Notes under the pieces: model-generated | The model's database searches: none | Told to the model about the DNA's origin: nothing | The model's input: the letters and a program-made list of their open reading frames with translations, nothing else | Program-made: the position numbers and the translations under genes | Shown: positions 1 to 64,000 of the stretch, piece by piece | Position numbering within the stretch: position 1 is the stretch's first letter | How the letters are laid out: each line of letters opens with the position of its first letter | Virus record (IMG/VR): IMGVR_UViG_3300032240_001151 | Span: 1 to 64,000 of that record | Reading direction: 5' to 3' (one strand) | Origin: a virus | Length of the DNA: 64,000 nucleotides

Positions 1-12
1 CTCTTCCGATCT
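1..12. other. Illumina adapter remnant
   Basis: The first twelve bases, CTCTTCCGATCT, are the 3' tail of the standard Illumina sequencing adapter. They are not phage DNA and mark an assembly edge. Genuine sequence starts at about base 13. Confidence 0.93.
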
Positions 13-127
13 CATTGTCTGGGTTTACTTTACTACATCCAATGATAGGAGTGTGAGTGAAAGCAATTCTAATCTCTGGGAAGTGGCTACTGAGTAGCTG
101 ACGATAATAACCTTTTGGAGGATTCAT
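1..127 (-). CDS. hypothetical protein, 3' end cut by window edge
   Basis: An open frame starts at ATG 127-125 on the minus strand and runs off the left edge. The visible peptide begins MNPPKGYYRQLLSSHF and continues about 38 residues before entering the adapter bases. It is the most downstream gene of the leftward accessory operon and starts 13 bases after the stop of the zinc-finger gene at 140-430. No family is recognised. Confidence 0.5.
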   Translation of the reverse strand, partial: MNPPKGYYRQLLSSHFPEIRIAFTHTPIIGCSKVNPDNEIGR

Positions 128-139
128 GTTTGTTGATTT

Positions 140-430
140 TTATTTTATGTTATTAAATTCTGGATGTCCTAATGCTTTACGTGCTGCTTCTATTCCATAT
201 TGCTGGGCGCAGATCCTGCAACAAAAGTACCCTATACCATCGTACGTATACTTACTAGCAGACTTTTTATATCCCTCAGAACCGGGAAACCACCAAGTAG
301 ATCTCAGCAGTATAGTCTTATTACAATTCATGCACTTAGGCCTAAGTTCTTTACTTGGCCTAGCATCTAAGAAAGGTTCATGGTCTACGTTTATGTAGAC
401 TGGTTTGTGATCTTGTTTTTTCTCTTTCAT
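140..430 (-). CDS. small putative zinc-binding protein
   Basis: This 96-aa protein has a CxxC pair (residues 33-36, CMNC) and a second CCxxC cluster (CCRIC, near residues 70-74), a spacing typical of a treble-clef or zinc-ribbon fold. The N-terminus is lysine-rich. It starts one base after the stop of the gene at 432-713, so the two are co-transcribed leftwards. The metal-binding reading is an inference from cysteine spacing, and no family is recognised. Confidence 0.6.
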   Translation of the reverse strand: MKEKKQDHKPVYINVDHEPFLDARPSKELRPKCMNCNKTILLRSTWWFPGSEGYKKSASKYTYDGIGYFCCRICAQQYGIEAARKALGHPEFNNIK

Positions 431-431
431 T

Positions 432-713
432 TTATTTTAATTTACAGATTGGATAATTGATGCCAAACTCTTCTATATAGGTAAGAGGACTTTCTACTAT
501 ACCATTGTCCATTAAGAACTCTAACATCCCAGAATTATGTGCTTGAGTTTTAACAGCCACATAATTTTGTAAATGGTTTAAACTAGGAATACTTTCTGTA
601 ACTACGCTAATTGGCATACATGTCTCAGAATCATATATCTGAATTCTGTTAGGAGTTATTGAGGTGATTACTTTTATAGTAACCTTCTTTCCTTTAAAGT
701 CGTACACTTTCAT
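432..713 (-). CDS. hypothetical protein
   Basis: This 93-aa protein has a beta-rich first half (alternating V/I/K) and no recognised domain. Its ATG overlaps the stop of the upstream mini zinc-ribbon gene (ATGA), so translational coupling is likely. It belongs to the leftward small-gene operon. Confidence 0.55.
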   Translation of the reverse strand: MKVYDFKGKKVTIKVITSITPNRIQIYDSETCMPISVVTESIPSLNHLQNYVAVKTQAHNSGMLEFLMDNGIVESPLTYIEEFGINYPICKLK

Positions 714-832
714 ACCTTTTGTTTTTTTGTTTTACAATAAGGACACACAGCCAAAGACTTTTTCTTTTTGTATATAGTCTGGGTGTATATCTTTTTACAA
801 TTGTCACACTTAATAAACTTAGCTGTTACCAT
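710..832 (-). CDS. 40-aa zinc-ribbon mini-protein
   Basis: A short frame from ATG 832-830 to TGA 712-710 encodes 40 residues with two CxxC knuckles (CDNC near residue 9 and CPYC near residue 34) separated by a Lys-rich turn. This is the layout of a rubredoxin-type zinc ribbon. The stop overlaps the ATG of the next gene. Mini zinc ribbons of this size in phages often bind nucleic acid or RNA polymerase; that role here is only inferred. Confidence 0.7.
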   Translation of the reverse strand: MVTAKFIKCDNCKKIYTQTIYKKKKSLAVCPYCKTKKQKV

Positions 833-843
833 ACCCTTTAAAT

Positions 844-877
844 TAAAAGGGGGAGCATAAAAGCATCCCCCTTTGTT
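844..877 (-). terminator. hairpin terminator, possibly bidirectional
   Basis: AAAGGGGGA (846-854) pairs with TCCCCCTTT (866-874) around an 11-nt loop, with T-rich sequence on both sides. It lies just after the leftward gene at 899-1192 and separates it from the zinc-ribbon genes. Confidence 0.75.
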
Positions 878-898
878 TTTACTAGAATGGTTGTCTGA

Positions 899-1192
899 CT
901 AGAACAACTCTTCCTTTAAGGCTATCAGTCTCTGCAAACCATCTTCAAGGCCTTCGATCCTGACTTGTGCATCCACAATGTACTGAGGAGTAAGTGGGAA
1001 GCTAGACTTGTACCTAGCCAATGTAGCCCTCTCACTTGCTAGTGATCGCTTCGTGGCGAGAATATCCGCCTCTAACGATTGTTGCATTTCCTCTACTCTG
1101 AACTCCACTTCTTGAAGTTCTTTTTCCTGAGATGATTGAAGGAGAAGATCTCTGTACTTCAATGCTGCTGCCGGCGATTTTACTTTTGCCAT
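899..1192 (-). CDS. coiled-coil protein, 97 aa
   Basis: The protein is almost entirely charged heptad-like helix (residues 15-97, rich in E, L, Q, K and R), with no Cys and no membrane segment, so a coiled-coil dimer is likely. Its first 161 bases overlap, in another frame, the last part of the long MIB/HERC2 frame at 1032-1895. The overlap is unusually long for this operon and is explained by a possible frameshift upstream. It is the last gene before the terminator at 844-877. Confidence 0.6.
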   Translation of the reverse strand: MAKVKSPAAALKYRDLLLQSSQEKELQEVEFRVEEMQQSLEADILATKRSLASERATLARYKSSFPLTPQYIVDAQVRIEGLEDGLQRLIALKEELF

Positions 1193-1895
1193 GGTCTGTG
1201 GTGTTCAGTGCCGCTGTCCCCCGGTTTGTTGTTATTGTTGTTTGATAATACTCTGCTAATACAAATGCCTTCATTGGAATCCATCCATAACGACGAATAT
1301 AAAAGCTATCTTCTTTATGATCATTATCTATATCAATAGACTCAACTTCTACATCTTCTCCTAGTGGAGGAAGTTCATCTAGCTCTCCAATACCCTCCCA
1401 TTCCCACACTTCTACATTTCTCCATCTACGAACAGTGTCACCTCTTTCAAACGTATCATACTTAGGATGAACCTTCTCAGATTTTTCAGGTACTAGATCA
1501 AAGCATCCACCTTCTACAGAATAATTGGTTCCTTTAGCATCTTCAACCTTAATAAATCCATCATCAAGTAGTTTTACGACCTTTCCAATCCACCCTTCGA
1601 CTGTAGTCCCATACATTTTACTAGCCATTTCATTACCTACTACAGTATCTCCTACAGAAAACTTACTCTCTTTATAGTAGTATAGGTCACAGGGCCCATC
1701 AGTTCCATATCTGTAACAGTTACTATCAAGAACACTCCCATTAGATGATACCCAATCCACTCTACACCAACCCTTTTTTCCTGTATCAAAACCAATAACC
1801 TTCCCATATATAGAATTTCTATCTTGATCTCCATAATCCCAATCTCTACCTCTTACTACTTTGTCTCCTATTTGTGGTGATTTAACTATTTCCAT
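1032..1895 (-). CDS. MIB/HERC2-domain protein
   Basis: Residues 10-74 match the MIB/HERC2 domain: GDKVVRGRDWDYGDQD at 10-25, a G-x-V turn, a V-x-W strand (RVDWV) and a closing YRYGTDGPCDL at 61-71. This fold is best known from the eukaryotic E3 ligases Mind bomb and HERC2, where it binds partner peptides; bacterial and phage copies are uncommon. A second SH3-like segment (VGDTVVGNEM to CFDLVP, about 81-135) and a third (RGDTVRRW to MKAFVLAEY, about 151-216) suggest a string of small beta-barrels. After residue ~226 the sequence turns into Ser/Thr/Arg-rich low complexity that overlaps the next gene. A one-base change in the G5 run at 1218-1222 would instead end the protein at TGA 1207-1205, 12 bases before the next ATG. 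The true length is therefore uncertain (about 230 or 287 aa). Confidence 0.75.
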   Translation of the reverse strand: MEIVKSPQIGDKVVRGRDWDYGDQDRNSIYGKVIGFDTGKKGWCRVDWVSSNGSVLDSNCYRYGTDGPCDLYYYKESKFSVGDTVVGNEMASKMYGTTVEGWIGKVVKLLDDGFIKVEDAKGTNYSVEGGCFDLVPEKSEKVHPKYDTFERGDTVRRWRNVEVWEWEGIGELDELPPLGEDVEVESIDIDNDHKEDSFYIRRYGWIPMKAFVLAEYYQTTITTNRGTAALNTTDHGKSKIAGSSIEVQRSSPSIISGKRTSRSGVQSRGNATIVRGGYSRHEAITSK

Positions 1896-1896
1896 A

Positions 1897-2199
1897 CTAT
1901 TTTAATTTTTTAGATTTCTTATTAAGTAGTACTCCAAGAAGCTTAAGCTCCTTATCTAATACAGAATGAGGTATGAGATCTGTGTAAGTTTCCCTAACAA
2001 AATCAATATCATCCGCTAACACAATGCTCTCAGCTCTACTAGTGGAGTTATGTATATCATCTCTTAAATCATTACAGGCATTGTAGAAGCTAATAAGATG
2101 TTCATCTTGTCTTTTTCTACTTGTATGTAATACTACTAAAGGAAGTATAGATAAAACCGCGATCAAAAGAAGCATACCCAATATAAATTTGTGTTCCAT
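1897..2199 (-). CDS. small membrane-anchored protein
   Basis: This 100-aa protein has one N-terminal hydrophobic segment (residues 5-24, ILGMLLLIAVLSILPLVV) followed by a basic stretch and a charged helical tail. That suggests an inner-membrane anchor with a cytoplasmic or periplasmic helical domain. It lies one base upstream of the MIB/HERC2 gene in the same operon. No family is recognised. Confidence 0.6.
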   Translation of the reverse strand: MEHKFILGMLLLIAVLSILPLVVLHTSRKRQDEHLISFYNACNDLRDDIHNSTSRAESIVLADDIDFVRETYTDLIPHSVLDKELKLLGVLLNKKSKKLK

Positions 2200-2205
2200 T
2201 ATATA

Positions 2206-2388
2206 CTATTTAGATTGTTCAGAATTGTTTTCCCATTTTTCTAGTAACTTGATAGCTACCTTGAATCTGTCAGCATCATAGATAACCTGATCTATGAATC
2301 TTTGTACTAATTTCTTTCTTTCTATCTCTGATAGATCTCTGAAGTCCTCTGCTTTAATTTCTTCATAATGATTTAAAACATTTTCCAT
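2206..2388 (-). CDS. hypothetical helical protein, 60 aa
   Basis: A short acidic, all-helical protein with no Cys or membrane segment. It is seven bases upstream of the membrane protein gene on the same strand and is the first gene after the terminator at 2416-2443. Confidence 0.5.
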   Translation of the reverse strand: MENVLNHYEEIKAEDFRDLSEIERKKLVQRFIDQVIYDADRFKVAIKLLEKWENNSEQSK

Positions 2389-2415
2389 ACTATAATTTTT
2401 AATTTATTACTTAAT

Positions 2416-2443
2416 AAAAATCCCACCCATAAAAATGGGCGGG
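2416..2443 (-). terminator. rho-independent terminator
   Basis: On the minus strand CCCGCCCAT pairs with ATGGGTGGG (one G-U pair) around a four-base loop, followed by ATTTTTATT. It sits 17 bases after the stop of the gene at 2460-2684. Confidence 0.82.
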
Positions 2444-2459
2444 CTGTTCTTAACCACAA

Positions 2460-2684
2460 TTACCACATGAGGTTCTGCAATTCTAATAACTTCTCTCGGA
2501 TAGCTCTCTTAGAAACTCTCTCTGAGTAGTCAAACTCTACAGACTCTCCATCCTCATTGGTCACCGTCACTGTTACTCCGTAGTTGCAAGGATCCTCATA
2601 CAACTCACTGACAGTTCTCTGCACATTCTCTATCGGAGAATAGTGCGACGTTGGTCTGTTAGACCATTGGACTTTTAATAGCAT
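2460..2684 (-). CDS. hypothetical protein, 74 aa
   Basis: A small mixed alpha/beta protein, with strands around YGVTVTVTNEDGESVEFDY and a C-terminal basic helix. No family is recognised. It is followed at once by a strong terminator, so it ends its transcription unit. Confidence 0.55.
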   Translation of the reverse strand: MLLKVQWSNRPTSHYSPIENVQRTVSELYEDPCNYGVTVTVTNEDGESVEFDYSERVSKRAIREKLLELQNLMW

Positions 2685-2719
2685 AAGCGTGGTGGTGTTA
2701 TACTCTTATGACCTGAGTT

Positions 2720-2833
2720 TTAAATATATATGCCATTCTTTAGCCGGTAATGAACACCGCCTCTGCAATCTCTTTTTGTCGCTGCACACGATACCATCGT
2801 GGTTAACAGTAGGAATACGATAATCTTTTTCAT
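2720..2833 (-). CDS. 37-aa lipoprotein
   Basis: The frame from ATG 2833-2831 to TAA 2722-2720 encodes a type II signal peptide (MKKIIVFLLLTTMVSC) with lipobox MVSC and Cys16 as the lipidated residue. Only about 21 residues are left in the mature form. It is one of four tiny lipoproteins in this operon region. The function is unknown; phage lipoproteins of this size often block superinfection, which here is only an inference. Confidence 0.65.
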   Translation of the reverse strand: MKKIIVFLLLTTMVSCAATKRDCRGGVHYRLKNGIYI

Positions 2834-2835
2834 AA

Positions 2836-3117
2836 CTACATTTTATTTATTATTTTTTTAGCCTGTATTAAAGTGATTTCTTTATCAATAAAGCACTCAA
2901 TAGTTTTAAACAATTGTTTTTCACACTCGTCTTTAAGTAACATCTCACCATCATTATTAAACATATTGTCTACTATCTGCTTTCCTAAAGCCTCTCTAAA
3001 TATACTAATGTCTTCTGATCCTTCAAACTCCCTAGACATCAAGCCCATAATACCTGAGATGAACAAAGCTCTTTGTCTGTGAAGCTTTGCATACTCTAAT
3101 AACATTTTTTCTATCAT
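2836..3117 (-). CDS. hypothetical helical protein, 93 aa
   Basis: All-helical, mixed charge, with a single Cys and no membrane segment. It starts after an AAAGGTT leader typical of genes in this operon. The stop lies two bases before the next ATG (lipoprotein at 2720-2833), suggesting coupling. Confidence 0.5.
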   Translation of the reverse strand: MIEKMLLEYAKLHRQRALFISGIMGLMSREFEGSEDISIFREALGKQIVDNMFNNDGEMLLKDECEKQLFKTIECFIDKEITLIQAKKIINKM

Positions 3118-3135
3118 AACCTTTGTTTTTAATTT

Positions 3136-3372
3136 TTAAACTGGATCTGCTTGAAATACTTCGTCGTTTACATTTTTAAATCTAACCTTCTGAGGCTTTA
3201 TATGACATGAACCTCTCTTCATTTTAAGGTTTGCTATTCTTATTATGTCATACAATTGTCCCGTACCTATGCCTAACTTCTTAGCAGCATCCCCCATATT
3301 AACAGAGGAGTTGACAGCCTTAATAGCTAAACAAGCTTTGTGGTATTCAAGATTTAGAATTTCATTATCCAT
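3136..3372 (-). CDS. small helix-turn-helix protein
   Basis: Residues ~25-50 (GDAAKKLGIGTGQLYDIIRIANLK) fit a helix-turn-helix: an AAKKLGI helix, a G-T-G turn, then a recognition helix. Such Fis/HTH-type domains bind DNA, so this could be a phage transcriptional regulator. The tail is basic (KMKRGSCHIKPQKVRFK). It is 13 bases downstream of the lipoprotein gene at 3385. Confidence 0.55.
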   Translation of the reverse strand: MDNEILNLEYHKACLAIKAVNSSVNMGDAAKKLGIGTGQLYDIIRIANLKMKRGSCHIKPQKVRFKNVNDEVFQADPV

Positions 3373-3384
3373 AAATGTAAGATA

Positions 3385-3672
3385 TTATTTCTCAATTATA
3401 ATATTTTCTAACATACCTGAATGCTTAAGAGCTATGATGTCATCAATGTTATACACTATTGAATGAGTAACACCATTCATCTTAAGTGTATCTCCTACAC
3501 GATAGATACCTTGCTCAACAGTGTTCAGTCTAACAAAGTTAACCTGATTGGTTTCTAGTTCCCTAACTCTAACTGCCTTACGAGTCTCTATATGTCCTGA
3601 TCCTGAGTCGTTACCACAAGATACAAGAACTACTGATGCTAACATACTGAATACAAACATTACTTTTTTCAT
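3385..3672 (-). CDS. lipoprotein, 95 aa
   Basis: The type II signal peptide has lipobox LVSC (Cys19), followed by a Gly/Ser/Asn-rich tether and a beta-rich domain. The mature protein would be about 77 aa, anchored to a membrane leaflet of the host envelope. It is the first gene after the strong terminator at 3716-3743, so it likely starts a new transcript. Confidence 0.65.
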   Translation of the reverse strand: MKKVMFVFSMLASVVLVSCGNDSGSGHIETRKAVRVRELETNQVNFVRLNTVEQGIYRVGDTLKMNGVTHSIVYNIDDIIALKHSGMLENIIIEK

Positions 3673-3715
3673 GACGTTGTTTTTATTTTATTTAAAATTG
3701 ATTGGTAAGATAATT

Positions 3716-3743
3716 AAAAAAGGGGGAAGTAGAAACAACCCCC
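3716..3743 (-). terminator. rho-independent terminator
   Basis: On the minus strand GGGGG (3743-3739) pairs with CCCCC (3726-3722), and the stem is followed by TTTTTT (3721-3716). It lies directly after the RadC-like gene. Confidence 0.82.
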
Positions 3744-3770
3744 GTATAACCAAATGCTAACTGCCATATT

Positions 3771-4217
3771 TTAAAGCCATCCCTCTTCAGAGAAGGATCT
3801 ATATCCCTCAGAGGTAATGATGATGTGGTCAAGTATTTCTATGTCTAACATTTTACCTCCACTAACTAACTTATCTGTGATATCTCTATCACTTCTAGAA
3901 GCTTCAAGAGCTCCTGATGGGTGGTTGTGACTAAGGATTAAACGACTAGCATTACATAGCAAGGCAAACTGAAAGATTACTTTAGGGTCAGATACTGTGC
4001 CGGATACCCCTCCGCTACTAATCTTATAGAACCCAATCACCTTGTTATTTTTATTCAATGCTATTACAATGAACTCTTCTCGCCAATCTATTATGTCTGC
4101 TTCAAAGCATCTCCTACATATAGCAGCTGCGGATTCAGGACTATTAACGGGAAACATCTCTTCAAAAGATCCCTTCTTCTTAAGGGATATCTTGAACTCA
4201 GGTAAAAGATTCTTCAT
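3771..4217 (-). CDS. RadC-like JAMM/MPN protein
   Basis: This 148-aa protein is a stand-alone RadC C-terminal domain. The JAMM metal site is complete: Glu48, then H97-N-H99-P-S-G, Ser107 and Asp110 (SHNHPSGALEASRSD). The family binds zinc and has long been annotated as DNA repair, though its activity is unsettled. RadC domains are frequent on mobile elements, including anti-restriction loci of Bacteroidota. The ATG overlaps the stop of the upstream 39-aa membrane protein (ATGA), and a strong terminator follows, so it ends its operon. Confidence 0.88.
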   Translation of the reverse strand: MKNLLPEFKISLKKKGSFEEMFPVNSPESAAAICRRCFEADIIDWREEFIVIALNKNNKVIGFYKISSGGVSGTVSDPKVIFQFALLCNASRLILSHNHPSGALEASRSDRDITDKLVSGGKMLDIEILDHIIITSEGYRSFSEEGWL

Positions 4218-4333
4218 CGCATAATGAATTGAAAGATTAAAGATATGATACTAAGAACAATAACAATACAGGCGAATGTTATAGTTACTGCGAACGATAA
4301 CTCTTCTTTTTCTTGCCAGTCTTTGTTTCTCAT
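4214..4333 (-). CDS. 39-aa single-pass membrane protein
   Basis: ATG 4333-4331 to TGA 4216-4214. An acidic/basic N-terminus (MRNKDWQEKEE) is followed by one hydrophobic helix from residue ~14 to 38. The start overlaps the upstream stop (TAATG) and the stop overlaps the RadC start (ATGA), so three genes are chained. That chaining, rather than homology, supports the call. Confidence 0.6.
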   Translation of the reverse strand: MRNKDWQEKEELSFAVTITFACIVIVLSIISLIFQFIMR

Positions 4334-4491
4334 TAGAATGTGTTTTTCTTTTTTCTTTTGATTATAAACTCAATTACTATAGGACCAACAAACAATATGA
4401 AATTGGTATTGCTGTCGTTCAATCCTATACCTAAGACGAAACCCTTTACCAAATTAACTTCGAAGTACTTGTTTTTGATTAACTCTTTCAT
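4333..4491 (-). CDS. 52-aa hypothetical protein
   Basis: ATG 4491-4489 to TAA 4335-4333. The protein has a hydrophobic stretch (NFILFVGPIVIEFII) followed by a Lys/Arg-rich tail, which suggests membrane association. It is chained by TAATG to the next small membrane protein gene and preceded by the gene at 4498-4824. Confidence 0.55.
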   Translation of the reverse strand: MKELIKNKYFEVNLVKGFVLGIGLNDSNTNFILFVGPIVIEFIIKRKKKNTF

Positions 4492-4497
4492 GATGGT

Positions 4498-4824
4498 TTA
4501 TTTGATTTGTGAATAAATTGTGGGATGATTCTCTTTCAGATAGGTATACTTAACTTCCCTAAAGAAATCATATATCCATTCAGACCTAGAGTAGGTAGCA
4601 ATGTCTATGTCTTCATCCTTAATAGGAATGCTAAACCATATCTGACTCTTCTGGGAGTTCTTAAACATGAAGCACATATTTTCCCTACCCGTATACTGAA
4701 ACCACATAGGAGATTCAGATAAGCTACTACCCATAAGCTTATATACAGTAGCGTGGTAGTCTATCAACTCTTTGAACTCCTCAACATAGGAGGAGAGTAA
4801 TTCCTTTACTGTTTCTTCTGTCAT
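4498..4824 (-). CDS. hypothetical protein, 108 aa
   Basis: An acidic alpha/beta protein with aromatic-rich central strands (MWFQYTGRENMCFMF, then QIWFSIPI) and no recognised family. It is embedded in the leftward operon between the lipoprotein at 4836 and the small membrane proteins. Confidence 0.55.
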   Translation of the reverse strand: MTEETVKELLSSYVEEFKELIDYHATVYKLMGSSLSESPMWFQYTGRENMCFMFKNSQKSQIWFSIPIKDEDIDIATYSRSEWIYDFFREVKYTYLKENHPTIYSQIK

Positions 4825-4835
4825 AACCTTATAAT

Positions 4836-5024
4836 TTATTTTACTTTATGTATTGGGTTATTACAATCACCACAATGGGTGTATACGCTTCCTAAATAGA
4901 CATGAGATTTTATGTACTCACATCCTCTAACCTTTTTAATCTCTGTTCCATCAATAATAACATTGTCATTTTGACAAGATGTAAATGCAATTGCAATGAC
5001 TAATACGCACAGTAACTTTTTCAT
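4836..5024 (-). CDS. lipoprotein, 62 aa
   Basis: The signal peptide MKKLLCVLVIAIAFTSC ends in lipobox FTSC (Cys17). The mature part is about 46 aa with three further cysteines (RGCEY, THCGDC), so a disulfide- or metal-stabilised knot is possible. Its ATG overlaps the stop of the 3D-domain gene (ATGA), which couples two envelope-directed proteins. Confidence 0.65.
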   Translation of the reverse strand: MKKLLCVLVIAIAFTSCQNDNVIIDGTEIKKVRGCEYIKSHVYLGSVYTHCGDCNNPIHKVK

Positions 5025-5428
5025 AACCTTATAATTTTAACGTTAGATAATTTAGTACCATCATCTTTAGGGTTAACTAGCACATCAACCCTATTCCTAA
5101 ACCGTTTGTTCATAACATCCTCAACCCTATATATACCACTATACTTCCCAGCACCTACAATCCTAACCTTGTCCTTGAACTTAAACTTACGTCTAAGATC
5201 TCTACTAATAGCAATAACCTTATGACGCTTAGGGTTAACACTATCTAATTTAAACCCACTAGCCGTAACATAAGGACTACTATCTGTCTGTTCTACACAG
5301 GTAGAATAGGTGGTGAGGGTAACTGATGCTTCCACAAGAGGAGGTGGAAGGTCAAAAGGTTTATCATTTACATTTATACTACCCGATGATATCGGGGTAA
5401 GTATAAGCAAAGGTAGTAGCTTATTCAT
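5021..5428 (-). CDS. secreted 3D / RlpA-like double-psi barrel protein
   Basis: After a short secretion signal (about residues 1-16) and a Pro-rich linker comes a 3D-domain barrel: SVTLTTYST at ~35-43, TASG at 55-58, a hydrophobic strand VIAIS, the KVRIVGAGKYSGIYRVED block at ~87-104 and RVDVLV at ~113-118. The conserved acids of the fold are Asp104 and Asp115. Relatives (RlpA, MltA, YabE-type 3D domains) act on peptidoglycan glycan strands. Here a role in wall remodelling or late lysis is inferred. It overlaps both neighbours by a few bases and so is coupled to the lipoprotein downstream. Confidence 0.75.
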   Translation of the reverse strand: MNKLLPLLILTPISSGSINVNDKPFDLPPPLVEASVTLTTYSTCVEQTDSSPYVTASGFKLDSVNPKRHKVIAISRDLRRKFKFKDKVRIVGAGKYSGIYRVEDVMNKRFRNRVDVLVNPKDDGTKLSNVKIIRL

Positions 5429-5606
5429 CGTCTTTTACTATTACCTCTAGATTGTTATCATCAAACCTAAGCCCGACTACTTGCTGACCTTTCTCTTCAA
5501 CAAGTTCTAAAAACTGTCTTATCTCAAAGCATCTAGTAAAGATACCGCCTTTGGCTAGACCTCCATTGAAGTCCTCAGCCCAAAAGATTTTTTCATTGAA
5601 TGCCAT
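5421..5606 (-). CDS. hypothetical protein, 61 aa
   Basis: A small acidic protein with hydrophobic strands (QQVVGLRFDDNNLEVIVKDDE). Its last eight bases overlap the start of the 3D-domain gene. No family is recognised. Confidence 0.5.
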   Translation of the reverse strand: MAFNEKIFWAEDFNGGLAKGGIFTRCFEIRQFLELVEEKGQQVVGLRFDDNNLEVIVKDDE

Positions 5607-5616
5607 AACTAATAAT

Positions 5617-5757
5617 TTAAAAGTAAATTGGACAGTGTGACTTATTCCTACTACCTAACTGCTTAGGGGTATAGTACTTGCAATTACCCACACGGGTAAC
5701 AGTATAGCAACTGCTAAACATAGCAGCTACTGTGATAAGAAGAGTGATTCTTTTCAT
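5617..5757 (-). CDS. 46-aa lipoprotein
   Basis: ATG 5757-5755 to TAA 5619-5617. The signal peptide MKRITLLITVAAMFSSC carries lipobox FSSC (Cys17), followed by about 30 residues with two more cysteines. The leader AAAGGTT before the ATG resembles that of the neighbouring genes. It is the fourth small lipoprotein on this strand. Confidence 0.62.
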   Translation of the reverse strand: MKRITLLITVAAMFSSCYTVTRVGNCKYYTPKQLGSRNKSHCPIYF

Positions 5758-5766
5758 AACCTTTAT

Positions 5767-5874
5767 TTAAACTGTGAATGAAATAAAAAACGAAACATAC
5801 CTTCCTTCTATAAGACGTACCCATAAAGATAAGTACTCTAATGGGTGACCTTTTCTAACCATTACTTTAATCAT
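5767..5874 (-). CDS. 35-aa hypothetical peptide
   Basis: ATG 5874-5872 to TAA 5769-5767 encodes a basic, hydrophobic 35-residue peptide. It lies ten bases upstream of a lipoprotein gene and is the first frame after the non-coding region. Support is positional only. Confidence 0.35.
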   Translation of the reverse strand: MIKVMVRKGHPLEYLSLWVRLIEGRYVSFFISFTV

Positions 5875-5968
5875 AAGGCTATTATTTTGGATGATTGTAT
5901 TATATTTTATATATTAAGAAATCATTAATTACACTAATTACCACAATGTCCCACAAATTACCACTGAA

Positions 5969-6001
5969 ACACAAAACCCCCATAACATAGCTGTAAGGGG
6001 G
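5969..6001 (-). terminator. possible terminator of the non-coding RNA region
   Basis: On the minus strand CCCCC (6001-5997) pairs with GGGGG (5981-5977) around a 15-base loop and is followed by TTTTGTGTTT. The U-run is interrupted, so strength is moderate. It is well placed to end a leftward transcript from the 7.2 kb region. Confidence 0.5.
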
Positions 6002-6079
6002 AATAAGTGTAGGAAGGTAGGATATAGGCGTGAGGAGGGGAGGGAAGGCACATCTGCGTTTTCCGTTCACCTCTCAGAA

Positions 6080-6095
6080 TGTTTCACGTGGAACA
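6080..6095. promoter_or_regulatory. parS: perfect parS-like centromere site
   Basis: The minus strand reads TGTTCCACGTGAAACA, identical at every position to the canonical chromosomal ParB-binding site TGTTNCACGTGAAACA. ParB spreads from such sites and, with ParA, segregates chromosomes and plasmids. No parA or parB gene is visible in this window. The site could be served by a phage ParB encoded elsewhere or could capture the host ParB. Confidence 0.85.
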
Positions 6096-7172
6096 ATTAT
6101 ATATTGCTGACCGTCGGGCGTCGATCCTACACACGAAGTGCATCCCTCTTTTGAAGGGACGACCCAATGCAGTAACGTTCGGGTAGATGATTTCGGTGTA
6201 CCTACTACGTGGAAAGGGTAACGGTCAATAGTCAGACACTATGTTACCTACACGATAGAAAAAGTCACGCTAACCATCGGAGTTCCAAACTTGCATCGGG
6301 ATACCAATATCGGTCAGATTTTAAAGATTGAAAGAATGTCAACTGCCGTTTGATTAACATCACGACAAGTACAATCGGGAATAGACATTTATCCCGATAG
6401 TAATATTTTCTTTCAATTGTGCTCCTATTATACTTTTGCTACAGGTCGGCGGGAGACACGGGACTTTCACCCATCGCTTAACACGTTCCAAGTTTGCATG
6501 CAGGGACGAGGAAGTTTTTTCGCTTTAACTTCTTTCCTCTTAAAAGCGTGAGAAAATTACAGAGGTTTATGCCTTTTGTCCGGGGGCAACCCAATACCCA
6601 AGATTACTCTCGGATACCTCCTGACACTCTCATGCCAAGACGGTGCTGAAGTTTAACGGACTTGTGCTTCGGGATTGGTCGGAGTTCAAGGGACACCCTA
6701 CGACCTCGCTAATGATTACCATTACAGCGACCATACCATCTACTCACAAGAGCCTTCACCTCATCCCTTACGAACTCGCCCGCACCTTCCTTAGGGGTTC
6801 ACGGGTCCGCTACTCTACATGACCTCAGCCATATAGTTAGCCGTAAGGAACTGGATTTATCTCTCTTGCTTTGGGTTGACTCGGATTTGTGGTCCGACTG
6901 ATACAGTCATCTATCTACTCAACCTTACGGCTGTGATTACGGATAGACAATCAACACCTCGCACAAGACATATGTCAGACGTATATTTTTGTGTGCGCCC
7001 CTCCCACGTGAGGGTCACGGCTTACTCCGGACCGCGCCTTACTCGGTCATAGTGTTCACCAATGTAGAGACATAGTGAAGGTTTGCATGCCTGCTCTTCG
7101 GTTTGTTGCCTTAGAGGTCATTGGCATCGTTGCAGGGACTAAGCGACTTAGTTAGGTCGGGTATGCAATATT

Positions 7173-7216
7173 GGGCTCCCTTATGCGGAATCGAACCGCT
7201 TCGCCAGTTTAAGGGA
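7173..7216 (-). other. tRNA-like mini-helix (acceptor plus T-arm)
   Basis: On the minus strand a 7-bp acceptor-like stem TCCCTTA/TAAGGGA (7216-7210 with 7183-7177) encloses only nine linker bases and a T-arm GCGG-TTCGATT-CCGC with a consensus T-loop, and is followed by GCCCA. There is no D-arm or anticodon arm. Such acceptor/T-arm helices are RNase P substrates, so this may be a processing element at the 5' end of the large RNA. Confidence 0.6.
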
Positions 7217-7241
7217 AGACATTCGGGATCGGGTGAGTCAC

Positions 7242-7808
7242 TTATTTGCCTGCAGTAATTTGCAGGGCTTTCTTAGCTGCTGCGAGTGCCTTACGCTCTG
7301 CAGAGATTTTTGCTTCTGCTTCTAGTATGTGCTTAGGAACAAGGCTCTCATAAAGTTCCTTTGCATCTTGGCGAGTGTACTTGAGATTAACCTTTACGGC
7401 TTTCTCAACTGCCATGAGATTGTTAGAGGCTACATCCACAGAGATGTTCTGTCCTTTGTGACCGAACGCCTTGGCAATGCCGAGGGCTATCTCATCCTTG
7501 CTTGACTTGTTGAAGGTCAACTCATCGGTAGTGAACCGAGAGTTAAGGATGATTTCAGTGATACCGAAGTTAACACTGCGAATTTTCTCAGCGAAAGTTT
7601 TACCCTTTGGAGTAAACTCACCCCTTACCTCTTTGTTGATAACAACTTGGATGCAAGGCTGTTTGTAAGATACAGAACACTTCTCAATGAGACTGCGTAC
7701 TGCGTTACCTATTGTTTCAGTCGGACGACCGATTGACAAATCTACGTTTCTAACTTGTGGCGTTAAAGAAGCATCTTTAAGCGACACGATTTGAATAGTT
7801 GCTTTCAT
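7242..7808 (-). CDS. hypothetical protein, 188 aa
   Basis: I chose the start at ATG 7808-7806 (MKATIQIVSLKD), with an A-rich leader. An in-frame ATG 120 bases upstream exists, but the extra residues look like translated leader. The protein is alpha/beta with basic patches and an Ala/Lys/Glu-rich C-terminal helix (HILEAEAKISAERKALAAAKKAL). Codons are more GC-rich than in neighbouring genes. It ends next to the tRNA-like element and candidate ncRNA and probably shares their promoter. No family is recognised. Confidence 0.65.
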   Translation of the reverse strand: MKATIQIVSLKDASLTPQVRNVDLSIGRPTETIGNAVRSLIEKCSVSYKQPCIQVVINKEVRGEFTPKGKTFAEKIRSVNFGITEIILNSRFTTDELTFNKSSKDEIALGIAKAFGHKGQNISVDVASNNLMAVEKAVKVNLKYTRQDAKELYESLVPKHILEAEAKISAERKALAAAKKALQITAGK

Positions 7809-7920
7809 TTTGATTAATTTTGAATTGTGGTGATGAATTTTGAACTTCATAGCGACCACCCGATACCCGTATGTCAAAGAACTTTTGAAAGTTCGTATGT
7901 GATTGGTTTGTTGCCGTTCA

Positions 7921-7933
7921 CATACCAAAGATA
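7921..7933 (-). promoter_or_regulatory. putative Bacteroidota-type promoter
   Basis: On the minus strand TATCTTTG (7933-7926) matches the Bacteroidota -7 box TAnnTTTG and lies about 120 bases before the start of the gene at 7242-7808. The first of four TTAACA direct-repeat boxes (7945-7964) occupies the -33 position, so activator- or repressor-controlled firing is likely. Confidence 0.5.
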
Positions 7934-7944
7934 AGGAAAGAAGA

Positions 7945-8109
7945 TGTTAACGAAACGTTAAACCATTAGATGTTAACGTAGTGTTAAACCCTAAACCCAT
8001 AACCCTGAAAGAACTCTGTAAGCAGTTTGTTGCTGATTACCCCACTAAGATAATAGCAGGTGGTGTTAAAGAAATGTTAAACATTTAGGTGTTAAGGAAA
8101 TGTTAAACT
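7945..8109. repeat. four 20-bp direct repeats (TTAACA-N5-TTAACA boxes)
   Basis: Units lie at 7945-7964, 7971-7990, 8064-8083 and 8090-8109. Each reads TGTTAAnGnAnyGTTAAAC on the plus strand, or on the minus strand TTAACA, five bases, TTAACA (one box ends in G). Half-sites are 11 bp apart, one helical turn, and units form two pairs with 26-bp spacing. This is the geometry of a tandem-binding regulator (PhoP/OmpR style) or of replication iterons. They lie between divergent transcription units. Confidence 0.8.
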
Positions 8110-8196
8110 GGGCAGGATCCGGCAGGTTAGCGTTTATATCGACTCCCAAAATCTCACAAACTCAAATATATAAAAAATATATACATCTACCAAATC

Positions 8197-8307
8197 CTAC
8201 CCACTAAAACTACCCACTAAAACTACCCACCGGCCACCCTAATTTATGCACAACAAATACCCTTAACCTACCCCCCTAAGTCACCCCTCAAGTCACCCCC
8301 CTAAGTC
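8197..8307. repeat. C-rich tandem repeats in divergent intergenic region
   Basis: CTACCCACTAAAA occurs at 8197-8209 and 8210-8222 with a partial third copy at 8223-8230. Three copies of a CCCCT(C)AAGTC unit follow at 8273-8307. The plus strand is strongly C-rich and no gene lies here. Together with the adjacent AT-rich tract (8166-8190) and the direct repeats, this resembles a replication origin. The remaining bases 8308-8400 show nothing further. Confidence 0.6.
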
Positions 8308-8409
8308 GTTTTCCCTAAAGGTGGCTAATTCGATACCTTTAAGTCCGGCCAAACTCAGAAGCAGCCCCCCCCCTTAAAGAACTCCTTTTTACCTACACAG
8401 GTTTTTGCA

Positions 8410-8418
8410 ATATTTATG
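8410..8418 (+). promoter_or_regulatory. late-promoter-like motif (variant)
   Basis: ATATTTATG, one mismatch to the recurrent ATATTTATA element, 31 bases before ATG 8450. It would drive the first rightward gene. Confidence 0.45.
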
Positions 8419-8449
8419 TATATACCTCAATAAAAAATTTCCAAAAAAA

Positions 8450-9067
8450 ATGAAGCTTATTGACATCCTTACGGATTTATTGAAAGAAGAAAGTGGTAAT
8501 GTATTCTTTCTTTTAAAGCCAACAGACATTTTAGATGCCTTAGTAGAAGATTTCTATACTAATACTCCCAGTATGCAGAAATTGATAAGTAGAGGTATTT
8601 CTCCTGTTGATATTTCTAATGCCATGGATAATCTTTTAGGACTTACATTTTCAGGGACGGATAGTGCTTGGAAGGAACTAGAGTCTGAGGCAAATGCCTC
8701 TAAAAGCGAATTAGCTGCTGCTAAAAGGGATGTAGATTCTTTTGTTGGTACTCTTAAAAAAGATGTTCCTGCTATCTCTAATGTCTTTAAAGCGGTTTAT
8801 GCTGCTTATGATAAGGGAGATGAGAGTCTTATGACTAAGTTGTCTCCTCAGTACATAGATACCTATTTGAAATACTATACGTCAGACGTAGTTAATAAAA
8901 AGACTAATATTAGGAGTTCAGAGGACTATAAAAACCTTATTGGTGCTTTGAAAGATTTAACAACAAAAAACGAAGAGTGGAGTCAGAAATACAAAAATAG
9001 CATAGATTGCAATAATCCGAAAGGCTTCTCTCAAAGAGCGCATTGCGCAGGAAGGAAAAAACATTAA
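8450..9067 (+). CDS. putative head-targeted protein with Cys/His C-terminal motif
   Basis: Start chosen at ATG 8450, after an A8 tract; an in-frame ATG at 8418 would only add translated leader. The N-terminus (MKLIDILTDLLKE) belongs to a peptide family shared by about thirteen proteins here and ends in L-x-E, as in T4 capsid-targeting sequences cut by the prohead protease. The middle is helical. The C-terminus carries NPKGFSQRAHCAGRKK, a Cys/His/basic motif recurrent on phage proteins of unknown role. A packaged internal head protein is inferred. Confidence 0.55.
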   Translation: MKLIDILTDLLKEESGNVFFLLKPTDILDALVEDFYTNTPSMQKLISRGISPVDISNAMDNLLGLTFSGTDSAWKELESEANASKSELAAAKRDVDSFVGTLKKDVPAISNVFKAVYAAYDKGDESLMTKLSPQYIDTYLKYYTSDVVNKKTNIRSSEDYKNLIGALKDLTTKNEEWSQKYKNSIDCNNPKGFSQRAHCAGRKKH

Positions 9068-9085
9068 AATACAAATACAGGAAAA

Positions 9086-9403
9086 ATGATCAATTTTATA
9101 AAACTGTTAACGGAAGCTACAAAAAATTTTGAATCTTTTGCTAAAAATCGTTTAGCCGGTGCAGAAAAAATAATAGCTAATGCAAAGGAAAAAGGCGGAG
9201 ATGCTTTACTTACATATAGGCACTTTAAAGTAAAACCAGCTTACTATAAAAAAGCTATAAATGGCAAATTTGATATAGAGGCTGCTAAAAAGGAATTTGA
9301 AGAAACTTATAAGAAGATATCATTAAAAATGACTCAAACGGAGTTTCAGCGTGAAGTTGGACGTTTAGAGGTATTAGGAGAGTTGATAATAAAAAACAAA
9401 TAA
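9086..9403 (+). CDS. small putative head-targeted protein
   Basis: This 105-aa, Lys-rich helical protein begins MINFIKLLTEATK, with L8-T-E10 as a possible prohead-protease site. It directly follows the similarly headed gene at 8450. No other domain is seen, and the cargo role is inferred from the N-terminus alone. Confidence 0.5.
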   Translation: MINFIKLLTEATKNFESFAKNRLAGAEKIIANAKEKGGDALLTYRHFKVKPAYYKKAINGKFDIEAAKKEFEETYKKISLKMTQTEFQREVGRLEVLGELIIKNK

Positions 9404-9547
9404 ATGGCAAACGCAGCACCCAAGAAGAAGCCGATGAAGTCCCATAGGTCCGGCAAGAAGACAAAGAAGAGGATTGATCAAAACCATCAGATCCTTAGGA
9501 ATTTTGTGAGTCCAATACAAAATATCGTTGATAAAAGTGGAGTCTAA
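9404..9547 (+). CDS. 47-aa basic protein
   Basis: ATG 9404 to TAA 9545-9547. The N-terminal half is Lys/Arg/Pro-rich (PKKKPMKSHRSGKKTKKR), likely nucleic-acid binding or disordered. It starts one base after the preceding stop and overlaps the next gene's start region. Confidence 0.5.
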   Translation: MANAAPKKKPMKSHRSGKKTKKRIDQNHQILRNFVSPIQNIVDKSGV

Positions 9548-10235
9548 ACTATCTATTGTCATCCCTTGTAAGAATGAGAACTATGTGTTGATTGAGACTT
9601 TGCATTGTCTCATTAAACAGAAGGGTATTGAAGGGGTTTCTATTATCGTAGCAGATTGTTCTACGGACAATACCAGATCTTTGGTAGAATTGTTCAGTAA
9701 GTTGTCTAAACTTAATTTGGTGTTTACGGAGGGCGGTTTGCCGGCCATAGCCCGTAATAACGGGGCTAAGTTAGTAAAAACTCCTTATGTGTTGTTTTTG
9801 GATGCGGATACCCATATATACAATCCTAATTTGATTAGTGATTGTTTAGATCTGTGTATATCGGGATATTATGATTTAGTTACCTGTAAGTTTACTACAG
9901 AGAAGCCCTATAATTATGTTTATAGGGTTTTTGATTTTGTGCAGTGGGTTAGTTCTAAAACACAGCCTTTTTGCTTAGGCGGTTTTATGTTGTTTAAATT
10001 AGAAGCTTTTAAAACCCTTAATGGATTCAATGAAGAAGATAAAATTGCTGAGGATTATCATCTCAGTTCGAAAGTTAAACCTAGAAGGTTTAAGGTGTCA
10101 AACTATTTCGTGTATACTCCAAGTAGAAGATTTAGTAAGAAAGGTATACGGTATATGATATCCCTGGCATGTAATGCCTGGGTTAACAGGCATAACGATG
10201 ACTGGTTTAAAAAAGACTACAACTATTGGAAATGA
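9528..10235 (+). CDS. family 2 glycosyltransferase
   Basis: A GT-A fold sugar transferase. LSIVIPCKNE (residues 8-17) opens the nucleotide-binding fold, Asp43 follows in VADCSTDN, and the metal-binding DAD is at 92-94 (VLFLDADTH). The family adds a sugar from a nucleotide-sugar donor to glycans or lipids. No Met start is available; TTG 9528 or GTG 9537 would serve, both overlapping the previous gene. It overlaps the phosphoesterase start by ATGA, so the pair is coupled and may modify host lipopolysaccharide or a virion glycan. Confidence 0.85.
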   Translation: MIKVESKLSIVIPCKNENYVLIETLHCLIKQKGIEGVSIIVADCSTDNTRSLVELFSKLSKLNLVFTEGGLPAIARNNGAKLVKTPYVLFLDADTHIYNPNLISDCLDLCISGYYDLVTCKFTTEKPYNYVYRVFDFVQWVSSKTQPFCLGGFMLFKLEAFKTLNGFNEEDKIAEDYHLSSKVKPRRFKVSNYFVYTPSRRFSKKGIRYMISLACNAWVNRHNDDWFKKDYNYWK

Positions 10236-10978
10236 ACAACTACAAGGCTATTATTGTTTCTGACCTGCATTTAGGGACGAAGGACTCTAAATGTGATGAG
10301 TTCTTAGAGTTTATAGATAAGCATCCTACGGATCTGCTGATCCTCAACGGAGACATAGTTGATGCGTGGGCTATCAACAGAGGCTCTAAGTGGAAAAAAC
10401 AGCATACCAAGGTCATAGGCAAGATCCTGAAACTATCCAATAAAACCCAGGTTGTATGGATTCGTGGGAACCACGATGAATTCATAACTGAGTTTATAGG
10501 GAATAGCTTTGGAGGGGTAGAGTTTAGAGAAGACTACACCATCCGATACCAGGAGTGGATTGAATACGATAACTGGCAGAATAGATGCTATTACGTCTTC
10601 CACGGAGACGTTATAGACATATTCATTACAAAGTATAAGTGGCTATCCAAAATAGGCTCTATAGGCTACGATTTAGCCTTATGGCTTAATAGGGTGTATA
10701 ACAACTATAGAGCTTGGCGTAAGCTCCCATACCAGAGTATCTCCCAGAAGATCAAGGAAGGCGTAAAGAAGGCTGTTTCTTACGTTAATGACTTTGAGGT
10801 TACTGCCATTAAGATGGCCGAGAAAAAGGGCTGTAATGGCGTTATATGCGGTCATATACACCAACCTAAGGATAGGATGATTGACGGTAAGCGATATGTC
10901 AATAGCGGTGACTGGGTTGAGAACATGACCGCTATACTTGTTGATCATAAAGGCAAGCTTTCTATTTATAAAAAATAA
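10232..10978 (+). CDS. metallophosphoesterase, LpxH-like
   Basis: A calcineurin-type phosphoesterase with all motifs present: D11-L-H13, G40-D41, G79-N80-H81-D82, H124-G-D126 and G207-H-I-H210. The overall layout, including the helical insert after the HGD motif, resembles UDP-2,3-diacylglucosamine pyrophosphatases (LpxH) of lipid A synthesis, but specificity cannot be read from sequence. ATG 10232 overlaps the stop of the glycosyltransferase gene; a TTG two codons upstream is less likely. Envelope modification is a plausible joint role. Confidence 0.82.
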   Translation: MNNYKAIIVSDLHLGTKDSKCDEFLEFIDKHPTDLLILNGDIVDAWAINRGSKWKKQHTKVIGKILKLSNKTQVVWIRGNHDEFITEFIGNSFGGVEFREDYTIRYQEWIEYDNWQNRCYYVFHGDVIDIFITKYKWLSKIGSIGYDLALWLNRVYNNYRAWRKLPYQSISQKIKEGVKKAVSYVNDFEVTAIKMAEKKGCNGVICGHIHQPKDRMIDGKRYVNSGDWVENMTAILVDHKGKLSIYKK

Positions 10979-10982
10979 ATGT

Positions 10983-11114
10983 ATGTATAAGTTTTTTGAT
11001 CTGTTGTTTAATTTTAAGGCCTCTAAGGAGGACATGATTGCTAAGGGTTTTATCTGGGCTGTATTGTTGTTTGGTGGCTGTTGGTTGTTAGCTTTGGGGG
11101 TTAGCTCTCTATAG
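10983..11114 (+). CDS. 43-aa membrane peptide
   Basis: ATG 10983 to TAG 11112-11114. A short basic N-terminus is followed by a hydrophobic helix (GFIWAVLLFGGCWLLALGV). Its size and topology would fit a holin-like or regulatory membrane peptide, but nothing proves this. Confidence 0.45.
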   Translation: MYKFFDLLFNFKASKEDMIAKGFIWAVLLFGGCWLLALGVSSL

Positions 11115-11166
11115 CTGTATATATAAAATATATTAGGTGTGGTTCGCGCGACCTGGCGGTTTTGCT

Positions 11167-11175
11167 ATATTTATA
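11167..11175 (+). promoter_or_regulatory. late-promoter-like motif
   Basis: ATATTTATA, 17 bases before ATG 11193 of the lipoprotein gene. The GC-rich TTCGCGCGACC stretch lies just upstream. Confidence 0.5.
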
Positions 11176-11192
11176 TGTATAAAAATTATTTT

Positions 11193-11483
11193 ATGAAATA
11201 CCTTATTATCTACTTCCTTTTAGCATTAATTGGGTGCTCCTCTCCTGTTAGAATAGTTGAGAGTTATTCAACGGATAGTACCGGTAAAACTATTAAGACT
11301 ATTACTAAATATTACGATAGTTCTCCTGTTGTTCATCGTGAGTTTATTGAAGATCACTACTATAGCAATCCTTATTACTATAGGCCTTTTGGTTATGGTT
11401 ACTATCCTCGTACACAGATAGTGGTTCCTATTAGGCCTAGCTACGGTCCTAGATATACTCCACGAAACAACCCTCATCATTAA
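11193..11483 (+). CDS. lipoprotein, 96 aa
   Basis: Start chosen at ATG 11193, which gives a clean type II signal peptide (MKYLIIYFLLALIGC; lipobox LIGC, Cys15). A start 54 bases upstream would bury it. The mature part is Ser/Thr-rich and then Tyr/Pro/Arg-rich (YYYRPFGYGYYPR), like many surface lipoproteins of Bacteroidota phages with a glycine-tyrosine tail. It may decorate the host outer membrane. Confidence 0.65.
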   Translation: MKYLIIYFLLALIGCSSPVRIVESYSTDSTGKTIKTITKYYDSSPVVHREFIEDHYYSNPYYYRPFGYGYYPRTQIVVPIRPSYGPRYTPRNNPHH

Positions 11484-11484
11484 A

Positions 11485-12123
11485 ATGATTAAGCTACTAG
11501 ATTTATTTAAAGAGTCTCTAAAAGAAGAGACCAGTATCTTAAAAGAAGTTGGGGAGAATACCTATTCTTTTAGTGATCCGGAAATAGAGGTTATTAGCCC
11601 TAGTAAGAACTTTGTGATTTATACCTTTAAGACTAAAAAGAAAAAGGATGAAGATGGGAAAGAGATAGTGGGTACGGAAACAGAGTATGAAGTTACTTTC
11701 CAGTCTACTTACTTTAAGAATAGTCCAGACTTTAAATGGGAGACGGATATCTCTTTTGATCCTATATCTAAAGAAGATGATGAGGATGTTATGGCTTACT
11801 CCTTTGATAAGCCTGAAGTTGGAGAGACTAATGAATTTGATGCAGCTGCTGTGTTGTTTACTGTTGCTAAGATCATTCTTGCTTTCATAGAAGAGTTTAA
11901 GCCTGAGTCTTTATCCTACAGCGGTATTGTTTCCGGCAAGGAAACGCCAGGAGCTTCGGTGATGACTAAGAGAGATCGTATTTATGATATGATGGTGCAG
12001 TCTATGATTAGTAAGGCTCCAGGGTATAGTTTTAAAAGACAAGGGTTTAACATGACAATTTTCTATAAAGGGGAACTTCCTGTACCAGGACATAATAAAA
12101 TCTTTGATTACCCCAATTCTTAA
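11485..12123 (+). CDS. putative head-targeted protein, 212 aa
   Basis: The N-terminus MIKLLDLFKESLKEE has L12-K-E14 as the likely cleavage site and is followed by an alpha/beta domain (strands around NFVIYTFKTKKK and EYEVTFQST, and a long amphipathic helix near residues 118-140). No known domain is recognised. It starts one base after the lipoprotein stop. Packaging into the head is an inference from the shared leader peptide. Confidence 0.52.
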   Translation: MIKLLDLFKESLKEETSILKEVGENTYSFSDPEIEVISPSKNFVIYTFKTKKKKDEDGKEIVGTETEYEVTFQSTYFKNSPDFKWETDISFDPISKEDDEDVMAYSFDKPEVGETNEFDAAAVLFTVAKIILAFIEEFKPESLSYSGIVSGKETPGASVMTKRDRIYDMMVQSMISKAPGYSFKRQGFNMTIFYKGELPVPGHNKIFDYPNS

Positions 12124-12131
12124 TATTTATA
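12123..12131 (+). promoter_or_regulatory. late-promoter-like motif
   Basis: ATATTTATA, overlapping the end of the preceding gene's stop codon and 16 bases before ATG 12148. Confidence 0.55.
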
Positions 12132-12147
12132 CTATATAACTAATAAA

Positions 12148-12567
12148 ATGAAAAACGAACAGAAATTTAAACAAAGAATAGCAGAGATTGCTGCTAAGAT
12201 TGCTGAGGGCGCTTACGGAGAAGAGGATGAAGTTAAAAAACCTAAACAAGAGGAAGACATGGAAGAAGCTGAACAAAAGTCAGACGGTGAAAAAGTAACT
12301 ACTATATTATCTAGGATATCTAGCCTTAGAACTCCTATGAATCTTGTAGATCAGGCTTCAGAGTTTACAGATCTTTTAAGAGGTTTGTTACCTATGATGC
12401 CTAAGCTTACCCCTCAAAGAGCTATACAAGGTATGAACACCCTTAGAAATGAATTGGCTAAAACTGCAGCTAATGCAAATTCAAATGAGCCTAAGTCAGG
12501 TTCTGAAGGTGGTGATGAAGATCTTCCTCAACTCCAAGAAGCGTTCAATCGCATTAACAGAAAGTAA
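12148..12567 (+). CDS. acidic helical protein, possible head-core or cargo protein
   Basis: This 139-aa protein is very charged (EEDEVKKPKQEEDMEEAEQK at 25-44) and helical, resembling scaffolding or core proteins in composition. Its first residues (MKNEQKFKQRIAE) end in I-A-E, compatible with the prohead-protease rule. It is the last gene before a strong terminator. No family is recognised. Confidence 0.5.
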   Translation: MKNEQKFKQRIAEIAAKIAEGAYGEEDEVKKPKQEEDMEEAEQKSDGEKVTTILSRISSLRTPMNLVDQASEFTDLLRGLLPMMPKLTPQRAIQGMNTLRNELAKTAANANSNEPKSGSEGGDEDLPQLQEAFNRINRK

Positions 12568-12583
12568 TAATTATTAAATAAGA

Positions 12584-12624
12584 GAAAGGCTTGCTATTCA
12601 ATCTGGCAGGTCTTTCTTTTTTTT
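12584..12624 (+). terminator. strong rho-independent terminator
   Basis: GAAAGGCTTGC (12584-12594) pairs with GCAGGTCTTTC (12606-12616) over 11 bp including two G-U pairs, and is followed by T8 (12617-12624). It ends the rightward operon at 12567. Confidence 0.9.
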
Positions 12625-12708
12625 ATAATTGTCATAAAGTATAGAGATTCCGGCTGCTATTGTAAGCAGTATAAGGCATCCGAATATCATCAGACCTACT
12701 ATATCCAT
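12598..12708 (-). CDS. 36-aa membrane peptide
   Basis: ATG 12708-12706 to TGA 12600-12598. It has a hydrophobic helix (residues 3-22) then a Lys-rich tail (YKKKKDLPD). It pairs with the basic mini-protein upstream on the same strand. Both lie between rightward operons, and the 3' end overlaps the plus-strand terminator. Confidence 0.45.
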   Translation of the reverse strand: MDIVGLMIFGCLILLTIAAGISILYDNYKKKKDLPD

Positions 12709-12722
12709 GGGTTTGGTTTTTA

Positions 12723-12851
12723 CTACCGCCCTTGTCCTCTATATGCTTTTGGTCTTGGGCTGTGTTTGTTATAAGATTTTTTTGCAACTCCAAGTTTTCT
12801 TTTACCAAAGGTGATCTTTATGGAAGTACCACCGCCTTTTGCTTTTGCCAT
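12723..12851 (-). CDS. 42-aa basic mini-protein
   Basis: ATG 12851-12849 to TAG 12725-12723. Strongly basic (KITFGKRKLGVAKKSYNK, then RPKAYRGQGR) with an opening MAKAKGGGTS, so nucleic-acid binding is plausible. Sequence character differs from the AT-driven chance frames around it. No family is recognised. Confidence 0.5.
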   Translation of the reverse strand: MAKAKGGGTSIKITFGKRKLGVAKKSYNKHSPRPKAYRGQGR

Positions 12852-12895
12852 GACTTATTCTTTTATATAAATATTTGTTAATTGATTGTTTTTTA

Positions 12896-12904
12896 ATATT
12901 TATA
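12896..12904 (+). promoter_or_regulatory. late-promoter-like motif
   Basis: ATATTTATA, 15 bases before ATG 12920 of the first leucine-rich-repeat gene. Confidence 0.55.
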
Positions 12905-12919
12905 TATAATTAAAGTAAT

Positions 12920-14491
12920 ATGCCATTAGATACTAAAAAATCATTACTAAGCGGAAATAAAAGCCAAGTTGGTAAAAAACAATCAAAGTCTTTTTTGCAA
13001 CCGCATTCTTTCGGTTCTACGGGTATTTCTGGTACTTTAGTATCTACCTATGCACAGATTCAAGGATTTGAAGCTCCTATTAATATCCCTTATACGGCTG
13101 GGGAGGAAATCCCTCCTTCTCCTCCTCCTGTTTTAGTTTTTAAGTTGTTATTTAATGACATAGCTAACGCTAATGCATTAGTAGGAGATGCGTCAAATGT
13201 AGCAGACTGGAATACCTTCTTTGACTTACCTAATTATGGTAATCCATTTACAAGTGTAAGTATAGTTGGAAATGAGATTAATTTAATAGGTGGTAGTAAT
13301 ATTACTATTAGAGGTAACTTATTTGCATCTAATAATAATATTATAAGTGTTGTAGATACAGGTTGTATATTATCTACTATAGATCAACCTTTTATATATT
13401 GTACTTCATTAGTGTCTGTAAATTTACCACTAGTTACAACTGTATGTTCAAATTGTTTTTATGGTTGTACTTCATTAACTACAATTAGTTTACCATCTTG
13501 TACAAATTTAGGTACAACCATTGGTTATGATTCTGTATTCTATAATATAATAGGTAACACAATAACATTAACTATACCTTCTGCTCTTATGACTTGTAAT
13601 GGAGGAAATCCAGATGTTGATATAATTGATTTAGGTATAGATAATAATTTAATAATAAATGGGGATACTTATATACCATTTGCTGGATATACTGGAAATT
13701 TAACATTGGAATGGGATAATATTTCTAATGCAGATTTACTAGTTGGTGATAGTTCAAATGTTGGAGATTGGAATACATTCTTTAATTTATCACATTGGTC
13801 AACTGAATTTATATCAGTTGAAGTTTTTGGTAATAGCGTAACATTAATTGGTGGTGAAAATATAATCATTAGAAGTAACTTATTTCAAGATAATAATAAT
13901 ATTATAAGTGTTGTAGATACAGGTTGTATATCCTATATTAGAAATGAATCTTTTCGAAATTGTACTTCATTAGTGTCAGTAGATATACCATCAGTTACCA
14001 CTGTAGGTTTTAATTGTTTTGTATCTTGTACTTCATTAGTGTCTGTAAATTTACCACTAGTTACCACTGTAGGTGAGTCTTGTTTCTCAGATTGTAACTC
14101 ACTAACTACAATAGATTTACATTCACTTATAATAGCTAGTAATTTTTGTTTTAATCACTGTTTATTGACAACAATTAATTTACCTATACTTAAAACTGCT
14201 GGGCTTGATAGTTTTGCGTATTGTACTTCATTGGTATCAGTAGATTTACCACTAGTTACAACTGTAGGTGATTTTTGTTTTAATAGTTGTACTTCATTAA
14301 CTACAATTAGTTTACCATCTTGTATTAACTTGGGTACAACAGTTGATTATAATTTCGTATTTCGTAATATTTCAGGAAAATCAATAACACTAACAGTACC
14401 TTCAGCTCTTATGACATGTGACAGTGGTAATCCAGATGGAGATATAGTTTATTTGCAGAATCACAATACAGTAACAGTAATAACAGTTTAA
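12920..14491 (+). CDS. BspA-type leucine-rich-repeat adhesin-like virion protein (copy 1)
   Basis: This 523-aa protein starts with a ~40-residue module shared with the next two genes (KKSLLSGNKSQVGKKQSKSF, then STGISGTL), probably the attachment point to the virion. Residues ~70-240 and ~250-510 are two related blocks of LRR_5/BspA repeats, with repeating units like CTSLVSVNLPLVTTVG and a conserved Cys ladder. BspA-type repeats bind host surface or extracellular proteins in Bacteroidota. The C-terminus ends TVTVITV, as in copy 2. A receptor-binding or tail-fibre-tip role is inferred. Confidence 0.75.
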   Translation: MPLDTKKSLLSGNKSQVGKKQSKSFLQPHSFGSTGISGTLVSTYAQIQGFEAPINIPYTAGEEIPPSPPPVLVFKLLFNDIANANALVGDASNVADWNTFFDLPNYGNPFTSVSIVGNEINLIGGSNITIRGNLFASNNNIISVVDTGCILSTIDQPFIYCTSLVSVNLPLVTTVCSNCFYGCTSLTTISLPSCTNLGTTIGYDSVFYNIIGNTITLTIPSALMTCNGGNPDVDIIDLGIDNNLIINGDTYIPFAGYTGNLTLEWDNISNADLLVGDSSNVGDWNTFFNLSHWSTEFISVEVFGNSVTLIGGENIIIRSNLFQDNNNIISVVDTGCISYIRNESFRNCTSLVSVDIPSVTTVGFNCFVSCTSLVSVNLPLVTTVGESCFSDCNSLTTIDLHSLIIASNFCFNHCLLTTINLPILKTAGLDSFAYCTSLVSVDLPLVTTVGDFCFNSCTSLTTISLPSCINLGTTVDYNFVFRNISGKSITLTVPSALMTCDSGNPDGDIVYLQNHNTVTVITV

Positions 14492-14525
14492 AAAATAATA
14501 AATGTTAGAATCAAAAAAATCATTA
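14463..14525 (+). repeat. 63-bp direct repeat, copy A
   Basis: These bases are identical to 15694-15756. The repeat spans the last codons of one leucine-rich-repeat gene, the spacer and the first codons of the next. Recombination between copies would delete or duplicate a whole gene. Confidence 0.9.
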
Positions 14526-15722
14526 TTAACAGGAAATAAAAGTCAAGTTGGTAAAAAACAATCAAAGTCTTTTTTGCAACCCAAATCTTTTAGTTCTACT
14601 GGCATTTCTGGTACACTAACCTCGACATATCTTCAACCTACTAACTATGAACCAACTGTTAGTAAGCCATATGAAACTCCCCAGAATGCATTTAAATTAT
14701 TATTTAATGATATTAACAATGCTAACTTATTAGTGGGTGACGCATCTAATGTATCAGATTGGAATTATTTCCTTAATCTTCCAGCACTTGGTAATCCTTT
14801 TACATCTGTAGAAGTTTTAGGCAATGAAGTAAAATTATATGGTGGATCTAATATTAAAGTGAAACCAGCACTAATGTATAATGAAGGTTATCAATATTTA
14901 GTAAGTATAGTTGATGAAATTGGGTGTATTACATCTGTTGGTGGAGATGCATTTAGCTATTGTGAGCTGTTAACCTCAGTGAGTTTGCCAGAATGTACAA
15001 TTATATATGGTTATGAAGATTCTCCATACGATGATTATGGTGGATTTGGAGGTTGTCAAGCATTAGCTAATATAAACATTCCAAAACTAGTTACACTTGG
15101 TAGTTATGCATTAAGTGATAATATATCAATATCAACGTCTCTTAACTTTCCTCTATTAACAACTATTGCAGATGGTGGGCTTAGCTATTTGTCAAATGCA
15201 ACATCAATAAACCTACCAAGTCTTGAAACGATTGGTGCTTCTGGTTTATCAGGTAATAATGCAGTGACGTCTTTTGTTTTACCAAATGTATCACTTATTG
15301 GTGATTATGCTTTTGCAGGTTGTTCATCTTTAACAACAATAAGTCTACCAAAACTTACAACTGCTGGTAATCGCTGTTTCTATTATTGTACAAGTTTAGC
15401 ATCAATCTCTTTACCTATACTTGAAACAGCAGGTGATTATTGTTTCACGGATTGCTCTTCACTAACAACAATTAATTTACCAGTATTAGTTAGTGCTGGC
15501 ATAGCTTGTTTCGTTGATTGCTCTTCACTAACAACAATTAATTTACCACAATGCATAAATTTAGGACCAGATTGTTTTGATAGTATGGTATTTGCTAATA
15601 TTATTGGAAATACTATTACACTCACTGTCCCATCTGCACTTATGACTTGTAACAGCGGTAATCCAGATGGTGATATTCAAGAATTACAAGCTAACAATAC
15701 AGTAACAGTAATAACAGTTTAA
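14502..15722 (+). CDS. BspA-type leucine-rich-repeat adhesin-like virion protein (copy 2)
   Basis: This 406-aa protein has the same N-terminal module as its neighbours (residues 1-45), a linker, then about ten LRR_5 units (SLTTINLPVLVSAGIACFVD type). The central repeats diverge from copy 1 while both ends are nearly identical, as expected for modular exchange of binding specificity. It starts 10 bases after the stop of copy 1. Surface recognition is inferred from the repeat family. Confidence 0.75.
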   Translation: MLESKKSLLTGNKSQVGKKQSKSFLQPKSFSSTGISGTLTSTYLQPTNYEPTVSKPYETPQNAFKLLFNDINNANLLVGDASNVSDWNYFLNLPALGNPFTSVEVLGNEVKLYGGSNIKVKPALMYNEGYQYLVSIVDEIGCITSVGGDAFSYCELLTSVSLPECTIIYGYEDSPYDDYGGFGGCQALANINIPKLVTLGSYALSDNISISTSLNFPLLTTIADGGLSYLSNATSINLPSLETIGASGLSGNNAVTSFVLPNVSLIGDYAFAGCSSLTTISLPKLTTAGNRCFYYCTSLASISLPILETAGDYCFTDCSSLTTINLPVLVSAGIACFVDCSSLTTINLPQCINLGPDCFDSMVFANIIGNTITLTVPSALMTCNSGNPDGDIQELQANNTVTVITV

Positions 15723-15756
15723 AAAATAATAAATGTTAGAATCAAAAAAATCATTA
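15694..15756 (+). repeat. 63-bp direct repeat, copy B
   Basis: Perfect match to 14463-14525; the repeats bracket exactly one gene unit of 1231 bp. Confidence 0.9.
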
Positions 15757-16176
15757 CTAAGCGGAAATAAAAGTCAAGTTGGTAAAAAACAAACAAAATC
15801 TTTTTTACAACCATCTTCTTTTGATTCTACCGGTATTTCTGGTACACTAACCCCATCATATCTTCAACCTATTAACTACGAACCAATTGTTAATAGGCCA
15901 TACGTAGCTATTGATCCAAATTGTATATATTTTACAATAGAGGCTGTAGAAAATGACCCTTTCTGGTTTTTCATAGTTGTTAATGATGATGGTGGTCCAA
16001 ATTTAACAGGTGTTGTAACTTGGGGAGATGATAGCACAGCTGACACATTTACAATTGCTCCAGATTCTGGTGTATTTTTAAATCATACATTTTTACGTGC
16101 AGGATCTTACAGTGGATCACTTCGTGTAGACGATCCATCTAGAATCTATCTAATTCAAGCAACTATTAACGATTAA
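15733..16176 (+). CDS. virion adhesin-like protein, short copy with PKD-like domain (copy 3)
   Basis: The 147 aa share the N-terminal module of copies 1 and 2 (residues 1-45). The rest is a single PKD-like beta-sandwich: TGVVTWGDDSTADTF, then LNHTFLRAGSYSGSLRV, the usual W-G-D...H-x-F...G-x-Y signature. Where its paralogs have leucine-rich repeats, this one stops; a leucine-rich-repeat gene follows separately 11 bases downstream. It may be a split or a two-subunit version of the same adhesin. Confidence 0.68.
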   Translation: MLESKKSLLSGNKSQVGKKQTKSFLQPSSFDSTGISGTLTPSYLQPINYEPIVNRPYVAIDPNCIYFTIEAVENDPFWFFIVVNDDGGPNLTGVVTWGDDSTADTFTIAPDSGVFLNHTFLRAGSYSGSLRVDDPSRIYLIQATIND

Positions 16177-16187
16177 AATAATTTACA

Positions 16188-16622
16188 ATGGGAGCAAGGC
16201 TTACAAAAATATCAAACTTCAAAGAATTTACAGGATTGCGTGTTGTATTATTAGGTTGGAATTCTCTTTCTAGTTTTCCAAATGATGAAATAAGCAGTGA
16301 ACTTATTGAGTTAGGATTACAAAGTAACCAACTCAATTCATTAAACATTTCCAATTTTACGATCTTATCTACTTTATATGTAGGTACTAATCATTTGGAA
16401 GAATTGGATATATCTAATAATCCTAATATAGATACTATAAGTGCAAACACTAATAGATTGTCACAATCAGCTGTGAATAATATACTGATTAACTTGGACA
16501 ATAATGGTTTATCAAATGGTAACTGTCAACTTTCTTCAGGAACAAATGCAGCACCTTCAGGTGATGGAATTACAGCTAAAACCAATCTACAAAGTAAAAG
16601 TTGGAGTGTTTATACAAACTAA
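16188..16622 (+). CDS. leucine-rich-repeat protein
   Basis: This 144-aa protein is made of classical LRR units (LRVVLLGWNSLSSFP, LIELGLQSNQLNSLN, LEELDISNNPNI) with a C-terminal cap of the INLDNNGLSNGNCQLS...TNAAPSG...SKSWSVYTN type common in Bacteroidota proteins. It has no virion-anchor module of its own, so it may pair with the PKD-like protein just upstream. A protein-binding role is inferred. Confidence 0.7.
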   Translation: MGARLTKISNFKEFTGLRVVLLGWNSLSSFPNDEISSELIELGLQSNQLNSLNISNFTILSTLYVGTNHLEELDISNNPNIDTISANTNRLSQSAVNNILINLDNNGLSNGNCQLSSGTNAAPSGDGITAKTNLQSKSWSVYTN

Positions 16623-16654
16623 GTAATAATAATAATAATTTAAAATTTAAAAAA

Positions 16655-16990
16655 ATGCCAGCAAAAGAATTTACACTAGAAGAACTTATAGCTAATCAGA
16701 AACAACTAAAAGCTGATAAGATATCTAAAAATTTAGAAAACATTGCAAAAATGTCAGAAAGAGCTGCTGCTGCTGCTGAAGGTGCAGAGAAAGATAGACT
16801 TGAAGGTCTTGTAAAGTTACATCAAGATTATAAAGTAGAATTAGAGGCACTAGATCCTATAGCTATAGCAACAGAAAGATTTAATAAGTTAAAAGATATT
16901 AAACCAATTGTAGAAGCTCCTGCTCCTGAAGTTATAGAGCCAAAAACAACGCCAGCTGTAAAATTAAATTCAAGTTCTAGTTCTAAATAA
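16655..16990 (+). CDS. helical protein, 111 aa
   Basis: Start chosen at ATG 16655 (MPAKEFTLEELIANQKQ), after an A-rich leader; an in-frame upstream start would overlap the previous gene. Residues 5-85 form charged, Ala-rich helices likely to coil; the tail is Pro/Val-rich and ends in Ser repeats. It is perhaps a chaperone or structural spacer for the adhesin genes before it; no family is recognised. Confidence 0.55.
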   Translation: MPAKEFTLEELIANQKQLKADKISKNLENIAKMSERAAAAAEGAEKDRLEGLVKLHQDYKVELEALDPIAIATERFNKLKDIKPIVEAPAPEVIEPKTTPAVKLNSSSSSK

Positions 16991-17053
16991 TTGATACTAT
17001 ACTTTTAAAAAATTTACTATACGTTTAGAGTCTAAAGAATTTCGGTTATAAAA

Positions 17054-17073
17054 ACTTAATTTTTAAGTAATTT
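17054..17073. terminator. weak AT-rich hairpin between convergent genes
   Basis: ACTTAA (17054-17059) pairs with TTAAGT (17063-17068) with A- and T-runs on either side. It lies in the 88-base gap between a rightward and a leftward gene and could end both transcripts. Confidence 0.4.
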
Positions 17074-17078
17074 TTACT

Positions 17079-17348
17079 TTATTCTATATAAAACTCTAAC
17101 TCTTTTAGTACTTTTTCAAGTATATTTATATCAATTTTGAGGTCGGGATTCATTATTTCTAATGAGTTTCTGACCTCATTTGCATATGCTTCCACCAAAG
17201 ATTCAGTAATTTCTTCATCATCTTCATCAATAATATCAGCCCAAATACAATCTAGAAGCTCAAAACTGAATAAAGAAAGTTCTAAATTGTTTGATTCCTC
17301 TATTAATTTGTTAAGGTTTTCTTGAAATTCTTTTAAATTTTTACTCAT
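17079..17348 (-). CDS. acidic helical protein, 89 aa
   Basis: Very acidic (DIIDEDDEEITESLVEAY) and all helical, with no recognised family. It follows the nuclease-like gene by 14 bases on the minus strand. Acidic small proteins next to nucleases can be DNA mimics or inhibitors, but this is speculation. Confidence 0.5.
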   Translation of the reverse strand: MSKNLKEFQENLNKLIEESNNLELSLFSFELLDCIWADIIDEDDEEITESLVEAYANEVRNSLEIMNPDLKIDINILEKVLKELEFYIE

Positions 17349-17362
17349 AATTTTTGTTGTTT

Positions 17363-17926
17363 TTAGCCGTTTTCAGCCTCTAAAATTAAATCTCTATATC
17401 TGTAGTAGAATTTATCTAGTAAAACGTCTCTAAGGCCCTCTAATGAGTTCTCACGATGTAAAAAAGGTGCTTCTTTAACTACTGTAGCCATTTCATTAGG
17501 AGATATGATCTCTATTAACCCTGCGTATTCAGGAATTTCAACTGTATTTAATAGTCCTTTTGGACAAGCATAGAAAAATTTATTAGGTCTTTTTATATTC
17601 TGAGTAGATTCTTTAGCTTCTGAAAGTAATAAATGCTTAGAAGTTTTATTGAAGTCGTCTTTATAGTCACCTCTGGTGACTTTTATTTCGACTTCGTATA
17701 CATAACCACTCTCTGATACTGAAAAGAAATCACTTTCCCACTCAAAAATATAAGCATTATTAATTAAATATTTATGATTTATGAACCTGAGTCTCAATGA
17801 TTTAACTATATCTTTAGAAGTAATATCAGTAGAATTTAACCCTCCTACATTTTTAGCTGATTTCTTCTTTTTATAAGTAGGTTTTTTTATATCTCCTTTT
17901 TCTAATTTAGAAAAATCTATTAACAT
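17363..17926 (-). CDS. PD-(D/E)xK nuclease-like protein, MmcB type
   Basis: The region around residues 60-92 has the fold signature of the PD-(D/E)xK superfamily: Asp66 (WESDFFSV), then E80-I-K82 in YEVEIKVTRGDYKDDF. The TRGDYKDD extension is typical of MmcB-like DNA-repair nucleases. The N-terminus is Lys-rich. A role in DNA repair or in degrading host or competitor DNA is inferred. It is transcribed divergently from the methyltransferase gene across a 200-base spacer. Confidence 0.65.
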   Translation of the reverse strand: MLIDFSKLEKGDIKKPTYKKKKSAKNVGGLNSTDITSKDIVKSLRLRFINHKYLINNAYIFEWESDFFSVSESGYVYEVEIKVTRGDYKDDFNKTSKHLLLSEAKESTQNIKRPNKFFYACPKGLLNTVEIPEYAGLIEIISPNEMATVVKEAPFLHRENSLEGLRDVLLDKFYYRYRDLILEAENG

Positions 17927-17949
17927 GTGGATAAGTTTTTATAAAAAAA

Positions 17950-17981
17950 TTTGGTTTGTATTTTTAAAGTTACTACATTTG
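17950..17981 (+). promoter_or_regulatory. putative host-type promoter
   Basis: TTTG (17950-17953), 20 bases, then TACATTTG (17974-17981): a good match to the Bacteroidota -33/-7 layout. It would start a transcript with a ~140-base leader before ATG 18131. Confidence 0.55.
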
Positions 17982-18004
17982 TATAGGGCTTTTGTATATA
18001 GTAT

Positions 18005-18041
18005 CCCCGTTGACGGGGCTAACTCAGTCGCGGTACCCGCG
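18005..18041 (+). promoter_or_regulatory. two short GC hairpins in a 5' leader
   Basis: CCCCGT-TG-ACGGGG (18005-18018) and CGCGG-TAC-CCGCG (18029-18041) stand out in an otherwise very AT-rich spacer. Each is followed by GCTAAC. They may stabilise or attenuate the leader transcript; no terminator U-run follows. Confidence 0.5.
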
Positions 18042-18073
18042 CTAACTATAAATATATAATATACTATTAGTAT

Positions 18074-18082
18074 ATATTTATA
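18074..18082 (+). promoter_or_regulatory. late-promoter-like motif
   Basis: ATATTTATA, with a second partial copy at 18089-18096, 48 bases before ATG 18131. The surrounding tract is AT-only, so chance is likelier here than for other copies. Confidence 0.35.
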
Positions 18083-18130
18083 TATAATATATTTATTTTT
18101 ATTCATATGTTGCAAATTTAAAAGATAGTA

Positions 18131-18787
18131 ATGAGAAACGCAAAAGAAGTTATAGAGGAGTGTAAAACTTACGGATTTACTTTTGATCAATTAGAGCAGC
18201 AACTACTTTATAATGCAGCTGCTTCAATAAAGGGAGTTGAAGGCCTTGTTTGTGAAATAGGATTGAGAGATTCAGGAGGAATGAGTGTTATGATGACAGG
18301 CTGCCTAGACAATCAGGACATAGATCGTTGTTTTATAGCAATAGATCCTTACGGAGGTATTAAATACAGACATCAAGAAAATGTGTATGCTTTTACAGAC
18401 TACACTAACCAAATGAAAAATAGATCTTTAAAAAATTTGTACTCTTTTTGTGAATTAAAAGATATTAATTTTAATCTATATTGCATGGAGGATACCGAGT
18501 TTTTCACCAGATTTGAGAATGGTATTCCCACATATCAAAAAGAGTATAAGGAATTACAAAACAAGTATGCTTTAATTCATTTTGACGGTCCTCATGCTGT
18601 AGAACCTATTAAAATTGAGATAGATTTTTTTAAATATAGAATGTCTATTGGAGGAATGTTTGTTTTTGATGATACATATGTGGGATACTATAATCATGAC
18701 ATTGTAGAATCTTATATTTTAGAAAGCGGTGAATACGAGTTGGTAGGTAAAGAAGAGCATAAAGCATCATATAAAAGAGTAAAATAA
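18131..18787 (+). CDS. class I SAM-dependent methyltransferase
   Basis: This 218-aa protein has the layout of the Methyltransf_24/TylF-type group: GLVCEIGLRDSGGMSVMM (residues ~36-55) as the nucleotide-binding motif I, FIAIDPYGG as motif II and ALIHFDGPHAVEPIKIEID (~157-175) with the late acidic residues, then GGMFVFDD. Such enzymes methylate sugars or small molecules and often sit with glycosylation genes. The substrate is unknown. It is first in a rightward run leading to the sigma factor gene. Confidence 0.72.
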   Translation: MRNAKEVIEECKTYGFTFDQLEQQLLYNAAASIKGVEGLVCEIGLRDSGGMSVMMTGCLDNQDIDRCFIAIDPYGGIKYRHQENVYAFTDYTNQMKNRSLKNLYSFCELKDINFNLYCMEDTEFFTRFENGIPTYQKEYKELQNKYALIHFDGPHAVEPIKIEIDFFKYRMSIGGMFVFDDTYVGYYNHDIVESYILESGEYELVGKEEHKASYKRVK

Positions 18788-18793
18788 TAAAAA

Positions 18794-18994
18794 ATGGTAA
18801 ATAAAACTAACGCTTTAAATAAAATTGAACAAATAAAAAACTATTTAAAAAATGTTCAAGCATCTGCTTACAGAGGAGATATGAAATCTTTGACTGAAAA
18901 GTTTGAGAAGCTGGATGAGATGATAGAAAATCTTGAAAGTACTATTAGCAGCGAAAGCGAAGAATATTTGAATAGGCCATACGGAACTTTATAA
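18794..18994 (+). CDS. coiled-coil protein, 66 aa
   Basis: A short charged helix-rich protein (KFEKLDEMIENLESTISSESEEY), six bases after the methyltransferase stop. No family is recognised. Confidence 0.5.
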   Translation: MVNKTNALNKIEQIKNYLKNVQASAYRGDMKSLTEKFEKLDEMIENLESTISSESEEYLNRPYGTL

Positions 18995-19009
18995 AAAAAA
19001 TAAAAGGTT

Positions 19010-19636
19010 ATGAAATTAACAGCTGCAGAGCTCAATGAAAATTTGAGCGTATTACTAAAAGTTATTGATACTAAGATTTCAGGAGAAAGAAAAGACAAAC
19101 TACTACAACTACATGATGATTGGGGAGATAGAATTGCAGTTGCACCAGCTTCAATGAAAACAAACTACCATAATGCTTTTGTAGGAGGTTATGTTTTACA
19201 CGTACTAAATGTAGTAAAAGCAGTAGGACTAGTATCAGACTCTTGGAAGAAGATGGGAGTTGATTTAGATTTTACTCAAGAGGAAATGTACTTCTCAGCT
19301 ATATGTCATGATCTTGGTAAGATAGGAACAGAAGAAGAGGATTATTACCTTCCATGTGAGGAACAATGGATGCTGAAGAAAGGTCAGCTATTTGTAATGA
19401 ACCCAAAGCTTCAATACATGAAAGTAGCGGAAAGATCCTTGATGAATCTGCAAAGGAGGTGTATATCGTTGAGTGAAAAAGAATATCTTTCTATAAAATT
19501 ACATGATGGTTTGTATGAAGATTCTAATAAAGCTTACTTAATATCTTACAGTGAAGAGTATGCTTTGAAAACCTATCTTCCACATATCTTACATCAGGCT
19601 GATATGATAGCTGCTAAATCAGAAGAAAAAAAATAA
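19010..19636 (+). CDS. HD-domain phosphohydrolase
   Basis: This 208-aa protein has an HD-superfamily metal site: His64 (GGYVLHVLNV), H100-D101 (AICHDLGKIG), a later His in LHDGLYED and Asp in LHQADMIAAK. Such enzymes hydrolyse nucleotides or cyclic nucleotides. In phages they can alter dNTP pools or degrade defence signals such as cyclic oligonucleotides; which applies here cannot be told. It is in the operon with the sigma factor. Confidence 0.78.
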   Translation: MKLTAAELNENLSVLLKVIDTKISGERKDKLLQLHDDWGDRIAVAPASMKTNYHNAFVGGYVLHVLNVVKAVGLVSDSWKKMGVDLDFTQEEMYFSAICHDLGKIGTEEEDYYLPCEEQWMLKKGQLFVMNPKLQYMKVAERSLMNLQRRCISLSEKEYLSIKLHDGLYEDSNKAYLISYSEEYALKTYLPHILHQADMIAAKSEEKK

Positions 19637-19639
19637 ATT

Positions 19640-19918
19640 ATGATTATAATAATATCTGTACTAACTTTACTATTAATATCTTGTGGGCTGGTTATTAAAA
19701 ATCTTCTCTCTAAGGTTGAAAAGTATGAAGAAGACATTATATTAAAAGACGAGTATTTAGACAAGTTAAAAGCTATGGTTGACGAATCTTACAAAAAAAT
19801 AAAAGATTTAGACACTATGGAAGCTTTTGAATCTGATGATGAAGTAGGACATTTCTTTGTCAACTTGAAAAACATAATCATGACACTAAACACATACATG
19901 CAGAACTATACTAAATAA
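19640..19918 (+). CDS. membrane-anchored coiled-coil protein
   Basis: This 92-aa protein has a hydrophobic N-terminal segment (residues 2-19, with a lipobox-like LISCG that may instead make it a lipoprotein), then a long charged helix. It is three bases downstream of the HD gene. No family is recognised. Confidence 0.52.
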   Translation: MIIIISVLTLLLISCGLVIKNLLSKVEKYEEDIILKDEYLDKLKAMVDESYKKIKDLDTMEAFESDDEVGHFFVNLKNIIMTLNTYMQNYTK

Positions 19919-19965
19919 AAAAATAAAGGTTACGACATTAAATAACTATTTCATAAATTATTTTA

Positions 19966-20751
19966 ATGCCGAGGAAAAAGAAAGAGCAGGAACCGAAAGA
20001 ACTAGATCCAGAATTATTTACAAAATCTGGTAAACCGCGTAAACGTAAACCAAAAAAATCTAGAGAATATTTCACAAAAGATACAGAAGATGCAATAATA
20101 GCATACCTTAAATCAGAAGATTCTGTAGAAAGAAATAAACTATTTAATGAAAAAATAGATTACAGTTTTCATAAATTAGCAGAGTTTATAATCCACACCT
20201 TCAAATTCTACTACACTGAAATGACCAATGTAGAAGATTTAAAACATGAAGTTGTGGCTTTTTTATTGGATAAACTTCATCATTACAACCCAGAAAAGGG
20301 TAAAGCATTTTCATATTTTGGGACCATTGCTAAAAGGTACCTTATAGTTTATAATGAGAATAATTATAAACAAATGAAGATTAGAGGGGATATGGAAGAA
20401 GTTGATGATGATAAAAAAGTATTCACGGAGATAGTAAGACAAAGTGATAATGTGGAACTTTCTCAATTCATAGATTCATATGTAAAGTATATGGATGAGA
20501 ATATGGAAAACCTATTTACTTTAGAAATAGATAAATCCATAGCCTATGCAATACTACAGATATTCAGAAGAAGGGAAAACCTTGAGGTGTTTAATAAACA
20601 GCACTTTTATTTGTATGTACGGGAGATAACCGGACAGAACACTGCCAACGTAACAAGGGTGATAAAGGTGATGAAATCTGTATACAAGAATCAATTAAAC
20701 GTATTATATCTGGAAGGGGAACTAGAAACCGATGAAAATCATATTTATTAA
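19966..20751 (+). CDS. phage RNA polymerase sigma factor, T4 gp55-like
   Basis: This 261-aa protein begins with a very basic tail (residues 1-35), then a sigma region-2 core: LKHEVVAFLLDKLHHYNPEK...AFSYFGTIAKRYLI at ~92-127, where YNPEKGxAFSYF is the promoter-melting/core-binding signature seen in T4-like late sigma factors. There is no clear region 4, as in gp55. It would redirect host RNA polymerase to late promoters; the ATATTTATA motif before many structural genes here is the obvious candidate target. It sits directly upstream of the baseplate operon, matching a late-gene switch. Confidence 0.8.
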   Translation: MPRKKKEQEPKELDPELFTKSGKPRKRKPKKSREYFTKDTEDAIIAYLKSEDSVERNKLFNEKIDYSFHKLAEFIIHTFKFYYTEMTNVEDLKHEVVAFLLDKLHHYNPEKGKAFSYFGTIAKRYLIVYNENNYKQMKIRGDMEEVDDDKKVFTEIVRQSDNVELSQFIDSYVKYMDENMENLFTLEIDKSIAYAILQIFRRRENLEVFNKQHFYLYVREITGQNTANVTRVIKVMKSVYKNQLNVLYLEGELETDENHIY

Positions 20752-20762
20752 AAAGGATAAAT

Positions 20763-21131
20763 ATGTCAGATTTTGATCAAGTTGTGTTCGGTAAGAAAAA
20801 ATTCTCCGATTTACTTAAAGAAGTATATGATCGTTCTATAACGAAAGAGAAGCAGATTACAGACATGATAGAACAACTCAGGGATCTTATACAGAATACC
20901 GGAGATGCAGTCATGATGGTACCTCTAATAGCTTCCTACATGGATTTAAACCTTAAAAACGATGATGTACTAATAAAAATGGTCGCTATCGTACAAAAAG
21001 CCATGGTTAGGGGTAAAGAAACTGGAGATTTTATGTTACCAGATAGTGAAAAAGAAGAACTGCTTAAACTTGCGCAGGAAAGCGTGGCTGAGAAAAAAGC
21101 CTTAACAAATCAAAATATACCCTCAGCGTAG
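20763..21131 (+). CDS. hypothetical phage protein, 122 aa
   Basis: A helical protein with a charged N-terminal half and hydrophobic middle (MMVPLIASYMDLNLKNDDVLIKMVAIVQKAM). Its stop overlaps the GTG start of the hub gene (TAGTG), so it is coupled to baseplate synthesis and could be an assembly factor. The family is not recognised. Confidence 0.6.
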   Translation: MSDFDQVVFGKKKFSDLLKEVYDRSITKEKQITDMIEQLRDLIQNTGDAVMMVPLIASYMDLNLKNDDVLIKMVAIVQKAMVRGKETGDFMLPDSEKEELLKLAQESVAEKKALTNQNIPSA

Positions 21132-22768
21132 TGAGTACAGGACCTAATACTATATCGTATTCTATAGGACAGATGATTGCAACTGCAGCCGCAGCTGGAT
21201 CACCCGGACAAACTAGCTATTTTATAGCGAGGGTTCAGTATGTTTTATTAGACGATAGTGATATAGAAAAGTTTAACAAGTTAGGAGGGTGGAAAGCTAT
21301 TGGTACTATAGAATGTGTACCATTTATAAATTTTAATGATCCAAAGACAGATCCTATCACTGTTAAACCATTAAGAAGTAACATAACTCAATACCCAGTA
21401 GTAAATGAAATTGTTATAGTAAAAGTCCTAATAAGTAAAGAAGCCCAAGATAACGTAGGTAATTACAAACCTGACTTTTATTATACAGATATAATTTCAG
21501 CGTGGAATGCGCCAGAACATAATTCAGTTCCTGATAAATCTTATTTTGTTTTAAATCCTAACGATAAAAAAGGCACAGGAAAATTTATATCAACAGCAGA
21601 AATAAAAGAAGCTAAAAGATTTATTAAAGCTCCTGGTGATATAACAATAGAAGGCAGAAGAGGGGGTATTATTAGAATAGGCTCAAACACCCCTGGATTT
21701 AAAACTCCATGGACAGCAGCTACATCTAATCCTATTCTTGTTATTTCTAATAATCCGGTAAAAGTTTCTGGATCTGCTAAATTTGAAGATATAAATAAAG
21801 ACGGGTCTACACTAATGATGATGTCTGGACATAACACAGGATTTGTAGCAGCGTCGTCAAATTTTGATTCTTATAATACAACAGTAGGTATACCTGAAAA
21901 ACAAAATGTCGTAGTAGTTGATCAAAAACCTGAAGCACAACCTACATCGTCTCTAGCACAAGAAGATGTTAAAAAAGTTACCGAAGATAAGCCAGTTGAA
22001 TCACCTACCCCAGTAAGTAACCCAACTCCTCCAACTGTAAAGGATGATAAGCAGATGGATGAAGAACAGTTACCGGAAAGGGAAGATCTTCAAGAAATTG
22101 ATATACAAGTGGAGGATGTTCCTGTATATTCTTTGGGAACATCACAAGCTGCTAATGTAACTTATAAATTTAAAACTGATAACAGCCCACTAGGAAAATA
22201 TTCAGAAAAAAGTTTTAAGTCACAAGGTAAAACTGTAAAGCAAATAATTGATGGGTACATAGCTAAGAATAATGAATTCTTAAAAGGAGTTGTTGCTTTG
22301 TCAGTTAAGTATTCTATACCTAATTACTATGATATATTAAGGGTTATGGAAAAAGAGACTATAGGACATTTTGAAAAAGCAGCTTTAAGGGTAAACGGAT
22401 CAATAGCTGCAGCAGGTCTTATACAGTTTACAAGAGTAACATTACCTTTATTAAATAAATTTGGAGTAACATCCCTTGACCAAGTTATAACAAAGTCAGC
22501 AGTAGAACAATTAAAATATGTTGAAGCATACTTTGAGGCCAATAAAGATAGACTAACTGGTGCTGACATATATGCTATATATGGAACTGTTTTTTACCCA
22601 GCTATAGTTAGTGGTGGAAAAATATCAAAAAGTGATGATTTTATTTTAGGGTCAGAAAAAAGCAATGCTTGGGCCAGAAAAGTTGGCGCACAAAATCCTG
22701 GAATAAACGAAGGTAATCCTATAACCGTAAGAGTGTTTAAAAAATATGTAGACTCATTATTCAAATAG
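21131..22768 (+). CDS. baseplate hub protein with lysozyme-like domain (gp5-like)
   Basis: Start is GTG 21131, overlapping the previous stop. Residues ~30-120 look like the OB-fold of T4 gp5 (IECVPFINF...TQYPVVNEIVIVKVLI). Residues ~250-320 are a Pro/Glu/Asp-rich linker. Residues ~385-545 form a lytic-transglycosylase-like domain with catalytic Glu407 or Glu409 (RVMEKETIGHF) and AAGLIQFT. In T4 the hub lysozyme lets the tail tube cross the cell wall. Here the enzyme domain is C-terminal and the beta-helix spike seems to be a separate gene just downstream. Confidence 0.75.
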   Translation: MSTGPNTISYSIGQMIATAAAAGSPGQTSYFIARVQYVLLDDSDIEKFNKLGGWKAIGTIECVPFINFNDPKTDPITVKPLRSNITQYPVVNEIVIVKVLISKEAQDNVGNYKPDFYYTDIISAWNAPEHNSVPDKSYFVLNPNDKKGTGKFISTAEIKEAKRFIKAPGDITIEGRRGGIIRIGSNTPGFKTPWTAATSNPILVISNNPVKVSGSAKFEDINKDGSTLMMMSGHNTGFVAASSNFDSYNTTVGIPEKQNVVVVDQKPEAQPTSSLAQEDVKKVTEDKPVESPTPVSNPTPPTVKDDKQMDEEQLPEREDLQEIDIQVEDVPVYSLGTSQAANVTYKFKTDNSPLGKYSEKSFKSQGKTVKQIIDGYIAKNNEFLKGVVALSVKYSIPNYYDILRVMEKETIGHFEKAALRVNGSIAAAGLIQFTRVTLPLLNKFGVTSLDQVITKSAVEQLKYVEAYFEANKDRLTGADIYAIYGTVFYPAIVSGGKISKSDDFILGSEKSNAWARKVGAQNPGINEGNPITVRVFKKYVDSLFK

Positions 22769-22769
22769 A

Positions 22770-23237
22770 ATGGCATTCACAGATTTCAATACCTATGAGA
22801 AGGATACAGTAATCCTTAATTCTGACAGGGTAATCCTGAACAGTAAGGATGATTCTGTGTTCATACTATCCAAAAAGACAGTAGGAATGTCAGCTGCTGA
22901 TTCTGTACACTTTGATGTGGGTCCTAGAGGGTCTAAGGAAGGTAAGCACGTGTTTATCGTAAATGCACCATCAGTCCAGTTAGGACTTCCTGAAAATGGC
23001 ATAAACGAGCCTATAGCAAAAGCAGAATCTGTTATATCTTTTATCAATGATCTTATAGACTCTCTAAATCAATTCTCAACTAGTTTATCTGCAGCTACTG
23101 GTCTTGGAGTTGGCGTATCAAAACTACCTGAGATATCTATAGCTGCCAATTTATTAAAGATGAGATTGAATGGGTTTAAAGAAAAGTATACTAAAGATAA
23201 CTCTCCTATAAAATCAAAAGTATCTAAAACTATATAA
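22770..23237 (+). CDS. baseplate spike beta-helix-like protein
   Basis: This 155-aa protein opens with repeated beta strands (VILNSDRVILNSKDDSVFILSKKTVGMSA...VHFDVG), the pattern of the gp5 C-terminal beta-helix needle, and ends with an Ala/Ser-rich helix. It starts one base after the hub gene, consistent with a split gp5. The puncturing role is inferred. Confidence 0.6.
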   Translation: MAFTDFNTYEKDTVILNSDRVILNSKDDSVFILSKKTVGMSAADSVHFDVGPRGSKEGKHVFIVNAPSVQLGLPENGINEPIAKAESVISFINDLIDSLNQFSTSLSAATGLGVGVSKLPEISIAANLLKMRLNGFKEKYTKDNSPIKSKVSKTI

Positions 23238-24109
23238 TGGCTATAGATTTAAATAAAGTAACATCACCTGATAGTGTAAATAACACTGTAAATGCCATAT
23301 CTGGGGCTGTGAGTGATCCATTTGGAGCTGCCATTCAACTAACCTTAAATAAGGTAAACTCCCTTACTGTAAACATAGAAAAGAAAATAGACCAGCTTGT
23401 AAAAGAGGTTGTACAGAAGACAGACAGCAAAGGAAGGATATCCTTGCAGGGAAGCATGCTTGTAATAACTATTAGAAGGGAAGATTTGGCGCAAGCCCAG
23501 GAATTACAGAAAAGAGTCCAGGATAAGATAAAGTCAATAAACAAGACAATAACAATACTTAATACCGTAGTAAACTCTTTAATAGCAATACAAACAGCTA
23601 TAACTGTTTATAAAGCCTTATTAGATGCACAGGAAATAACATTGACTGCTAACCCAGCAACTGGTCCCATATTTCAAGTGGTTAAGCAAGGAGTTAAATT
23701 AATTTTCCTAAAAGAGATAGTAAATCAGTATGTAAAGATACTCGGTAGACAACTTTTACAAAATAAACAGATACTAAATAGATTAATACAAAAGTTCAGA
23801 TCTATCCAAGTTTCCATAAAAATACAAGATGAGGCTGATAAAGGTAACTATGTAAGCACAGATATAGCCGAACAACTTCTGGCTGACGACCAGCTTGGAG
23901 ATGGCATATCGTCTGATTCTCAAGACTTTACAGACAATAACTTTAATCAATATATATTAAAGGTAGAAAAATACGATAACAAACAACTTATAGCAAGGGC
24001 ACATGAAAAACTATCAGGAATGATAAAAGCGCAGACTGCCCCTAGTTATTTTGCTACTCCGGATGAATTAATGGAAGAATTAAAGACAATCCTAAATATA
24101 GGATCATAA
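23237..24109 (+). CDS. putative baseplate structural protein, 290 aa
   Basis: Largely helical with a hydrophobic centre (INKTITILNTVVNSLIAIQTAITVYKALLDA) and a second near residues 150-175, reminiscent of tape-measure or hub-associated proteins. It overlaps the spike gene stop by one base and precedes gp25. No specific T4 counterpart can be assigned. Confidence 0.6.
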   Translation: MAIDLNKVTSPDSVNNTVNAISGAVSDPFGAAIQLTLNKVNSLTVNIEKKIDQLVKEVVQKTDSKGRISLQGSMLVITIRREDLAQAQELQKRVQDKIKSINKTITILNTVVNSLIAIQTAITVYKALLDAQEITLTANPATGPIFQVVKQGVKLIFLKEIVNQYVKILGRQLLQNKQILNRLIQKFRSIQVSIKIQDEADKGNYVSTDIAEQLLADDQLGDGISSDSQDFTDNNFNQYILKVEKYDNKQLIARAHEKLSGMIKAQTAPSYFATPDELMEELKTILNIGS

Positions 24110-24122
24110 AATATGTAACTAA

Positions 24123-24131
24123 ATATTTATT
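24123..24131 (+). promoter_or_regulatory. late-promoter-like motif (variant)
   Basis: ATATTTATT ends only three bases before ATG 24135. If it is a promoter for this gene, the mRNA would be nearly leaderless. Confidence 0.4.
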
Positions 24132-24134
24132 AAT

Positions 24135-24560
24135 ATGACACAAGATCAATTGATACTGTTTAAAGAACTAATCAAAGAAGCAGTTAAATCAGCTGTTAAA
24201 GATGCTGTTAAAGAAGAATTAGAGGCTAGTTTTAAAAAGGATTTAAAAGAAGTAAAACAACTTTTGGCTAAATCCATAAAGGAAGCTAGAGAAGTGAATT
24301 CACAACCAAGACCTCAACAAGTCTATTCAAACCCAGAAGACTTTAAAACAAAGTTAAGAGAAGCAGTTGGGTCTGATTTTAACAGAAGACAGTCAAGTCC
24401 TTATACAAGCCAAGCACAGCAGACAGTAATGCCAAATATTAGTGCTGATGCCGGGATGAATATGTCTATGAATGGAACACTTCCAAATATAGATGCGCCA
24501 ATTCCTTTTATAAATAAAGGGTCTATAGCTTGGAAAGAGATGAGAGAAAAATTAGGATAG
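24135..24560 (+). CDS. helical virion-associated protein, 141 aa
   Basis: The first 60 residues are amphipathic helix rich in Lys, Glu and Ala (LIKEAVKSAVKDAVKEELE), with I13-K-E15 matching the (I/L)-x-E pattern. The rest is Pro/Gln/Met-rich and probably unfolded. It lies one base before gp25. Function unknown. Confidence 0.5.
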   Translation: MTQDQLILFKELIKEAVKSAVKDAVKEELEASFKKDLKEVKQLLAKSIKEAREVNSQPRPQQVYSNPEDFKTKLREAVGSDFNRRQSSPYTSQAQQTVMPNISADAGMNMSMNGTLPNIDAPIPFINKGSIAWKEMREKLG

Positions 24561-24561
24561 T

Positions 24562-24960
24562 ATGAGAAAACGAATAGAGTATACAGTAGATAGCAGTACT
24601 AGGAATCCAAACAGGGGTCTTGGTATAAAATTGCCATTTAATACTCATAACGTATTTACTATTAACTACACCACCAAAGATCAAGTAAAAAGTAATCTTA
24701 CTAACTATATGCTAACAAACAAAGGTGAGAGACCTTTTAATCCGGAGTTTGGGGCTGATTTGAGAAGATTATTGTTTGATCAGACCTATGATTTTACTAA
24801 CGCAAAAGAAGTTCTTTTAGATAACTTAGGTTTATATTTCCCAATGATCACTGTGAATAATTTAGATTTCACAGCTGACCTACAGAGGAATCTGCTTAAT
24901 ATAAAGTTAGATTACTCTATAAAAAAAGATGCTGATACAATATTAATACAAATAACCTAA
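24562..24960 (+). CDS. baseplate wedge protein gp25-like
   Basis: This 132-aa protein has the gp25 signature NLTNYMLTNKGERPFNPEFGADLRRLLF-type core (residues ~45-72): the NxGERPxxPxFG motif that defines the family, which also contains T6SS TssE. gp25 joins the wedge to the tail sheath and is thought to trigger contraction. Its stop overlaps the gp6 start (TAATG), the same order as in T4. Confidence 0.93.
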   Translation: MRKRIEYTVDSSTRNPNRGLGIKLPFNTHNVFTINYTTKDQVKSNLTNYMLTNKGERPFNPEFGADLRRLLFDQTYDFTNAKEVLLDNLGLYFPMITVNNLDFTADLQRNLLNIKLDYSIKKDADTILIQIT

Positions 24961-26855
24961 TGACACAGAAGGACATAAAGTATATAAACAAAGATTTTAC
25001 TAGCTTTAAAGAGGCGTTAGTAGAGTATGCTAAAAGCTACTTTCCTACAGTATATAACGATTTCAGTGAGGCAACTCCAGGGAATATGTTTATTGAGATG
25101 GCTTCTTATGTAGGAGATGTATTATCATTCTACGTAGATAAACAGACTCAAGAAAACTTTCTTTTGTTTGCACAGGATAAACAGAATCTAATGTCCATGG
25201 CATATGCTTTAGGTTATAGGCCTAAGGTAGTTAGTACAGCTACTGTGGATCTTAGCGTATATCAGCAGATACCAGCAGTTATAAATGGAGGAGTAGCATC
25301 TCCTGATTATTCTTATTCTCTTATAATAGATAAAGAGGCAAAAGTTAAGTCTTTTACCAATAGTGATATAGTATTTGTAACTCAAGACTCTGTGGATTTT
25401 AGCTTCTCTTCATCATACGATACCACAAATGTAAGTGTATATCAAATTAATAATAGTACCAATCAGCCTGAGTATTATTTATTAAAGAAAAAAGTAAAAG
25501 CGATTGCTGGAACAATAAAGTCACAAGATTTTACTTTTGGAACAGCTATTAAATTTGATAGTGTAACCCTCCAGGATACAAATGTAATACAGATATTAGA
25601 CATAATAGATAGTGATGGTAATAAGTGGTACGAAGTACCATATTTAGCCCAGAATACAGTGTTTCAGGATGTAAAGAACAATGAATTAAACGATCCATTT
25701 TTATCTCAATACAATAACACAACTCCTTATCTTTTAAGGTTAAAAAAAGTAAGTAGGAGGTTTGTTAGTAGATATAACGAGAATAATCAATTAAACATAG
25801 AGTTTGGATCAGGTATAACAGGAAATCCTGATGAAGAAATACTACCAAATCCAGACAATGTTGGTATGGGTCTTATAGATTCTATATCCAAAGTGTATGC
25901 TGCTTATGATCCTTCTAACTTTATATACACTAAAGATTACGGTCTAGCTCCAAGCAATACGACCCTAACTGTCAGATATATTGTAGGAGGAGGGGCTAAA
26001 ACAAACGTACCTTCTAATGATATATCACAGATATATGAAGTGAATACTTCAACAGTTTCACTAAACCCTACCGCATTAAATCAAGGATTGCTAGGTTATA
26101 TACAAAGATCAGTAACATTTAATAATGAAGCTCCATCTTCTGGAGGAGGTGATGGAGATACTGTAGAAGATATAAGACTAAAGACAATAGCCAACTTCCC
26201 TACACAGTTGAGAAACGTAACTAAGGAAGATCATATTATTAGAGCCTTGAGTATGCCTCCTAAATTTGGAACAGTTGCTAAGGCTTATATTACACAAGAT
26301 TTAGCTCTAGCAGAGATAGATAGCATGCCTGATTATATTGACAATAATCCATTAGCTTTAAGTTTATATGTCTTATCTTATGACGCAGATAAGAGGTTAA
26401 CTGAGGCTTCTTTAGCTGTAAAGGAAAATTTAAGAAATTATATTTCCCAATATAAGATAATGACCGATGCTATAACTATAAAAAATGCATACTATATAAA
26501 CATAGGTTTAAATTTTGATATAGTAGTATTACCGTCTTATAATAGCAGAGAGGTTCTTAACCAATGTCTAAACGCAGTAAGAGATTATTTCAACATAGAT
26601 AAGTGGCAAATAAACCAGCCAATACTTTTGTCAGAGTTAACAAATGTAATAAGCTGTGGAAACATAAAAGGAGTTCAAAGTGTAGTTAAAGTTGAAATAG
26701 TAAATAAATACGGAGAATCAAATGGTTATTCAAAATATGGTTATGATATCAAGGGTGCTACCAAAAATAATATAATCTATCCTAGTTTAGATCCATCTAT
26801 TTTTGAAGTTAGATATCCTAATACTGATATTTACGGAAGAGTTGTAACCTATTAA
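24960..26855 (+). CDS. baseplate wedge protein gp6-like (Baseplate_J)
   Basis: This 631-aa protein opens with KDFTSFKEALVEYAKSYFP and FSEATPGNMFIEMASYVGDVLSFYVDKQ, the N-terminal signature of T4 gp6/baseplate J proteins. The middle carries YIVGGGAKTNVPSNDI and the (T)VEDIRLKTIANFPTQLRNVTKEDH block (residues ~400-425) typical of Baseplate_J. gp6 dimers form the inner ring of the baseplate. It is coupled to gp25 upstream. Confidence 0.9.
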   Translation: MTQKDIKYINKDFTSFKEALVEYAKSYFPTVYNDFSEATPGNMFIEMASYVGDVLSFYVDKQTQENFLLFAQDKQNLMSMAYALGYRPKVVSTATVDLSVYQQIPAVINGGVASPDYSYSLIIDKEAKVKSFTNSDIVFVTQDSVDFSFSSSYDTTNVSVYQINNSTNQPEYYLLKKKVKAIAGTIKSQDFTFGTAIKFDSVTLQDTNVIQILDIIDSDGNKWYEVPYLAQNTVFQDVKNNELNDPFLSQYNNTTPYLLRLKKVSRRFVSRYNENNQLNIEFGSGITGNPDEEILPNPDNVGMGLIDSISKVYAAYDPSNFIYTKDYGLAPSNTTLTVRYIVGGGAKTNVPSNDISQIYEVNTSTVSLNPTALNQGLLGYIQRSVTFNNEAPSSGGGDGDTVEDIRLKTIANFPTQLRNVTKEDHIIRALSMPPKFGTVAKAYITQDLALAEIDSMPDYIDNNPLALSLYVLSYDADKRLTEASLAVKENLRNYISQYKIMTDAITIKNAYYINIGLNFDIVVLPSYNSREVLNQCLNAVRDYFNIDKWQINQPILLSELTNVISCGNIKGVQSVVKVEIVNKYGESNGYSKYGYDIKGATKNNIIYPSLDPSIFEVRYPNTDIYGRVVTY

Positions 26856-26866
26856 AATAGTCATAT

Positions 26867-27466
26867 ATGAATTTAGATAAGTTAAAAGGAAAGATACCTG
26901 ATTCGGTAATATCTCAACTCCTAGACACAATTGCTAAGTTTCAAATAAACACTCCTTTGAGATTAGCTCATTTTTTAGCTCAAGCAGCCCATGAGTCTGG
27001 TGGATTTAAAATAGTAAATGAGAATTTAAATTATGGTGCAAAAGGCTTAAGATCAATATTTGGAAAGTATTTTCCAGATGATGCTACTGCTTTAGCATAT
27101 GAAAGAAAGCCTGAGAAAATAGCAAATGTTGTTTATGCTAGTAGAATGGGAAATGGTGATAAAGCTAGTGGTGATGGGTGGAAGCACAGAGGCAGAGGAT
27201 TCATCCAGCTGACAGGACATGATAATTATGCAGCTTTTGATAAAGTTGTAGATGATGATATATTAGCTAATCCAGATTTAGTAGCTACAAAGTATCCATT
27301 GCTTTCTGCCGGATGGTTTTGGAATAGCAGGGGATTAAATGCGATAGCGGATAAGGGCTCATCAGATGCAGATGTAACAGCAATAAGGAAGAAAGTGAAT
27401 GGAGGGGTAATAGGATTAGATGATACAATTAAGCATTTTAAAGAATATTACAGTTTACTACAATAA
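26867..27466 (+). CDS. GH19-type endolysin
   Basis: This 199-aa protein is a glycoside hydrolase family 19 (chitinase/lysozyme-like) domain. LRLAHFLAQAAHESGGF (31-47) holds catalytic Glu43, Glu52 follows in NENLNY, and RGRGFIQLTG (108-117) lines the sugar cleft. GH19 endolysins cut peptidoglycan glycan strands. There is no signal peptide. Its place inside the baseplate operon suggests either a tail-associated enzyme or a lysis enzyme made with late genes. Confidence 0.87.
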   Translation: MNLDKLKGKIPDSVISQLLDTIAKFQINTPLRLAHFLAQAAHESGGFKIVNENLNYGAKGLRSIFGKYFPDDATALAYERKPEKIANVVYASRMGNGDKASGDGWKHRGRGFIQLTGHDNYAAFDKVVDDDILANPDLVATKYPLLSAGWFWNSRGLNAIADKGSSDADVTAIRKKVNGGVIGLDDTIKHFKEYYSLLQ

Positions 27467-27472
27467 TAAAAC

Positions 27473-28573
27473 ATGGCCGTATATAAAATATTTGCTGAAA
27501 AAGACACAACACTGTACTCTGACTACGGTACATTAAACTCTGGTATGGATCCTATTTTGGAACTATCTAAGAATGTTAGTCTATTGTACCCATCGCAATC
27601 ATCAGCAGCTAGATTTCTAATTAAGTTTGCAGATGATGATATATCAGATGTAGTGTCTAATTATATTGGTACGGCATCATTTAGCAGTAGTTTAAAATTA
27701 TACTTAGCAAATTCCACAGGATTGCCTACTGATTATTCAGTTGAGGTTTTTCCTGTATCTGGTGTATGGGATATGGGCACTGGTAGATTTGGGGATAATC
27801 CAATACCTACTGATGGTGCTTCATGGATATACAGGAAGTCCGGTGGAACATCTCCTTGGGAGCTCGCTAACTTTTCAGCAGGAGTAACTGCATCTTATAC
27901 AGATATTAATGCTGGAGGTGGTACATGGTATACTTCATACAAATCTGAACAAAATTTTGGAGTGTATACAAATAAAGATGCAAACATAGATGTATCATCT
28001 GCTGTAATAGCTTTTGTTTCTAGCTCCATACCAAATGAAGGATTTATAGTAAAACTATCAGGATCTTTAGAATTTGATGAAGCTTATAATTTTACTCTTA
28101 ATTATTTTGGTAGAGATACAAACACAGTTTATCCACCGGTATTAGAATTTAAGTGGGATGATTCTACTTATTCTATATCTGGATCTTCGATAACTGGGGT
28201 CGGATCTGCTGACGTTAGATTATCTCTTGCAAATAATAAAGGAGAATTCAATCAAGATGAAATACATAGGTTTAGATTAAATGTAAGAGATCTAATACCT
28301 ACAAGAACGTATGCCACTTCTTCAATATACACAACACAGAAGTATTTGCCAGCTAGTACATACTACTCTATAAAGGATGTAAAATCAGACATAACTATAG
28401 TAGATTTTGATAATAATTTTACAAAAGTAAGTGCAGATTTACAAGGAAATTATTTTGATATTTACATGTATGGATTAGAACCAGAAAGATATTATAAGAT
28501 ACTTATAAAAACAGTGATTAGTGGGTCTACTTTGATATTTGATGATCAATACTTCTTTAAAGTAACTGAATAA
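27473..28573 (+). CDS. virion structural protein, beta-rich, 366 aa
   Basis: An all-beta protein opening KIFAEKDTTLYSDYGTLNSGMDPILELSK, the pattern of DNRLRE-like beta-sandwich domains on structural proteins, with Ser/Thr-rich loops. It is coupled to the next gene (TAATG) and lies between gp6 and a giant tail protein, so it is probably a baseplate or fibre-connector subunit. Confidence 0.62.
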   Translation: MAVYKIFAEKDTTLYSDYGTLNSGMDPILELSKNVSLLYPSQSSAARFLIKFADDDISDVVSNYIGTASFSSSLKLYLANSTGLPTDYSVEVFPVSGVWDMGTGRFGDNPIPTDGASWIYRKSGGTSPWELANFSAGVTASYTDINAGGGTWYTSYKSEQNFGVYTNKDANIDVSSAVIAFVSSSIPNEGFIVKLSGSLEFDEAYNFTLNYFGRDTNTVYPPVLEFKWDDSTYSISGSSITGVGSADVRLSLANNKGEFNQDEIHRFRLNVRDLIPTRTYATSSIYTTQKYLPASTYYSIKDVKSDITIVDFDNNFTKVSADLQGNYFDIYMYGLEPERYYKILIKTVISGSTLIFDDQYFFKVTE

Positions 28574-28905
28574 TGGGGGAACAAGTTAACATAATCAGAA
28601 AAATATACGGTAAGAATACGTTTACAAATGTAGTAGATGTTCAGTTTAATCAATTAGTTCCCAAAGAACCAAAAGATATAACTCAAACTCCTGCTAGTGT
28701 AGATACTTTTTTTAGTGATTATGATACATTGTTTTATGATATACCTCCAAGTGGATCAGAAAATTCACATACAGAATTAGTAAGAAGAAGTTCTGAATAC
28801 ATAGGTTTAAGCATAGATGATTTAAAAGAAGAAATAGCAAATTTAAGAGATGAAAACGTATCTCTAAAAACACAAATAGTATCACTTACAAACCCAACTA
28901 AATAA
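28573..28905 (+). CDS. small structural protein with C-terminal coiled coil
   Basis: This 110-aa protein has a mixed N-terminal part (IRKIYGKNTFTNVVDVQFNQLVP) and a heptad-repeat C-terminus (IDDLKEEIANLRDENVSLKTQIVSL) suited to trimerisation. Both ends overlap neighbours by one base, indicating stoichiometric expression with the tail proteins. Confidence 0.6.
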   Translation: MGEQVNIIRKIYGKNTFTNVVDVQFNQLVPKEPKDITQTPASVDTFFSDYDTLFYDIPPSGSENSHTELVRRSSEYIGLSIDDLKEEIANLRDENVSLKTQIVSLTNPTK

Positions 28906-31900
28906 TGGTAACGTCTGTAAATAAGATAAATGTTAATTTTGATAAGTACGATACTATAGACTCGTCTCTTATAGCCTCAAGGGATTATATTAGACAGTTT
29001 GGTCTAAAAGAAGATTACGTAGAGTACCATGTTTATACTAAGAACGGTAGTTTATTATACTCAAATTATAACTATAAAGATTATAGAATACCAGGAACTT
29101 TACAAGGATCTACTAGTACATACACTGAAGAATTAGAGTTTTTTCCTGGAAATGTTGTAGAGAGTCTTGGATTTACATATGGCACTTATAATGTGCAGTT
29201 CAATGTTTATAGAAAGAAAATAGTAGATATTAATCAAAAGGTATTTTTTATAAAAGAAATATCTAATGATCGTAAAGAACTTAGAATATCTTCTAATGAT
29301 TTATCAAATCTTACTATAGAAGAAGGTGTTTTAAATTTTTTATATGAAATACAATCATCTTCTTATTTTAAAGACTTTCTTTTAAATTTTGGAGATAATA
29401 AAATAGTAAATGCTGTAAACATAGCATTAGATAAGAATACAGACCCTTATAGCATTTTAATAAAACTATACCAACCATTACCTACTGAGTTTGATATTAA
29501 GTCGTCTTTTTGGTTTGTTGAGGAGTTATCAGAGGCATCTGTTTTTGAAGTTAATCTAGCTCCACAACCAATACAAACAAATACACCTTTTTTAAAAGGG
29601 GCTAATTTTGATATTGAAGTTGATGAAAATTCTATAAAGCCTTCTGATTATGTAAACATAGACGATCTTTTATCAAACCAATCTCTAGGGGCTTATCAAG
29701 AATTACTAAACGCCCTTAATAAAAAGGGGATACAAATAAATGTAGACTATTCAGACTATAACAATTTTGTTCATTTCTCTTCTGCAAAAGAAAGGTTGTT
29801 AAATTTTAGATATAAAGTAGAGTTAATTGAATCCTATCAATCAGATATTGATGCAATAAAAACAACTAATAACTATAATACTTCTTTTAATTCTAGTGCA
29901 AGTATTACATCTTTACAAAATAAGATAGATAATCTTGTTACTAATTTTGATGGATATGAATCATATTTGTATTATACATCAGAGTCTGCTGCTTGGCCAA
30001 AATCAAATTCGGATAAGCCGTATACTTTGTATTCTTCAACTTCCACTGAGGTACAATACTGGTTAGGAAGCGATGATTATGATTCTGTTGTATACGGAGG
30101 GCAAATAAACTCAGCTTCTTTATATGATTTAGAAAATCAAGATAATCTATCTTATATTATACCTGAGTATATATCTGTAGATCCAGTAAATGATGGATAT
30201 ACTTTATTTTTAAATATGATAGGTCAGCATTTTGATAATGTGTGGATCTATATGAATAGCATTACTGATCTTTATAAAAACAATAATAGTTTAAATAAAG
30301 GTATATCAAAAGATATTGTATACTATGCTTTAAGATCTCTTGGTATAAAACTGTATAATTCCAAAAGTAGTGAAAACTTATTTCAATATTTAATAGGTAG
30401 TTCTGTATCGGGCAGTTATTCTCCTACAGGATCTGCGTTTGATACTTTAGTAACGGCCTCAGCATATACTATACCAGGTCAAGACATACAAAAAGAGACT
30501 TTAAAAAGAATATATCACAACTTACCCCTTCTTCTTAAATCAAAAGGCACTGCAAGAGGTGTAAGAGCTCTTATATCCTCTTTTGGCATACCAGATACCA
30601 TATTATCAGTTAATGAATTTGGAGGTGCAGATAAGCTTAATAACACTGTAGAGTACACTTACGATAGGTTTTCATATGCGTTAAGCATGTCAGGATCATA
30701 TGTTAAATCTTATTGGGGAGCTAAGTATGACTACCCTACAGCATCTGTGACTGATTACGTACCTAATACTATAGAATTTAGATTTAAACCGGATAAGAAT
30801 TATTACTACTACACATCTTCTTTATTTGACCTTACTTTAAACAATGGTGGAAATAGAACTATATATGCTAATGTGAGCCCTGATACTAGTATTGGGTACC
30901 CATATAGTTTAGTAAGTTTATATATTAGTGGGAGTTCTGGATTTGATAGGACATCTGTATCACTTCCTATATACATGACAGCATCATCTGGAGAGTCTTT
31001 GTGGTGGAATATAATGGTCAGGAGAAGAAATAATTATGATGTAACAGTAAATAATCAAGACCAATATTACGATCTATACGTAAAAAATAAAATAGGATTA
31101 AGGATAGGACACGAAGCCTCTGCAAGCATCTCTGCACCAGGATCTTCAAGGTCTTCTTACAACTATGGCTGGAATAGAGTATCACAATCTTTATACTTGG
31201 GAGGAACTGGTTCTAAGTTTGTAGGAGATATTCAAGAACTTAGGTACTGGACATTACCTTTATCTGAATCTGTTTTTGATTATCATACTTTAAATCCTGA
31301 ATCTATAAGAGGAAATTATAGCGGATCTTCATATAATGAACTGTCTGCAAGATTTCCATTAGGTAATGATTTGTATATTTACAATCATACCCTTACTGGA
31401 TCGGTGTATTCTGTACAGCCTAACTATAAAGAAAGATCTGTAATAGCTGGAGCAACTGTAAAATCAGCTAGCTTTGTAGGGTTTACTAACGAGATTAACT
31501 ATTCAACAAATGATGAAGAGTACGTTACAGATTCACCTAACATGGTGTACTCTAACCCAGTAAATCAAAAAATTAGAATTGTAGACAATGAAATAACAGG
31601 CAGTGTACTGTCTCCATTTATAAGATTAGAAGACGAGTCTAGTATATACACAACTAAGGATGTTCATTATATTGATGCATCATTCTCTCCACAGAATGAA
31701 CTAAATAAAGATATAATAGGACAGTATGGTAATTCAATAGATATAGATCAGTATATAGGTGACCCTAGAGATGATTATAAAAAAGAATATCCAGATCTTG
31801 TATCTTTTAATAAAGAATATTACGAAAAGTATTTTAAAAATTACAATTTAGCAGATTATATAAGACTAATAAAGTTCTTTGATAATTCTTTATTTAAGAT

Positions 31901-34325
31901 GATCAAAGATTACGTACCGGCAAGGTCGAGTGTACAAACTGGTCTTACAATAAAATCAACCATAATAGAAAGGCCAAAAGCTAAAAGAGCAGAAACTATT
32001 TTAACTGAGAACTATAATTCAAAAGAAGGGACTATAGTAACCGGAGAAGTTTCTGCCAATAGTATATACACTAGTAGTTATGGAGATGGAAGAGATTTTT
32101 ATACAGGACAACTATCAGGTTCCTTAATTGACATTAATAATATATTCGCAGAAAAAAATTATAATCCATATCTCTTATACACTTCAAGCATAGATCACAA
32201 TTTCTTTGATAGGAGTATTTTTAATACAACTATAAATAACGTATCAGCTAGTCAGGTATCAAAATTGTTTAAAAAAATAAATCCATATCAATTTGGAATG
32301 CTTGAGCCTGTAGAAATTTTAGATGAGAATTATACAGATCCAAGATACACTAGACCAAGATATGAAGGATCTAAAACAACTAGTTCAATTTATAATTTTT
32401 ATACTCCAGGAGATTCTTCTTATGGTAAAACAGCGGCAATAGACAAGAACTCAGAAAAATTTGCTTTTGCAAACAGCATTAACAAAAAGAATCTTAATTT
32501 TTATGATAAAACAACCGTCAATATAAAATATCTTATAGATGCTACAGGATCAATAACTGAGTTGTCTAGAAGAAACTACCATATATTTGAAGTACAAAAT
32601 ATTTACAAGAAAGGAGATCTTGTTAACGTATCTTTGATGGATAAGTTAAATCCAACAAATCAATCTTCTTTAGATGGAGATAAAGTAATATGGGAAGGTG
32701 GGTTTACCTATTCTCCTATCTTATTTAGAGAGATTAATGAAGATCTTACTTTTACATACATAGAACCTACAGAAACAACAGAAAAAAAACTGGGATTAAA
32801 AGCTATAAATACTAGTGGGTATACATTTCAAACTGTAGGAGACGCAGATGGGTCATTACCAGGAAATTTCACAACAACAAACACTGTGAATCCAAAAGTT
32901 ATTTTTAAAATAGATGGAATAGCGGATAATACAAAATCTTTTTCTCAAAAAAGAATTCAAAGTAATAACTGGCCTTATTTGAAAATGCCACTAACAGATT
33001 ATAATAAAGTAGCATATAAAGATTATACAAACCAAAATGTATATATAGCATACTCAAATCCATTTGAAGACGAAGCTTCTTATTACTCACTAGATTGGTT
33101 TATTCCTGGAGATACTACTGAAGCAGCTGGAGGTTACAGGACAGATGACTTTAGTGGGAAACTAACAGTGGTCCAGTCGGGCACCGAGTATTATTCATAC
33201 GTTACAGCCCCAAGAAACACTACCTATAAAGTAAACGTAGATCTGCCTATAAGAGCAAAGGCCAGAAATCCAGAAACTGCAGGTGAAAGAGCAGCTGAAA
33301 AAGGACCTTCTATAGTTAAAATAATAGGAGTTTTAGAAGTACAAAAATCAGGAACATCTACTTGGGAATATCTAGACAATACAAATGCTGCTAACCCAGT
33401 TCCTTATGGGTATACTAAGTTTACAGCTACTAATATTCCTATTGCAAACGGAGGATCTCCTAAATGGGATACTACTGTAGCGGCAGTTAATGAGGAGCTT
33501 AGTTTTATAAAATTTTCTGGAGATGCACAAGGAGGGACTTATAATGGTAAAACAATAAGTCCTTATTTTGAAGGAAGGTGTCAATTGTTCAATAAAGAGA
33601 TAGTCTTAAATCAGGGGGACAAATTAAGAGTTAGATTCTTTTTTGCAGAGGTAACAACATTTTTTAGAAGAAGTTCGGATATAAATTTTGAAATACAACC
33701 CGGAGATACGTCCAAAGCATTTTTTGAAGTATGGGATAAGATAACATCAAATACAACGCAAGTAACAACAACAACTATAGGCACAGACCCTCTCCACCCC
33801 ATAATAGGGCCATCCTCAGATAATAAAACAATAGTTTTTAATGATGAGGCATCTTTATTGTGGAATAAGGCAATATTCGAACCGCCAGACAGCACTAATC
33901 CATCTTCTATAAGTAACAGTTACAGCGCTATTGAGTATCCATTTTCTATAAAGGTATATGACGTAATAAGGTTTACTCAATTTAATGCAATAAAACCTGA
34001 TTATTATATAGTAATGGAGGTTATAGAACCTCAAATACAGACCATATCATCAGGAACTGTAACAACATATATAGTAACTAGACCTGCTTCTATAGTATTA
34101 GATAGGGCCTATAACCCAAATCAAATAACTGGGGCTAGCTTTGCAATTTTAAGAAAGGTAGAAGATGAGACTGTTATAATATTAGATTTTAAGAAGAAGG
34201 ACGGACTTCCTTCAAATGCCTTTATGATTCCTTATAACATTAAACCAGAGATTAAGAGAGAAATTGGAAATATAGTAGCTCCATTGAAAGATACTATCCT
34301 TTCTAAAGTTCTTATCATAGGATAA
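28905..34325 (+). CDS. giant baseplate/tail protein with LamG-like domain, 1806 aa
   Basis: The largest gene of the window. Residues ~500-580 include LKRIYHNLPLLLKSKGTARG...SSFGIP, resembling phage tail protein I-type cores. Residues ~600-830 form a concanavalin A/LamG-like jelly roll (TIEFRFKP...WWNIMVRRRN...SLYLGGTGSKFVGDIQELRYW), which usually binds carbohydrate. The remainder is Ser/Tyr-rich beta structure. The position after gp25-gp6 corresponds to T4 gp7, but sequence alone does not prove equivalence. Confidence 0.68.
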   Translation: MVTSVNKINVNFDKYDTIDSSLIASRDYIRQFGLKEDYVEYHVYTKNGSLLYSNYNYKDYRIPGTLQGSTSTYTEELEFFPGNVVESLGFTYGTYNVQFNVYRKKIVDINQKVFFIKEISNDRKELRISSNDLSNLTIEEGVLNFLYEIQSSSYFKDFLLNFGDNKIVNAVNIALDKNTDPYSILIKLYQPLPTEFDIKSSFWFVEELSEASVFEVNLAPQPIQTNTPFLKGANFDIEVDENSIKPSDYVNIDDLLSNQSLGAYQELLNALNKKGIQINVDYSDYNNFVHFSSAKERLLNFRYKVELIESYQSDIDAIKTTNNYNTSFNSSASITSLQNKIDNLVTNFDGYESYLYYTSESAAWPKSNSDKPYTLYSSTSTEVQYWLGSDDYDSVVYGGQINSASLYDLENQDNLSYIIPEYISVDPVNDGYTLFLNMIGQHFDNVWIYMNSITDLYKNNNSLNKGISKDIVYYALRSLGIKLYNSKSSENLFQYLIGSSVSGSYSPTGSAFDTLVTASAYTIPGQDIQKETLKRIYHNLPLLLKSKGTARGVRALISSFGIPDTILSVNEFGGADKLNNTVEYTYDRFSYALSMSGSYVKSYWGAKYDYPTASVTDYVPNTIEFRFKPDKNYYYYTSSLFDLTLNNGGNRTIYANVSPDTSIGYPYSLVSLYISGSSGFDRTSVSLPIYMTASSGESLWWNIMVRRRNNYDVTVNNQDQYYDLYVKNKIGLRIGHEASASISAPGSSRSSYNYGWNRVSQSLYLGGTGSKFVGDIQELRYWTLPLSESVFDYHTLNPESIRGNYSGSSYNELSARFPLGNDLYIYNHTLTGSVYSVQPNYKERSVIAGATVKSASFVGFTNEINYSTNDEEYVTDSPNMVYSNPVNQKIRIVDNEITGSVLSPFIRLEDESSIYTTKDVHYIDASFSPQNELNKDIIGQYGNSIDIDQYIGDPRDDYKKEYPDLVSFNKEYYEKYFKNYNLADYIRLIKFFDNSLFKMIKDYVPARSSVQTGLTIKSTIIERPKAKRAETILTENYNSKEGTIVTGEVSANSIYTSSYGDGRDFYTGQLSGSLIDINNIFAEKNYNPYLLYTSSIDHNFFDRSIFNTTINNVSASQVSKLFKKINPYQFGMLEPVEILDENYTDPRYTRPRYEGSKTTSSIYNFYTPGDSSYGKTAAIDKNSEKFAFANSINKKNLNFYDKTTVNIKYLIDATGSITELSRRNYHIFEVQNIYKKGDLVNVSLMDKLNPTNQSSLDGDKVIWEGGFTYSPILFREINEDLTFTYIEPTETTEKKLGLKAINTSGYTFQTVGDADGSLPGNFTTTNTVNPKVIFKIDGIADNTKSFSQKRIQSNNWPYLKMPLTDYNKVAYKDYTNQNVYIAYSNPFEDEASYYSLDWFIPGDTTEAAGGYRTDDFSGKLTVVQSGTEYYSYVTAPRNTTYKVNVDLPIRAKARNPETAGERAAEKGPSIVKIIGVLEVQKSGTSTWEYLDNTNAANPVPYGYTKFTATNIPIANGGSPKWDTTVAAVNEELSFIKFSGDAQGGTYNGKTISPYFEGRCQLFNKEIVLNQGDKLRVRFFFAEVTTFFRRSSDINFEIQPGDTSKAFFEVWDKITSNTTQVTTTTIGTDPLHPIIGPSSDNKTIVFNDEASLLWNKAIFEPPDSTNPSSISNSYSAIEYPFSIKVYDVIRFTQFNAIKPDYYIVMEVIEPQIQTISSGTVTTYIVTRPASIVLDRAYNPNQITGASFAILRKVEDETVIILDFKKKDGLPSNAFMIPYNIKPEIKREIGNIVAPLKDTILSKVLIIG

Positions 34326-34344
34326 CCTAAAATGATAATCCTTA

Positions 34345-34353
34345 ATATTTATA
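34345..34353 (+). promoter_or_regulatory. late-promoter-like motif
   Basis: ATATTTATA, 16 bases before ATG 34370. Confidence 0.55.
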
Positions 34354-34369
34354 TATACAAATTACAAAA

Positions 34370-35029
34370 ATGGGATATTTAAACAATACTGTAGTAACTG
34401 TCGATGCAATTTTGACTAAAAAAGGCAGGGAACTCCTAGCCAGAAACGATGGATCTTTTAGAATTACACAATTTGCAATGGCTGATGACGAGATTGATTA
34501 TACACTATATAATACAACACACCCTTCAGGATCAGCTTTTTATGGTGAGGCTATAGAAAATATGCCACTTCTGGAAGCATTTCCAGATGAAAATCAAATT
34601 ATGAAGTATAAGTTGGTTACCCTACCTAGAGGTACCAGCAAACTCCCAGTTATCAATGTTGGATATGCTAGCATAGTTCTTAAACAAGCTGCTTCTATAG
34701 TAATAACTCCACAGACTTTGAACTATCTGGGAGCCACTTCTACATTTGAGCCTAGTGGCTATGTAGTTACTGTAGGCGATGCTAGATTGTTGTCTACCTT
34801 CACTGGTATCGGAATAGATACAACCAACCTTGGCATATCTGATCTAAGTACAACTACAGGTACTCAAATAAGTAAGACTGCCATAGGTACTTCTTTCACA
34901 TTGGTAGGAACCACAATAGATACCTTATTCGGAAGCACATTAACAAGTCTCAGCACAACTATAACAGTGGTTGGAAGGGATTCAGGTGCTAGAATTACCA
35001 TTCCATTAACTGTAAAAAAGAATAAATAA
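34370..35029 (+). CDS. virion structural protein, 219 aa
   Basis: The N-terminal region (TVDAILTKKGRELLARNDG, then RITQFAMADDEIDYTLYN) is a motif I associate with tail structural proteins of Bacteroidota and T4-like phages. The C-terminal half is Thr/Ser-rich beta structure. It starts its own transcript and ends overlapping the next gene by one base. The precise place in the tail is unknown. Confidence 0.62.
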   Translation: MGYLNNTVVTVDAILTKKGRELLARNDGSFRITQFAMADDEIDYTLYNTTHPSGSAFYGEAIENMPLLEAFPDENQIMKYKLVTLPRGTSKLPVINVGYASIVLKQAASIVITPQTLNYLGATSTFEPSGYVVTVGDARLLSTFTGIGIDTTNLGISDLSTTTGTQISKTAIGTSFTLVGTTIDTLFGSTLTSLSTTITVVGRDSGARITIPLTVKKNK

Positions 35030-36057
35030 TGTCATTCATAACATTTCAAGATGATGATAGTGTAATAAGTTCAGAAGCTATAACGGCTCCTCTTTGGACA
35101 TCTAACGTATATAATTTAACGGCATCCTTTACATCAAGTGTTCAACAAGGAGATAATACAGGAAAGTATTACTTAAATGTATACAATCTACTGTACGGTA
35201 GTGATGGATCCGAAGTACAATTTTCCTTAGCTTACGGACATATATCAGGTAGTGGATCAGCTGTGTTTAATAATCTAGTAGATGAAAAAACTCCTACTAG
35301 AGACATATACGGACAGTATAGAAATCTGGTGTATGGAGATGAAGGTAGTGTGTTTAATTTTGGAGGAAGTAATGGTATATCTAGAGATATATTTGTTGTA
35401 AACGTTAACAGATCTAGATATAAAGAAAAAATAAATACTGGCACTTGGAATCTTACTTTAAAAAATAATAGCAGTTACTTATACTTAACAGATAACAGTA
35501 AAGATACATCTGTAAATAGTTTTATAGGCGGAAACAGAGTGTACTATATTGTGAGTGGGTCAAATGGAAATAGCTATAACACATCATCTATACAGACTAA
35601 CAGTGGAAGCTATGGATACTTCTTCCCAGACATGGGAATATATGTTTTAAATCCAAGGGCGCTAGCTTTATCATATGCAGATGGTGGAATTGGGATGACT
35701 GTTGATGAAACCAATGCCAAATCATACACAGCTACTTATAATATAAATGCAGATAGATTGTTTAGAGTTATTAACTCTGGATTATCTTTCCAAGCAAAAA
35801 GTGAAGAGACTATATCCTCTAGATATTTCTTTGTAAATGCGAAAAGCTCTCAGTTAAACTATACAACAAACCCATCTATTATAGATGAAAATGGAAATGT
35901 ATTATACTCAATATTAATAGATAATCCACAGGTGTTCCCTACAACAATAGGACTGTATAATGATGCTAATGAGCTTTTGGCTGTTGCTAAACTAAGTAAA
36001 CCATTGCCAAAAGACTTCACCAAGCAGATAACATGTAGAGTCAAATTAGAATTTTAA
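35029..36057 (+). CDS. tail structural protein, 342 aa
   Basis: An all-beta protein. The last ~90 residues (NYTTNPSIIDENG, TTIGLYNDANELLAVAKLSKPLP, CRVKLEF) match the free-standing 99-aa protein encoded at 46420, so this is a discrete C-terminal domain reused by another gene. It is probably a sheath-proximal or fibre-attachment subunit; role inferred from context only. Confidence 0.6.
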   Translation: MSFITFQDDDSVISSEAITAPLWTSNVYNLTASFTSSVQQGDNTGKYYLNVYNLLYGSDGSEVQFSLAYGHISGSGSAVFNNLVDEKTPTRDIYGQYRNLVYGDEGSVFNFGGSNGISRDIFVVNVNRSRYKEKINTGTWNLTLKNNSSYLYLTDNSKDTSVNSFIGGNRVYYIVSGSNGNSYNTSSIQTNSGSYGYFFPDMGIYVLNPRALALSYADGGIGMTVDETNAKSYTATYNINADRLFRVINSGLSFQAKSEETISSRYFFVNAKSSQLNYTTNPSIIDENGNVLYSILIDNPQVFPTTIGLYNDANELLAVAKLSKPLPKDFTKQITCRVKLEF

Positions 36058-36074
36058 ATTCGAGATGACTACAT

Positions 36075-38942
36075 ATGTCGGCATACAAACGTTTATATAA
36101 GTCAGATATATCTAACATTCCATATTTAGCAAATAAAAATTGGAGTGTCAGCGCATGTGATTTGGAGTCTTATGGAATTAGAGTATACAATGGAGTAAAA
36201 ACCAGTAGTATATTTGATTCTATAAACGATGTAAAAACAAATAATGAGTATGATAGATTGGTTTATCAATCGGTAAATCATCTATATTATCAAGAATTTT
36301 CAGGATCATTTTTAGACGATTCCTCAAATATAGCATCTCTAAACTATGCTAGTGCTTCAATTTATAGACCTTCCGGAGCTTATTATGACTATACTCCACA
36401 AGGGTACATGATAAAATCCTTTCCAACAGGATCAAATGCCACTATAAAGGTATTATCCATATCTAAAGACGTATTTAGTAATTCTGTAAAACATTTATCC
36501 TTTAATATATCAACATCCTTTATGAATTTACAGGATGATGGAAAAGGAAATATTTATGATACTTCAGTTATTGATACATTAGTTGGAAATATATTTTATG
36601 AACACGGACTCGTAATAATAACTAACCCAGATTACCAAAACATATTTCTTTTACCACCGTTTGCAAAAGACGATTATGCATCTTTTTCATCTTCCACAAC
36701 TCCTAAATTAATAAGTCCTTTATTAAACGACAATACTAGAGGATGGACTGCACTAACAGGGTCAATAGAACTATCAGGATCGGACGTTTCTTATTTTACT
36801 AATAATGGAAATGGAACAGTAACACTAAATACAAGTGTAATAGGGACATATACTACACATTATAGATTTTCTACTAGCAGCTCTAGTAGTAATTGTATAC
36901 TTAAGTCAAATTATGCTAAAATAGAAAGCGTAGTTACTAAACCAATGTGTAATTTTATAGTGTATGCAATATATGTAGTACCAGCAACAGCTACTCCTAC
37001 GCCAATACCAGCAACACCTACACCATTACCAGCTACAGCCACACCAACACCTTTACCAGCTACTATAAAATGGTGGAACTATGAACTACCTACTCCATTT
37101 GTAGACAGTGATATTGAGATAAATGGTACTACATATGCTGGAGGATATGATTCTGGATCATTTACTGTCGCAGCTAACACCAGTATTTTAGCAAAACAAA
37201 ACTCTTCTACATCAACAGAAGTACTAGGAGGGTATACATTTATTGTAAGAAATATAACAGATAGTACGGTACTGTACAATGCTACAACTACAGCAATAGT
37301 TTCTAGTTATACAACTATGAACAATTATACGTTTACAGCGGTTGCAGGTAAGATATATGAAGTTTCTGCATCTACTTATAACTCTACTGGAGTATCTACA
37401 CCAACACCAACACCTACATCTACTTTAGCACCAGCTACAGCTACACCTACACCTACTAGAACACCAACACCTACACCTACTAGAACATCTACACCTACAC
37501 CTACCTCAGCACCAGCCACAGCTACACCAACACCTACACCTACCTCAGCACCAGCCACAGCTACACCTACTCCTACATCTACTTTAGCACCAACAGCAAC
37601 AGCAACTCCTGTACCAGCAACTGCTTGTTTCAGTGATTGGGTTGTTCAAGCAGGTAGTTATAGCAATGATTTAAGGATAACATCTACTGATATACAACTA
37701 CACCCAGTAGGAATGACCGGAACTAGCAACAGTCAAGACAGTACTGCAGATGGTTATATAACAGTAACTCCAGGATCTGAAAATATAAAAATATATTACG
37801 AAATATTTAACTATAATATTACAAACCAAACTGGATCAATGTCTACATTGACTCTCGTTGGACAACAAGGGCAAGGTACATATAGTATAACACCATTTAC
37901 AGTTAAGGGGTTAACACCTCCTAATAGTGGGTCATATATAACATTACCTCAAACAGGAAGTTATCATGCAACATTAGCAATTAGGTACCAATGGACAGGT
38001 ACTGGTGGTGTTGATTCAAATAGTAGAGGTAGGATATATATTGACAATGCTGGAATTTGCCCAACATCTACACCAACCCCTACACCATTACCAGCTACAG
38101 CCACTCCTACACCTACACCCATAGGAATAGCTTGCGGTGGTTCGACATTAACTGTGTCAACTAATGGGCTTGGAAGTTGCGCAACTCCTTCTATTCAGAC
38201 AATAGCAATGAATATGTCTGGCGCTTCTAATGGAGGTACAATTACTGTCCATTATGATGCTATTGATTATCCAAATAGATTTAATATATATGCTGATGGC
38301 TCATTAGTAACAACTAGTGGTTGGGTAGGTCAAAATGCAACTAACTGTACAGGACCTTGGAATACTTTTGGAACATCAGCAGGAAATTTAGTATTCACAT
38401 ACGATAACACAAAAACTTATACAGTTAAAGTTGAACTTGCAGCACGTAATAGTGTTACAAATGAAACTTATCAATTGTATATGACATGTGCATCAGCTCC
38501 AACATCAACACCAATACCAGCAACTTCAACTCCTGTACCAGCTACTGCTACTCCAACTAGAACTTCTACACCAACTCCAACTAGAACTTCAACTCCTGTA
38601 CCAGCTACTGCTACTCCAACTAGAACTTCTACACCAACTCCTATACCAGCTACTGCAACTCCTATACCAGCAACTGCTACACCTATACCAGCAACGGCTA
38701 CTCCTACACCAGTACCACAGAATAATTTTCAATATAGCGCTACGAGTTGTCTTACTGGAGGTAGTACTACATTAATAACAACAAGTGCATTATCTGTAGG
38801 AACTATATATAGATCAGCACCATCAGGGATTTCTAATTGTTACACAATAACCGCTTTTATAACAATGACCTCAACAACAGCAAATTTTGTAGGATACGGT
38901 ACTGTTTCTGACTGTTTTGACTCAAACTGTACTCAGTTGTAA
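36075..38942 (+). CDS. multidomain fibre protein with Pro/Thr-rich linkers, 955 aa
   Basis: Domains in order: N-terminal virion-type region (1-215), a cadherin/Big-like sandwich with an LLNDN motif (~215-285), a TATPTP linker (~305-335), a beta domain (~335-440), a long linker of TP, TPTPTR and PATATP units (~445-515), a beta domain (~518-660), a short linker, a Cys-containing beta domain (~685-805), a linker (~806-880) and a C-terminal Cys-rich domain (~885-955). The linkers look mucin-like and offer dozens of Thr/Ser sites for O-glycosylation. The glycosylation genes begin 63 bases downstream. A long flexible adhesin or fibre is inferred. Confidence 0.72.
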   Translation: MSAYKRLYKSDISNIPYLANKNWSVSACDLESYGIRVYNGVKTSSIFDSINDVKTNNEYDRLVYQSVNHLYYQEFSGSFLDDSSNIASLNYASASIYRPSGAYYDYTPQGYMIKSFPTGSNATIKVLSISKDVFSNSVKHLSFNISTSFMNLQDDGKGNIYDTSVIDTLVGNIFYEHGLVIITNPDYQNIFLLPPFAKDDYASFSSSTTPKLISPLLNDNTRGWTALTGSIELSGSDVSYFTNNGNGTVTLNTSVIGTYTTHYRFSTSSSSSNCILKSNYAKIESVVTKPMCNFIVYAIYVVPATATPTPIPATPTPLPATATPTPLPATIKWWNYELPTPFVDSDIEINGTTYAGGYDSGSFTVAANTSILAKQNSSTSTEVLGGYTFIVRNITDSTVLYNATTTAIVSSYTTMNNYTFTAVAGKIYEVSASTYNSTGVSTPTPTPTSTLAPATATPTPTRTPTPTPTRTSTPTPTSAPATATPTPTPTSAPATATPTPTSTLAPTATATPVPATACFSDWVVQAGSYSNDLRITSTDIQLHPVGMTGTSNSQDSTADGYITVTPGSENIKIYYEIFNYNITNQTGSMSTLTLVGQQGQGTYSITPFTVKGLTPPNSGSYITLPQTGSYHATLAIRYQWTGTGGVDSNSRGRIYIDNAGICPTSTPTPTPLPATATPTPTPIGIACGGSTLTVSTNGLGSCATPSIQTIAMNMSGASNGGTITVHYDAIDYPNRFNIYADGSLVTTSGWVGQNATNCTGPWNTFGTSAGNLVFTYDNTKTYTVKVELAARNSVTNETYQLYMTCASAPTSTPIPATSTPVPATATPTRTSTPTPTRTSTPVPATATPTRTSTPTPIPATATPIPATATPIPATATPTPVPQNNFQYSATSCLTGGSTTLITTSALSVGTIYRSAPSGISNCYTITAFITMTSTTANFVGYGTVSDCFDSNCTQL
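36989..38715 (+). repeat. Pro/Thr-coding tandem repeat tracts
   Basis: Interrupted tracts at about 36989-37068, 37396-37622, 38068-38121 and 38497-38715 are built of ACACCTACACCTAC- and ACCAGCTACAGC-like units encoding TP and PATA repeats. Unit number can change by slippage or recombination, altering linker length in frame. Confidence 0.75.
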
Positions 38943-38974
38943 AATAAAGATATGTTAAAATAAATAAAAAATAT

Positions 38975-38982
38975 TATATTTG
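38975..38982 (+). promoter_or_regulatory. possible host-type -7 box for the glycosylation operon
   Basis: TATATTTG fits TAnnTTTG, 23 bases before ATG 39006. No convincing -33 box is seen, so this is tentative. Confidence 0.4.
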
Positions 38983-39005
38983 CATATAATAATAAAAAAA
39001 GTGTT

Positions 39006-40259
39006 ATGGATAAAATATTTGTACAGATAGCTAGTTACAGAGATCCACAGCTAGTTCTCACAATAGATGACATGATGAGTAGGGCTAAACACCCTGAAAG
39101 GCTAACATTTGGTATATGTTGGCAATATGATGAAGAAGAAGATACTGAAATATTTGATGATAAACCAAATTTTCGTATAAAAAAATACCACTACACCGAA
39201 AGCGAAGGTTTAGGATGGGCTAGAAACGTTACTAATAGTCTATATGATGAGGAAAAATATACTTTACAAATAGATAGCCACCATAGATTTGTAGACGGAT
39301 GGGATGATATAATTATGGAAGATTATGCCCAGACTTTAGAAAAATCGGAAAAACCGATTATTACTACCTACTGTACCCCATTTGACCCAGAAGCTTGTAG
39401 ATGTTCTTATGAAAGACTCCCATCATTAATGTCTCAGTATGAGTTTTCAGCAGATAAATTACTTATGAGTATGCCTTGGTATATTCAGGATTATCAGGAA
39501 AGAACTAAGGTAATAAGAGCTAGAACTATCAGTGGACACTTTTACTTTGTAGATGGTAAGTTTATAGATGAAGTTAGATACGATCCTGACATTTATTTTG
39601 GTGGATACACAGAAGAAACAACTATGAGTGTTAGAGCGTTCACTCATGGGTATGATTTCTATAGCCCATACAGAATGGTAATGTGGCACGAATACACTAG
39701 AAATTACAGAAGAAAACATTGGGATGACCACGGATTAGAAAGCCAAACAAAAAAAACATCTGGGGAAAGAGATATATATGCTAGGAACAAGACTAGGCAA
39801 TTGTTTGGACAAGAAGAGCATGGCATAGATATGGGAATATATGGATTAGGAACGGTGAGGACTTTACACGACTATGAGGTATATGGAGGGTTTGATTTTA
39901 AAAATTGCAGAATACAAGACTATACTCTAAAGGTTAAAGAACCACCAAATCCAATAGATTGGGAAGAGCAGTTTAAAACTTATAAGTATGATGTTACAGT
40001 TGATTGGGATGTAGAATTTTTTAAGAAATTTGAATTTGAAAACCCTAAATTTTTAACACTAGGTATACAAACAAAATCTGGATTGGAATTATATAGGAAG
40101 GATTTTAAAATTGAAACAGAACCTGAGTATGTTAATCTAATAAATAATATGTACACAACTACTATAGATTCTCAAGATAAGCCTGATAAAATAGTAATGT
40201 ACTTATTTGATGAAAATAAACAGTGGAGTGAAAGGTACGAAAAAGATATAAATGTATGA
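39006..40259 (+). CDS. GT60-type (Skp1-like) GlcNAc transferase
   Basis: This 417-aa protein resembles the GlcNAc-transferase family typified by Dictyostelium Skp1 GlcNAc transferase (GT60): IFVQIASYRDPQL at 4-16, a TFGICWQ strand, EGLGWARN, and the metal-binding DSHHRF at 90-95 followed by GWD, then STGHFYF- and GYTEE-like segments. The eukaryotic enzyme puts GlcNAc on hydroxyproline; bacterial and phage relatives are thought to modify proteins. First gene of a six-gene run; its last bases overlap the next ATG. The nearby Pro/Thr-rich fibres are plausible substrates. Confidence 0.75.
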   Translation: MDKIFVQIASYRDPQLVLTIDDMMSRAKHPERLTFGICWQYDEEEDTEIFDDKPNFRIKKYHYTESEGLGWARNVTNSLYDEEKYTLQIDSHHRFVDGWDDIIMEDYAQTLEKSEKPIITTYCTPFDPEACRCSYERLPSLMSQYEFSADKLLMSMPWYIQDYQERTKVIRARTISGHFYFVDGKFIDEVRYDPDIYFGGYTEETTMSVRAFTHGYDFYSPYRMVMWHEYTRNYRRKHWDDHGLESQTKKTSGERDIYARNKTRQLFGQEEHGIDMGIYGLGTVRTLHDYEVYGGFDFKNCRIQDYTLKVKEPPNPIDWEEQFKTYKYDVTVDWDVEFFKKFEFENPKFLTLGIQTKSGLELYRKDFKIETEPEYVNLINNMYTTTIDSQDKPDKIVMYLFDENKQWSERYEKDINV

Positions 40260-41392
40260 GAATACTATTTGTTGTAACAGGGAACGCCTCAAGAAGTAAT
40301 TATGTAACTGGTCATAAGATGAGGTATGACAAAGCAGGGTTATCCGGAACTGATACCTCAAGTATACTCGTCGCAGAGTATTTAGCAAAGCAAGGTCATG
40401 AAGTTGTCATGGCAGTAGAAGAGTCAGATGATCATCTAAAAGAAGATAGACGCAAAAGAGGATATACGTTTAATCCAGGAAAAGAGATTGTAAATGGAGT
40501 AACCTATACATACATACCTAGTTTAGAAGGTATAGAAGATACTGAGTTTGACATACTAATAAATTCATTATGGTTTGGTGAATATGATAGTTTGAATGCA
40601 AAAATAAAAAAAGGAATTTTTTATTGGTGTCATTTATCATGGGGATACTATACGGCAGAGTTAAAAGACTATGCAATTAAACATAATTTAAAAGTTGGGT
40701 ATGTTAATATATCAAAATGGGCTAGAGAACACCATTTAGAAAACATAAAATACTTAGAAGAAAATCTACCAACTGTATACGAAACAGTAATACCTAATCC
40801 AATGACACTAGATGTAATGAAAGAAGTGTTGGATAAGAAATTAGAAAGAAAGCATAAAAAAGTAATATTTCCAGCCCAGTGGTCTAGAGGTGGTGATGTA
40901 GCTTTAAAAGCTGTAAAAGAATTAGGATGGGATGAAAATTTTGTAGCATTTGACTATGTTAATTTACAAAATGGAATAGATAAAGAAACTTTATTTACTG
41001 AACTTGCTACTAGCGATTATTTTATATTTCCACAATATACTCCAAATGAACATGTGTATAAAGATGTACACTCCTGCGCAATGGGTGAGGCATTAGGTAT
41101 GGGAGTAGTGGTAGTATCATATCCTTTAGGATCTCACGAAGAGTACTATGGGAGTTATTATTATAAGCTAGATTTTCCTCCGGATATAGATATGGAAAAA
41201 ATGATGAGGGAGAGGGTTACACATGAGCCAAAGATGGATTACATAGATAATATTGTAGAAAAAGTAAAACAGATAGAAGAAGACCTAGAAACAAAAGAAA
41301 GTATGAGAGATAAAAGTATTTCTTATATTTTTGAAAACTTTGACATAAATAAAATAGGCCCAATGTGGATTAATTTTATAAATAAATTTTAA
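40256..41392 (+). CDS. GT-B fold glycosyltransferase
   Basis: This 378-aa protein has a Rossmann start (MRILFVVTGN), a central hinge, and a C-terminal donor-binding half with KKVIFPAQWSRGGDVALKAV (~200-219) and HSCAMGEALGMGVVVVSYPLGSHEEYYG (~272-299), the E-A-x-x-x-G-x-P/V-V-like block of GT4/GT1 enzymes. It lacks an obvious signal peptide and so acts in the cytoplasm. It overlaps the GT60-like gene by four bases (ATGA). The sugar donor is unknown. Confidence 0.75.
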   Translation: MRILFVVTGNASRSNYVTGHKMRYDKAGLSGTDTSSILVAEYLAKQGHEVVMAVEESDDHLKEDRRKRGYTFNPGKEIVNGVTYTYIPSLEGIEDTEFDILINSLWFGEYDSLNAKIKKGIFYWCHLSWGYYTAELKDYAIKHNLKVGYVNISKWAREHHLENIKYLEENLPTVYETVIPNPMTLDVMKEVLDKKLERKHKKVIFPAQWSRGGDVALKAVKELGWDENFVAFDYVNLQNGIDKETLFTELATSDYFIFPQYTPNEHVYKDVHSCAMGEALGMGVVVVSYPLGSHEEYYGSYYYKLDFPPDIDMEKMMRERVTHEPKMDYIDNIVEKVKQIEEDLETKESMRDKSISYIFENFDINKIGPMWINFINKF

Positions 41393-41396
41393 AAAT

Positions 41397-42083
41397 ATGA
41401 ATCCTTTTGATTTTTTTGATAAAATATTCTACATAAATTTAGAAGAAAGAACAGATAGAAAAGACCACATTGAGAAAGAACTGTCTAATTATGATATAAA
41501 AGCAGAGAGATTTCCAGCTATAACCTTATCTCCAGAACAAAATGAAAGTATTAGGCAAGACGGATGTTTTTTTAGAAATGACGAAAGACCTGAGCATGCC
41601 AGGTTTACTAAATCTTGCACTCTGTCCCATCTTAGTGTAGTATTTAGAGCAAAATTGATGGGATATAAAAATGTTTTAATTTTTGAAGATGATGCAATGT
41701 TTCATAATACTATTGTAGATGAGTTATCAAAAACAATAGAAGATTTAAAAACAATGGAAAGATGGGATATGTTTTATATAGGATGTAATCCATTAAGATA
41801 CCAAAAAGTAACCAATAACTTAGGAAGGTCATTAGGCGCATTATCAGCACATGCCTATGCAGTAAATAACCATTTTTATGATAAAATACTAAACATACCA
41901 TTTAAACACTTACCATCAACTGATTTGTACTATCATGATCTAGCGCTATCCCCACAAAATAATATATACATGGCTATTAAAAATTTGGCATGGCAAATGC
42001 CTAGCTATTCTACTTTAGAAGAAATGGCAGTAGACTATTATCCATCAATACAAGCTAGATACGATAATAACATGGTAATATAA
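41397..42083 (+). CDS. GT25 family glycosyltransferase
   Basis: This 228-aa protein has the GT25 hallmarks: YINLEERTDRK at 12-22, an ERFPAI segment at 37-42, CTLSHLSV at 74-81 and the FEDDA metal motif at 96-100. The family includes bacterial LPS galactosyltransferases and procollagen galactosyltransferases, and giant viruses use it on collagen-like proteins. Here galactose transfer onto a protein-linked glycan is a reasonable guess. Confidence 0.85.
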   Translation: MNPFDFFDKIFYINLEERTDRKDHIEKELSNYDIKAERFPAITLSPEQNESIRQDGCFFRNDERPEHARFTKSCTLSHLSVVFRAKLMGYKNVLIFEDDAMFHNTIVDELSKTIEDLKTMERWDMFYIGCNPLRYQKVTNNLGRSLGALSAHAYAVNNHFYDKILNIPFKHLPSTDLYYHDLALSPQNNIYMAIKNLAWQMPSYSTLEEMAVDYYPSIQARYDNNMVI

Positions 42084-42085
42084 TT

Positions 42086-42859
42086 ATGAAAGTTACTTTT
42101 AGTAAACTTGGTATATATGGACAATTAGGAAATCAAATGTTCCAATATGCCCTTTTATTAGGGATAAAGCATAAACTAAAAGTACCTATAGTAATAGATC
42201 CAGAAACAGTAAAAACTTCTTATTTATTTGAATTTTTTAATTTAGAAGAGTACATAGAAGAAACATTTAAACCAGATAATTTTTATAAAGAAGTTGAATT
42301 TTCATATAATAAAGAAGTTTTTGATATAAAAGAGGACACAGATTTTGAAGGATATTACCAGACAGATAAGTACTTTAAACATTGTTCCGATATAGTAAGA
42401 AAGGAGTTTACTTTTAAAGAAAATGTAGTAAAAGAGGTAAAACAGTATTTAGATAAATTAGAAGGTAAAAAATTAGTATCCCTACATGTTAGAAGAGGTA
42501 GTTATCTTGGAAATACAGAATTTCATCCATTGTGCAAAATAGATTATTATAACAAAGCTATGGATTTATTAGACGATGGAAATACTGTTTTTGTATGTAC
42601 ATCTGATGATAAAGATTGGTGTGAAAAAAATTTAAATAGGAGTAATATACTATTTAACTTTAACAGTTTGATTTATGATATGTGCTTAATATCTAATTGT
42701 CATGATCATATAATAGCAAATAGTAGTTTTAGTTGGTGGGGATCTTGGCTATCTGATAATCCGGATAAAAAGATAATAGCTCCAAAAACATGGTTTGGAC
42801 CAGCAGCAAAGCATCTTGATACAAAAGATATATATTGCAATAATTTTATAAAAATATAG
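42086..42859 (+). CDS. GT11 alpha-1,2-fucosyltransferase
   Basis: This 257-aa protein carries all GT11 motifs: GQLGNQMFQYA at 12-22, the HVRRG motif at 134-138 and NSSFSWWGSWL at 212-222. Family members transfer fucose from GDP-fucose in alpha-1,2 linkage to galactose. It follows the GT25 gene by two bases, which fits sequential galactose then fucose addition. GDP-fucose would have to come from the host or from genes outside this window. Confidence 0.9.
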   Translation: MKVTFSKLGIYGQLGNQMFQYALLLGIKHKLKVPIVIDPETVKTSYLFEFFNLEEYIEETFKPDNFYKEVEFSYNKEVFDIKEDTDFEGYYQTDKYFKHCSDIVRKEFTFKENVVKEVKQYLDKLEGKKLVSLHVRRGSYLGNTEFHPLCKIDYYNKAMDLLDDGNTVFVCTSDDKDWCEKNLNRSNILFNFNSLIYDMCLISNCHDHIIANSSFSWWGSWLSDNPDKKIIAPKTWFGPAAKHLDTKDIYCNNFIKI

Positions 42860-42860
42860 A

Positions 42861-43469
42861 ATGTTAATAACAGATTTAAAAAAGCATTTTAAAAAACCTC
42901 TTAAAGGGGCTGTACATATAGGAGCATTTCATGGAGAAGAAAAAGAGTGGTATACCGAAAATGGGATAAACCCTATTGTATGGGTAGAAGCTAATCCAAA
43001 TTATGAAAATATTTTAAAAGAAAGATATCCAGAAGATATAGTAATAATATCAGGAGTTGGAAACGAAAATAAAATTGCTACTTTTAATGTAGCAAATAAT
43101 GGACAATCTTCTTCTTTTTTGAAAATGGGAACCCATTTAGAACAACACCCAAGCGTATTTTTTGTAGACACTATTGATGTTGAAATAAAACCAATGAAGC
43201 AAATTATACAAGAAAATAATATAGATATTAGTAAGTATAATTTTTTAAATGTTGATGTACAGGGTTATGAATTAGAAGTACTAAAAGGCTTTGAAGATAT
43301 TTTGAACAGCATGGATTACGTTTACTTGGAAGTAAACACTAATTATCTGTATTTAGAGTGTGCCTTAATAGAAGATATAGATCAGTATTTACAAAAGTAT
43401 GATCTAAAGAGAGTAGAAACTCTTATTACCCCTAATGAGTGGGGTGATGCTTTATATATAAAAAAATAA
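42861..43469 (+). CDS. FkbM-family methyltransferase
   Basis: This 202-aa class I methyltransferase has AVHIGAFHGEE as its SAM-binding motif, WVEANPN with the ribose-binding acid, and the family pattern FLNVDVQGYELEVLKGFE (~130-147). FkbM enzymes O-methylate sugars or natural products. In this operon it likely caps a glycan with a methyl group. It starts one base after the fucosyltransferase stop. Confidence 0.88.
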   Translation: MLITDLKKHFKKPLKGAVHIGAFHGEEKEWYTENGINPIVWVEANPNYENILKERYPEDIVIISGVGNENKIATFNVANNGQSSSFLKMGTHLEQHPSVFFVDTIDVEIKPMKQIIQENNIDISKYNFLNVDVQGYELEVLKGFEDILNSMDYVYLEVNTNYLYLECALIEDIDQYLQKYDLKRVETLITPNEWGDALYIKK

Positions 43470-43470
43470 T

Positions 43471-44562
43471 ATGTACGATTATCTAATAGTAGGATCTGGT
43501 TTATATGGGTCTGTTTTTGCAAGAGAAATGACGGATAAGGGATATAAATGCCTTGTAATAGATAAACGTAATCATATAGGAGGAAACTGCTACACAGAAA
43601 ATATAGATGGTATAAATGTACATAAATACGGACCTCACATATTTCACACATCAGATAAAAAGATATGGGATTATGTGAATAGATTCGCTACGTTTAATAA
43701 CTTTAGCTATAGGCCAAAAGTAAACTATAAAGGGAAGGTTTATTCTTTTCCTATAAATTTGATGACTCTATATCAAGTTTATGGGGTAACAACTCCGGAT
43801 GAAGCTATTAGAAAATTAGAAGATGTAAAAGTTGATATACAAAACCCAAGTAATTTAGAAGAGTGGATTCTATCACAAGTAGGTCCTGAAATATACAATA
43901 TATTCATAAAAGGATATACTAAGAAGCAATGGAAGAAAGATCCAAAAGAACTACCTACAAGTATTATAAGGAGGCTACCCATAAGAATGTCTTTTGATGA
44001 CAATTACTACGAAGACACGTATTCAGGCATCCCAATAGGAGGATACACACAAATATTTGAAAAGTTACTAAAAGGCATAGAAGTGCGCTTAGATACTGAT
44101 TATTTTTATAATAGAGATTATTTTAACGATATTGCTAAAAAAGTAGTATATACAGGCCCCATAGATAGATTTTATTCATATATGCATGGAAAATTAGACT
44201 ATAGGAGTCTTAGATTTGAAACTATGAATATTAACATGCCTGATTATCAAGGGGTTGCAGGTATGAATTATACTGATGAGGATGTTCCTTTTACTAGAAT
44301 AGTTGAGCATAAGCATTTTGATTTTGGAAAACAAAAAAATACAATAGTAACTTTTGAATATCCAGAATCAAAAGGAGAGCCTTATTATCCCATAAATGAT
44401 GATAAAAACAACTCTATATATAGAAAGTACAAAGAAATGATGGACAAAGAGTCTGTATATATCTTTGGAGGTAGGCTGACGGACTATAAATATTATGATA
44501 TGCACCAAGTTATAGGATCTGCACTAACTAAAAGTCAGAAAGAAAATATTTATAATATATGA
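43471..44562 (+). CDS. glf: UDP-galactopyranose mutase
   Basis: This 363-aa flavoenzyme begins with the FAD-binding DYLIVGSGLYGSVFA and has DKRNHIGGNCYTE, GPHIFHT (His in the FAD-facing loop), the IPIGGYT segment and FEYPESKGEPYYP with the substrate-pocket tyrosines, a complete UGM layout. It converts UDP-galactopyranose to UDP-galactofuranose, so the phage glycan probably contains Galf. Its stop overlaps the ATG of the next gene, a Pro/Thr-rich virion-like protein, tying sugar synthesis to a candidate acceptor. Confidence 0.93.
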   Translation: MYDYLIVGSGLYGSVFAREMTDKGYKCLVIDKRNHIGGNCYTENIDGINVHKYGPHIFHTSDKKIWDYVNRFATFNNFSYRPKVNYKGKVYSFPINLMTLYQVYGVTTPDEAIRKLEDVKVDIQNPSNLEEWILSQVGPEIYNIFIKGYTKKQWKKDPKELPTSIIRRLPIRMSFDDNYYEDTYSGIPIGGYTQIFEKLLKGIEVRLDTDYFYNRDYFNDIAKKVVYTGPIDRFYSYMHGKLDYRSLRFETMNINMPDYQGVAGMNYTDEDVPFTRIVEHKHFDFGKQKNTIVTFEYPESKGEPYYPINDDKNNSIYRKYKEMMDKESVYIFGGRLTDYKYYDMHQVIGSALTKSQKENIYNI

Positions 44563-45347
44563 ATACCTATCAAGTTTTTATTTCTGGGGATGCTGGAGGT
44601 CCGTTTGATATATACTACGACAGTGTATCAGTCGGAACTCAATTAGATACTGGCGTATCTAGAAGTAGTCTTTTGGCAGGGTATAATGTAAGTGGAATAC
44701 CGGATTCAGCAAGCAGCATAATAGTATTTAATACAGATCCTGGGTGTAACAATTATGTTACATATTATATAAAACCGCCAACACCAGCTCCTACTGTAAC
44801 ACCTACACCAACTCCTACACCAACTATAGTAGTGGATTGTTCAATGTCTGGAGGGTCTATAATACAAGCAACACCAACTCCAACCCCAAGCCCAACTGCT
44901 ACTTCTGTAGTAACAGCAACGCCAACAGCAACACCTAGTGCGACGCCTACAAGAACACCAACTCCAACACCTACAACTACTACTAATACTGTGACTGTGT
45001 ACTTAAAAGGAAGGTATGCAACTGCATCCCCTCCAGATTTAGATTTGTTTTATAGAATAGATGGAGGTCCTGAGTGGAGCCTATATACAGGGTCACCATT
45101 TGCATTAACTACTACAGCAACAGTGGTAACTCCTGGATTAGCTGTACCGGCAGGATTATCAGTAGAGTTTGCAGCCGTAGCCGCACATTCTGATAATGAT
45201 GCAGTATTTCATGGAGGATCTGCTGATGGGTATGTATATGGAGGTAGATGTGGAACAAATCTGCCTTATATAATAACTCCAACAACAGCTACATCTTGCT
45301 ACATAAATGTAGATGTAACAGTGGGAGGCGTAATAGAGATATGTTAA
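44559..45347 (+). CDS. Pro/Thr-rich virion-like protein, 262 aa
   Basis: An N-terminal beta domain (residues 1-73, with GPFDIYYDS, GVSRSSLLAGYNVSGIP, GCNNYVTYYI) is followed by TPTPTPTP linkers (~75-145) and a C-terminal beta domain. The N-terminal domain is paralogous to that of the next gene. It is translationally coupled (ATGA) to the mutase gene. It is a probable glycosylated fibre component. Confidence 0.68.
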   Translation: MNTYQVFISGDAGGPFDIYYDSVSVGTQLDTGVSRSSLLAGYNVSGIPDSASSIIVFNTDPGCNNYVTYYIKPPTPAPTVTPTPTPTPTIVVDCSMSGGSIIQATPTPTPSPTATSVVTATPTATPSATPTRTPTPTPTTTTNTVTVYLKGRYATASPPDLDLFYRIDGGPEWSLYTGSPFALTTTATVVTPGLAVPAGLSVEFAAVAAHSDNDAVFHGGSADGYVYGGRCGTNLPYIITPTTATSCYINVDVTVGGVIEIC

Positions 45348-45366
45348 AAATAAATAGAAAGGTCTT

Positions 45367-46407
45367 ATGGCAACAAAATCAGTAACAGTAACAATAGCTA
45401 GTATAGGAGCTTCTGCAGGCCCTTTTAATATATCTGATGATGTATTAGGAGTAGTAGCAATGAATGTTAGCAGATCACAACTATTAGCAGGGTATAGTGT
45501 AAATATATCTACCAGTGCTTCTGTTATTACTGTAACTTCTATCGGAACTTGTAGTACTTCGTTAAACATATACTTAGCAACTCCTACACCAACTCCAACA
45601 CCAACAATAACTGCAACTCCTACTGTAACTCCAACTCCAACTCAAAATCCTATATATTTTGATAGTAACTTTACAAATACTAGCAATAATTGTGGAAGTG
45701 GAGGTAGAATATGGTCTAGATTGATAGCCCCAGCAGGAACTACTGTAGAAGTAACGTTAACTTCTCAGCAATTTATAACAAGTGTAAACTCAGTAAGTGC
45801 GTCTATTTCTGGTACACTATACTTAACAACACTGCCTTCAGCAAATCCAACACCAGGAACAGTATTAACATCATCATATGCTAGTGTTAGTTATACAGAT
45901 ATACCTACGGTGTTAACAAATACACAAGTTACAACTCAAACAATTCCAGCAGCTGGGTATGTAGATGTTATGTTAATACATAGAACTCAAAATATAGCAT
46001 CTAACTATTCAAACGGTCAATCAACTGCTACAATAACAAAAGTAAACGGAGTATCTGTAAGCAATGGTGGAAGCCTTACAACAGGCTACAATTGTTCTGA
46101 CACTACTTATTATGAGTATATGATATCTCCTGTTGGGTATTCAAATTGCGGAGATGCGTGCGATTCCACTGTCTCAGTAACAACATCAGTGTATGCAACA
46201 GTATCATCAGAAGCTTTATTAACTGCGCAATATCTATATACTAGATCTGGTACAACATATACTTTATGGACTGGAGGAGATGGGCTATATCACCGAATAA
46301 CTAAGGTAGGTAACATGGGTTATGGATATTCTTGCGTTGTGATTCCTACAGGAAGAGTAGTATCAGTCAATGCATGTACTAGTGTAAGTCCTGGTACTTG
46401 TGCTTAA
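45367..46407 (+). CDS. Pro/Thr-rich virion-like protein, 346 aa
   Basis: The N-terminal beta domain (GPFNISDDVLG, NVSRSQLLAGYSVNIS, GTCSTSLNIYL) matches that of the gene at 44559, then a TPTPTPTPTITATPT linker (~75-95), a Ser/Thr-rich beta domain and a C-terminal domain with several Cys (CGDACDS, SCVVIP, CTSVSPGTC). It is followed by a free-standing copy of a tail-protein C-terminal domain, supporting a virion location. Confidence 0.66.
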   Translation: MATKSVTVTIASIGASAGPFNISDDVLGVVAMNVSRSQLLAGYSVNISTSASVITVTSIGTCSTSLNIYLATPTPTPTPTITATPTVTPTPTQNPIYFDSNFTNTSNNCGSGGRIWSRLIAPAGTTVEVTLTSQQFITSVNSVSASISGTLYLTTLPSANPTPGTVLTSSYASVSYTDIPTVLTNTQVTTQTIPAAGYVDVMLIHRTQNIASNYSNGQSTATITKVNGVSVSNGGSLTTGYNCSDTTYYEYMISPVGYSNCGDACDSTVSVTTSVYATVSSEALLTAQYLYTRSGTTYTLWTGGDGLYHRITKVGNMGYGYSCVVIPTGRVVSVNACTSVSPGTCA

Positions 46408-46419
46408 TAACATAATAAT

Positions 46420-46719
46420 ATGATACAATATCAAGATTTTAAACTTAATTTTACAAATAATCACATGATTATAGAGCGTACTATAAAATGTACTATCAAA
46501 GATCATGAAATGAATTATAGCTATAATCCGTCATTACTTACATCCGGCAGTCAAGAAAACATGTTAGAATTTGCATCTGGATCTGATTTTATGCCATATG
46601 CAAGTACAATAGGTTTTTACAATGATGCTAATGATTTATTAATGGTAGCTAAATTCGCTCAACCGGTACCAATATCTCCAAGTACAGATACAAATTTCTT
46701 AATAAGAATGGATATTTAA
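46420..46719 (+). CDS. stand-alone tail-protein C-terminal domain, 99 aa
   Basis: The sequence is a free copy of the last ~90 residues of the 35029 protein: IKDHEMNYSYNPSLL, STIGFYNDANDLLMVAKFAQPVP and LIRMDI align one-to-one. It may be a capping or assembly unit for the fibre proteins before it. One base separates it from the GIY-YIG gene. Confidence 0.62.
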   Translation: MIQYQDFKLNFTNNHMIIERTIKCTIKDHEMNYSYNPSLLTSGSQENMLEFASGSDFMPYASTIGFYNDANDLLMVAKFAQPVPISPSTDTNFLIRMDI

Positions 46720-46720
46720 T

Positions 46721-47155
46721 ATGTGGTTTTACAAAGGACAAGTTATAACAGACATCACACAATTCCCAGAAAATGCATACGGTTTTATATATAAGATAAA
46801 AAAGGTAGATGGTGAAAAATTTTATATAGGACGAAAGAATCTAATATCAGAACGTAGCAAACCTCTTACAAAAAAAGAATTATTAGAACATACTGGTAAA
46901 GGGAAAAAACCAACTAAAAAGAAAGTAGTATCTGAAAGCGATTGGAAGACCTATTACGGCTCTAATGCTACGCTTAAGGCAGATATAAAGGAGTTAGGTA
47001 AAGAGGCTTTTATCAGGGAGATATTGCACATATGTACCCATAAAAAACAGATGACATACCAAGAATTGAGGCATCAGATCATAAATGGGTGTTTAGAGTC
47101 TACAAACTGCTATGTTGATAACATTCTCGGTAAGTTTTGGAGAAAAGATATTTAG
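46721..47155 (+). CDS. GIY-YIG nuclease-like protein
   Basis: GFIYKI (21-26) and FYIGRK (34-39) form the GIY-YIG pair, and a WKTYYGSN segment and a conserved Glu-bearing helix (KEAFIREIL) follow. Basic residues surround the middle. Phage homing endonucleases of the Seg type and putative packaging or repair nucleases share this fold. The gene sits as a possible insertion between fibre genes and the primase. Confidence 0.72.
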   Translation: MWFYKGQVITDITQFPENAYGFIYKIKKVDGEKFYIGRKNLISERSKPLTKKELLEHTGKGKKPTKKKVVSESDWKTYYGSNATLKADIKELGKEAFIREILHICTHKKQMTYQELRHQIINGCLESTNCYVDNILGKFWRKDI

Positions 47156-47170
47156 TTGTATCTTTGATGG

Positions 47171-48112
47171 ATGGAGAACATCCTTTCAGGTCTCATAGAT
47201 CAAGTTTTAGGGTATGGTGAAAAAGCCACCAAGACCAACAGAAAATACCATTGTCCTTTTCCTGATTGTCCTACTCATGGTACATCTAAGAGAAAACTTG
47301 AGATAGACATTGTTACTGACTCTGAGGGCAATAATAGATGGGCGTGTTGGGTATGCGGAAATAAAGGACGTACTATAAGATCTTTATTTAGAAAGATAGG
47401 AGCTACATCTAGTCAGCTGAGAGATCTATCCACAATAATAGTAAGAACAGATAGGGAAGATCAGGATACCGCAGAGTTTGATGGAGTTTTGCCAGTTGAG
47501 TACAAGTTTCTATTAGATGTTAAGAAGAGTGATATTCTTGCTAAACATGCAATGTTATATCTCAAGAAAAGGGGAGTTACCGAACAAGATATTATCAAGT
47601 ACCAAATGGGGTATTGTGAAGAAGGTCCATATGCAGAAAGGATTATAATGCCATCCTTTGACTCCTCTGGTAAGATAAACTTCTTTGTAGGTAGATCGTT
47701 TGACCCAGAAGTAAGATTAAAGTATAAATACCCCCAGGCTTCAAGGGATATTATCCCATTTGAGATGTATATTAATTGGAACGTACCTGTTGTTTTGTGT
47801 GAGGGAGGGTTTGATATGTTGGCTATTAAAAGAAACGCTATACCACTGCTAGGAAAGTCTATAACTCCAAAGCTTATGAAAAAGCTAGTAGAATCTAAAA
47901 TACAAAAAGTATACGTAGCTTTGGACAAAGACGCCATAGCCATGGCTTTAAAACATTGTGAGACCTTAATGTCTTTAGGTAAAAAGGTATTTCTTGTAGA
48001 AATGGAAGATAAGGATCCCTCTTCTATGGGATTTGACGCATTTCTGTCTCTAATTCAACAGGTAGAACCCTTGACTTTTAATAAATTATTAAAATATAAA
48101 ATGCTACTATAA
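47171..48112 (+). CDS. DNA primase, DnaG-type
   Basis: This 313-aa protein has an N-terminal zinc finger (C28, C33 with a His near 36, then C59 and C62) for template recognition and a Toprim catalytic centre: E211-G-G-F-D215 and D252-K-D254. Length and order fit the compact primases of T4-like phages (gp61). It makes RNA primers for lagging-strand synthesis. It is coupled (TAATG) to the next gene; the partner helicase is not in this window. Confidence 0.88.
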   Translation: MENILSGLIDQVLGYGEKATKTNRKYHCPFPDCPTHGTSKRKLEIDIVTDSEGNNRWACWVCGNKGRTIRSLFRKIGATSSQLRDLSTIIVRTDREDQDTAEFDGVLPVEYKFLLDVKKSDILAKHAMLYLKKRGVTEQDIIKYQMGYCEEGPYAERIIMPSFDSSGKINFFVGRSFDPEVRLKYKYPQASRDIIPFEMYINWNVPVVLCEGGFDMLAIKRNAIPLLGKSITPKLMKKLVESKIQKVYVALDKDAIAMALKHCETLMSLGKKVFLVEMEDKDPSSMGFDAFLSLIQQVEPLTFNKLLKYKMLL

Positions 48113-48660
48113 TGGAAAATAAGACAAATTTTTTGATACAACTAGATGAAACTCAGTACCAAACCCCAGATTTAACCAAGAAAGGAGTAGCTAAGGCAGC
48201 TACAAACATATATACAGCTGTTATGGATGGTAATATGTCTGCTGTAGACATTGCTGTAATGTTAAAGTTTGTGGAAGAGACTGGAAAAAGTCTAAAAGAA
48301 CTATCAGACGATAATGGTAAGAATACTTTTGTAGATCTGGTAAGAGATGAGATAGAGAGAAATTCAGATGATGGAAAGACATTTAATACCAAACATGGGG
48401 TTAAATTTGAATTATATGAGGCGGCTACCAAATTTGACTATGAGTCTTGTGGAGACCCTATCTGGAATAAGCTTAGTAAGGAATTAGAGCTTATTAAGGC
48501 TAAAATGAAAGAAAGGGAATCGTTTTTAAAGAGTCTAAAAGGTACTACAAATATGAATATCATAGACCCAGACACCTCTGAATTCCATGAAAACGTAGAG
48601 TTATACCCTCCAGCTAAGTCTTCTACATCCACGTATAAACAGACTATGATTAACGGATAA
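48112..48660 (+). CDS. hypothetical phage protein, 182 aa
   Basis: A helical, charged protein with a Lys/Glu-rich middle (LSKELELIKAKMKERESFLKSL). The one-base overlap with the primase gene suggests a replication-linked role. No family is recognised. Confidence 0.6.
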   Translation: MENKTNFLIQLDETQYQTPDLTKKGVAKAATNIYTAVMDGNMSAVDIAVMLKFVEETGKSLKELSDDNGKNTFVDLVRDEIERNSDDGKTFNTKHGVKFELYEAATKFDYESCGDPIWNKLSKELELIKAKMKERESFLKSLKGTTNMNIIDPDTSEFHENVELYPPAKSSTSTYKQTMING

Positions 48661-48661
48661 G

Positions 48662-48685
48662 TTCGATATTTATAATAGTATCGAA
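48662..48685 (+). promoter_or_regulatory. palindrome enclosing a late-promoter-like motif
   Basis: TTCGATA (48662-48668) and TATCGAA (48679-48685) are perfect inverted repeats flanking ATATTTATA (48666-48674), which lies 16 bases before ATG 48691. The palindrome could be an operator or a leader hairpin. Confidence 0.6.
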
Positions 48686-48690
48686 TAAAT

Positions 48691-49320
48691 ATGCAAGAAC
48701 AACATCCGTGCTATTATCCTGGAGAATTCGCACCTCCAACTAAAATGCATTTAAATGCTTTGTATTGGCTTTTAAATAGGCCAGAGATTAGTCATGTCCA
48801 TGTGGTAATAGGAAAAGATAACGGTCTTATAAGTCAAGATCAAAAGGCTAAGATGTGGGAAATGTTGATGAAATCAAATTTTGCACCACAAGCTACTATA
48901 ATAAAGTCAAAAGATAAAGGACCTCTTAGTGAAGTCCATTCAATATTCGAAGAAAAAAGCGATAAACCAGCTTACCTAGCTTTAGATGAGAAATCTGCAA
49001 GGCATAAGGGTCTGCAAAAGAAGTTTTCTAAATTCCCTTATTATGGGATGCAACTTCTTCCTTCTCAATTTTATAAATCGTCAGCAGCTTTACATCAAGC
49101 TGCCATAGACGGAGATAATGGAGCTGCCAAAGCAGAATTACCAGACGACTTCTCTGATGAACAAATTAATGAGTACATGAAATTACTCAGTAAACCGTCT
49201 ATTTCAGATGAACCTGTAGAAGAAAAATCACCTCTGATTAATTATAAAGAAGAATACACTAAGAAGTTCAGTGATGGATTTTGGAAAAGTGTGTTTGAAC
49301 CAATAAACAAAGAAGATTAA
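48691..49320 (+). CDS. nucleotidyltransferase-like (HxGH superfamily) protein
   Basis: The N-terminal GEFAPPTKMH at residues 11-20 is a variant of the G-x-F-x-P-x-x-x-x-H motif of cytidylyl-/adenylyltransferases such as NMN adenylyltransferase, with HVHVVIGKDNG as the following strand. The second signature (ISxxT) is not evident, so activity is uncertain. The C-terminal half is helical and acidic. Phage members may act in NAD metabolism or nucleotide modification. Confidence 0.6.
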   Translation: MQEQHPCYYPGEFAPPTKMHLNALYWLLNRPEISHVHVVIGKDNGLISQDQKAKMWEMLMKSNFAPQATIIKSKDKGPLSEVHSIFEEKSDKPAYLALDEKSARHKGLQKKFSKFPYYGMQLLPSQFYKSSAALHQAAIDGDNGAAKAELPDDFSDEQINEYMKLLSKPSISDEPVEEKSPLINYKEEYTKKFSDGFWKSVFEPINKED

Positions 49321-49322
49321 AA

Positions 49323-49685
49323 ATGGAACAGTTTGGATTATTTATCGGAACACTAATGCAGTCTAGAAATCAGGCGCACATCTATCATTTACAAACAAAG
49401 TCTTTTGCAGAACATAAAGCATTGCAAGAGTATTATGAAGGAATTATAGATCATATTGACGGTCTTGTTGAGACTTTTCAAGGAAGATATGGTATACTTT
49501 ATGGATACCAAATGGGAGGAACTATTAAAGAAGATGGAGGTACAATATTATATTTTCAAGCTCTTTGTAAATTTGTTGAAGGTATAAGATCTTCAATACC
49601 TCAAGATTCGTATCTTCAGAATCAAGTAGATGAAGTAGTAGCTCTTATAGAATCAACTAAATACAAATTAGTAAATCTTAAATAA
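49323..49685 (+). CDS. ferritin-like helical phage protein (DUF5856-like)
   Basis: This 120-aa protein appears as a four-helix bundle with QAHIYHLQTKSFAEHKALQEYYEGIIDHIDGL near residues 17-48, where His and Glu spacing recalls Dps/ferritin-like proteins. I associate it with a phage family of unknown function. It overlaps the next gene start by one base (TAATG). Confidence 0.55.
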   Translation: MEQFGLFIGTLMQSRNQAHIYHLQTKSFAEHKALQEYYEGIIDHIDGLVETFQGRYGILYGYQMGGTIKEDGGTILYFQALCKFVEGIRSSIPQDSYLQNQVDEVVALIESTKYKLVNLK

Positions 49686-50278
49686 TGAAACTAAGAGACA
49701 TATTCCTAGAAGCATTTGATGATTGTGGGTGTTCCGGAGAAAAACTTTCTGAAGGACTGCAGTATCACGTAGACAACGAAAGGCCTCTCACAGAGAATAT
49801 CTATAGGCCTTTTTCTAAAAAGTATTTTGATCTGTTTAAAGAAGCTCGTGAACTTTATAAAAAAGGTCTTTTAGTTATTACTGAAGAAGAGGAGAAATTA
49901 CTAGCTAATACAGATCTAGGAGAGTATGGATATTATAATGGAGTTAAAGTTCCGTTAGATTTCCCAATGAGCTTTGAACAAATTAATGAAATTAAGCACC
50001 AGGGGAAAGAAGTTCAATTAAATCACCCACATCGTGGAGGGGCTAAGAAATTTTACGTGTATGTAAGAAAACCAGGTGGAGGAATTAAAAAAGTATCTTT
50101 TGGGGATACCACAGGTTTAAAAGCTAAGATCAACGACCCTAAGGCCCGTAAATCTTTTGCAGCAAGACATAAATGTGCACAAGCTAAGGATAAAACCATG
50201 GCTAACTACTGGAGCTGCAGACTACCAAGATATGCCAAAATGTTAGGAATTAAGTCAAGTTTTACAGGATATTGGTAG
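49685..50278 (+). CDS. putative head-targeted protein with Cys-rich C-terminal motif
   Basis: The leader MKLRDIFLEAF belongs to the shared N-terminal peptide family, here F-L-E rather than L-x-E. A CGCSGE knuckle follows. The C-terminus (ARHKCAQAKDK, then YWSCRLPRYAKMLGI, ~158-190) is a Cys/aromatic motif recurring on phage proteins. A CGCSGEKL-like N-terminal tag and basic tail suggest a packaged DNA-associated protein; not proven. Confidence 0.52.
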   Translation: MKLRDIFLEAFDDCGCSGEKLSEGLQYHVDNERPLTENIYRPFSKKYFDLFKEARELYKKGLLVITEEEEKLLANTDLGEYGYYNGVKVPLDFPMSFEQINEIKHQGKEVQLNHPHRGGAKKFYVYVRKPGGGIKKVSFGDTTGLKAKINDPKARKSFAARHKCAQAKDKTMANYWSCRLPRYAKMLGIKSSFTGYW

Positions 50279-50286
50279 ATTTTAAA

Positions 50287-50295
50287 ATATTTATA
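50287..50295 (+). promoter_or_regulatory. late-promoter-like motif
   Basis: ATATTTATA, 19 bases before ATG 50315. Confidence 0.55.
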
Positions 50296-50314
50296 TACAC
50301 AATTGTAAATAAAA

Positions 50315-53080
50315 ATGGCAAACAAAAACAAAGAGATTCAAGATCTTATTAAAAAAATTTTAAGAGAAGAGCTAAGCAATATAAAAAAAAGTCATGGTTC
50401 GTGGGAATATCAAGTAGGAGAATGGTTTATTAATCATTATCCAGATATAGCAGAAAAAATGGCGAAGCCGTATGATCAGGATTTAGGCCAATATGCTAAA
50501 GAAATAGGCACCAGAGTAATTTTCTTGGCTGCAGCGGCAACAGGAGTATTAGGAGTTGGGGCAATTACGGCTTATGATGCAATTAAAAGAAAACTAAAAG
50601 AAGCACATCTAGACAGCTCAATAATGGGTCTGATACAAGATAAAATGAAAGACCCAAAAGTTGCTCAAATGGTTTTAAATAAAGCAAAACAAATAACAGG
50701 CAAGTCGCCAGAAGAACTAATCAAAGATCTACAAGGATCATTAAAAGAAGGAGAGTGGGAAGAAAAGAATAAACCAGAAACTTCTAAAACTTGGGAAAAG
50801 TTAAAATATGTAATGGGCCAGTTAGGTTCTTACAAGGTTAACGGAAAGATGTTTGGAAAAAAGAAAGAACTAGCCGCAGCAGAAGCAAGAATAGAGGCTA
50901 TTATTAATAAAGAAAGTAATAAGTTTATAAAAGATCTAGACACTCTTATTAAACAAACAAATAAGGAATTTCCAAATAACTTAAAAGCAGCTGATTTTTT
51001 AAGTATTGTTTTAAGCATATCTGCTTGTTATGATTCTATAGTTGATGCTACAAAAAAAGAAAATCTACCTATTGATGCTGCCAATGCTATAATCAATGAT
51101 TTAAGAGAGTATGTTAAATACATTCTAGATGCAAAATTAGCAGCAGCTTACTCAACTGTAGATGAGTCTAAAGATGGAATAACAGAAGAAGAGTATAAAA
51201 ACATAGACGAAGCTTTTGGGTTAAATGAAGACCAAGCCGCAGACGTTAGAGCTCAGTTTGCAGCTAACAGAGCCGCAAGAAGCGGAGAAGAAGATAAAGC
51301 AGACTTTAAGAGTACCAAAATGGACACTCTTAAATCTAATAAACTACCAATGACTTTGTTGGGAGTTGGATCTGCATTAGGAGGATTTAGTTGGTTAGTA
51401 AACACAGAATGGTTTAAACACTTGTTTGATATAATAACTCCTGGGCATTGGACTCAAGACTTAGCTACAGAGTCAAAAGTACTGACCGATATCAAACCTG
51501 GAGAAGGCGTGTATAAATTACTTGGAAGAGTAACACAGCATAAATTAGATGGTAATTCAAGCCCTACCGAATTTGTTAATTCTTTGAAGCAAATTGGTGG
51601 CGGAGATGCTAATAAAGGAGTAGATCTTCTTTGTCAGAAAGGTGGTGTAATGATGAAGCCGGAAGAGGCTTCTAAAGGTCTTCATGAGTTCTTAAAAAAT
51701 CCAAGTAAGTATAAGAACATGAATGACTTGTTTCATGGATCAGCATCGGGAACAGGAAAATTGGTACCTACAAATACTACTTTATATGGTACAATAGCTG
51801 GTAAACAAATGGTTTCAATACTGACTAAAGTTATCCCTAAAGTATTTGTTAGAGGATCTATAAAAACAGGAGCTGGATATGCCATAGCTAAAGGATTAGG
51901 AGCTATATTAGGTCCTATAGGTGTTGGATTGCTTGGAGCGGGGGCTTTGGTTAAAATCATGAGGATTAAAGGTCAAAAAACATCTAGGGCAGCTACTTTA
52001 AATGCACTTTATCAATCTTTAAGAAATATTCCTGGAGGCACTGTAATAGAGCCTGAAGGAGAAGTAGACACTAAAATACAAGTAGAACCCTCTCCAATAA
52101 ACCCAGGTCCTATAGATACTGCAACAGATAAAGGAACAAAAGAAAAAGGTAAAGGAGCTGGGGTATCTGCTAAAGAACCTAAAGGAGATAATGATGATTT
52201 GTACAATACATTAAAGAATGTATTTAAGTATATTGTTAATAGCAGAGATATGCTGGGAACAAGATCTGCAGATAATGTTGGAACTGGAGCAGCTACTAGG
52301 AGAGCTAAAGAAAAAGGAGAAAAACCATCATCCGAGCCTACTAATAAGCCATCTGTAACAGTTCCTGAAGGACCAACAATTAAAAAAGGAAGTGAGTTTA
52401 AAATTACAGGACGTAATGGAAGAACAGCTGCGATTAGAGTAGTTAGTGTAAAAAAAGATGGTACAGTAGAAGTAGAGAGAACAGATGGGGGTAAAATTAA
52501 AAGTCCTATGATAGCTAAGGATACATTAGTAAAAATGTATAAGTTAGCTCAAAAGAAAACCCTATCAGAAGGTAAATATATAACTGATAATGAAGTTTTA
52601 AATTATTTAGAAAAGAAACTATCTTATGATAAATTAAAATCATTTGAAAATTTAATCAAAAGAATAGAGCAACTTAGAAATAAAATTAGAAACGCAAAAC
52701 AATCAAAAGATAAAGATTTTAATAGATTGGTAGATAAGTTTAAAGCTAATCCAATCATGGCTACTGATTTTCAAAGTTTGTTTGATGTATCGTCAGCCAA
52801 TGAAAAAGATATGGCATCTTTAAAAGCTTTGATAGACGATATTTTTGTAACAGTGTACTCAGGTAAGTTTGGAAGAGGAAACTTGATAGATAAGATGGCA
52901 AGTACTGCTGGAGGAAGTATAAATTCTATAAAAGAAAAGTACTATGGTGCTGATGATCCAAACAAATCTTTTGAAAAAGATGCACAATCAAGAGATAGAT
53001 TAAAAAATAATTTAATAAACTTTTTACAAGACGCTATTAGGTTGTTTCAGCATATGTACAGTAGAAGAAGAAACGGATAA
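50315..53080 (+). CDS. large putative internal virion protein, 921 aa
   Basis: The N-terminus (KEIQDLIKKILREEL) resembles the shared leader, with L16-R-E18. Hydrophobic, Gly/Ala-rich segments lie near residues 70-90 (VIFLAAAATGVLGVGAI) and ~505-545 (SIKTGAGYAIAKGLGAILG...GLLGAGALV), like membrane-active channels of injected virion proteins. Long charged helices fill the rest, and residues ~690-740 form a small beta domain (EFKITGRNGRTAAIRVVSV). No enzyme motif is seen. An ejected, membrane-inserting protein is inferred. Confidence 0.5.
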   Translation: MANKNKEIQDLIKKILREELSNIKKSHGSWEYQVGEWFINHYPDIAEKMAKPYDQDLGQYAKEIGTRVIFLAAAATGVLGVGAITAYDAIKRKLKEAHLDSSIMGLIQDKMKDPKVAQMVLNKAKQITGKSPEELIKDLQGSLKEGEWEEKNKPETSKTWEKLKYVMGQLGSYKVNGKMFGKKKELAAAEARIEAIINKESNKFIKDLDTLIKQTNKEFPNNLKAADFLSIVLSISACYDSIVDATKKENLPIDAANAIINDLREYVKYILDAKLAAAYSTVDESKDGITEEEYKNIDEAFGLNEDQAADVRAQFAANRAARSGEEDKADFKSTKMDTLKSNKLPMTLLGVGSALGGFSWLVNTEWFKHLFDIITPGHWTQDLATESKVLTDIKPGEGVYKLLGRVTQHKLDGNSSPTEFVNSLKQIGGGDANKGVDLLCQKGGVMMKPEEASKGLHEFLKNPSKYKNMNDLFHGSASGTGKLVPTNTTLYGTIAGKQMVSILTKVIPKVFVRGSIKTGAGYAIAKGLGAILGPIGVGLLGAGALVKIMRIKGQKTSRAATLNALYQSLRNIPGGTVIEPEGEVDTKIQVEPSPINPGPIDTATDKGTKEKGKGAGVSAKEPKGDNDDLYNTLKNVFKYIVNSRDMLGTRSADNVGTGAATRRAKEKGEKPSSEPTNKPSVTVPEGPTIKKGSEFKITGRNGRTAAIRVVSVKKDGTVEVERTDGGKIKSPMIAKDTLVKMYKLAQKKTLSEGKYITDNEVLNYLEKKLSYDKLKSFENLIKRIEQLRNKIRNAKQSKDKDFNRLVDKFKANPIMATDFQSLFDVSSANEKDMASLKALIDDIFVTVYSGKFGRGNLIDKMASTAGGSINSIKEKYYGADDPNKSFEKDAQSRDRLKNNLINFLQDAIRLFQHMYSRRRNG

Positions 53081-53083
53081 TCT

Positions 53084-53347
53084 ATGCAGGATAGACCTTA
53101 CATAGAAACATATAGTGAAGGTTGGTATGAAAGGGTTTTTAAAGCTGATGTTGACTCTGGGGAATTAAGGTGGCATAGGGATAGAGAGGATCGTGTAATT
53201 GAACCCATAGAACCAACCGATTGGTTTTTTCAGAAAGACGGAGGACTTCCTATGAAAATAGAAGGTCAGATTCACATACCAATGGGAGAGTGGCATAGGG
53301 CTATAAAAGGTACAGGAGATTTAAAAATAAAAATAAAAAAACTATAG
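53084..53347 (+). CDS. cupin-like small phage protein, 87 aa
   Basis: The pattern SEGWYERVFKADVDSGELRWHRDREDRVIEPI...WFFQKDG...IHIPMGEWHRAIKG has the His/Glu/His spacing of a short cupin barrel, and I associate it with small conserved proteins of T4-like phages. Metal binding is plausible through the two His in RWHRD and EWHRA. Function unknown. Confidence 0.58.
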   Translation: MQDRPYIETYSEGWYERVFKADVDSGELRWHRDREDRVIEPIEPTDWFFQKDGGLPMKIEGQIHIPMGEWHRAIKGTGDLKIKIKKL

Positions 53348-53349
53348 TT

Positions 53350-53928
53350 ATGTCAGATACAAAATTAAAGAAAGAGTTCAAAGAAAGGGACGTTCAACGT
53401 CTCCGAAACATTATCACAAAAAAATATGGTAATGCCACTGGAATTCAAGTTGGTTATGAAAAACAAACAGAGGATAGGCTAGAAGGAGATGTGTGGGAAG
53501 AAAATGGTAAGACATGGACTATAAAAGATGGTCTAAAGCAAACCGTTACTAAACTAGATGAAATAAAAAAGGCAACAAGGATGCCTTTATTATGCCCAAA
53601 CTGTTCTCAGCCAATGAAAACATCTTTAGATAAAAGGATGTACCCAATTCATAAAACTTGTTTTAACTGTGTTGTTAGCATAGAAACTAAGTTGAAGATG
53701 GAAGGTAAATACGAAGATTATGCTAGAAATATGGTTACTAAAAATATAGTAACACACATAGAAGAAGCAGAACAGTTTATAGAAGAGTTTGCTAGGAATA
53801 CTGTAAAAGAAACCTACGTAACTGAACAAGGGGATGTAGAACAGTGGGAAGGGGGTGTAGATAAAGAGAATTTAATAGAAAAATGGAAAGAAGGCCTTAA
53901 AGAAATGAAAGAAAGGCTAGAAAGCTAA
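53350..53928 (+). CDS. zinc-ribbon protein, 192 aa
   Basis: A basic, helical N-terminus (KKEFKERDVQRLRNII) is followed by a zinc ribbon: CPNC (~residues 80-83) and CFNC (~100-103), with a conserved H-K-T-C context, then an acidic helical tail. It is probably a nucleic-acid or protein-binding late factor; no precise family. Confidence 0.58.
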   Translation: MSDTKLKKEFKERDVQRLRNIITKKYGNATGIQVGYEKQTEDRLEGDVWEENGKTWTIKDGLKQTVTKLDEIKKATRMPLLCPNCSQPMKTSLDKRMYPIHKTCFNCVVSIETKLKMEGKYEDYARNMVTKNIVTHIEEAEQFIEEFARNTVKETYVTEQGDVEQWEGGVDKENLIEKWKEGLKEMKERLES

Positions 53929-53937
53929 ATATTTATA
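53929..53937 (+). promoter_or_regulatory. late-promoter-like motif
   Basis: ATATTTATA, starting at the last base of the preceding stop codon region and 17 bases before ATG 53955. Confidence 0.55.
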
Positions 53938-53954
53938 CATATAAATAAAATAAA

Positions 53955-54587
53955 ATGAAACTCTCTGAAATTTTTAAAGAAGCTTTATTGGAGGCTAAAA
54001 AGAAAAAACCGTCTGCTGGATTGTCAAAAAAAGAAAAATCAGCAGTAGCAAAGAAAGCTAAAGCAGGTAAAGATATAGGTAAAAAAGGAAAAGGATTTGA
54101 AAAATTAGCATCTAAAGCAGCTAAGGAATATGGTTCCAAAGAAAAAGGAGAAAAAGTAGCAGCTGCTGCTATGTGGAAAAACATTAAAAGAGTTAAAGAA
54201 GGCGCTGATGGAGAAGATCATGAAGTTTCTATGGCTAAAAATAGTCTAGAATCTATAATTAAATCTGCTGTAGATCTTGCAAAGAAACTAGGAGATGATG
54301 AAAGAAATATCCCAGGATGGATCCAAGATCATATTACTAATGCTGAAAATTACATAGATCAAGCAGCTCAAGGTTTTCATGAGCTAGGAGGACACGGTGA
54401 AGATGAAGAAGGTGGAGAAGATCAAGGTATGATTGAACCTGTAGATGAAAAAAAACTTACAAAAGCTGAAAAGGCTAAGAAGGAAGATATAATAAAAGCA
54501 ATGGCTAAGAAAGGTGGCGGTAAAGATAAAATGGGTCCAAAACAATATGCAATAGCTACTTCACAAGCTATAAAATCTGCGGAATAG
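53955..54587 (+). CDS. putative head-targeted basic protein, 210 aa
   Basis: The leader MKLSEIFKEALLEA contains L11-L-E13. A strongly basic region follows (KKKKPSAGLSKKEKSAVAKKAKAGKDIGKKGKGFEK), then AAKEYGSKEKGEKVAAAAMWKN, a lysine/alanine phage motif I have seen on small structural proteins, and a C-terminal GPKQYAIATSQAIKSAE. Composition fits a DNA-condensing internal head protein. Confidence 0.52.
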   Translation: MKLSEIFKEALLEAKKKKPSAGLSKKEKSAVAKKAKAGKDIGKKGKGFEKLASKAAKEYGSKEKGEKVAAAAMWKNIKRVKEGADGEDHEVSMAKNSLESIIKSAVDLAKKLGDDERNIPGWIQDHITNAENYIDQAAQGFHELGGHGEDEEGGEDQGMIEPVDEKKLTKAEKAKKEDIIKAMAKKGGGKDKMGPKQYAIATSQAIKSAE

Positions 54588-55156
54588 TGAAACTACTAGA
54601 CATACTAAAAGAGTTAGCAAAAGAAGAAAGTCCCAAAGTAAAATGTAAAAATTGCGGATGGGAGTGGGAAGTAAGTGAAGGAGGGGAAGATCCTAACATA
54701 TGTCATAAGTGTGGAGAGGATATTAGATACCAAGTTATAACTGAAAAGTTATGTCCAAAGGGAAGGGCATATGCTGATAGAAGAATAGCTGCTGGAGAAA
54801 AACACTCTGCATATTTAATGGGAAGAGCTGTTCAAGTGTGTAACGGAGGAATAGGAAAAAAGAAAAAAGTAAAAAAAGAAGAAGCGGAAGAGCTAGAAGA
54901 GAGTTTACACAGCTGGTTTAATGAAGAAGAGTGGGTACGTATAGATACGGAAGGAAATATAACAGGTCCTTGTGGATCTATGAAAAAAGGTAAAGCAACT
55001 ACAAGATGCCTCCCTAAAGCAAAAGCAGAAAAGTTATCTAAAGCAGAAAGAGCTGCTACAGCAAAAAAGAAAGTGGCAGGGTCAAAAAAAGGAAAACAGT
55101 TTGTGTCAAATACAAAAAAAGCTAAGGTATCTTTTAAAAATAATAAGAGAAAGTAA
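54587..55156 (+). CDS. putative head-targeted zinc-ribbon protein, 189 aa
   Basis: Start is GTG 54587, sharing its G with the preceding TAG stop. The leader MKLLDILKELAKEE has L7-K-E9. Next is a zinc ribbon (CKNCGWEWEV, then CHKCGED, ~residues 20-47), a second Cys motif (LCPKGRAYADRRIAAGEKHS), and a C-terminal block with LHSWF, GPCGSMKKG and CLPKAKAEKLSKAE, which resembles a DUF found at phage protein ends, then a Lys tail. Nucleic-acid binding in the head is inferred. Confidence 0.55.
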   Translation: MKLLDILKELAKEESPKVKCKNCGWEWEVSEGGEDPNICHKCGEDIRYQVITEKLCPKGRAYADRRIAAGEKHSAYLMGRAVQVCNGGIGKKKKVKKEEAEELEESLHSWFNEEEWVRIDTEGNITGPCGSMKKGKATTRCLPKAKAEKLSKAERAATAKKKVAGSKKGKQFVSNTKKAKVSFKNNKRK

Positions 55157-55767
55157 TGAATGGAGAGCTTATAATAGCCATAGTTACGGCTGTAACTACT
55201 TCAGTAGTGGGACCAATTGTAGTGCATTATGTACAACAGTGGACAGAAAAAAAGAAAAAAGATCCTCTAGCAGAGTCTATTGAAGTCAATCAAATGATAA
55301 CAAGTAAACTTGAACAAGTAAAGGTTGATAATAAGTGCGATAGAGTTTGGATGATTCAATTTCATAACGGAGGACATTTTTATCCTACAGGAAAATCAAT
55401 ACAAAAGTTTAGTATTGTATATGAAATATCTACAACTAATATCGTACAATGCCAAGGGCAGTTTCAGAATATACCGGTTAGTCTTTTTAGTAAATCTATA
55501 AATGCATTACATAAGGGAAGCACTATATCAATACCAGATACTTCTATAGCTGATAAACAATTTGAAGGATTTACATCAGTAGTTCCTACAGCTAATGTAA
55601 AAAGTACTTATGTATTCCCTCTTTATAATATTAAAAATGAGTTTATAGCTATAGTAGGTATAGATTATACCGAAAAGAAAAAAGAGCTAAATGAAAAACA
55701 ATTAGTAGATATAGATTTAGAGTTATCAACTATAGGTGGAGTACTGCATAATTATTTAACTGTATGA
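55156..55767 (+). CDS. membrane-anchored GAF-like domain protein
   Basis: An N-terminal transmembrane helix (LIIAIVTAVTTSVVGPIVVHYV, 5-26) precedes a GAF-like sensor domain (~50-200): RVWMIQFHNGGHFYPTGKS, then TYVFPLYNIKNEFIAIVGIDY. GAF domains bind small ligands or regulate enzymes. Phages do carry this membrane-GAF form, with unknown function. It overlaps neighbours on both sides by short stretches. Confidence 0.6.
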   Translation: MNGELIIAIVTAVTTSVVGPIVVHYVQQWTEKKKKDPLAESIEVNQMITSKLEQVKVDNKCDRVWMIQFHNGGHFYPTGKSIQKFSIVYEISTTNIVQCQGQFQNIPVSLFSKSINALHKGSTISIPDTSIADKQFEGFTSVVPTANVKSTYVFPLYNIKNEFIAIVGIDYTEKKKELNEKQLVDIDLELSTIGGVLHNYLTV

Positions 55768-56030
55768 TAAAGATAGTAGATTTACTAAAAGAAGAGTATG
55801 GGGGCGGTGAGTATGTACTACCGAACAACCATAAAGCTGGCATGAAAGTTCCTAAGGGAGGGGCTTGCTGTGCTAATTGTCTATATTGGCATGAGGGTAC
55901 AGAAAAAGAACCTGGTCACTGCGGTAACGAACTTTATGAAAAATGGAGTGGTAAAAAAACAATACCACAAGATCCTTTAGAATATTGTACTGATTGGTGG
56001 GAACCAAAGAAAGCACAAAAGGCCAAGTAG
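55764..56030 (+). CDS. small Cys-rich, head-targeted-type protein (HiPIP-like)
   Basis: The leader MIKIVDLLKEEYGGG carries L8-K-E10. The rest resembles high-potential iron-sulfur proteins: GGACCANCLYW, GHCGNELYEKWSG and EYCTDWWEP give four suitably spaced Cys. An iron-sulfur or zinc site is possible. It is coupled by ATGA to the GAF gene. Confidence 0.58.
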   Translation: MIKIVDLLKEEYGGGEYVLPNNHKAGMKVPKGGACCANCLYWHEGTEKEPGHCGNELYEKWSGKKTIPQDPLEYCTDWWEPKKAQKAK

Positions 56031-56034
56031 GTAG

Positions 56035-56043
56035 ATATTTATA
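56035..56043 (+). promoter_or_regulatory. late-promoter-like motif
   Basis: ATATTTATA ends three bases before ATG 56047; any transcript from it would be nearly leaderless for this gene. Confidence 0.42.
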
Positions 56044-56046
56044 TAC

Positions 56047-56613
56047 ATGAAACTCAATTATTATCAAATATTTAGGGATAGATTAGTTGAAGAAGCTGAG
56101 ATTACTCCTGTAAAAACAGAGTCAAATCTAGAAAAGATACTATCTAAGTCCCCTAAAGTGACATCTGTATTGTTAAAACTTTTGACAACTCAAAAAAGTA
56201 AGAACGATACATCCCTAGATCAAATAAGGGATACAGTATCGGATATAAGATGTATAGCATATAAACCTACTACTTTTAGAGTCGTAATACCTAATGGCAA
56301 TTATTTTGATATAAAATATGATCCAACACCAGTAGAATTAAACTACGCAGAGGATTTTAATCCAGCAGACTCTTTTCAAGTGTTGGTAAGCGGTAAAAAA
56401 TACAGCATAGCCAATAAGTCAGAATATGAACAAGCTTTAGATTACATTAACATTCTTTTAAAGACTAAGCCAATAGCCAAGGAACCAGAACCAGGAGAAA
56501 CACCAGCCCCAGCTGGAGAAACACCTCCTGAAGGCGAAACTCCCCCAGAAGGAGAAGCCCCAGCCGGTGAAACCCCTCCTGAAGAAGAAACCCCAAAAGA
56601 ACCCGAAGCATAA
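56047..56613 (+). CDS. putative head-targeted protein with Pro/Glu-rich tail
   Basis: The leader MKLNYYQIFRDRLVEEAE (L13-V-E15) is followed by an alpha/beta domain with no recognised motif, and a disordered tail of GETP, PEGE and APAGE repeats (~150-188). It overlaps the metallopeptidase start (TAATG). It is possibly a virion-internal protein. Confidence 0.5.
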   Translation: MKLNYYQIFRDRLVEEAEITPVKTESNLEKILSKSPKVTSVLLKLLTTQKSKNDTSLDQIRDTVSDIRCIAYKPTTFRVVIPNGNYFDIKYDPTPVELNYAEDFNPADSFQVLVSGKKYSIANKSEYEQALDYINILLKTKPIAKEPEPGETPAPAGETPPEGETPPEGEAPAGETPPEEETPKEPEA

Positions 56614-57044
56614 TGGACTTAAAATATCAAAATATTAATCAAGACGTACAAGTATCTGGACAAAACATTGTTCCCTATTTACTTAATTTAGCCGAGTATA
56701 TTCAGAATTCTGGTATTAAAATAATGCCGTATCCTAAAGTTATAGTATCTTCAAATACAGAATATGCCACTGATCCTTTTGGTAAAACAGCTTACTACGA
56801 CCCATCTCAAAAATCAGTAACCCTATTTGTAGCTGGTAGACATATAAAAGATGTACTAAGAAGCTATGCACACGAGTTGATACACCACAATCAGAATCTT
56901 TCTGGTATGTTTGATCAAAGCCATATGAGTGCATTATCAGATCCTAGATACGCAGAAAAAGATAAACATCTTTTAAATATGGAAAAAGATGCTTACCTTA
57001 GAGGTAACATAGTATTTAGATTTTGGGAAGATTCAATAAAATAA
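56613..57044 (+). CDS. minimal zinc metallopeptidase (gluzincin-like)
   Basis: This 143-aa protein has H87-E-L-I-H91 followed by HNQN, and a downstream E124 in NMEKDAYLRG, the third zinc ligand spacing of gluzincins (HExxH...E). It is very short for a protease, comparable to phage-encoded WLM/SprT-size domains. Its place among putative head proteins suggests proteolysis in the head or in the injected cell, but the substrate is unknown. It overlaps the preceding gene. Confidence 0.7.
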   Translation: MDLKYQNINQDVQVSGQNIVPYLLNLAEYIQNSGIKIMPYPKVIVSSNTEYATDPFGKTAYYDPSQKSVTLFVAGRHIKDVLRSYAHELIHHNQNLSGMFDQSHMSALSDPRYAEKDKHLLNMEKDAYLRGNIVFRFWEDSIK

Positions 57045-57045
57045 T

Positions 57046-57384
57046 ATGAAAAAAATTATTATAGCAGCGCTAATAGTATTAGGAGCCTTTTTAGTATTTC
57101 ATGAGTATAAAGGTCATAATATTGAAGGATCTCAAAAAATAATAGATAGTTTAAATGCAAAAATAAAAATAAAAGAAGATTCTATTGTTGTATTTCAAAA
57201 TCAAATTAGTATATTTGCATCTAAGGTAGCTGTAGCTGAAGAGAAAATAAAAGATAATCAGAGTAAAGTAAAAAAAATATATCAAACTTATGAAGTACAA
57301 ATTCAGACTATTGATAGCTATGATGTTTCTGAGCTTGAGCAGTTTTTCTCAGACAGATATAAAGATACAGAAAGTATTAAATAG
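57046..57384 (+). CDS. spanin-like (Rz-type) membrane protein
   Basis: This 112-aa protein has an N-terminal transmembrane helix (IIIAALIVLGAFLVF, 4-18), a periplasmic coiled coil (LNAKIKIKEDSIVVFQNQI...AEEKIKDNQSKVKKI), and a C-terminal ELEQFFSDRYK as seen in phage Rz-like proteins. Inner-membrane spanins fuse the two membranes in the final lysis step. The last 95 bases overlap the next gene in another frame, as in Rz/Rz1 pairs. Confidence 0.62.
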   Translation: MKKIIIAALIVLGAFLVFHEYKGHNIEGSQKIIDSLNAKIKIKEDSIVVFQNQISIFASKVAVAEEKIKDNQSKVKKIYQTYEVQIQTIDSYDVSELEQFFSDRYKDTESIK

Positions 57385-57709
57385 TGATAGCATAAAGCTA
57401 CATAAAGATATAGCTAAGAAAATAGTAAAAGATCTTATGTACTTAGACGTTCTTAAACAAGAACGTATTTTTCTTTTAGAGAATATAGATACTTTAAATA
57501 AAGAGAAGGATTATAAAGACTCTATAATAAAGTATAAAGACTATCAAATAAAAGAATATAAGTATATTATAGACATAGATGCATTAAAAGAAGCAAGATA
57601 CAGATCAACTGTGACTGTTCTTAATAACAAATTAAAAAAAGAAAAACTTGCCAGTAAAATATCTTTTGGGTTAATCGCAATAGCGGTAGGTTTTATACTC
57701 ATAAAATGA
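57290..57709 (+). CDS. secreted coiled-coil protein, possible spanin partner
   Basis: ATG 57290 lies inside the previous gene. A signal peptide (LLIAMMFLSLSSFSQT) precedes a long charged coiled coil, and a hydrophobic segment (ISFGLIAIAVGFILI) ends the protein, so it could span the periplasm. The nested start is the arrangement of overlapping spanin genes, but there is no lipobox, so the outer-membrane attachment differs from Rz1. Confidence 0.55.
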   Translation: MKYKFRLLIAMMFLSLSSFSQTDIKIQKVLNSDSIKLHKDIAKKIVKDLMYLDVLKQERIFLLENIDTLNKEKDYKDSIIKYKDYQIKEYKYIIDIDALKEARYRSTVTVLNNKLKKEKLASKISFGLIAIAVGFILIK

Positions 57710-57710
57710 T

Positions 57711-59291
57711 ATGTCTGAAGAAAAATCTATAAAAGAGATAATTCGAGAAGAGTATCTCAAGTGTGCTAATGATCCAATATACTTCCTAAAAAAGTTTGTT
57801 TACATACAGACTAGTGAAGGTAGAATGTTATTCAATCCTTATGTATTCCAAGAAAAGTTATTATTTCTTCTTAATAAACACGATAGGACACTTATCCTCA
57901 AGTCAAGACAGCTTGGTATCACTACTCTTACTGCTGCATACGCTTTATGGTTAATGATCTTCAAAAAAGATCAATCTATATTAGCATTAGCCCCTACACA
58001 AGAAAAAGCTCGTAACATTGTAGATAAAGTAAGATTTGCTTACGCAAACTTACCTAGCTGGATTAAAGTGCAGTCTGTAGAGGATAATAAGCTAAGTCTT
58101 ATACTTGCTAACGGGTCTAAGATAAAAGCAGCTTCTGGAGCTTCGGAAAGTGCTAGGGGATACACTGCAAACGTATTAGTATTAGACGAAGCTGCCTTTA
58201 TAGAAAATGCAGAAGATTTATGGGGATCTGCACAACAAACTCTTGCGACTGGAGGTAGAGCTATAGTATTATCTACTCCTAATGGAGTTGGTCAATGGTT
58301 TCATCAACAATGGGTAGGCGCTGAATCTGAAGATAATAATTTTGTACCAGTAAGACTTCCTTGGAATGTCCACCCCGACAGAAATCAAAAATGGAGAGAA
58401 GATCAAGATAAAGAACTTGGTAAGAGGATGGCATCACAGGAGTGTGATTGTAACTTTATTTCCTCTGGAGATACGTATTTTGAGCCGGAAGACTTGGAAT
58501 ACTATACCGAAAGGACTAGAGATGCTATAGAACAAAGAGGTCCCCATAAAGATTATTGGATATGGGAATACCCAGACCCAAACAGGAATTACATGGTAAT
58601 AGTGGACACAGCTAAAGGAGACGGTTCCGATTCATCTGTAATACAAGTAATAGATGTATTCACTGGATCACAAGTAGCTGAGTATAGAGGGGACATGGAT
58701 ACAAAAAGCCTATCTAAATTTGCTGTGGCTATAGCTACGGAGTATAACAGTGCTTTGTTGATTGTAGAGAATACAGGACTAGGTCATGCAACCACTTCTG
58801 ATATACTAGAATTGAATTATAGTAATATATACTATTCCCCCAAAGGAGATACTTTAAACGTATCACAGTACATTACTCAGATGTATGACTATGATACTAG
58901 TAGAATGACTCCAGGATTCACCACGTCTACTAAAACTAGACCAGAAGTATTACTGGCATTTAAGCAGTATGTGAGAGATCATAGCATATCCATAAATTCT
59001 AGGAGGCTACTATCAGAAATGTCTACATTTATATGGAAGAATAGTAAACCACAAGCCCAATCAGGGTATCATGATGACTGTGTAATGGCATACGCTATAG
59101 GAATGTTTCTAAGAGACAGTGCAATCCACTATAAAAATAGAGGTATAGACATGCAAAGGGCGTTATTAAATAACATAACTAAGAGGTCTGGAATAGGACA
59201 AAATAATGCACCAAACCAAAGTCAATTTGACAATCCTTATAATATGAATGTAAATGGCCAGCAAGAAGATATAACCTGGTTAATACGTTAA
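57711..59291 (+). CDS. large terminase subunit, gp17-like
   Basis: This 526-aa packaging motor has an ATPase domain with adenine-binding VFQEK, a Walker A-like KSRQLGIT at 64-71, Walker B VLVLDE with D159-E160, and a STPNG coupling motif. The RNase H-fold nuclease has Asp299 (MVIVDTAKGDGSD), ENTGLG and a late DD pair in YHDDCVMAYA. It pumps and cuts DNA at the portal. The portal gene follows directly, whereas in T4 the sheath and tube genes lie between. Confidence 0.95.
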   Translation: MSEEKSIKEIIREEYLKCANDPIYFLKKFVYIQTSEGRMLFNPYVFQEKLLFLLNKHDRTLILKSRQLGITTLTAAYALWLMIFKKDQSILALAPTQEKARNIVDKVRFAYANLPSWIKVQSVEDNKLSLILANGSKIKAASGASESARGYTANVLVLDEAAFIENAEDLWGSAQQTLATGGRAIVLSTPNGVGQWFHQQWVGAESEDNNFVPVRLPWNVHPDRNQKWREDQDKELGKRMASQECDCNFISSGDTYFEPEDLEYYTERTRDAIEQRGPHKDYWIWEYPDPNRNYMVIVDTAKGDGSDSSVIQVIDVFTGSQVAEYRGDMDTKSLSKFAVAIATEYNSALLIVENTGLGHATTSDILELNYSNIYYSPKGDTLNVSQYITQMYDYDTSRMTPGFTTSTKTRPEVLLAFKQYVRDHSISINSRRLLSEMSTFIWKNSKPQAQSGYHDDCVMAYAIGMFLRDSAIHYKNRGIDMQRALLNNITKRSGIGQNNAPNQSQFDNPYNMNVNGQQEDITWLIR

Positions 59292-59297
59292 TATTTG

Positions 59298-59306
59298 ATA
59301 TTTATA
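59298..59306 (+). promoter_or_regulatory. late-promoter-like motif
   Basis: ATATTTATA, 29 bases before ATG 59336 of the portal gene. Confidence 0.5.
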
Positions 59307-59335
59307 TATAATAAAATCATAAATTTTTAATAATT

Positions 59336-61192
59336 ATGCCGGTAGATAAGTCACTTTTTCCTCGTTTAAAACGTTTATTCTCCACTGACGTTGTTGTAAG
59401 GAATGTTGGAGGTAAGCAACTGCGTGTAATGGACGTGGAGAGGATTCAATCTTTTGGCCAATTACAGACCAATTCTTTAGTAGACAGGTTCACAAGGCTA
59501 CATAAAGCCGGGCAAAGAATGCAGTTTAACCCAACGTTAAACTACCAGACTTTAAGGTTACAATTATATGCTGATTACGAGGCAATGGATACAGATGGTC
59601 TAGTAGCTTCAGTTTTGGATATACTTTGCGAGGAGGCTACACTGAAAGGAGATACAAACGAAGTATTAAAAATAAGGAGTTCAAACGAAAATATTCAAAA
59701 AATTCTATATAATCTATTTTATCAGGTATTAAACATAGAGTTTAATTTACCTATGTGGATTAGGTCTATGTGTAAATACGGAGATTTCTTTTTGAAATTA
59801 GACATTGCTGAAAAGTTTGGAGTATACAGTGTAAGACCGCTATCTGTATACGATATGATCCGTGAAGAAGGGCAGGATCCAAATAATCCTTCCTATATTA
59901 AGTTTGTTTATGATCCTGTAGCTGTAGCTGGTGGAACTACTGCTACTAAAAATAAAGAATCTTTTGAGAATTTTGAAATAGCCCACTTTAGACTGTTAAC
60001 TGACACTAACTATCTCCCCTTTGGTAGATCATATATAGAACCAGCTAGGAAATACTTTAAACAGTATATTCTTATGATGGATGCAATGTTATTGCATAGG
60101 ATTATGAGGGCTCCTGAAAAGAGGGTATTCTATATAAATGTGGGTAACATTCCTCCTAATGAAGTAAACGCTTTTGTACAACAGACTATAAACGGTATGA
60201 AAAAAACTCCGTTTGTAGATCAACAAACAGGTGATTATAACTTGAAGTTCAATGTACAAAACATGTTGGAGGACTTCTATATTCCTGTTAGACCTGGAGA
60301 CAATACCACTAAGATAGACACTACAAAAGGTCTAGAATATGCAGGTATAGAAGACGTTGAGTTTTTAAGAGATCTTATGTTAGGTTCTATGAAAGTACCT
60401 AAATCTTTCTTGAACTATTCAGATGAACTTAACGGCAAATCAACCATCAGTGCTCTAGACGTAAGGTTTAGCCGTACAGTAGAAAGAATACAAAGAATTA
60501 TTATTAGCGAGTTAGAAAAGATAGCAATTATACATTTGTATGTTCAGGGCTTTGAAGACGCGGATCTTCTTAATTTTAGTCTTGAATTAAACAACCCTTC
60601 TATAATCTATGAACAAGAAAAGATAGCCCTCCTTAAAGAGAAGGTAGATCTTGCTGGAAATATTATGGATAAGAAGTTGTTTTCTTCTGATTGGATTGGA
60701 GATAAGATATTCCAAATGTCTGAAGATCAAATTAATGAACAAAGAGATCTTATTGCTGAAGATGTTAAGAGAACATTTAGATACAATCAGATTGAGAATG
60801 AAGGAAATGATCCTTCTATATCTGGAGAATCTTACGGTACTCCTCATGATCTTGCCTCTGTGTATTCAGATGGGGGAAAGGAAAACCCTAACTTAGACGT
60901 ACCAGATGAGTACGATGAATTTGAAAAAAATCCAGTAGGAAGACCAAAAGAGAAAGCCTCTATATTTAAAACTGATAAGTCGGCTTTTGGAAGGGATCCA
61001 CTAGGTTCTAAAGGTATGAAACCAAGCACTCCTTTGGACAAAACTAGGACAGATAAGGTCAAACCATTTGCAATGGAATCGGCTCTAAAAGGACTAGAAG
61101 GTAAAAGAAAAAAGAAAATTGTTCTGTACGAACAAAAAGATCAAGAATCTGGTCTTTTAGATGAAAGTAACCTTATTAATCACGACATTTAG
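59336..61192 (+). CDS. portal protein, gp20-like
   Basis: This 618-aa protein has the T4-type portal core: DALLHRIMRAPEKRVFYINVGNIPPNEV (~250-280), PFVDQQTGDY...LEDFYIPV, and LRDLMLGSMKVPKSFLNYSDELNGKSTIS. Twelve copies form the ring through which DNA enters and on which the head is built. The C-terminal ~130 residues are charged and disordered (ending ESGLLDESN). Confidence 0.94.
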   Translation: MPVDKSLFPRLKRLFSTDVVVRNVGGKQLRVMDVERIQSFGQLQTNSLVDRFTRLHKAGQRMQFNPTLNYQTLRLQLYADYEAMDTDGLVASVLDILCEEATLKGDTNEVLKIRSSNENIQKILYNLFYQVLNIEFNLPMWIRSMCKYGDFFLKLDIAEKFGVYSVRPLSVYDMIREEGQDPNNPSYIKFVYDPVAVAGGTTATKNKESFENFEIAHFRLLTDTNYLPFGRSYIEPARKYFKQYILMMDAMLLHRIMRAPEKRVFYINVGNIPPNEVNAFVQQTINGMKKTPFVDQQTGDYNLKFNVQNMLEDFYIPVRPGDNTTKIDTTKGLEYAGIEDVEFLRDLMLGSMKVPKSFLNYSDELNGKSTISALDVRFSRTVERIQRIIISELEKIAIIHLYVQGFEDADLLNFSLELNNPSIIYEQEKIALLKEKVDLAGNIMDKKLFSSDWIGDKIFQMSEDQINEQRDLIAEDVKRTFRYNQIENEGNDPSISGESYGTPHDLASVYSDGGKENPNLDVPDEYDEFEKNPVGRPKEKASIFKTDKSAFGRDPLGSKGMKPSTPLDKTRTDKVKPFAMESALKGLEGKRKKKIVLYEQKDQESGLLDESNLINHDI

Positions 61193-61194
61193 TA

Positions 61195-61203
61195 ATATTT
61201 ATA
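61195..61203 (+). promoter_or_regulatory. late-promoter-like motif
   Basis: ATATTTATA, 15 bases before ATG 61219. Confidence 0.55.
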
Positions 61204-61218
61204 GAAGATCAATTTACA

Positions 61219-62061
61219 ATGAAGCTTAAACATAATAAACTTCGGAATACCGGCCTTTTGTTTGAATTGCTTGTTAGGCAAATCACTAGTGATACGCTTA
61301 ATAATAAAGAATCAAAAGCCGTTGATATTTTGAAAAACAACTTTAACAATAACGCTATTGCTAAGGAGTATAAGATATACAAGGCTCTTTTGAACAACAA
61401 AAACCTATCCGAAGCAAAAGCCAATATTGTTATTGAATCCTCTATAGAGGCACATAAAAAGTTGAATAAGAGCTTGTTAAATAGCCAAAAGTACAAGTTA
61501 ATATCTCAAATTAAGGAGAACTATGACATTGAAGAGTTCTTTAAATCTAAGATAGAGAACTATAAAACCTTGGCTTCTGTGTACATGTTGTTTGAAATGT
61601 ACCAGTCTGATAGCATAGATCCTCAAAATGAAGTAAAATATAAGTTTTCCATAATGGAAGACATATGTGCAGGTACTAAAGAGACTAAAAAAGACCCTGT
61701 ATTAGAGGAGTATGAGACTTTTGATAAAGGTACCAAAGCTTTAGTTTACAAATTAATGGTACAAAAATTCAATGAAAAGTACAGTGAGTTTAATAAAAAT
61801 CAAAAAAAGCTATTAAAAGAGTATATAAACAGCATAACAACTCCGGAAACTTTTAAGGAGTATGTAAACGAAGAATTTGACAGGCTTAAAAACAAACTAA
61901 GCACTTTGTCTAAAAAAGTAAATGACGAAGTAAGAAAAATAAAAATTCAAGAGGTTATAAATATAATAAAGCCGGTGTCCCAGCATAAACAAGTTTGTGA
62001 TTTGGACTTAGAAAATCTATTACATTATTACGAATTGGAAAAAGAATTAGAAAATGTCTAA
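61219..62061 (+). CDS. helical head-region protein, 280 aa
   Basis: The start KHNKLRNTGLLFELLVRQITSDTLN is a motif I associate with T4-like phages just after the portal gene. The rest is charged helix with a C-terminal Leu/Glu-rich stretch. In T4 the matching place holds head-core and protease genes; a scaffold or assembly role is inferred. It overlaps the next gene by eight bases. Confidence 0.6.
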   Translation: MKLKHNKLRNTGLLFELLVRQITSDTLNNKESKAVDILKNNFNNNAIAKEYKIYKALLNNKNLSEAKANIVIESSIEAHKKLNKSLLNSQKYKLISQIKENYDIEEFFKSKIENYKTLASVYMLFEMYQSDSIDPQNEVKYKFSIMEDICAGTKETKKDPVLEEYETFDKGTKALVYKLMVQKFNEKYSEFNKNQKKLLKEYINSITTPETFKEYVNEEFDRLKNKLSTLSKKVNDEVRKIKIQEVINIIKPVSQHKQVCDLDLENLLHYYELEKELENV

Positions 62062-62287
62062 AAAAAATGTAAAAGAAATGTCTTCCACAGGTGGAGGAGC
62101 TCCGGCAGCAGATCAAGGGCATGCAAATCCTGGAGATGGTGAAGGTATGGCAACTAAATATGGATTTGGAGGTGCTGGGGGAACAAAGGCTAAAAGAAAA
62201 AAAGGATTGATAAAGAAAAAATTTGCTGAGTCTAAAGATATTGACTTGGCTTTGGAGTATAAAAGATTATTTAAAAAGGAACTATAA
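62054..62287 (+). CDS. small Gly-rich head-region protein, 77 aa
   Basis: A Gly/Ala-rich first half (STGGGAPAADQGHANPGDGEG, then KYGFGGAGGTKAKRKKG) and basic tail, with position and size like the small core proteins gp67/gp68 of T4, although sequence resemblance is not demonstrated. Both ends overlap neighbours. Confidence 0.52.
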   Translation: MSKKNVKEMSSTGGGAPAADQGHANPGDGEGMATKYGFGGAGGTKAKRKKGLIKKKFAESKDIDLALEYKRLFKKEL

Positions 62288-62841
62288 TGACAACACAGCA
62301 ATTATACCAGAAGGTATTGAACGAGCAATTAACTGAATCAGAATTTTTATGGCACGTTCGTAGGAATCCTATGTACAGTGATATGTTGACAAATACGATG
62401 TCATATAAAGATACCGTATCAAAGCTTAAAGGCAAAGGACATATCTTTGACCCAAAAGCTAATTCAGAAATAAAGCAAGGTTTTAACTTTTTTAGCGCAT
62501 TTAAATCATTGCAAGAGTCTCTTACTGAAGGTAAGAAGAATCAGCTAAAAGGTGGTAAAGGTGATAAACTTACAGCCGATGATGTAAACTACTATGAGTT
62601 TACTAAAGGTTGGAAGCATGAGCTAGAGCATACTGATGACATTGACAAAGCTAAAGAAATTGCTATAGATCACCTTGCTGAAGATCCAAACTATTATACT
62701 CGTCTTGAAATGATTGAGTTTAAAGCTAAGAAAAAAAATCGTACCGATCTTCCTATTGAAATTAAAAAGAGTAATTTCAAAGATAAGGACAATCAGATGA
62801 AGAATGCTCCAAAGAAAAAGGCTCCTAAAAAAGCTAAATAA
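62287..62841 (+). CDS. basic head-region protein, 184 aa
   Basis: It begins MTTQQLYQKVLNE, close in shape to T4 internal-protein leaders, with L11-N-E13. Then comes a conserved-looking HVRRNPMYSDML, a YYEFTKGWKHELEHTDDIDKAKEIAIDHLAEDPNYY block (~97-133), which looks like a small phage domain, and a Lys/Ala/Pro tail. Likely a packaged or core protein. Confidence 0.52.
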   Translation: MTTQQLYQKVLNEQLTESEFLWHVRRNPMYSDMLTNTMSYKDTVSKLKGKGHIFDPKANSEIKQGFNFFSAFKSLQESLTEGKKNQLKGGKGDKLTADDVNYYEFTKGWKHELEHTDDIDKAKEIAIDHLAEDPNYYTRLEMIEFKAKKKNRTDLPIEIKKSNFKDKDNQMKNAPKKKAPKKAK

Positions 62842-62843
62842 GA

Positions 62844-64000
62844 ATGAATCTTTACGAAGACATATATAATTTTTTTAACGAAGCTCGTCCTAGAACTGTA
62901 AATAAGGATGTAGAAGATATTAGAAAAGGTCAAGCTATTTACAAAGGAGAAACTCCTAAAGATTTTGAAAAAACTTTTTTAAGAAGGGAAGAACCTAGTC
63001 AAAAAAGTTTTTTAAAGCCACCCTCAGATATAAATCAAAAGTCTTCCTTTAAAAATGGAGCAGTACATAGAATTGTTTTTAGAACTGCATTTAAAGATCA
63101 AAAAAAAGCTTATTTTAGTATATACAGAAAAATATCTGAAAAAGAATATAAGGATCTAAAAAGTAATATTGAAATAAGTGCTACTGTATACCCTTCTGAT
63201 AAAAAAGAGCATTTTGAAGACGTATATTATTTAAATCCAGGAGAAGGAATTAGAAACGAAAAAGATGGGTTTGTACATCTAAACGATGCCCAGATAAAAG
63301 AAATAAAAGAAAAGTATTCTAAATACATGACCGAGTTTAATCCCGTATCTATAGAAGAGATAGCAAAGGGTTTAAAAATTAGGTATTATGAGTTTGATAA
63401 ATTAAAAGCTTTCTGGGATAATAGAATGATAGCTTTTAAAGGTAGTAAAGATAAAGGATCTGCAAAAGCGGCTAGAGATGCAGAAAAGATTGAAGCTTTA
63501 AAAACAGAGATAGAAGATTTTATAGAGTATAATAAAGAAAATGTTATAAAAATTACTGGATTACATGATAAATCTGTAAAACCAGGTATAAGTCCAGAAG
63601 ACAAAAAAGATTATGAAGATCTTAGAAATTCTTTTATTAAATCATATGTAAGCAATCTTAGAAAAATAAGCAAATTAGCAGCTGTTCAAGTATTGACTTC
63701 TTTAGAAGAAAAGTTAAAAGATAGAAGAGATTTATTTGATTTAATAAAGTCTTCTTACGAAGGAAAATCAAAACCTTCTACATCTACTAGCACTGCAAAA
63801 CAAAAAAGCAAGTTAGAAAAACCAGCAAAACCTTCTACAGACAAAGCTAGTTCTATTGAGTCTAAGGGAGGAGAGTTCATGTCTAATCAAAAACACATAG
63901 TAACTCTTAATAGGCTTATAAACGCTTTTTCTGAATCAGAAGATAAAGAAAAAAATGATAGAAAGGAAAGAGAGTATCAGAGAGATCAAATATTTGTATA
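62844..64000 (+). CDS. putative head-core or cargo protein, 3' end cut by window
   Basis: ATG 62844 opens a frame that stays open to the window end (385 codons seen). The leader MNLYEDIYNFFNEARP fits the shared N-terminal peptide family with F-N-E in place of L-x-E. The remainder is Lys/Glu/Ser-rich, largely helical, with a Pro/Ser/Thr low-complexity stretch near residues 310-340. It may be a scaffold or packaged protein; no domain is recognised. Confidence 0.5.
   Translation, partial: MNLYEDIYNFFNEARPRTVNKDVEDIRKGQAIYKGETPKDFEKTFLRREEPSQKSFLKPPSDINQKSSFKNGAVHRIVFRTAFKDQKKAYFSIYRKISEKEYKDLKSNIEISATVYPSDKKEHFEDVYYLNPGEGIRNEKDGFVHLNDAQIKEIKEKYSKYMTEFNPVSIEEIAKGLKIRYYEFDKLKAFWDNRMIAFKGSKDKGSAKAARDAEKIEALKTEIEDFIEYNKENVIKITGLHDKSVKPGISPEDKKDYEDLRNSFIKSYVSNLRKISKLAAVQVLTSLEEKLKDRRDLFDLIKSSYEGKSKPSTSTSTAKQKSKLEKPAKPSTDKASSIESKGGEFMSNQKHIVTLNRLINAFSESEDKEKNDRKEREYQRDQIFV

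Follow-up and report, generated by a model that had tools for sequence, protein, structure and literature searches.

The internal proteins of phage T4 are brought into the core by propeptides of 10-19 residues, and for one of them, IPIII, the first 10 residues suffice for packaging (PMC9026906). Within the IPIII leader, positions 4 and 7 serve targeting and positions 8 and 10 govern processing, and the cleavage by gp21 falls after L/I-x-E (PMC9026906). A review of T4 has suggested that capsid-targeting sequences are perhaps a general packaging route for varied proteins in T4-like phages (PMC9026906). Because proteins injected by a phage are at work before expression of the phage genes begins, they are prime candidates for counteracting host defences. 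In T4, for example, IPI blocks GmrSD, and IPIII is required on E. coli ECOR17 (PMC9391042).

The stretch of DNA analysed here, which we call the window, comprises the first 64,000 bases of a virus record of 90,112 bp that belongs to a T4-type phage and is available as metagenome sequence only. An earlier note on the window had described thirteen genes whose products begin with similar short peptides resembling the T4 propeptide, and all 13 open reading frames have the start sites and N-terminal peptides reported there. As had also been stated, (I/L)-x-E is found in exactly 11 of the 13 leaders, at residues 9-18. In the other two the motif reads FxE, namely in 49685 (FLE-9, but with LSE-23) and in 62844 (FNE-13). 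These genes and their neighbours in the head module are as follows.

8450..9067, + strand: 205-aa protein with leader MKLIDILTDLLKE, in putative cargo island 1; no informative family match
9086..9403, + strand: 105-aa protein with leader MINFIKLLTE; the body also occurs in G002 and immuto, with its own leader in each
11485..12123, + strand: 212-aa protein with leader MIKLLDLFKESLKE; weak DUF6934 match
12148..12567, + strand: 139-aa protein with leader MKNEQKFKQRIAE; one G001 homologue keeps the leader
24135..24560, + strand: doubtful member with a long helical N-terminus, among baseplate genes; immuto and G023 have counterparts at the equivalent position
49685..50278, + strand: leader MKLRDIFLE, a CxC linker, LSE-23 and a body ending in an RHKC...YWSC domain; opens putative cargo island 2
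50315..53080, + strand: 921-aa protein with leader MANKNKEIQDLIKKILRE; no family match
53955..54587, + strand: 210-aa basic protein with leader MKLSEIFKEALLE; its halves are separate ORFs in G023
54587..55156, + strand: leader MKLLDILKELAKE (GTG start codon), zinc-ribbon-like cysteines and a DUF5872-like basic region (DUF5872 at 1e-4, below the cut-off)
55764..56030, + strand: 88-aa cysteine-rich protein with leader MIKIVDLLKE; a leader of varied sequence is present in 7/7 homologues
56047..56613, + strand: 188-aa protein with leader MKLNYYQIFRDRLVE
57711..59291, + strand: large terminase subunit, T4 type
59336..61192, + strand: portal protein, T4 gp20 type (Portal_T4, 2.7e-67)
62054..62287, + strand: 77-aa protein at the position of T4 gp67 (80 aa), a likeness of position only
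62287..62841, + strand: DUF5661 protein with leader MTTQQLYQKVLNE, at the gp67/gp68 position
62844..64000 (to 65864 of the record), + strand: 1006-aa protein with leader MNLYEDIYNFFNE; fused to the 62287 body in G008, G010 and G016

Most of the leader genes form two islands, at 8450-12567 and 49685-56613, and the leader genes are located in or beside the head module. None of the 15 genes of the left arm has a leader under a strict rule. The member at 24135 is doubtful because it belongs to a baseplate operon and its helix continues well past the LxE. It is probably a baseplate protein and probably a long helix, and single members of the set, this one above all, may be chance resemblances.

The earlier note had forecast a prohead protease gene just past 64 kb, and a gene with a Peptidase_S77 match (6.5e-28) indeed lies 1.9 kb beyond the window, at 65876-66484. 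The head module runs from the terminase (57711) and portal (59336) through 61219, 62054, 62287 and 62844 to the protease, an acidic scaffold-like protein with a conserved C-terminal domain (66638) and a gp23 homologue (67784; match 6.2e-74). This is the order of T4, in which gp20 is followed by gp67, gp68, gp21, gp22 and gp23. Homologues of gp17, gp20, gp21 and gp23 all fall within one module, which places the record in the T4 superfamily. The N-terminal segment of the protease itself has (I/L)-x-E ahead of the conserved domain in 17/18 homologues, with site variants that include QLLE-A, KLTE-A, QINE-A and QLNE-A, and the gp23 N-terminus keeps LLE in 16/18. The conservation of these two N-termini fits a T4-like specificity, with the protease cutting both itself and gp23.

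The motif (I/L)-x-E is weak, with a frequency of about 1.2% per position, and a fuller scan rule was used to recognise leaders. The rule calls for E at residues 9-19, I or L two residues earlier, at least four hydrophobic residues spaced no more than four apart, and no P or G; the expectation was taken from internal windows of the same proteins. Across the 90,112-bp record, 13 genes fit the rule against 3.4 expected (Poisson p = 6e-5), and a similar excess is seen in most of the relatives with a record that spans this region. Three control phages, Cellulophaga phi14:2 and Flavobacterium phages 6H and FCL-2, jointly gave 11 against 8.3 expected. Microcystis phage Mel-JY01 and RM378, both of which have S77, were not clearly enriched over the parts that were read.

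Statistics on the original thirteen alone are biased because these were picked for their similarity, so tests on other genes weigh more. Two such tests are available, and in both the leader is enriched. Among families of metagenomic relatives that this phage does not have, 29 leaders were found against 8.1 expected (p ~9e-9). The second test dropped the LxE rule and scored similarity to eight window leaders only; among held-out families absent from this phage, it gave 18/178 in close relatives versus 1/183 in controls (Fisher p = 2e-5). P-values across relatives are optimistic, since the relatives share descent and the tests are not independent. At least a dozen further protein families in relatives start with the same leader. 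The leaders are also amphipathic, with a mean hydrophobic moment of 0.27 versus 0.16 for other N-termini.

The list of thirteen proved to be incomplete. A gene at 71453, just outside the window, belongs to the set as well. It has the leader MVKLVDILIE and lies among neck genes, is conserved in 11 relatives, and 10/11 of its orthologues fit the scan rule.

The description of the bodies as unrelated holds in general, the exceptions being links that arise through fused or split neighbours. The leader behaves as a detachable module. In most relatives, 62287 and 62844 are separate genes with a leader on each. In the three relatives with the fusion, the single ORF has one N-terminal leader, and no second leader was found in the stretch read past the 62287 body. 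Conversely, the two ORFs that correspond to the halves of 53955 in G023 each bear a leader. The 54587 body is found in G014 with its zinc ribbon missing and a leader present (MIKLTEILQDIIAE). In 50315, about 110 residues separate the leader from the conserved body, and this insert is missing in G004 and G010. The body DRCLRIARRKYDKPSAY sits behind MKLKDILLELLDE in G016 and behind MGKVNKAYIENIIKEILSE in immuto, and a variant of it sits behind MIKLTDIAKEILNE in G023. Likewise, DUF5661 is present in the record and in immuto with different leaders. The leader is portable between unrelated bodies, as is characteristic of a T4-type capsid-targeting sequence.

In the 49685 family, 11/13 relatives with S77 have a leader ahead of the body by the scan rule, but in more distant S77 phages the helix is missing and mostly just (I/L)SE remains. 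The protein with the RHKC...YWSC domain begins directly with the body in four phages that have no S77, and in CRP-6 a proline-containing stretch comes first and there is no leader. All five of these phages lack the S77 protease. In an AlphaFold model of 49685 (mean pLDDT 74), the leader forms a short helix, residues 8-18 are disordered and the body folds from residue 23, directly after LSE.

Across homologues, the leader and the position of its LxE persist even as its length and sequence change. When one exact leader spelling was searched as a pattern in the record, there was no match, which indicates that the leader is conserved as protein rather than as DNA. In close pairs, most codon changes within the leader are synonymous (3 and 0 for 53955; 5 and 1 for 71453), a comparison that involves small numbers and a pattern that does not appear in every gene.

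The bodies themselves differ widely. Island content changes among relatives, and one relative's island, L117, has nine leader-type ORFs, several of them unlike those of the window. In relatives, leader-type N-termini occur on recognisable bodies, including an NT5C 5'-nucleotidase (L135), a CTP_transf_like nucleotidyltransferase (L133), DUF5824 and DUF6934. For the leader-bearing bodies of the window, Pfam and PHROGs gave no established function. A fold search with the 49685 model returned no significant match and no solved relative; 50315, 62287 and 62844 had no match among deposited phages, and no relative of 62287 was found in host genomes. The labels ‘membrane-active’, ‘iron-sulfur-like’ and ‘DNA-binding’ that had been attached to some of these proteins drew no confirmation from Pfam, PHROGs or the fold search.

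Several other proteins encountered in the course of this analysis may be recorded here. An ADP-ribosyltransferase-like protein of G002 was set aside, with no support from Pfam, PHROGs or PDB sequences and a single-sequence model of pLDDT 30, as was G014 28215 as a kinase-like protein, for which the same three sources offered no support. Two small leader-bearing proteins of relatives, L070:12715-13833 and L056:8895-9422, recall by eye protein kinases (LGSGTESTVYDF) and ADP-ribosyltransferases (IYHFTS), resemblances with no database support. A leader-bearing 255-aa protein of relative G007 (L083:15420-16187) has an HELVH zinc-protease-like motif and no Pfam match. Beside island 2 lies a conserved, leaderless protein of 143 aa (56613-57044) with an HELIHH metalloprotease-like motif, also with no Pfam match. 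By eye, 48691-49320 is a possible nucleotidyltransferase (GEFAPPTKMHL) with no leader and no Pfam match; what look like its counterparts in L133, Melnitz and Mel-JY01 start with a leader. Three consecutive proteins at 12920-16176 (523, 406 and 147 aa) have another common N-terminal module, KKSLL(S/T)GNKSQVGKKQ(S/T)KSFLQPxSFxSTGISGTL, for which the relatives that were read gave no match, and two of the three carry BspA-type leucine-rich repeats. In the tail region, 39006-44562 forms a glycan cassette with a GlcNAc transferase, a weak GT4-like protein, GT25, GT11 and UDP-galactopyranose mutase.

We favour, with a probability of roughly three in four, the interpretation that the leader is a T4-type capsid-targeting propeptide with a clade-specific sequence, which would direct packaging, be cleaved off, and leave its body to be injected. 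Points against it are that the leaders differ in length and sequence and are hardly closer to the T4 peptide than other N-termini are, that the motif is weak, that distant S77 phages have the 49685 body without the helix, and that Mel-JY01 and RM378 are not clearly enriched in what was read of them. The set of bodies turns over fast among relatives whereas the leader persists, and in this reading it would serve as an address label for exchangeable cargo. The leader would form a short amphipathic helix that docks on the scaffold core during prohead assembly, and the body attached to it would be built into the prohead interior. The S77 protease would then cut after (I/L)-x-E and free the body in the maturing head. 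Most freed bodies would remain with the DNA and enter the next host, and two or three (62287, 62844 and perhaps 71453) would more likely help to build the core or neck. The earlier proposal of T4-like targeting and gp21-type cleavage passes nearly all sequence tests in this form, the exception being a close likeness to the T4 peptide, and what needs revision concerns details of the cargo, 24135, and 62287 and 62844. To regard the islands as a putative injected ‘arsenal’ is reasonable.

An alternative is that the leader does recruit proteins to the prohead, but that the tagged proteins are mainly parts of the head core or other head-building components and are not injected. This idea draws on the location of 62287 and 62844 between portal and protease, and also on the conserved gene at 71453 among the neck genes and on the (I/L)-x-E segments that the protease and gp23 likewise have. 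Because 62287 and 62844 occupy the position of the T4 core proteins gp67 and gp68, they may be head-core parts instead of the injected cargo proposed earlier. For the set as a whole, we regard this alternative as unlikely, because the remaining members turn over rapidly across relatives in a manner unlike structural genes, and because relatives have leader-type N-termini on enzymes such as the 5'-nucleotidase and nucleotidyltransferase.

It is quite improbable that the LxE is incidental and that the leader is an interaction helix with a target other than the head, be it the cell membrane, a chaperone of the host or some complex inside the cell. The amphipathic character of the helix would suit such a role, K and E occur often in the genome, and the motif is weak. 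However, the LxE position and the leader persist despite drift in length and sequence, the leader genes lie in or beside the head module, and bodies are leaderless in phages without S77. Finally, although the set was selected by similarity and a few hits occur in the control phages too, a chance likeness of ordinary helical N-termini picked by eye is scarcely credible and, for the whole set, is refuted by the held-out families, with which the family-level excess agrees.

If the leader is a targeting propeptide, its sequence may differ between clades. Leaders score 16.9 for similarity within the window set and 16.6 within immuto, compared with 13.9 between the two phages and 10-11 for unrelated N-termini, values that make leader dialects for each phage only suggestive because similarity was the basis for choosing the window set and the immuto set was assembled by eye. 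Against the T4 peptide MKTYQEFIAE, read from the T4 record, window leaders score 12.5 and all N-termini of this genome 10.7. The leaders of the Kyanoviridae phage Melnitz form a third type together with T4 IPIII, with a mean score of 20.0. Such a pattern would be expected if each leader fits the scaffold of its own phage. We give an even chance to the broader proposition that clade-specific, scaffold-matched dialects in the T4 superfamily load a fast-changing injected set, that this clade alone tags dozens of unrelated families, and that the leader offers a general way to recognise, from sequence, the proteins that environmental T4-type phages inject. Injected proteins normally are not recognisable from sequence, and the leader would allow them to be listed across uncultured T4-type phages. 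Moreover, the question of which proteins such phages deliver first could then be put to a direct test in Flavobacterium phage immuto, the closest relative in culture.

A literature search that covered few subscription papers returned no account of leaders of this kind from the clade and no virion proteomics for Immutovirus, and a survey of far-T4 genomes makes no mention of prohead proteases or internal proteins. Among described systems, phage P1 offers one parallel, because an N-terminal signal of DarB sends the protein, and likewise a reporter fused to the signal, into the P1 head (PMC9024508). In contrast to the window, which has a shared leader and a scaffold-like protein, P1 has Dar proteins without a common N-terminal consensus by BLAST and no separate scaffold. 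In the giant phage SPN3US, the prohead protease removes N-terminal propeptides from ejection proteins and gp245 after a short motif that ends in E (PMC10052503), but most propeptides there are 111-254 residues long, whereas the window leaders are 9-18 (or 23). Melnitz resembles the window in having neighbouring unrelated proteins with LxE/IxE-type N-termini (MKKFSEIIEA, MQGFKTFLSEA and MKNFKNHIAEE), although its leaders stand nearer to the T4 peptide.

The closest comparison is with T4 itself. Like the propeptides of IPI, IPII, IPIII and Alt, the window leader is short, N-terminal and portable and ends in (I/L)-x-E, and it occurs in a phage with gp17, gp20, gp21 and gp23 homologues on bodies that are diverse and mostly small. 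Targeting in T4 was demonstrated by experiment, and D at position 10 prevents processing there, whereas the window leaders are known from their sequence. What is new relative to T4 is the number of carriers, about a dozen here, the different sequence, with a core of MKLxDILKE in place of MKTYQEFIAE, and the turnover of bodies, which are unrelated to those of T4.

Follow-up and report, generated by a model that had tools for sequence, protein, structure and literature searches.

Our analysis indicates that the tandem gene array starting at position 12920 of the window, i.e. the complete stretch of 64,000 nucleotides studied here, is probably a hypervariable, recombining locus for virion-displayed modular adhesins of a T4-like phage. 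The terminase groups this phage with the T4-like phages, its nearest named relative being Flavobacterium phage immuto (48.5%), and the portal protein matches Pfam Portal_T4; relatives in IMG/VR have terminase identities of 73-93%. The record to which the window belongs comprises 90,112 bp, is metagenomic and possibly incomplete, and gene order is described as assembled. The locus and its boundaries contain the following features:

12723-12851, minus strand: left boundary gene, conserved, 42 aa, MAKAKGGGTSIKITFGKRK...
12855-12919: divergent leader, with TATAAATA on the plus strand at 12866-12873 (array) and on the minus strand at 12897-12904 (MAKAKGGGT... gene)
12920-14491, plus strand: gene 1, 523 aa; N-module, then two cap-LRR-C-cap units (~13130-13648 and ~13670-14488)
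12929-17081, plus strand: replaceable cargo segment, without DNA homology in two relatives (L031 and L036)
14463-14525, plus strand: first copy of an exact 63-bp repeat, covering the end of gene 1, the spacer and the start of gene 2
14502-15722, plus strand: gene 2, 406 aa; N-module, then one cap-LRR-C-cap unit
15694-15756, plus strand: second copy of the 63-bp repeat, covering the end of gene 2, the spacer and the start of gene 3
15733-16176, plus strand: gene 3, 147 aa; N-module, then a PKD-like beta domain
16188-16622, plus strand: gene 4, LRR protein without the N-module; partner of gene 3
16655-16990, plus strand: small KEFTLEELI gene, which accompanies cap-LRR genes
17079-17348, minus strand: right boundary gene, conserved, convergent with the array

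Genes 1 to 3 lie in tandem on the same strand at 12920-16176, with 10 bp between neighbours and one common leader. Each of them starts with a module of ~57 aa (the N-module), for which identity to gene 1 is 66-67% and genes 2 and 3 share 82%, in an alignment that is gap-free except for one residue; there are no further copies in the whole 90,112-bp record. A first-pass annotation of this DNA had described, between 12920 and 16622, three adjacent genes with a common N-terminal module and different binding domains. The common module (66-82% identity) and the different domain of gene 3 were borne out, but genes 1 and 2 do not differ in the kind of domain that they carry, present as two units and one unit, respectively, and the genes with the module extend only to 16176, the remainder of the span including the fourth, LRR-encoding ORF that lacks it.

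The proteins of genes 1 and 2 match the LRR_5 profile (PF13306, BspA-type) with E 1.7e-29 (102.7 bits) and E 3.1e-31 (108.3 bits), both above the curated Pfam cut-off of 27.7 bits. In gene 2, the N-module is followed by an N-cap, BspA LRRs and a C-cap, and the AlphaFold model is a capped solenoid, confident from residue ~61 on (mean pLDDT 88.4), with residues 1-47 predicted to be disordered in a part of the alignment that is covered by a single sequence. The best PDB match of the solenoid model was 4fs7 (E 1.3e-11, TM 0.40), and among solved structures the closest folds belong to BspA-like surface proteins from Bacteroides and its relatives (4fs7, 4fd0). For gene 3, the PKD match (PF00801) lies below threshold (E 0.0021, 18.5 bits versus a curated cut-off of 23.5), and the model is all-beta and of modest confidence (pLDDT 65.5). 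A comparison of the array proteins with known structural phage families gave no match.

The first-pass annotation had also pointed to a perfect 63-bp repeat at 14463 and 15694 across the gene junctions, and this we can confirm. The repeat is exact, cannot be extended on either side, occurs twice in the entire 90,112-bp record and is the longest exact run common to the paralogues; it covers the 3'-terminal 29 nt of one gene, the spacer of 10 nt and 24 nt of the gene that follows. Given a flank identity of 0.73 on the same diagonal, an exact run of at least 63 is far beyond chance (P ~2e-7). None of the 16 same-amino-acid codons inside the repeat carries a synonymous change, compared with 18 of 34 just outside it on the C-terminal side and 8 of 39 on the N-terminal side. 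This matches the pattern that recent copying would leave, and recent recombination is the best explanation of the junction. Moreover, sites common to pairs of the three N-modules cluster beyond shuffles (runs test p 0.013), a modest sign of exchange or mosaicism. An exact repeat at both junctions of a metagenomic record might also suggest that copies were wrongly joined or multiplied during assembly, but the gene bodies that lie between the repeats are different along their entire length and thus no copy has been doubled, which makes such an artefact highly improbable.

A crossover between the two copies of the repeat would delete 1231 bp, corresponding exactly to gene 2, and leave genes 1 and 3 intact, while an unequal crossover would add a copy. 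The suggestion that recombination at this repeat could delete or duplicate gene 2 therefore holds for the gene as a whole, but not for an in-frame fusion or chimera, because loss of the whole gene generates no fusion protein. The repeats that could alter a protein in frame are those within the genes: gene 1 contains internal exact repeats at 561, 627 and 822 bp, 39-41 bp long and all multiples of 3, and gene 2 an LRR-period repeat at 66 bp, also a multiple of 3. A search of the 90-kb record, possibly an incomplete one, gave no match to Resolvase, Phage_integrase or RVT_1 (reverse transcriptase), and such events would therefore most likely proceed by ordinary homologous recombination. Nor is the variable part flanked by long inverted repeats; the pairs detected were imperfect, with up to 42 nt and 71-86% complementarity. 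A DGR, an invertase or an integrase that could explain the array was thus looked for and not found in the record.

Comparison with related phages allowed us to define the limits of the variable segment. DNA homology to L031 ends at 12928 and restarts at 17082, and homology to L036 ends at 12930 and restarts at 17081; in both phages, the leader and the initial 9-11 nt of gene 1 are retained, and all that follows, as far as the convergent gene ends, has been exchanged. These breakpoints define the array in its entirety as exchangeable cargo downstream of a leader that stays conserved. At the array site, L031 has one different 210-aa gene and L036 three different genes, L034 and L035 have a 109-aa gene, and L033 a similar short gene. 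The leader with TATAAATA in both directions is kept in five phages, and we infer that its TATAAATA elements may serve as late promoters; a sigma-factor-like protein is encoded nearby (phrog_1740, E 7e-4). A late-promoter claim based on TATAAATA counts alone (25 versus 17 expected) was rejected as weak, the conserved leader being the stronger fact.

The N-module conservation in related phages that the first-pass annotation would have predicted gave a mixed result: searches detected the exact module in 0 of 13 relatives and gave no match in IMG/VR, INPHARED or the GTDB genomes, but the locus, the leader and the design of a module followed by a cassette do recur. The absence of the exact module elsewhere could stem from sampling, and near-identical records may escape searches. 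Gene 2 used as a query gave no match in the relatives, and gene 3 (PKD) and gene 4 (LRR) gave none in INPHARED.

The same design is found at several other loci. Tandem genes with a common N-module but different downstream parts occur in L072, L074, L083, L086/L087 and L090, and at 44559-46407 of the window, with unrelated N-modules. In L072, three tandem genes (4377-7392) have the N-module MAIPxxQIGW..., one of them with a Fib_succ_major domain and one with cap-LRR units. The order in L057 is a cap-LRR gene, a KEFTLEELI homologue, a gene with another N-terminus, a PKD-like ORF and an LRR ORF; the last two (5078-6321) are separated by 11 bp and have the frame offset that is also seen at 15733-16622 of the window, and the PKD-like ORF bears a different N-module (KAYVRYDG...). 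In L072 (9068-9853), the PKD-like and LRR parts are fused in one ORF, again behind an N-module different from that of the window. The pair formed by genes 3 and 4 may be a split gene, a two-subunit protein or the result of a frameshift. The N-module of the window weakly matches that of L057 4606-5067 (E ~1e-4 against nine sequences), and the KEFTLEELI gene is 63% identical to its counterpart in L057 (4352-4585) and 45% identical to that in L056 (6908-7837). By eye, the L056 gene runs on into an apparent papain-type peptidase.

It could be argued that the array is an ordinary tandem family of duplicated accessory genes, in which the 63-bp identity reflects recent duplication or gene conversion without any adaptive switching role. 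The tandem order, the common ends, the modest strength of the mosaic signal (p 0.013) and the lack of a recombinase or reverse transcriptase in the record would all fit such a family. However, selection for variability is suggested both by cargo turnover at fixed boundaries and by the reuse of one design with N-modules that are unrelated, and we find the tandem-family explanation rather doubtful.

The cap-LRR-C-cap unit itself was found at 39 IMG/VR loci compared with one locus in the GTDB collection (84,980 bacterial and archaeal genomes), and in the viral loci it follows many different N-termini in 1-3 copies per protein. Two contigs from different metagenomes, L062 (IMGVR_UViG_3300042526_000595) and L075 (IMGVR_UViG_3300027721_000734), contain the same long gene with flanks that are 96-98% identical, and L062 carries one 290-aa LRR unit more than L075. 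The difference is clean and in frame, with breakpoints at the end of the C-cap (NTVTIIEI, which corresponds to NTVTVITV in the 63-bp repeat of the array) and in the linker after it. We take this pair as direct natural evidence, in another phage, of in-frame gain or loss of such units. It is the sole case, as no gain or loss of units was seen in six other groups of near-identical contigs. A limited search of the literature did not turn up any account of this LRR cassette from phages. Taken together, the idea of a recombining array is supported by junction sharing, the modest mosaic signal, locus replacement in relatives and the change in unit number between L062 and L075, but not by any resolvase, integrase or reverse transcriptase.

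LRR proteins have diverse roles, and the array proteins might accordingly act outside the virion, either released on lysis or inside the cell, e.g. by binding host glycans or proteins. We consider this unlikely given the conserved late-type leader and the fusion partners of the cap-LRR unit elsewhere, which include proteins containing PT-rich linkers as well as long, structural-looking ones (judged by eye).

The window contains a second tandem pair at 44559-46407, with its own common N-module (GPFNI...LLAGY) and PT-rich linkers. In 9 of 12 relatives the pair has two matches, which makes it core, unlike the array, and since the hypervariable array and this conserved adhesin-like pair are distinct, host-range prediction should consider both. 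The N-module of the pair is also present in other cap-LRR phages (L076). Adjoining the pair, within the structural region, are glycosyltransferase-like and sugar-metabolism-like genes (39006-44562, by eye), and a 955-aa protein with many PT-rich linkers (36075-38942) is likely another adhesin-type protein; its gene contains an exact 57-bp direct repeat with 63-nt spacing from 38522.

T4 Hoc is a capsid decoration with Ig-like display domains, and it is possible that the array proteins similarly decorate the head and anchor the phage to mucus or surface glycans, but have no part in determining the host that is infected. Their PKD/Ig-like and LRR adhesive domains, which vary between relatives, would suit this function, the array sits outside the main tail block and at a distance from it, and the conserved pair at 44559-46407 could be the true receptor-binding set; however, no capsid-binding domain was recognised, and sequence alone cannot separate docking to the head from docking to the tail.

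For the preferred reading, a locus of recombining virion adhesins, modularity, locus replacement, recent junction sharing and unit gain or loss elsewhere are the steps established by sequence comparison, and we infer from the design the steps of virion docking, receptor or surface binding and an effect on host range. A virion protein would serve as the docking site of the short, probably unstructured N-module peptide, and contact with the host or its surroundings would be made by the display domain, which is either a PKD-like domain or a capped BspA LRR solenoid. Homologous recombination at the common ends would alter how many domains are displayed and of what kind, and the changed set could, over evolutionary time, change what the phage sticks to. 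This differs from the ready-made device for switching host range that had been proposed from the first reading. The genes are co-directional, 10 bp apart and behind one leader, and the loss of gene 2 alters the set but selects no single protein; a switch is unsupported because no feature of the array would make the genes mutually exclusive.

More tentatively, these loci may represent a plug-in display system, probably of Bacteroidota phages, in which docking peptides, short and disordered and belonging to several unrelated families, are repeated in tandem before freely exchanged cassettes, cargo turns over between a fixed junction of leader and start codon and a fixed downstream gene, and the virion carries a changeable mixture of adhesins. 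If the preferred reading is right, a largely uncultured group of T4-like phages, with phages of Flavobacterium as the nearest named relatives, would vary its attachment proteins without a dedicated recombinase. On the practical side, the N-modules and the capped LRR cassette are concrete movable parts that can be tested individually for virion location and binding.

Among known systems, the TSP1-4 clusters of Ackermannviridae consist of adjacent receptor-binding genes whose N-terminal docking parts are conserved and whose C-terminal binding domains vary; the conserved 5' ends of the tsp genes have been proposed as recombination sites, and tsp recombination as well as the loss of a tsp gene have been observed (PMC11414711). 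The array likewise consists of neighbouring genes with a common N-terminus and different C-termini, but whereas the Ackermannviridae proteins are tailspikes with folded Gp10-like XD domains, the array combines a short, probably disordered module with LRR or PKD-like domains, and its virion role is the proposed one. A second close system is the distal tail fibre locus of the T-even phages, reportedly described by Tetart, Desplats and Krisch in 1998 (cited in PMC11414711 and PMC6027323); the array differs in having several tandem genes, and no fibre homology was detected. By analogy, the array would work like the Ackermannviridae tailspike clusters and the T-even tail fibre locus, yet it is not assignable as a member of the former type, because the array proteins gave no Pfam or PHROG match to a Gp10-like/XD or tailspike domain. 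The array units have the same repeat family and fold as the BspA-type LRR surface proteins (LRR_5; 4fs7, 4fd0), but those are located on the cellular surface, whereas the array unit is encoded by a phage, has its own conserved N-cap and C-cap and follows a phage N-module. Finally, the array would resemble T4 Hoc in presenting Ig/PKD-like display domains on a T4-like virion.
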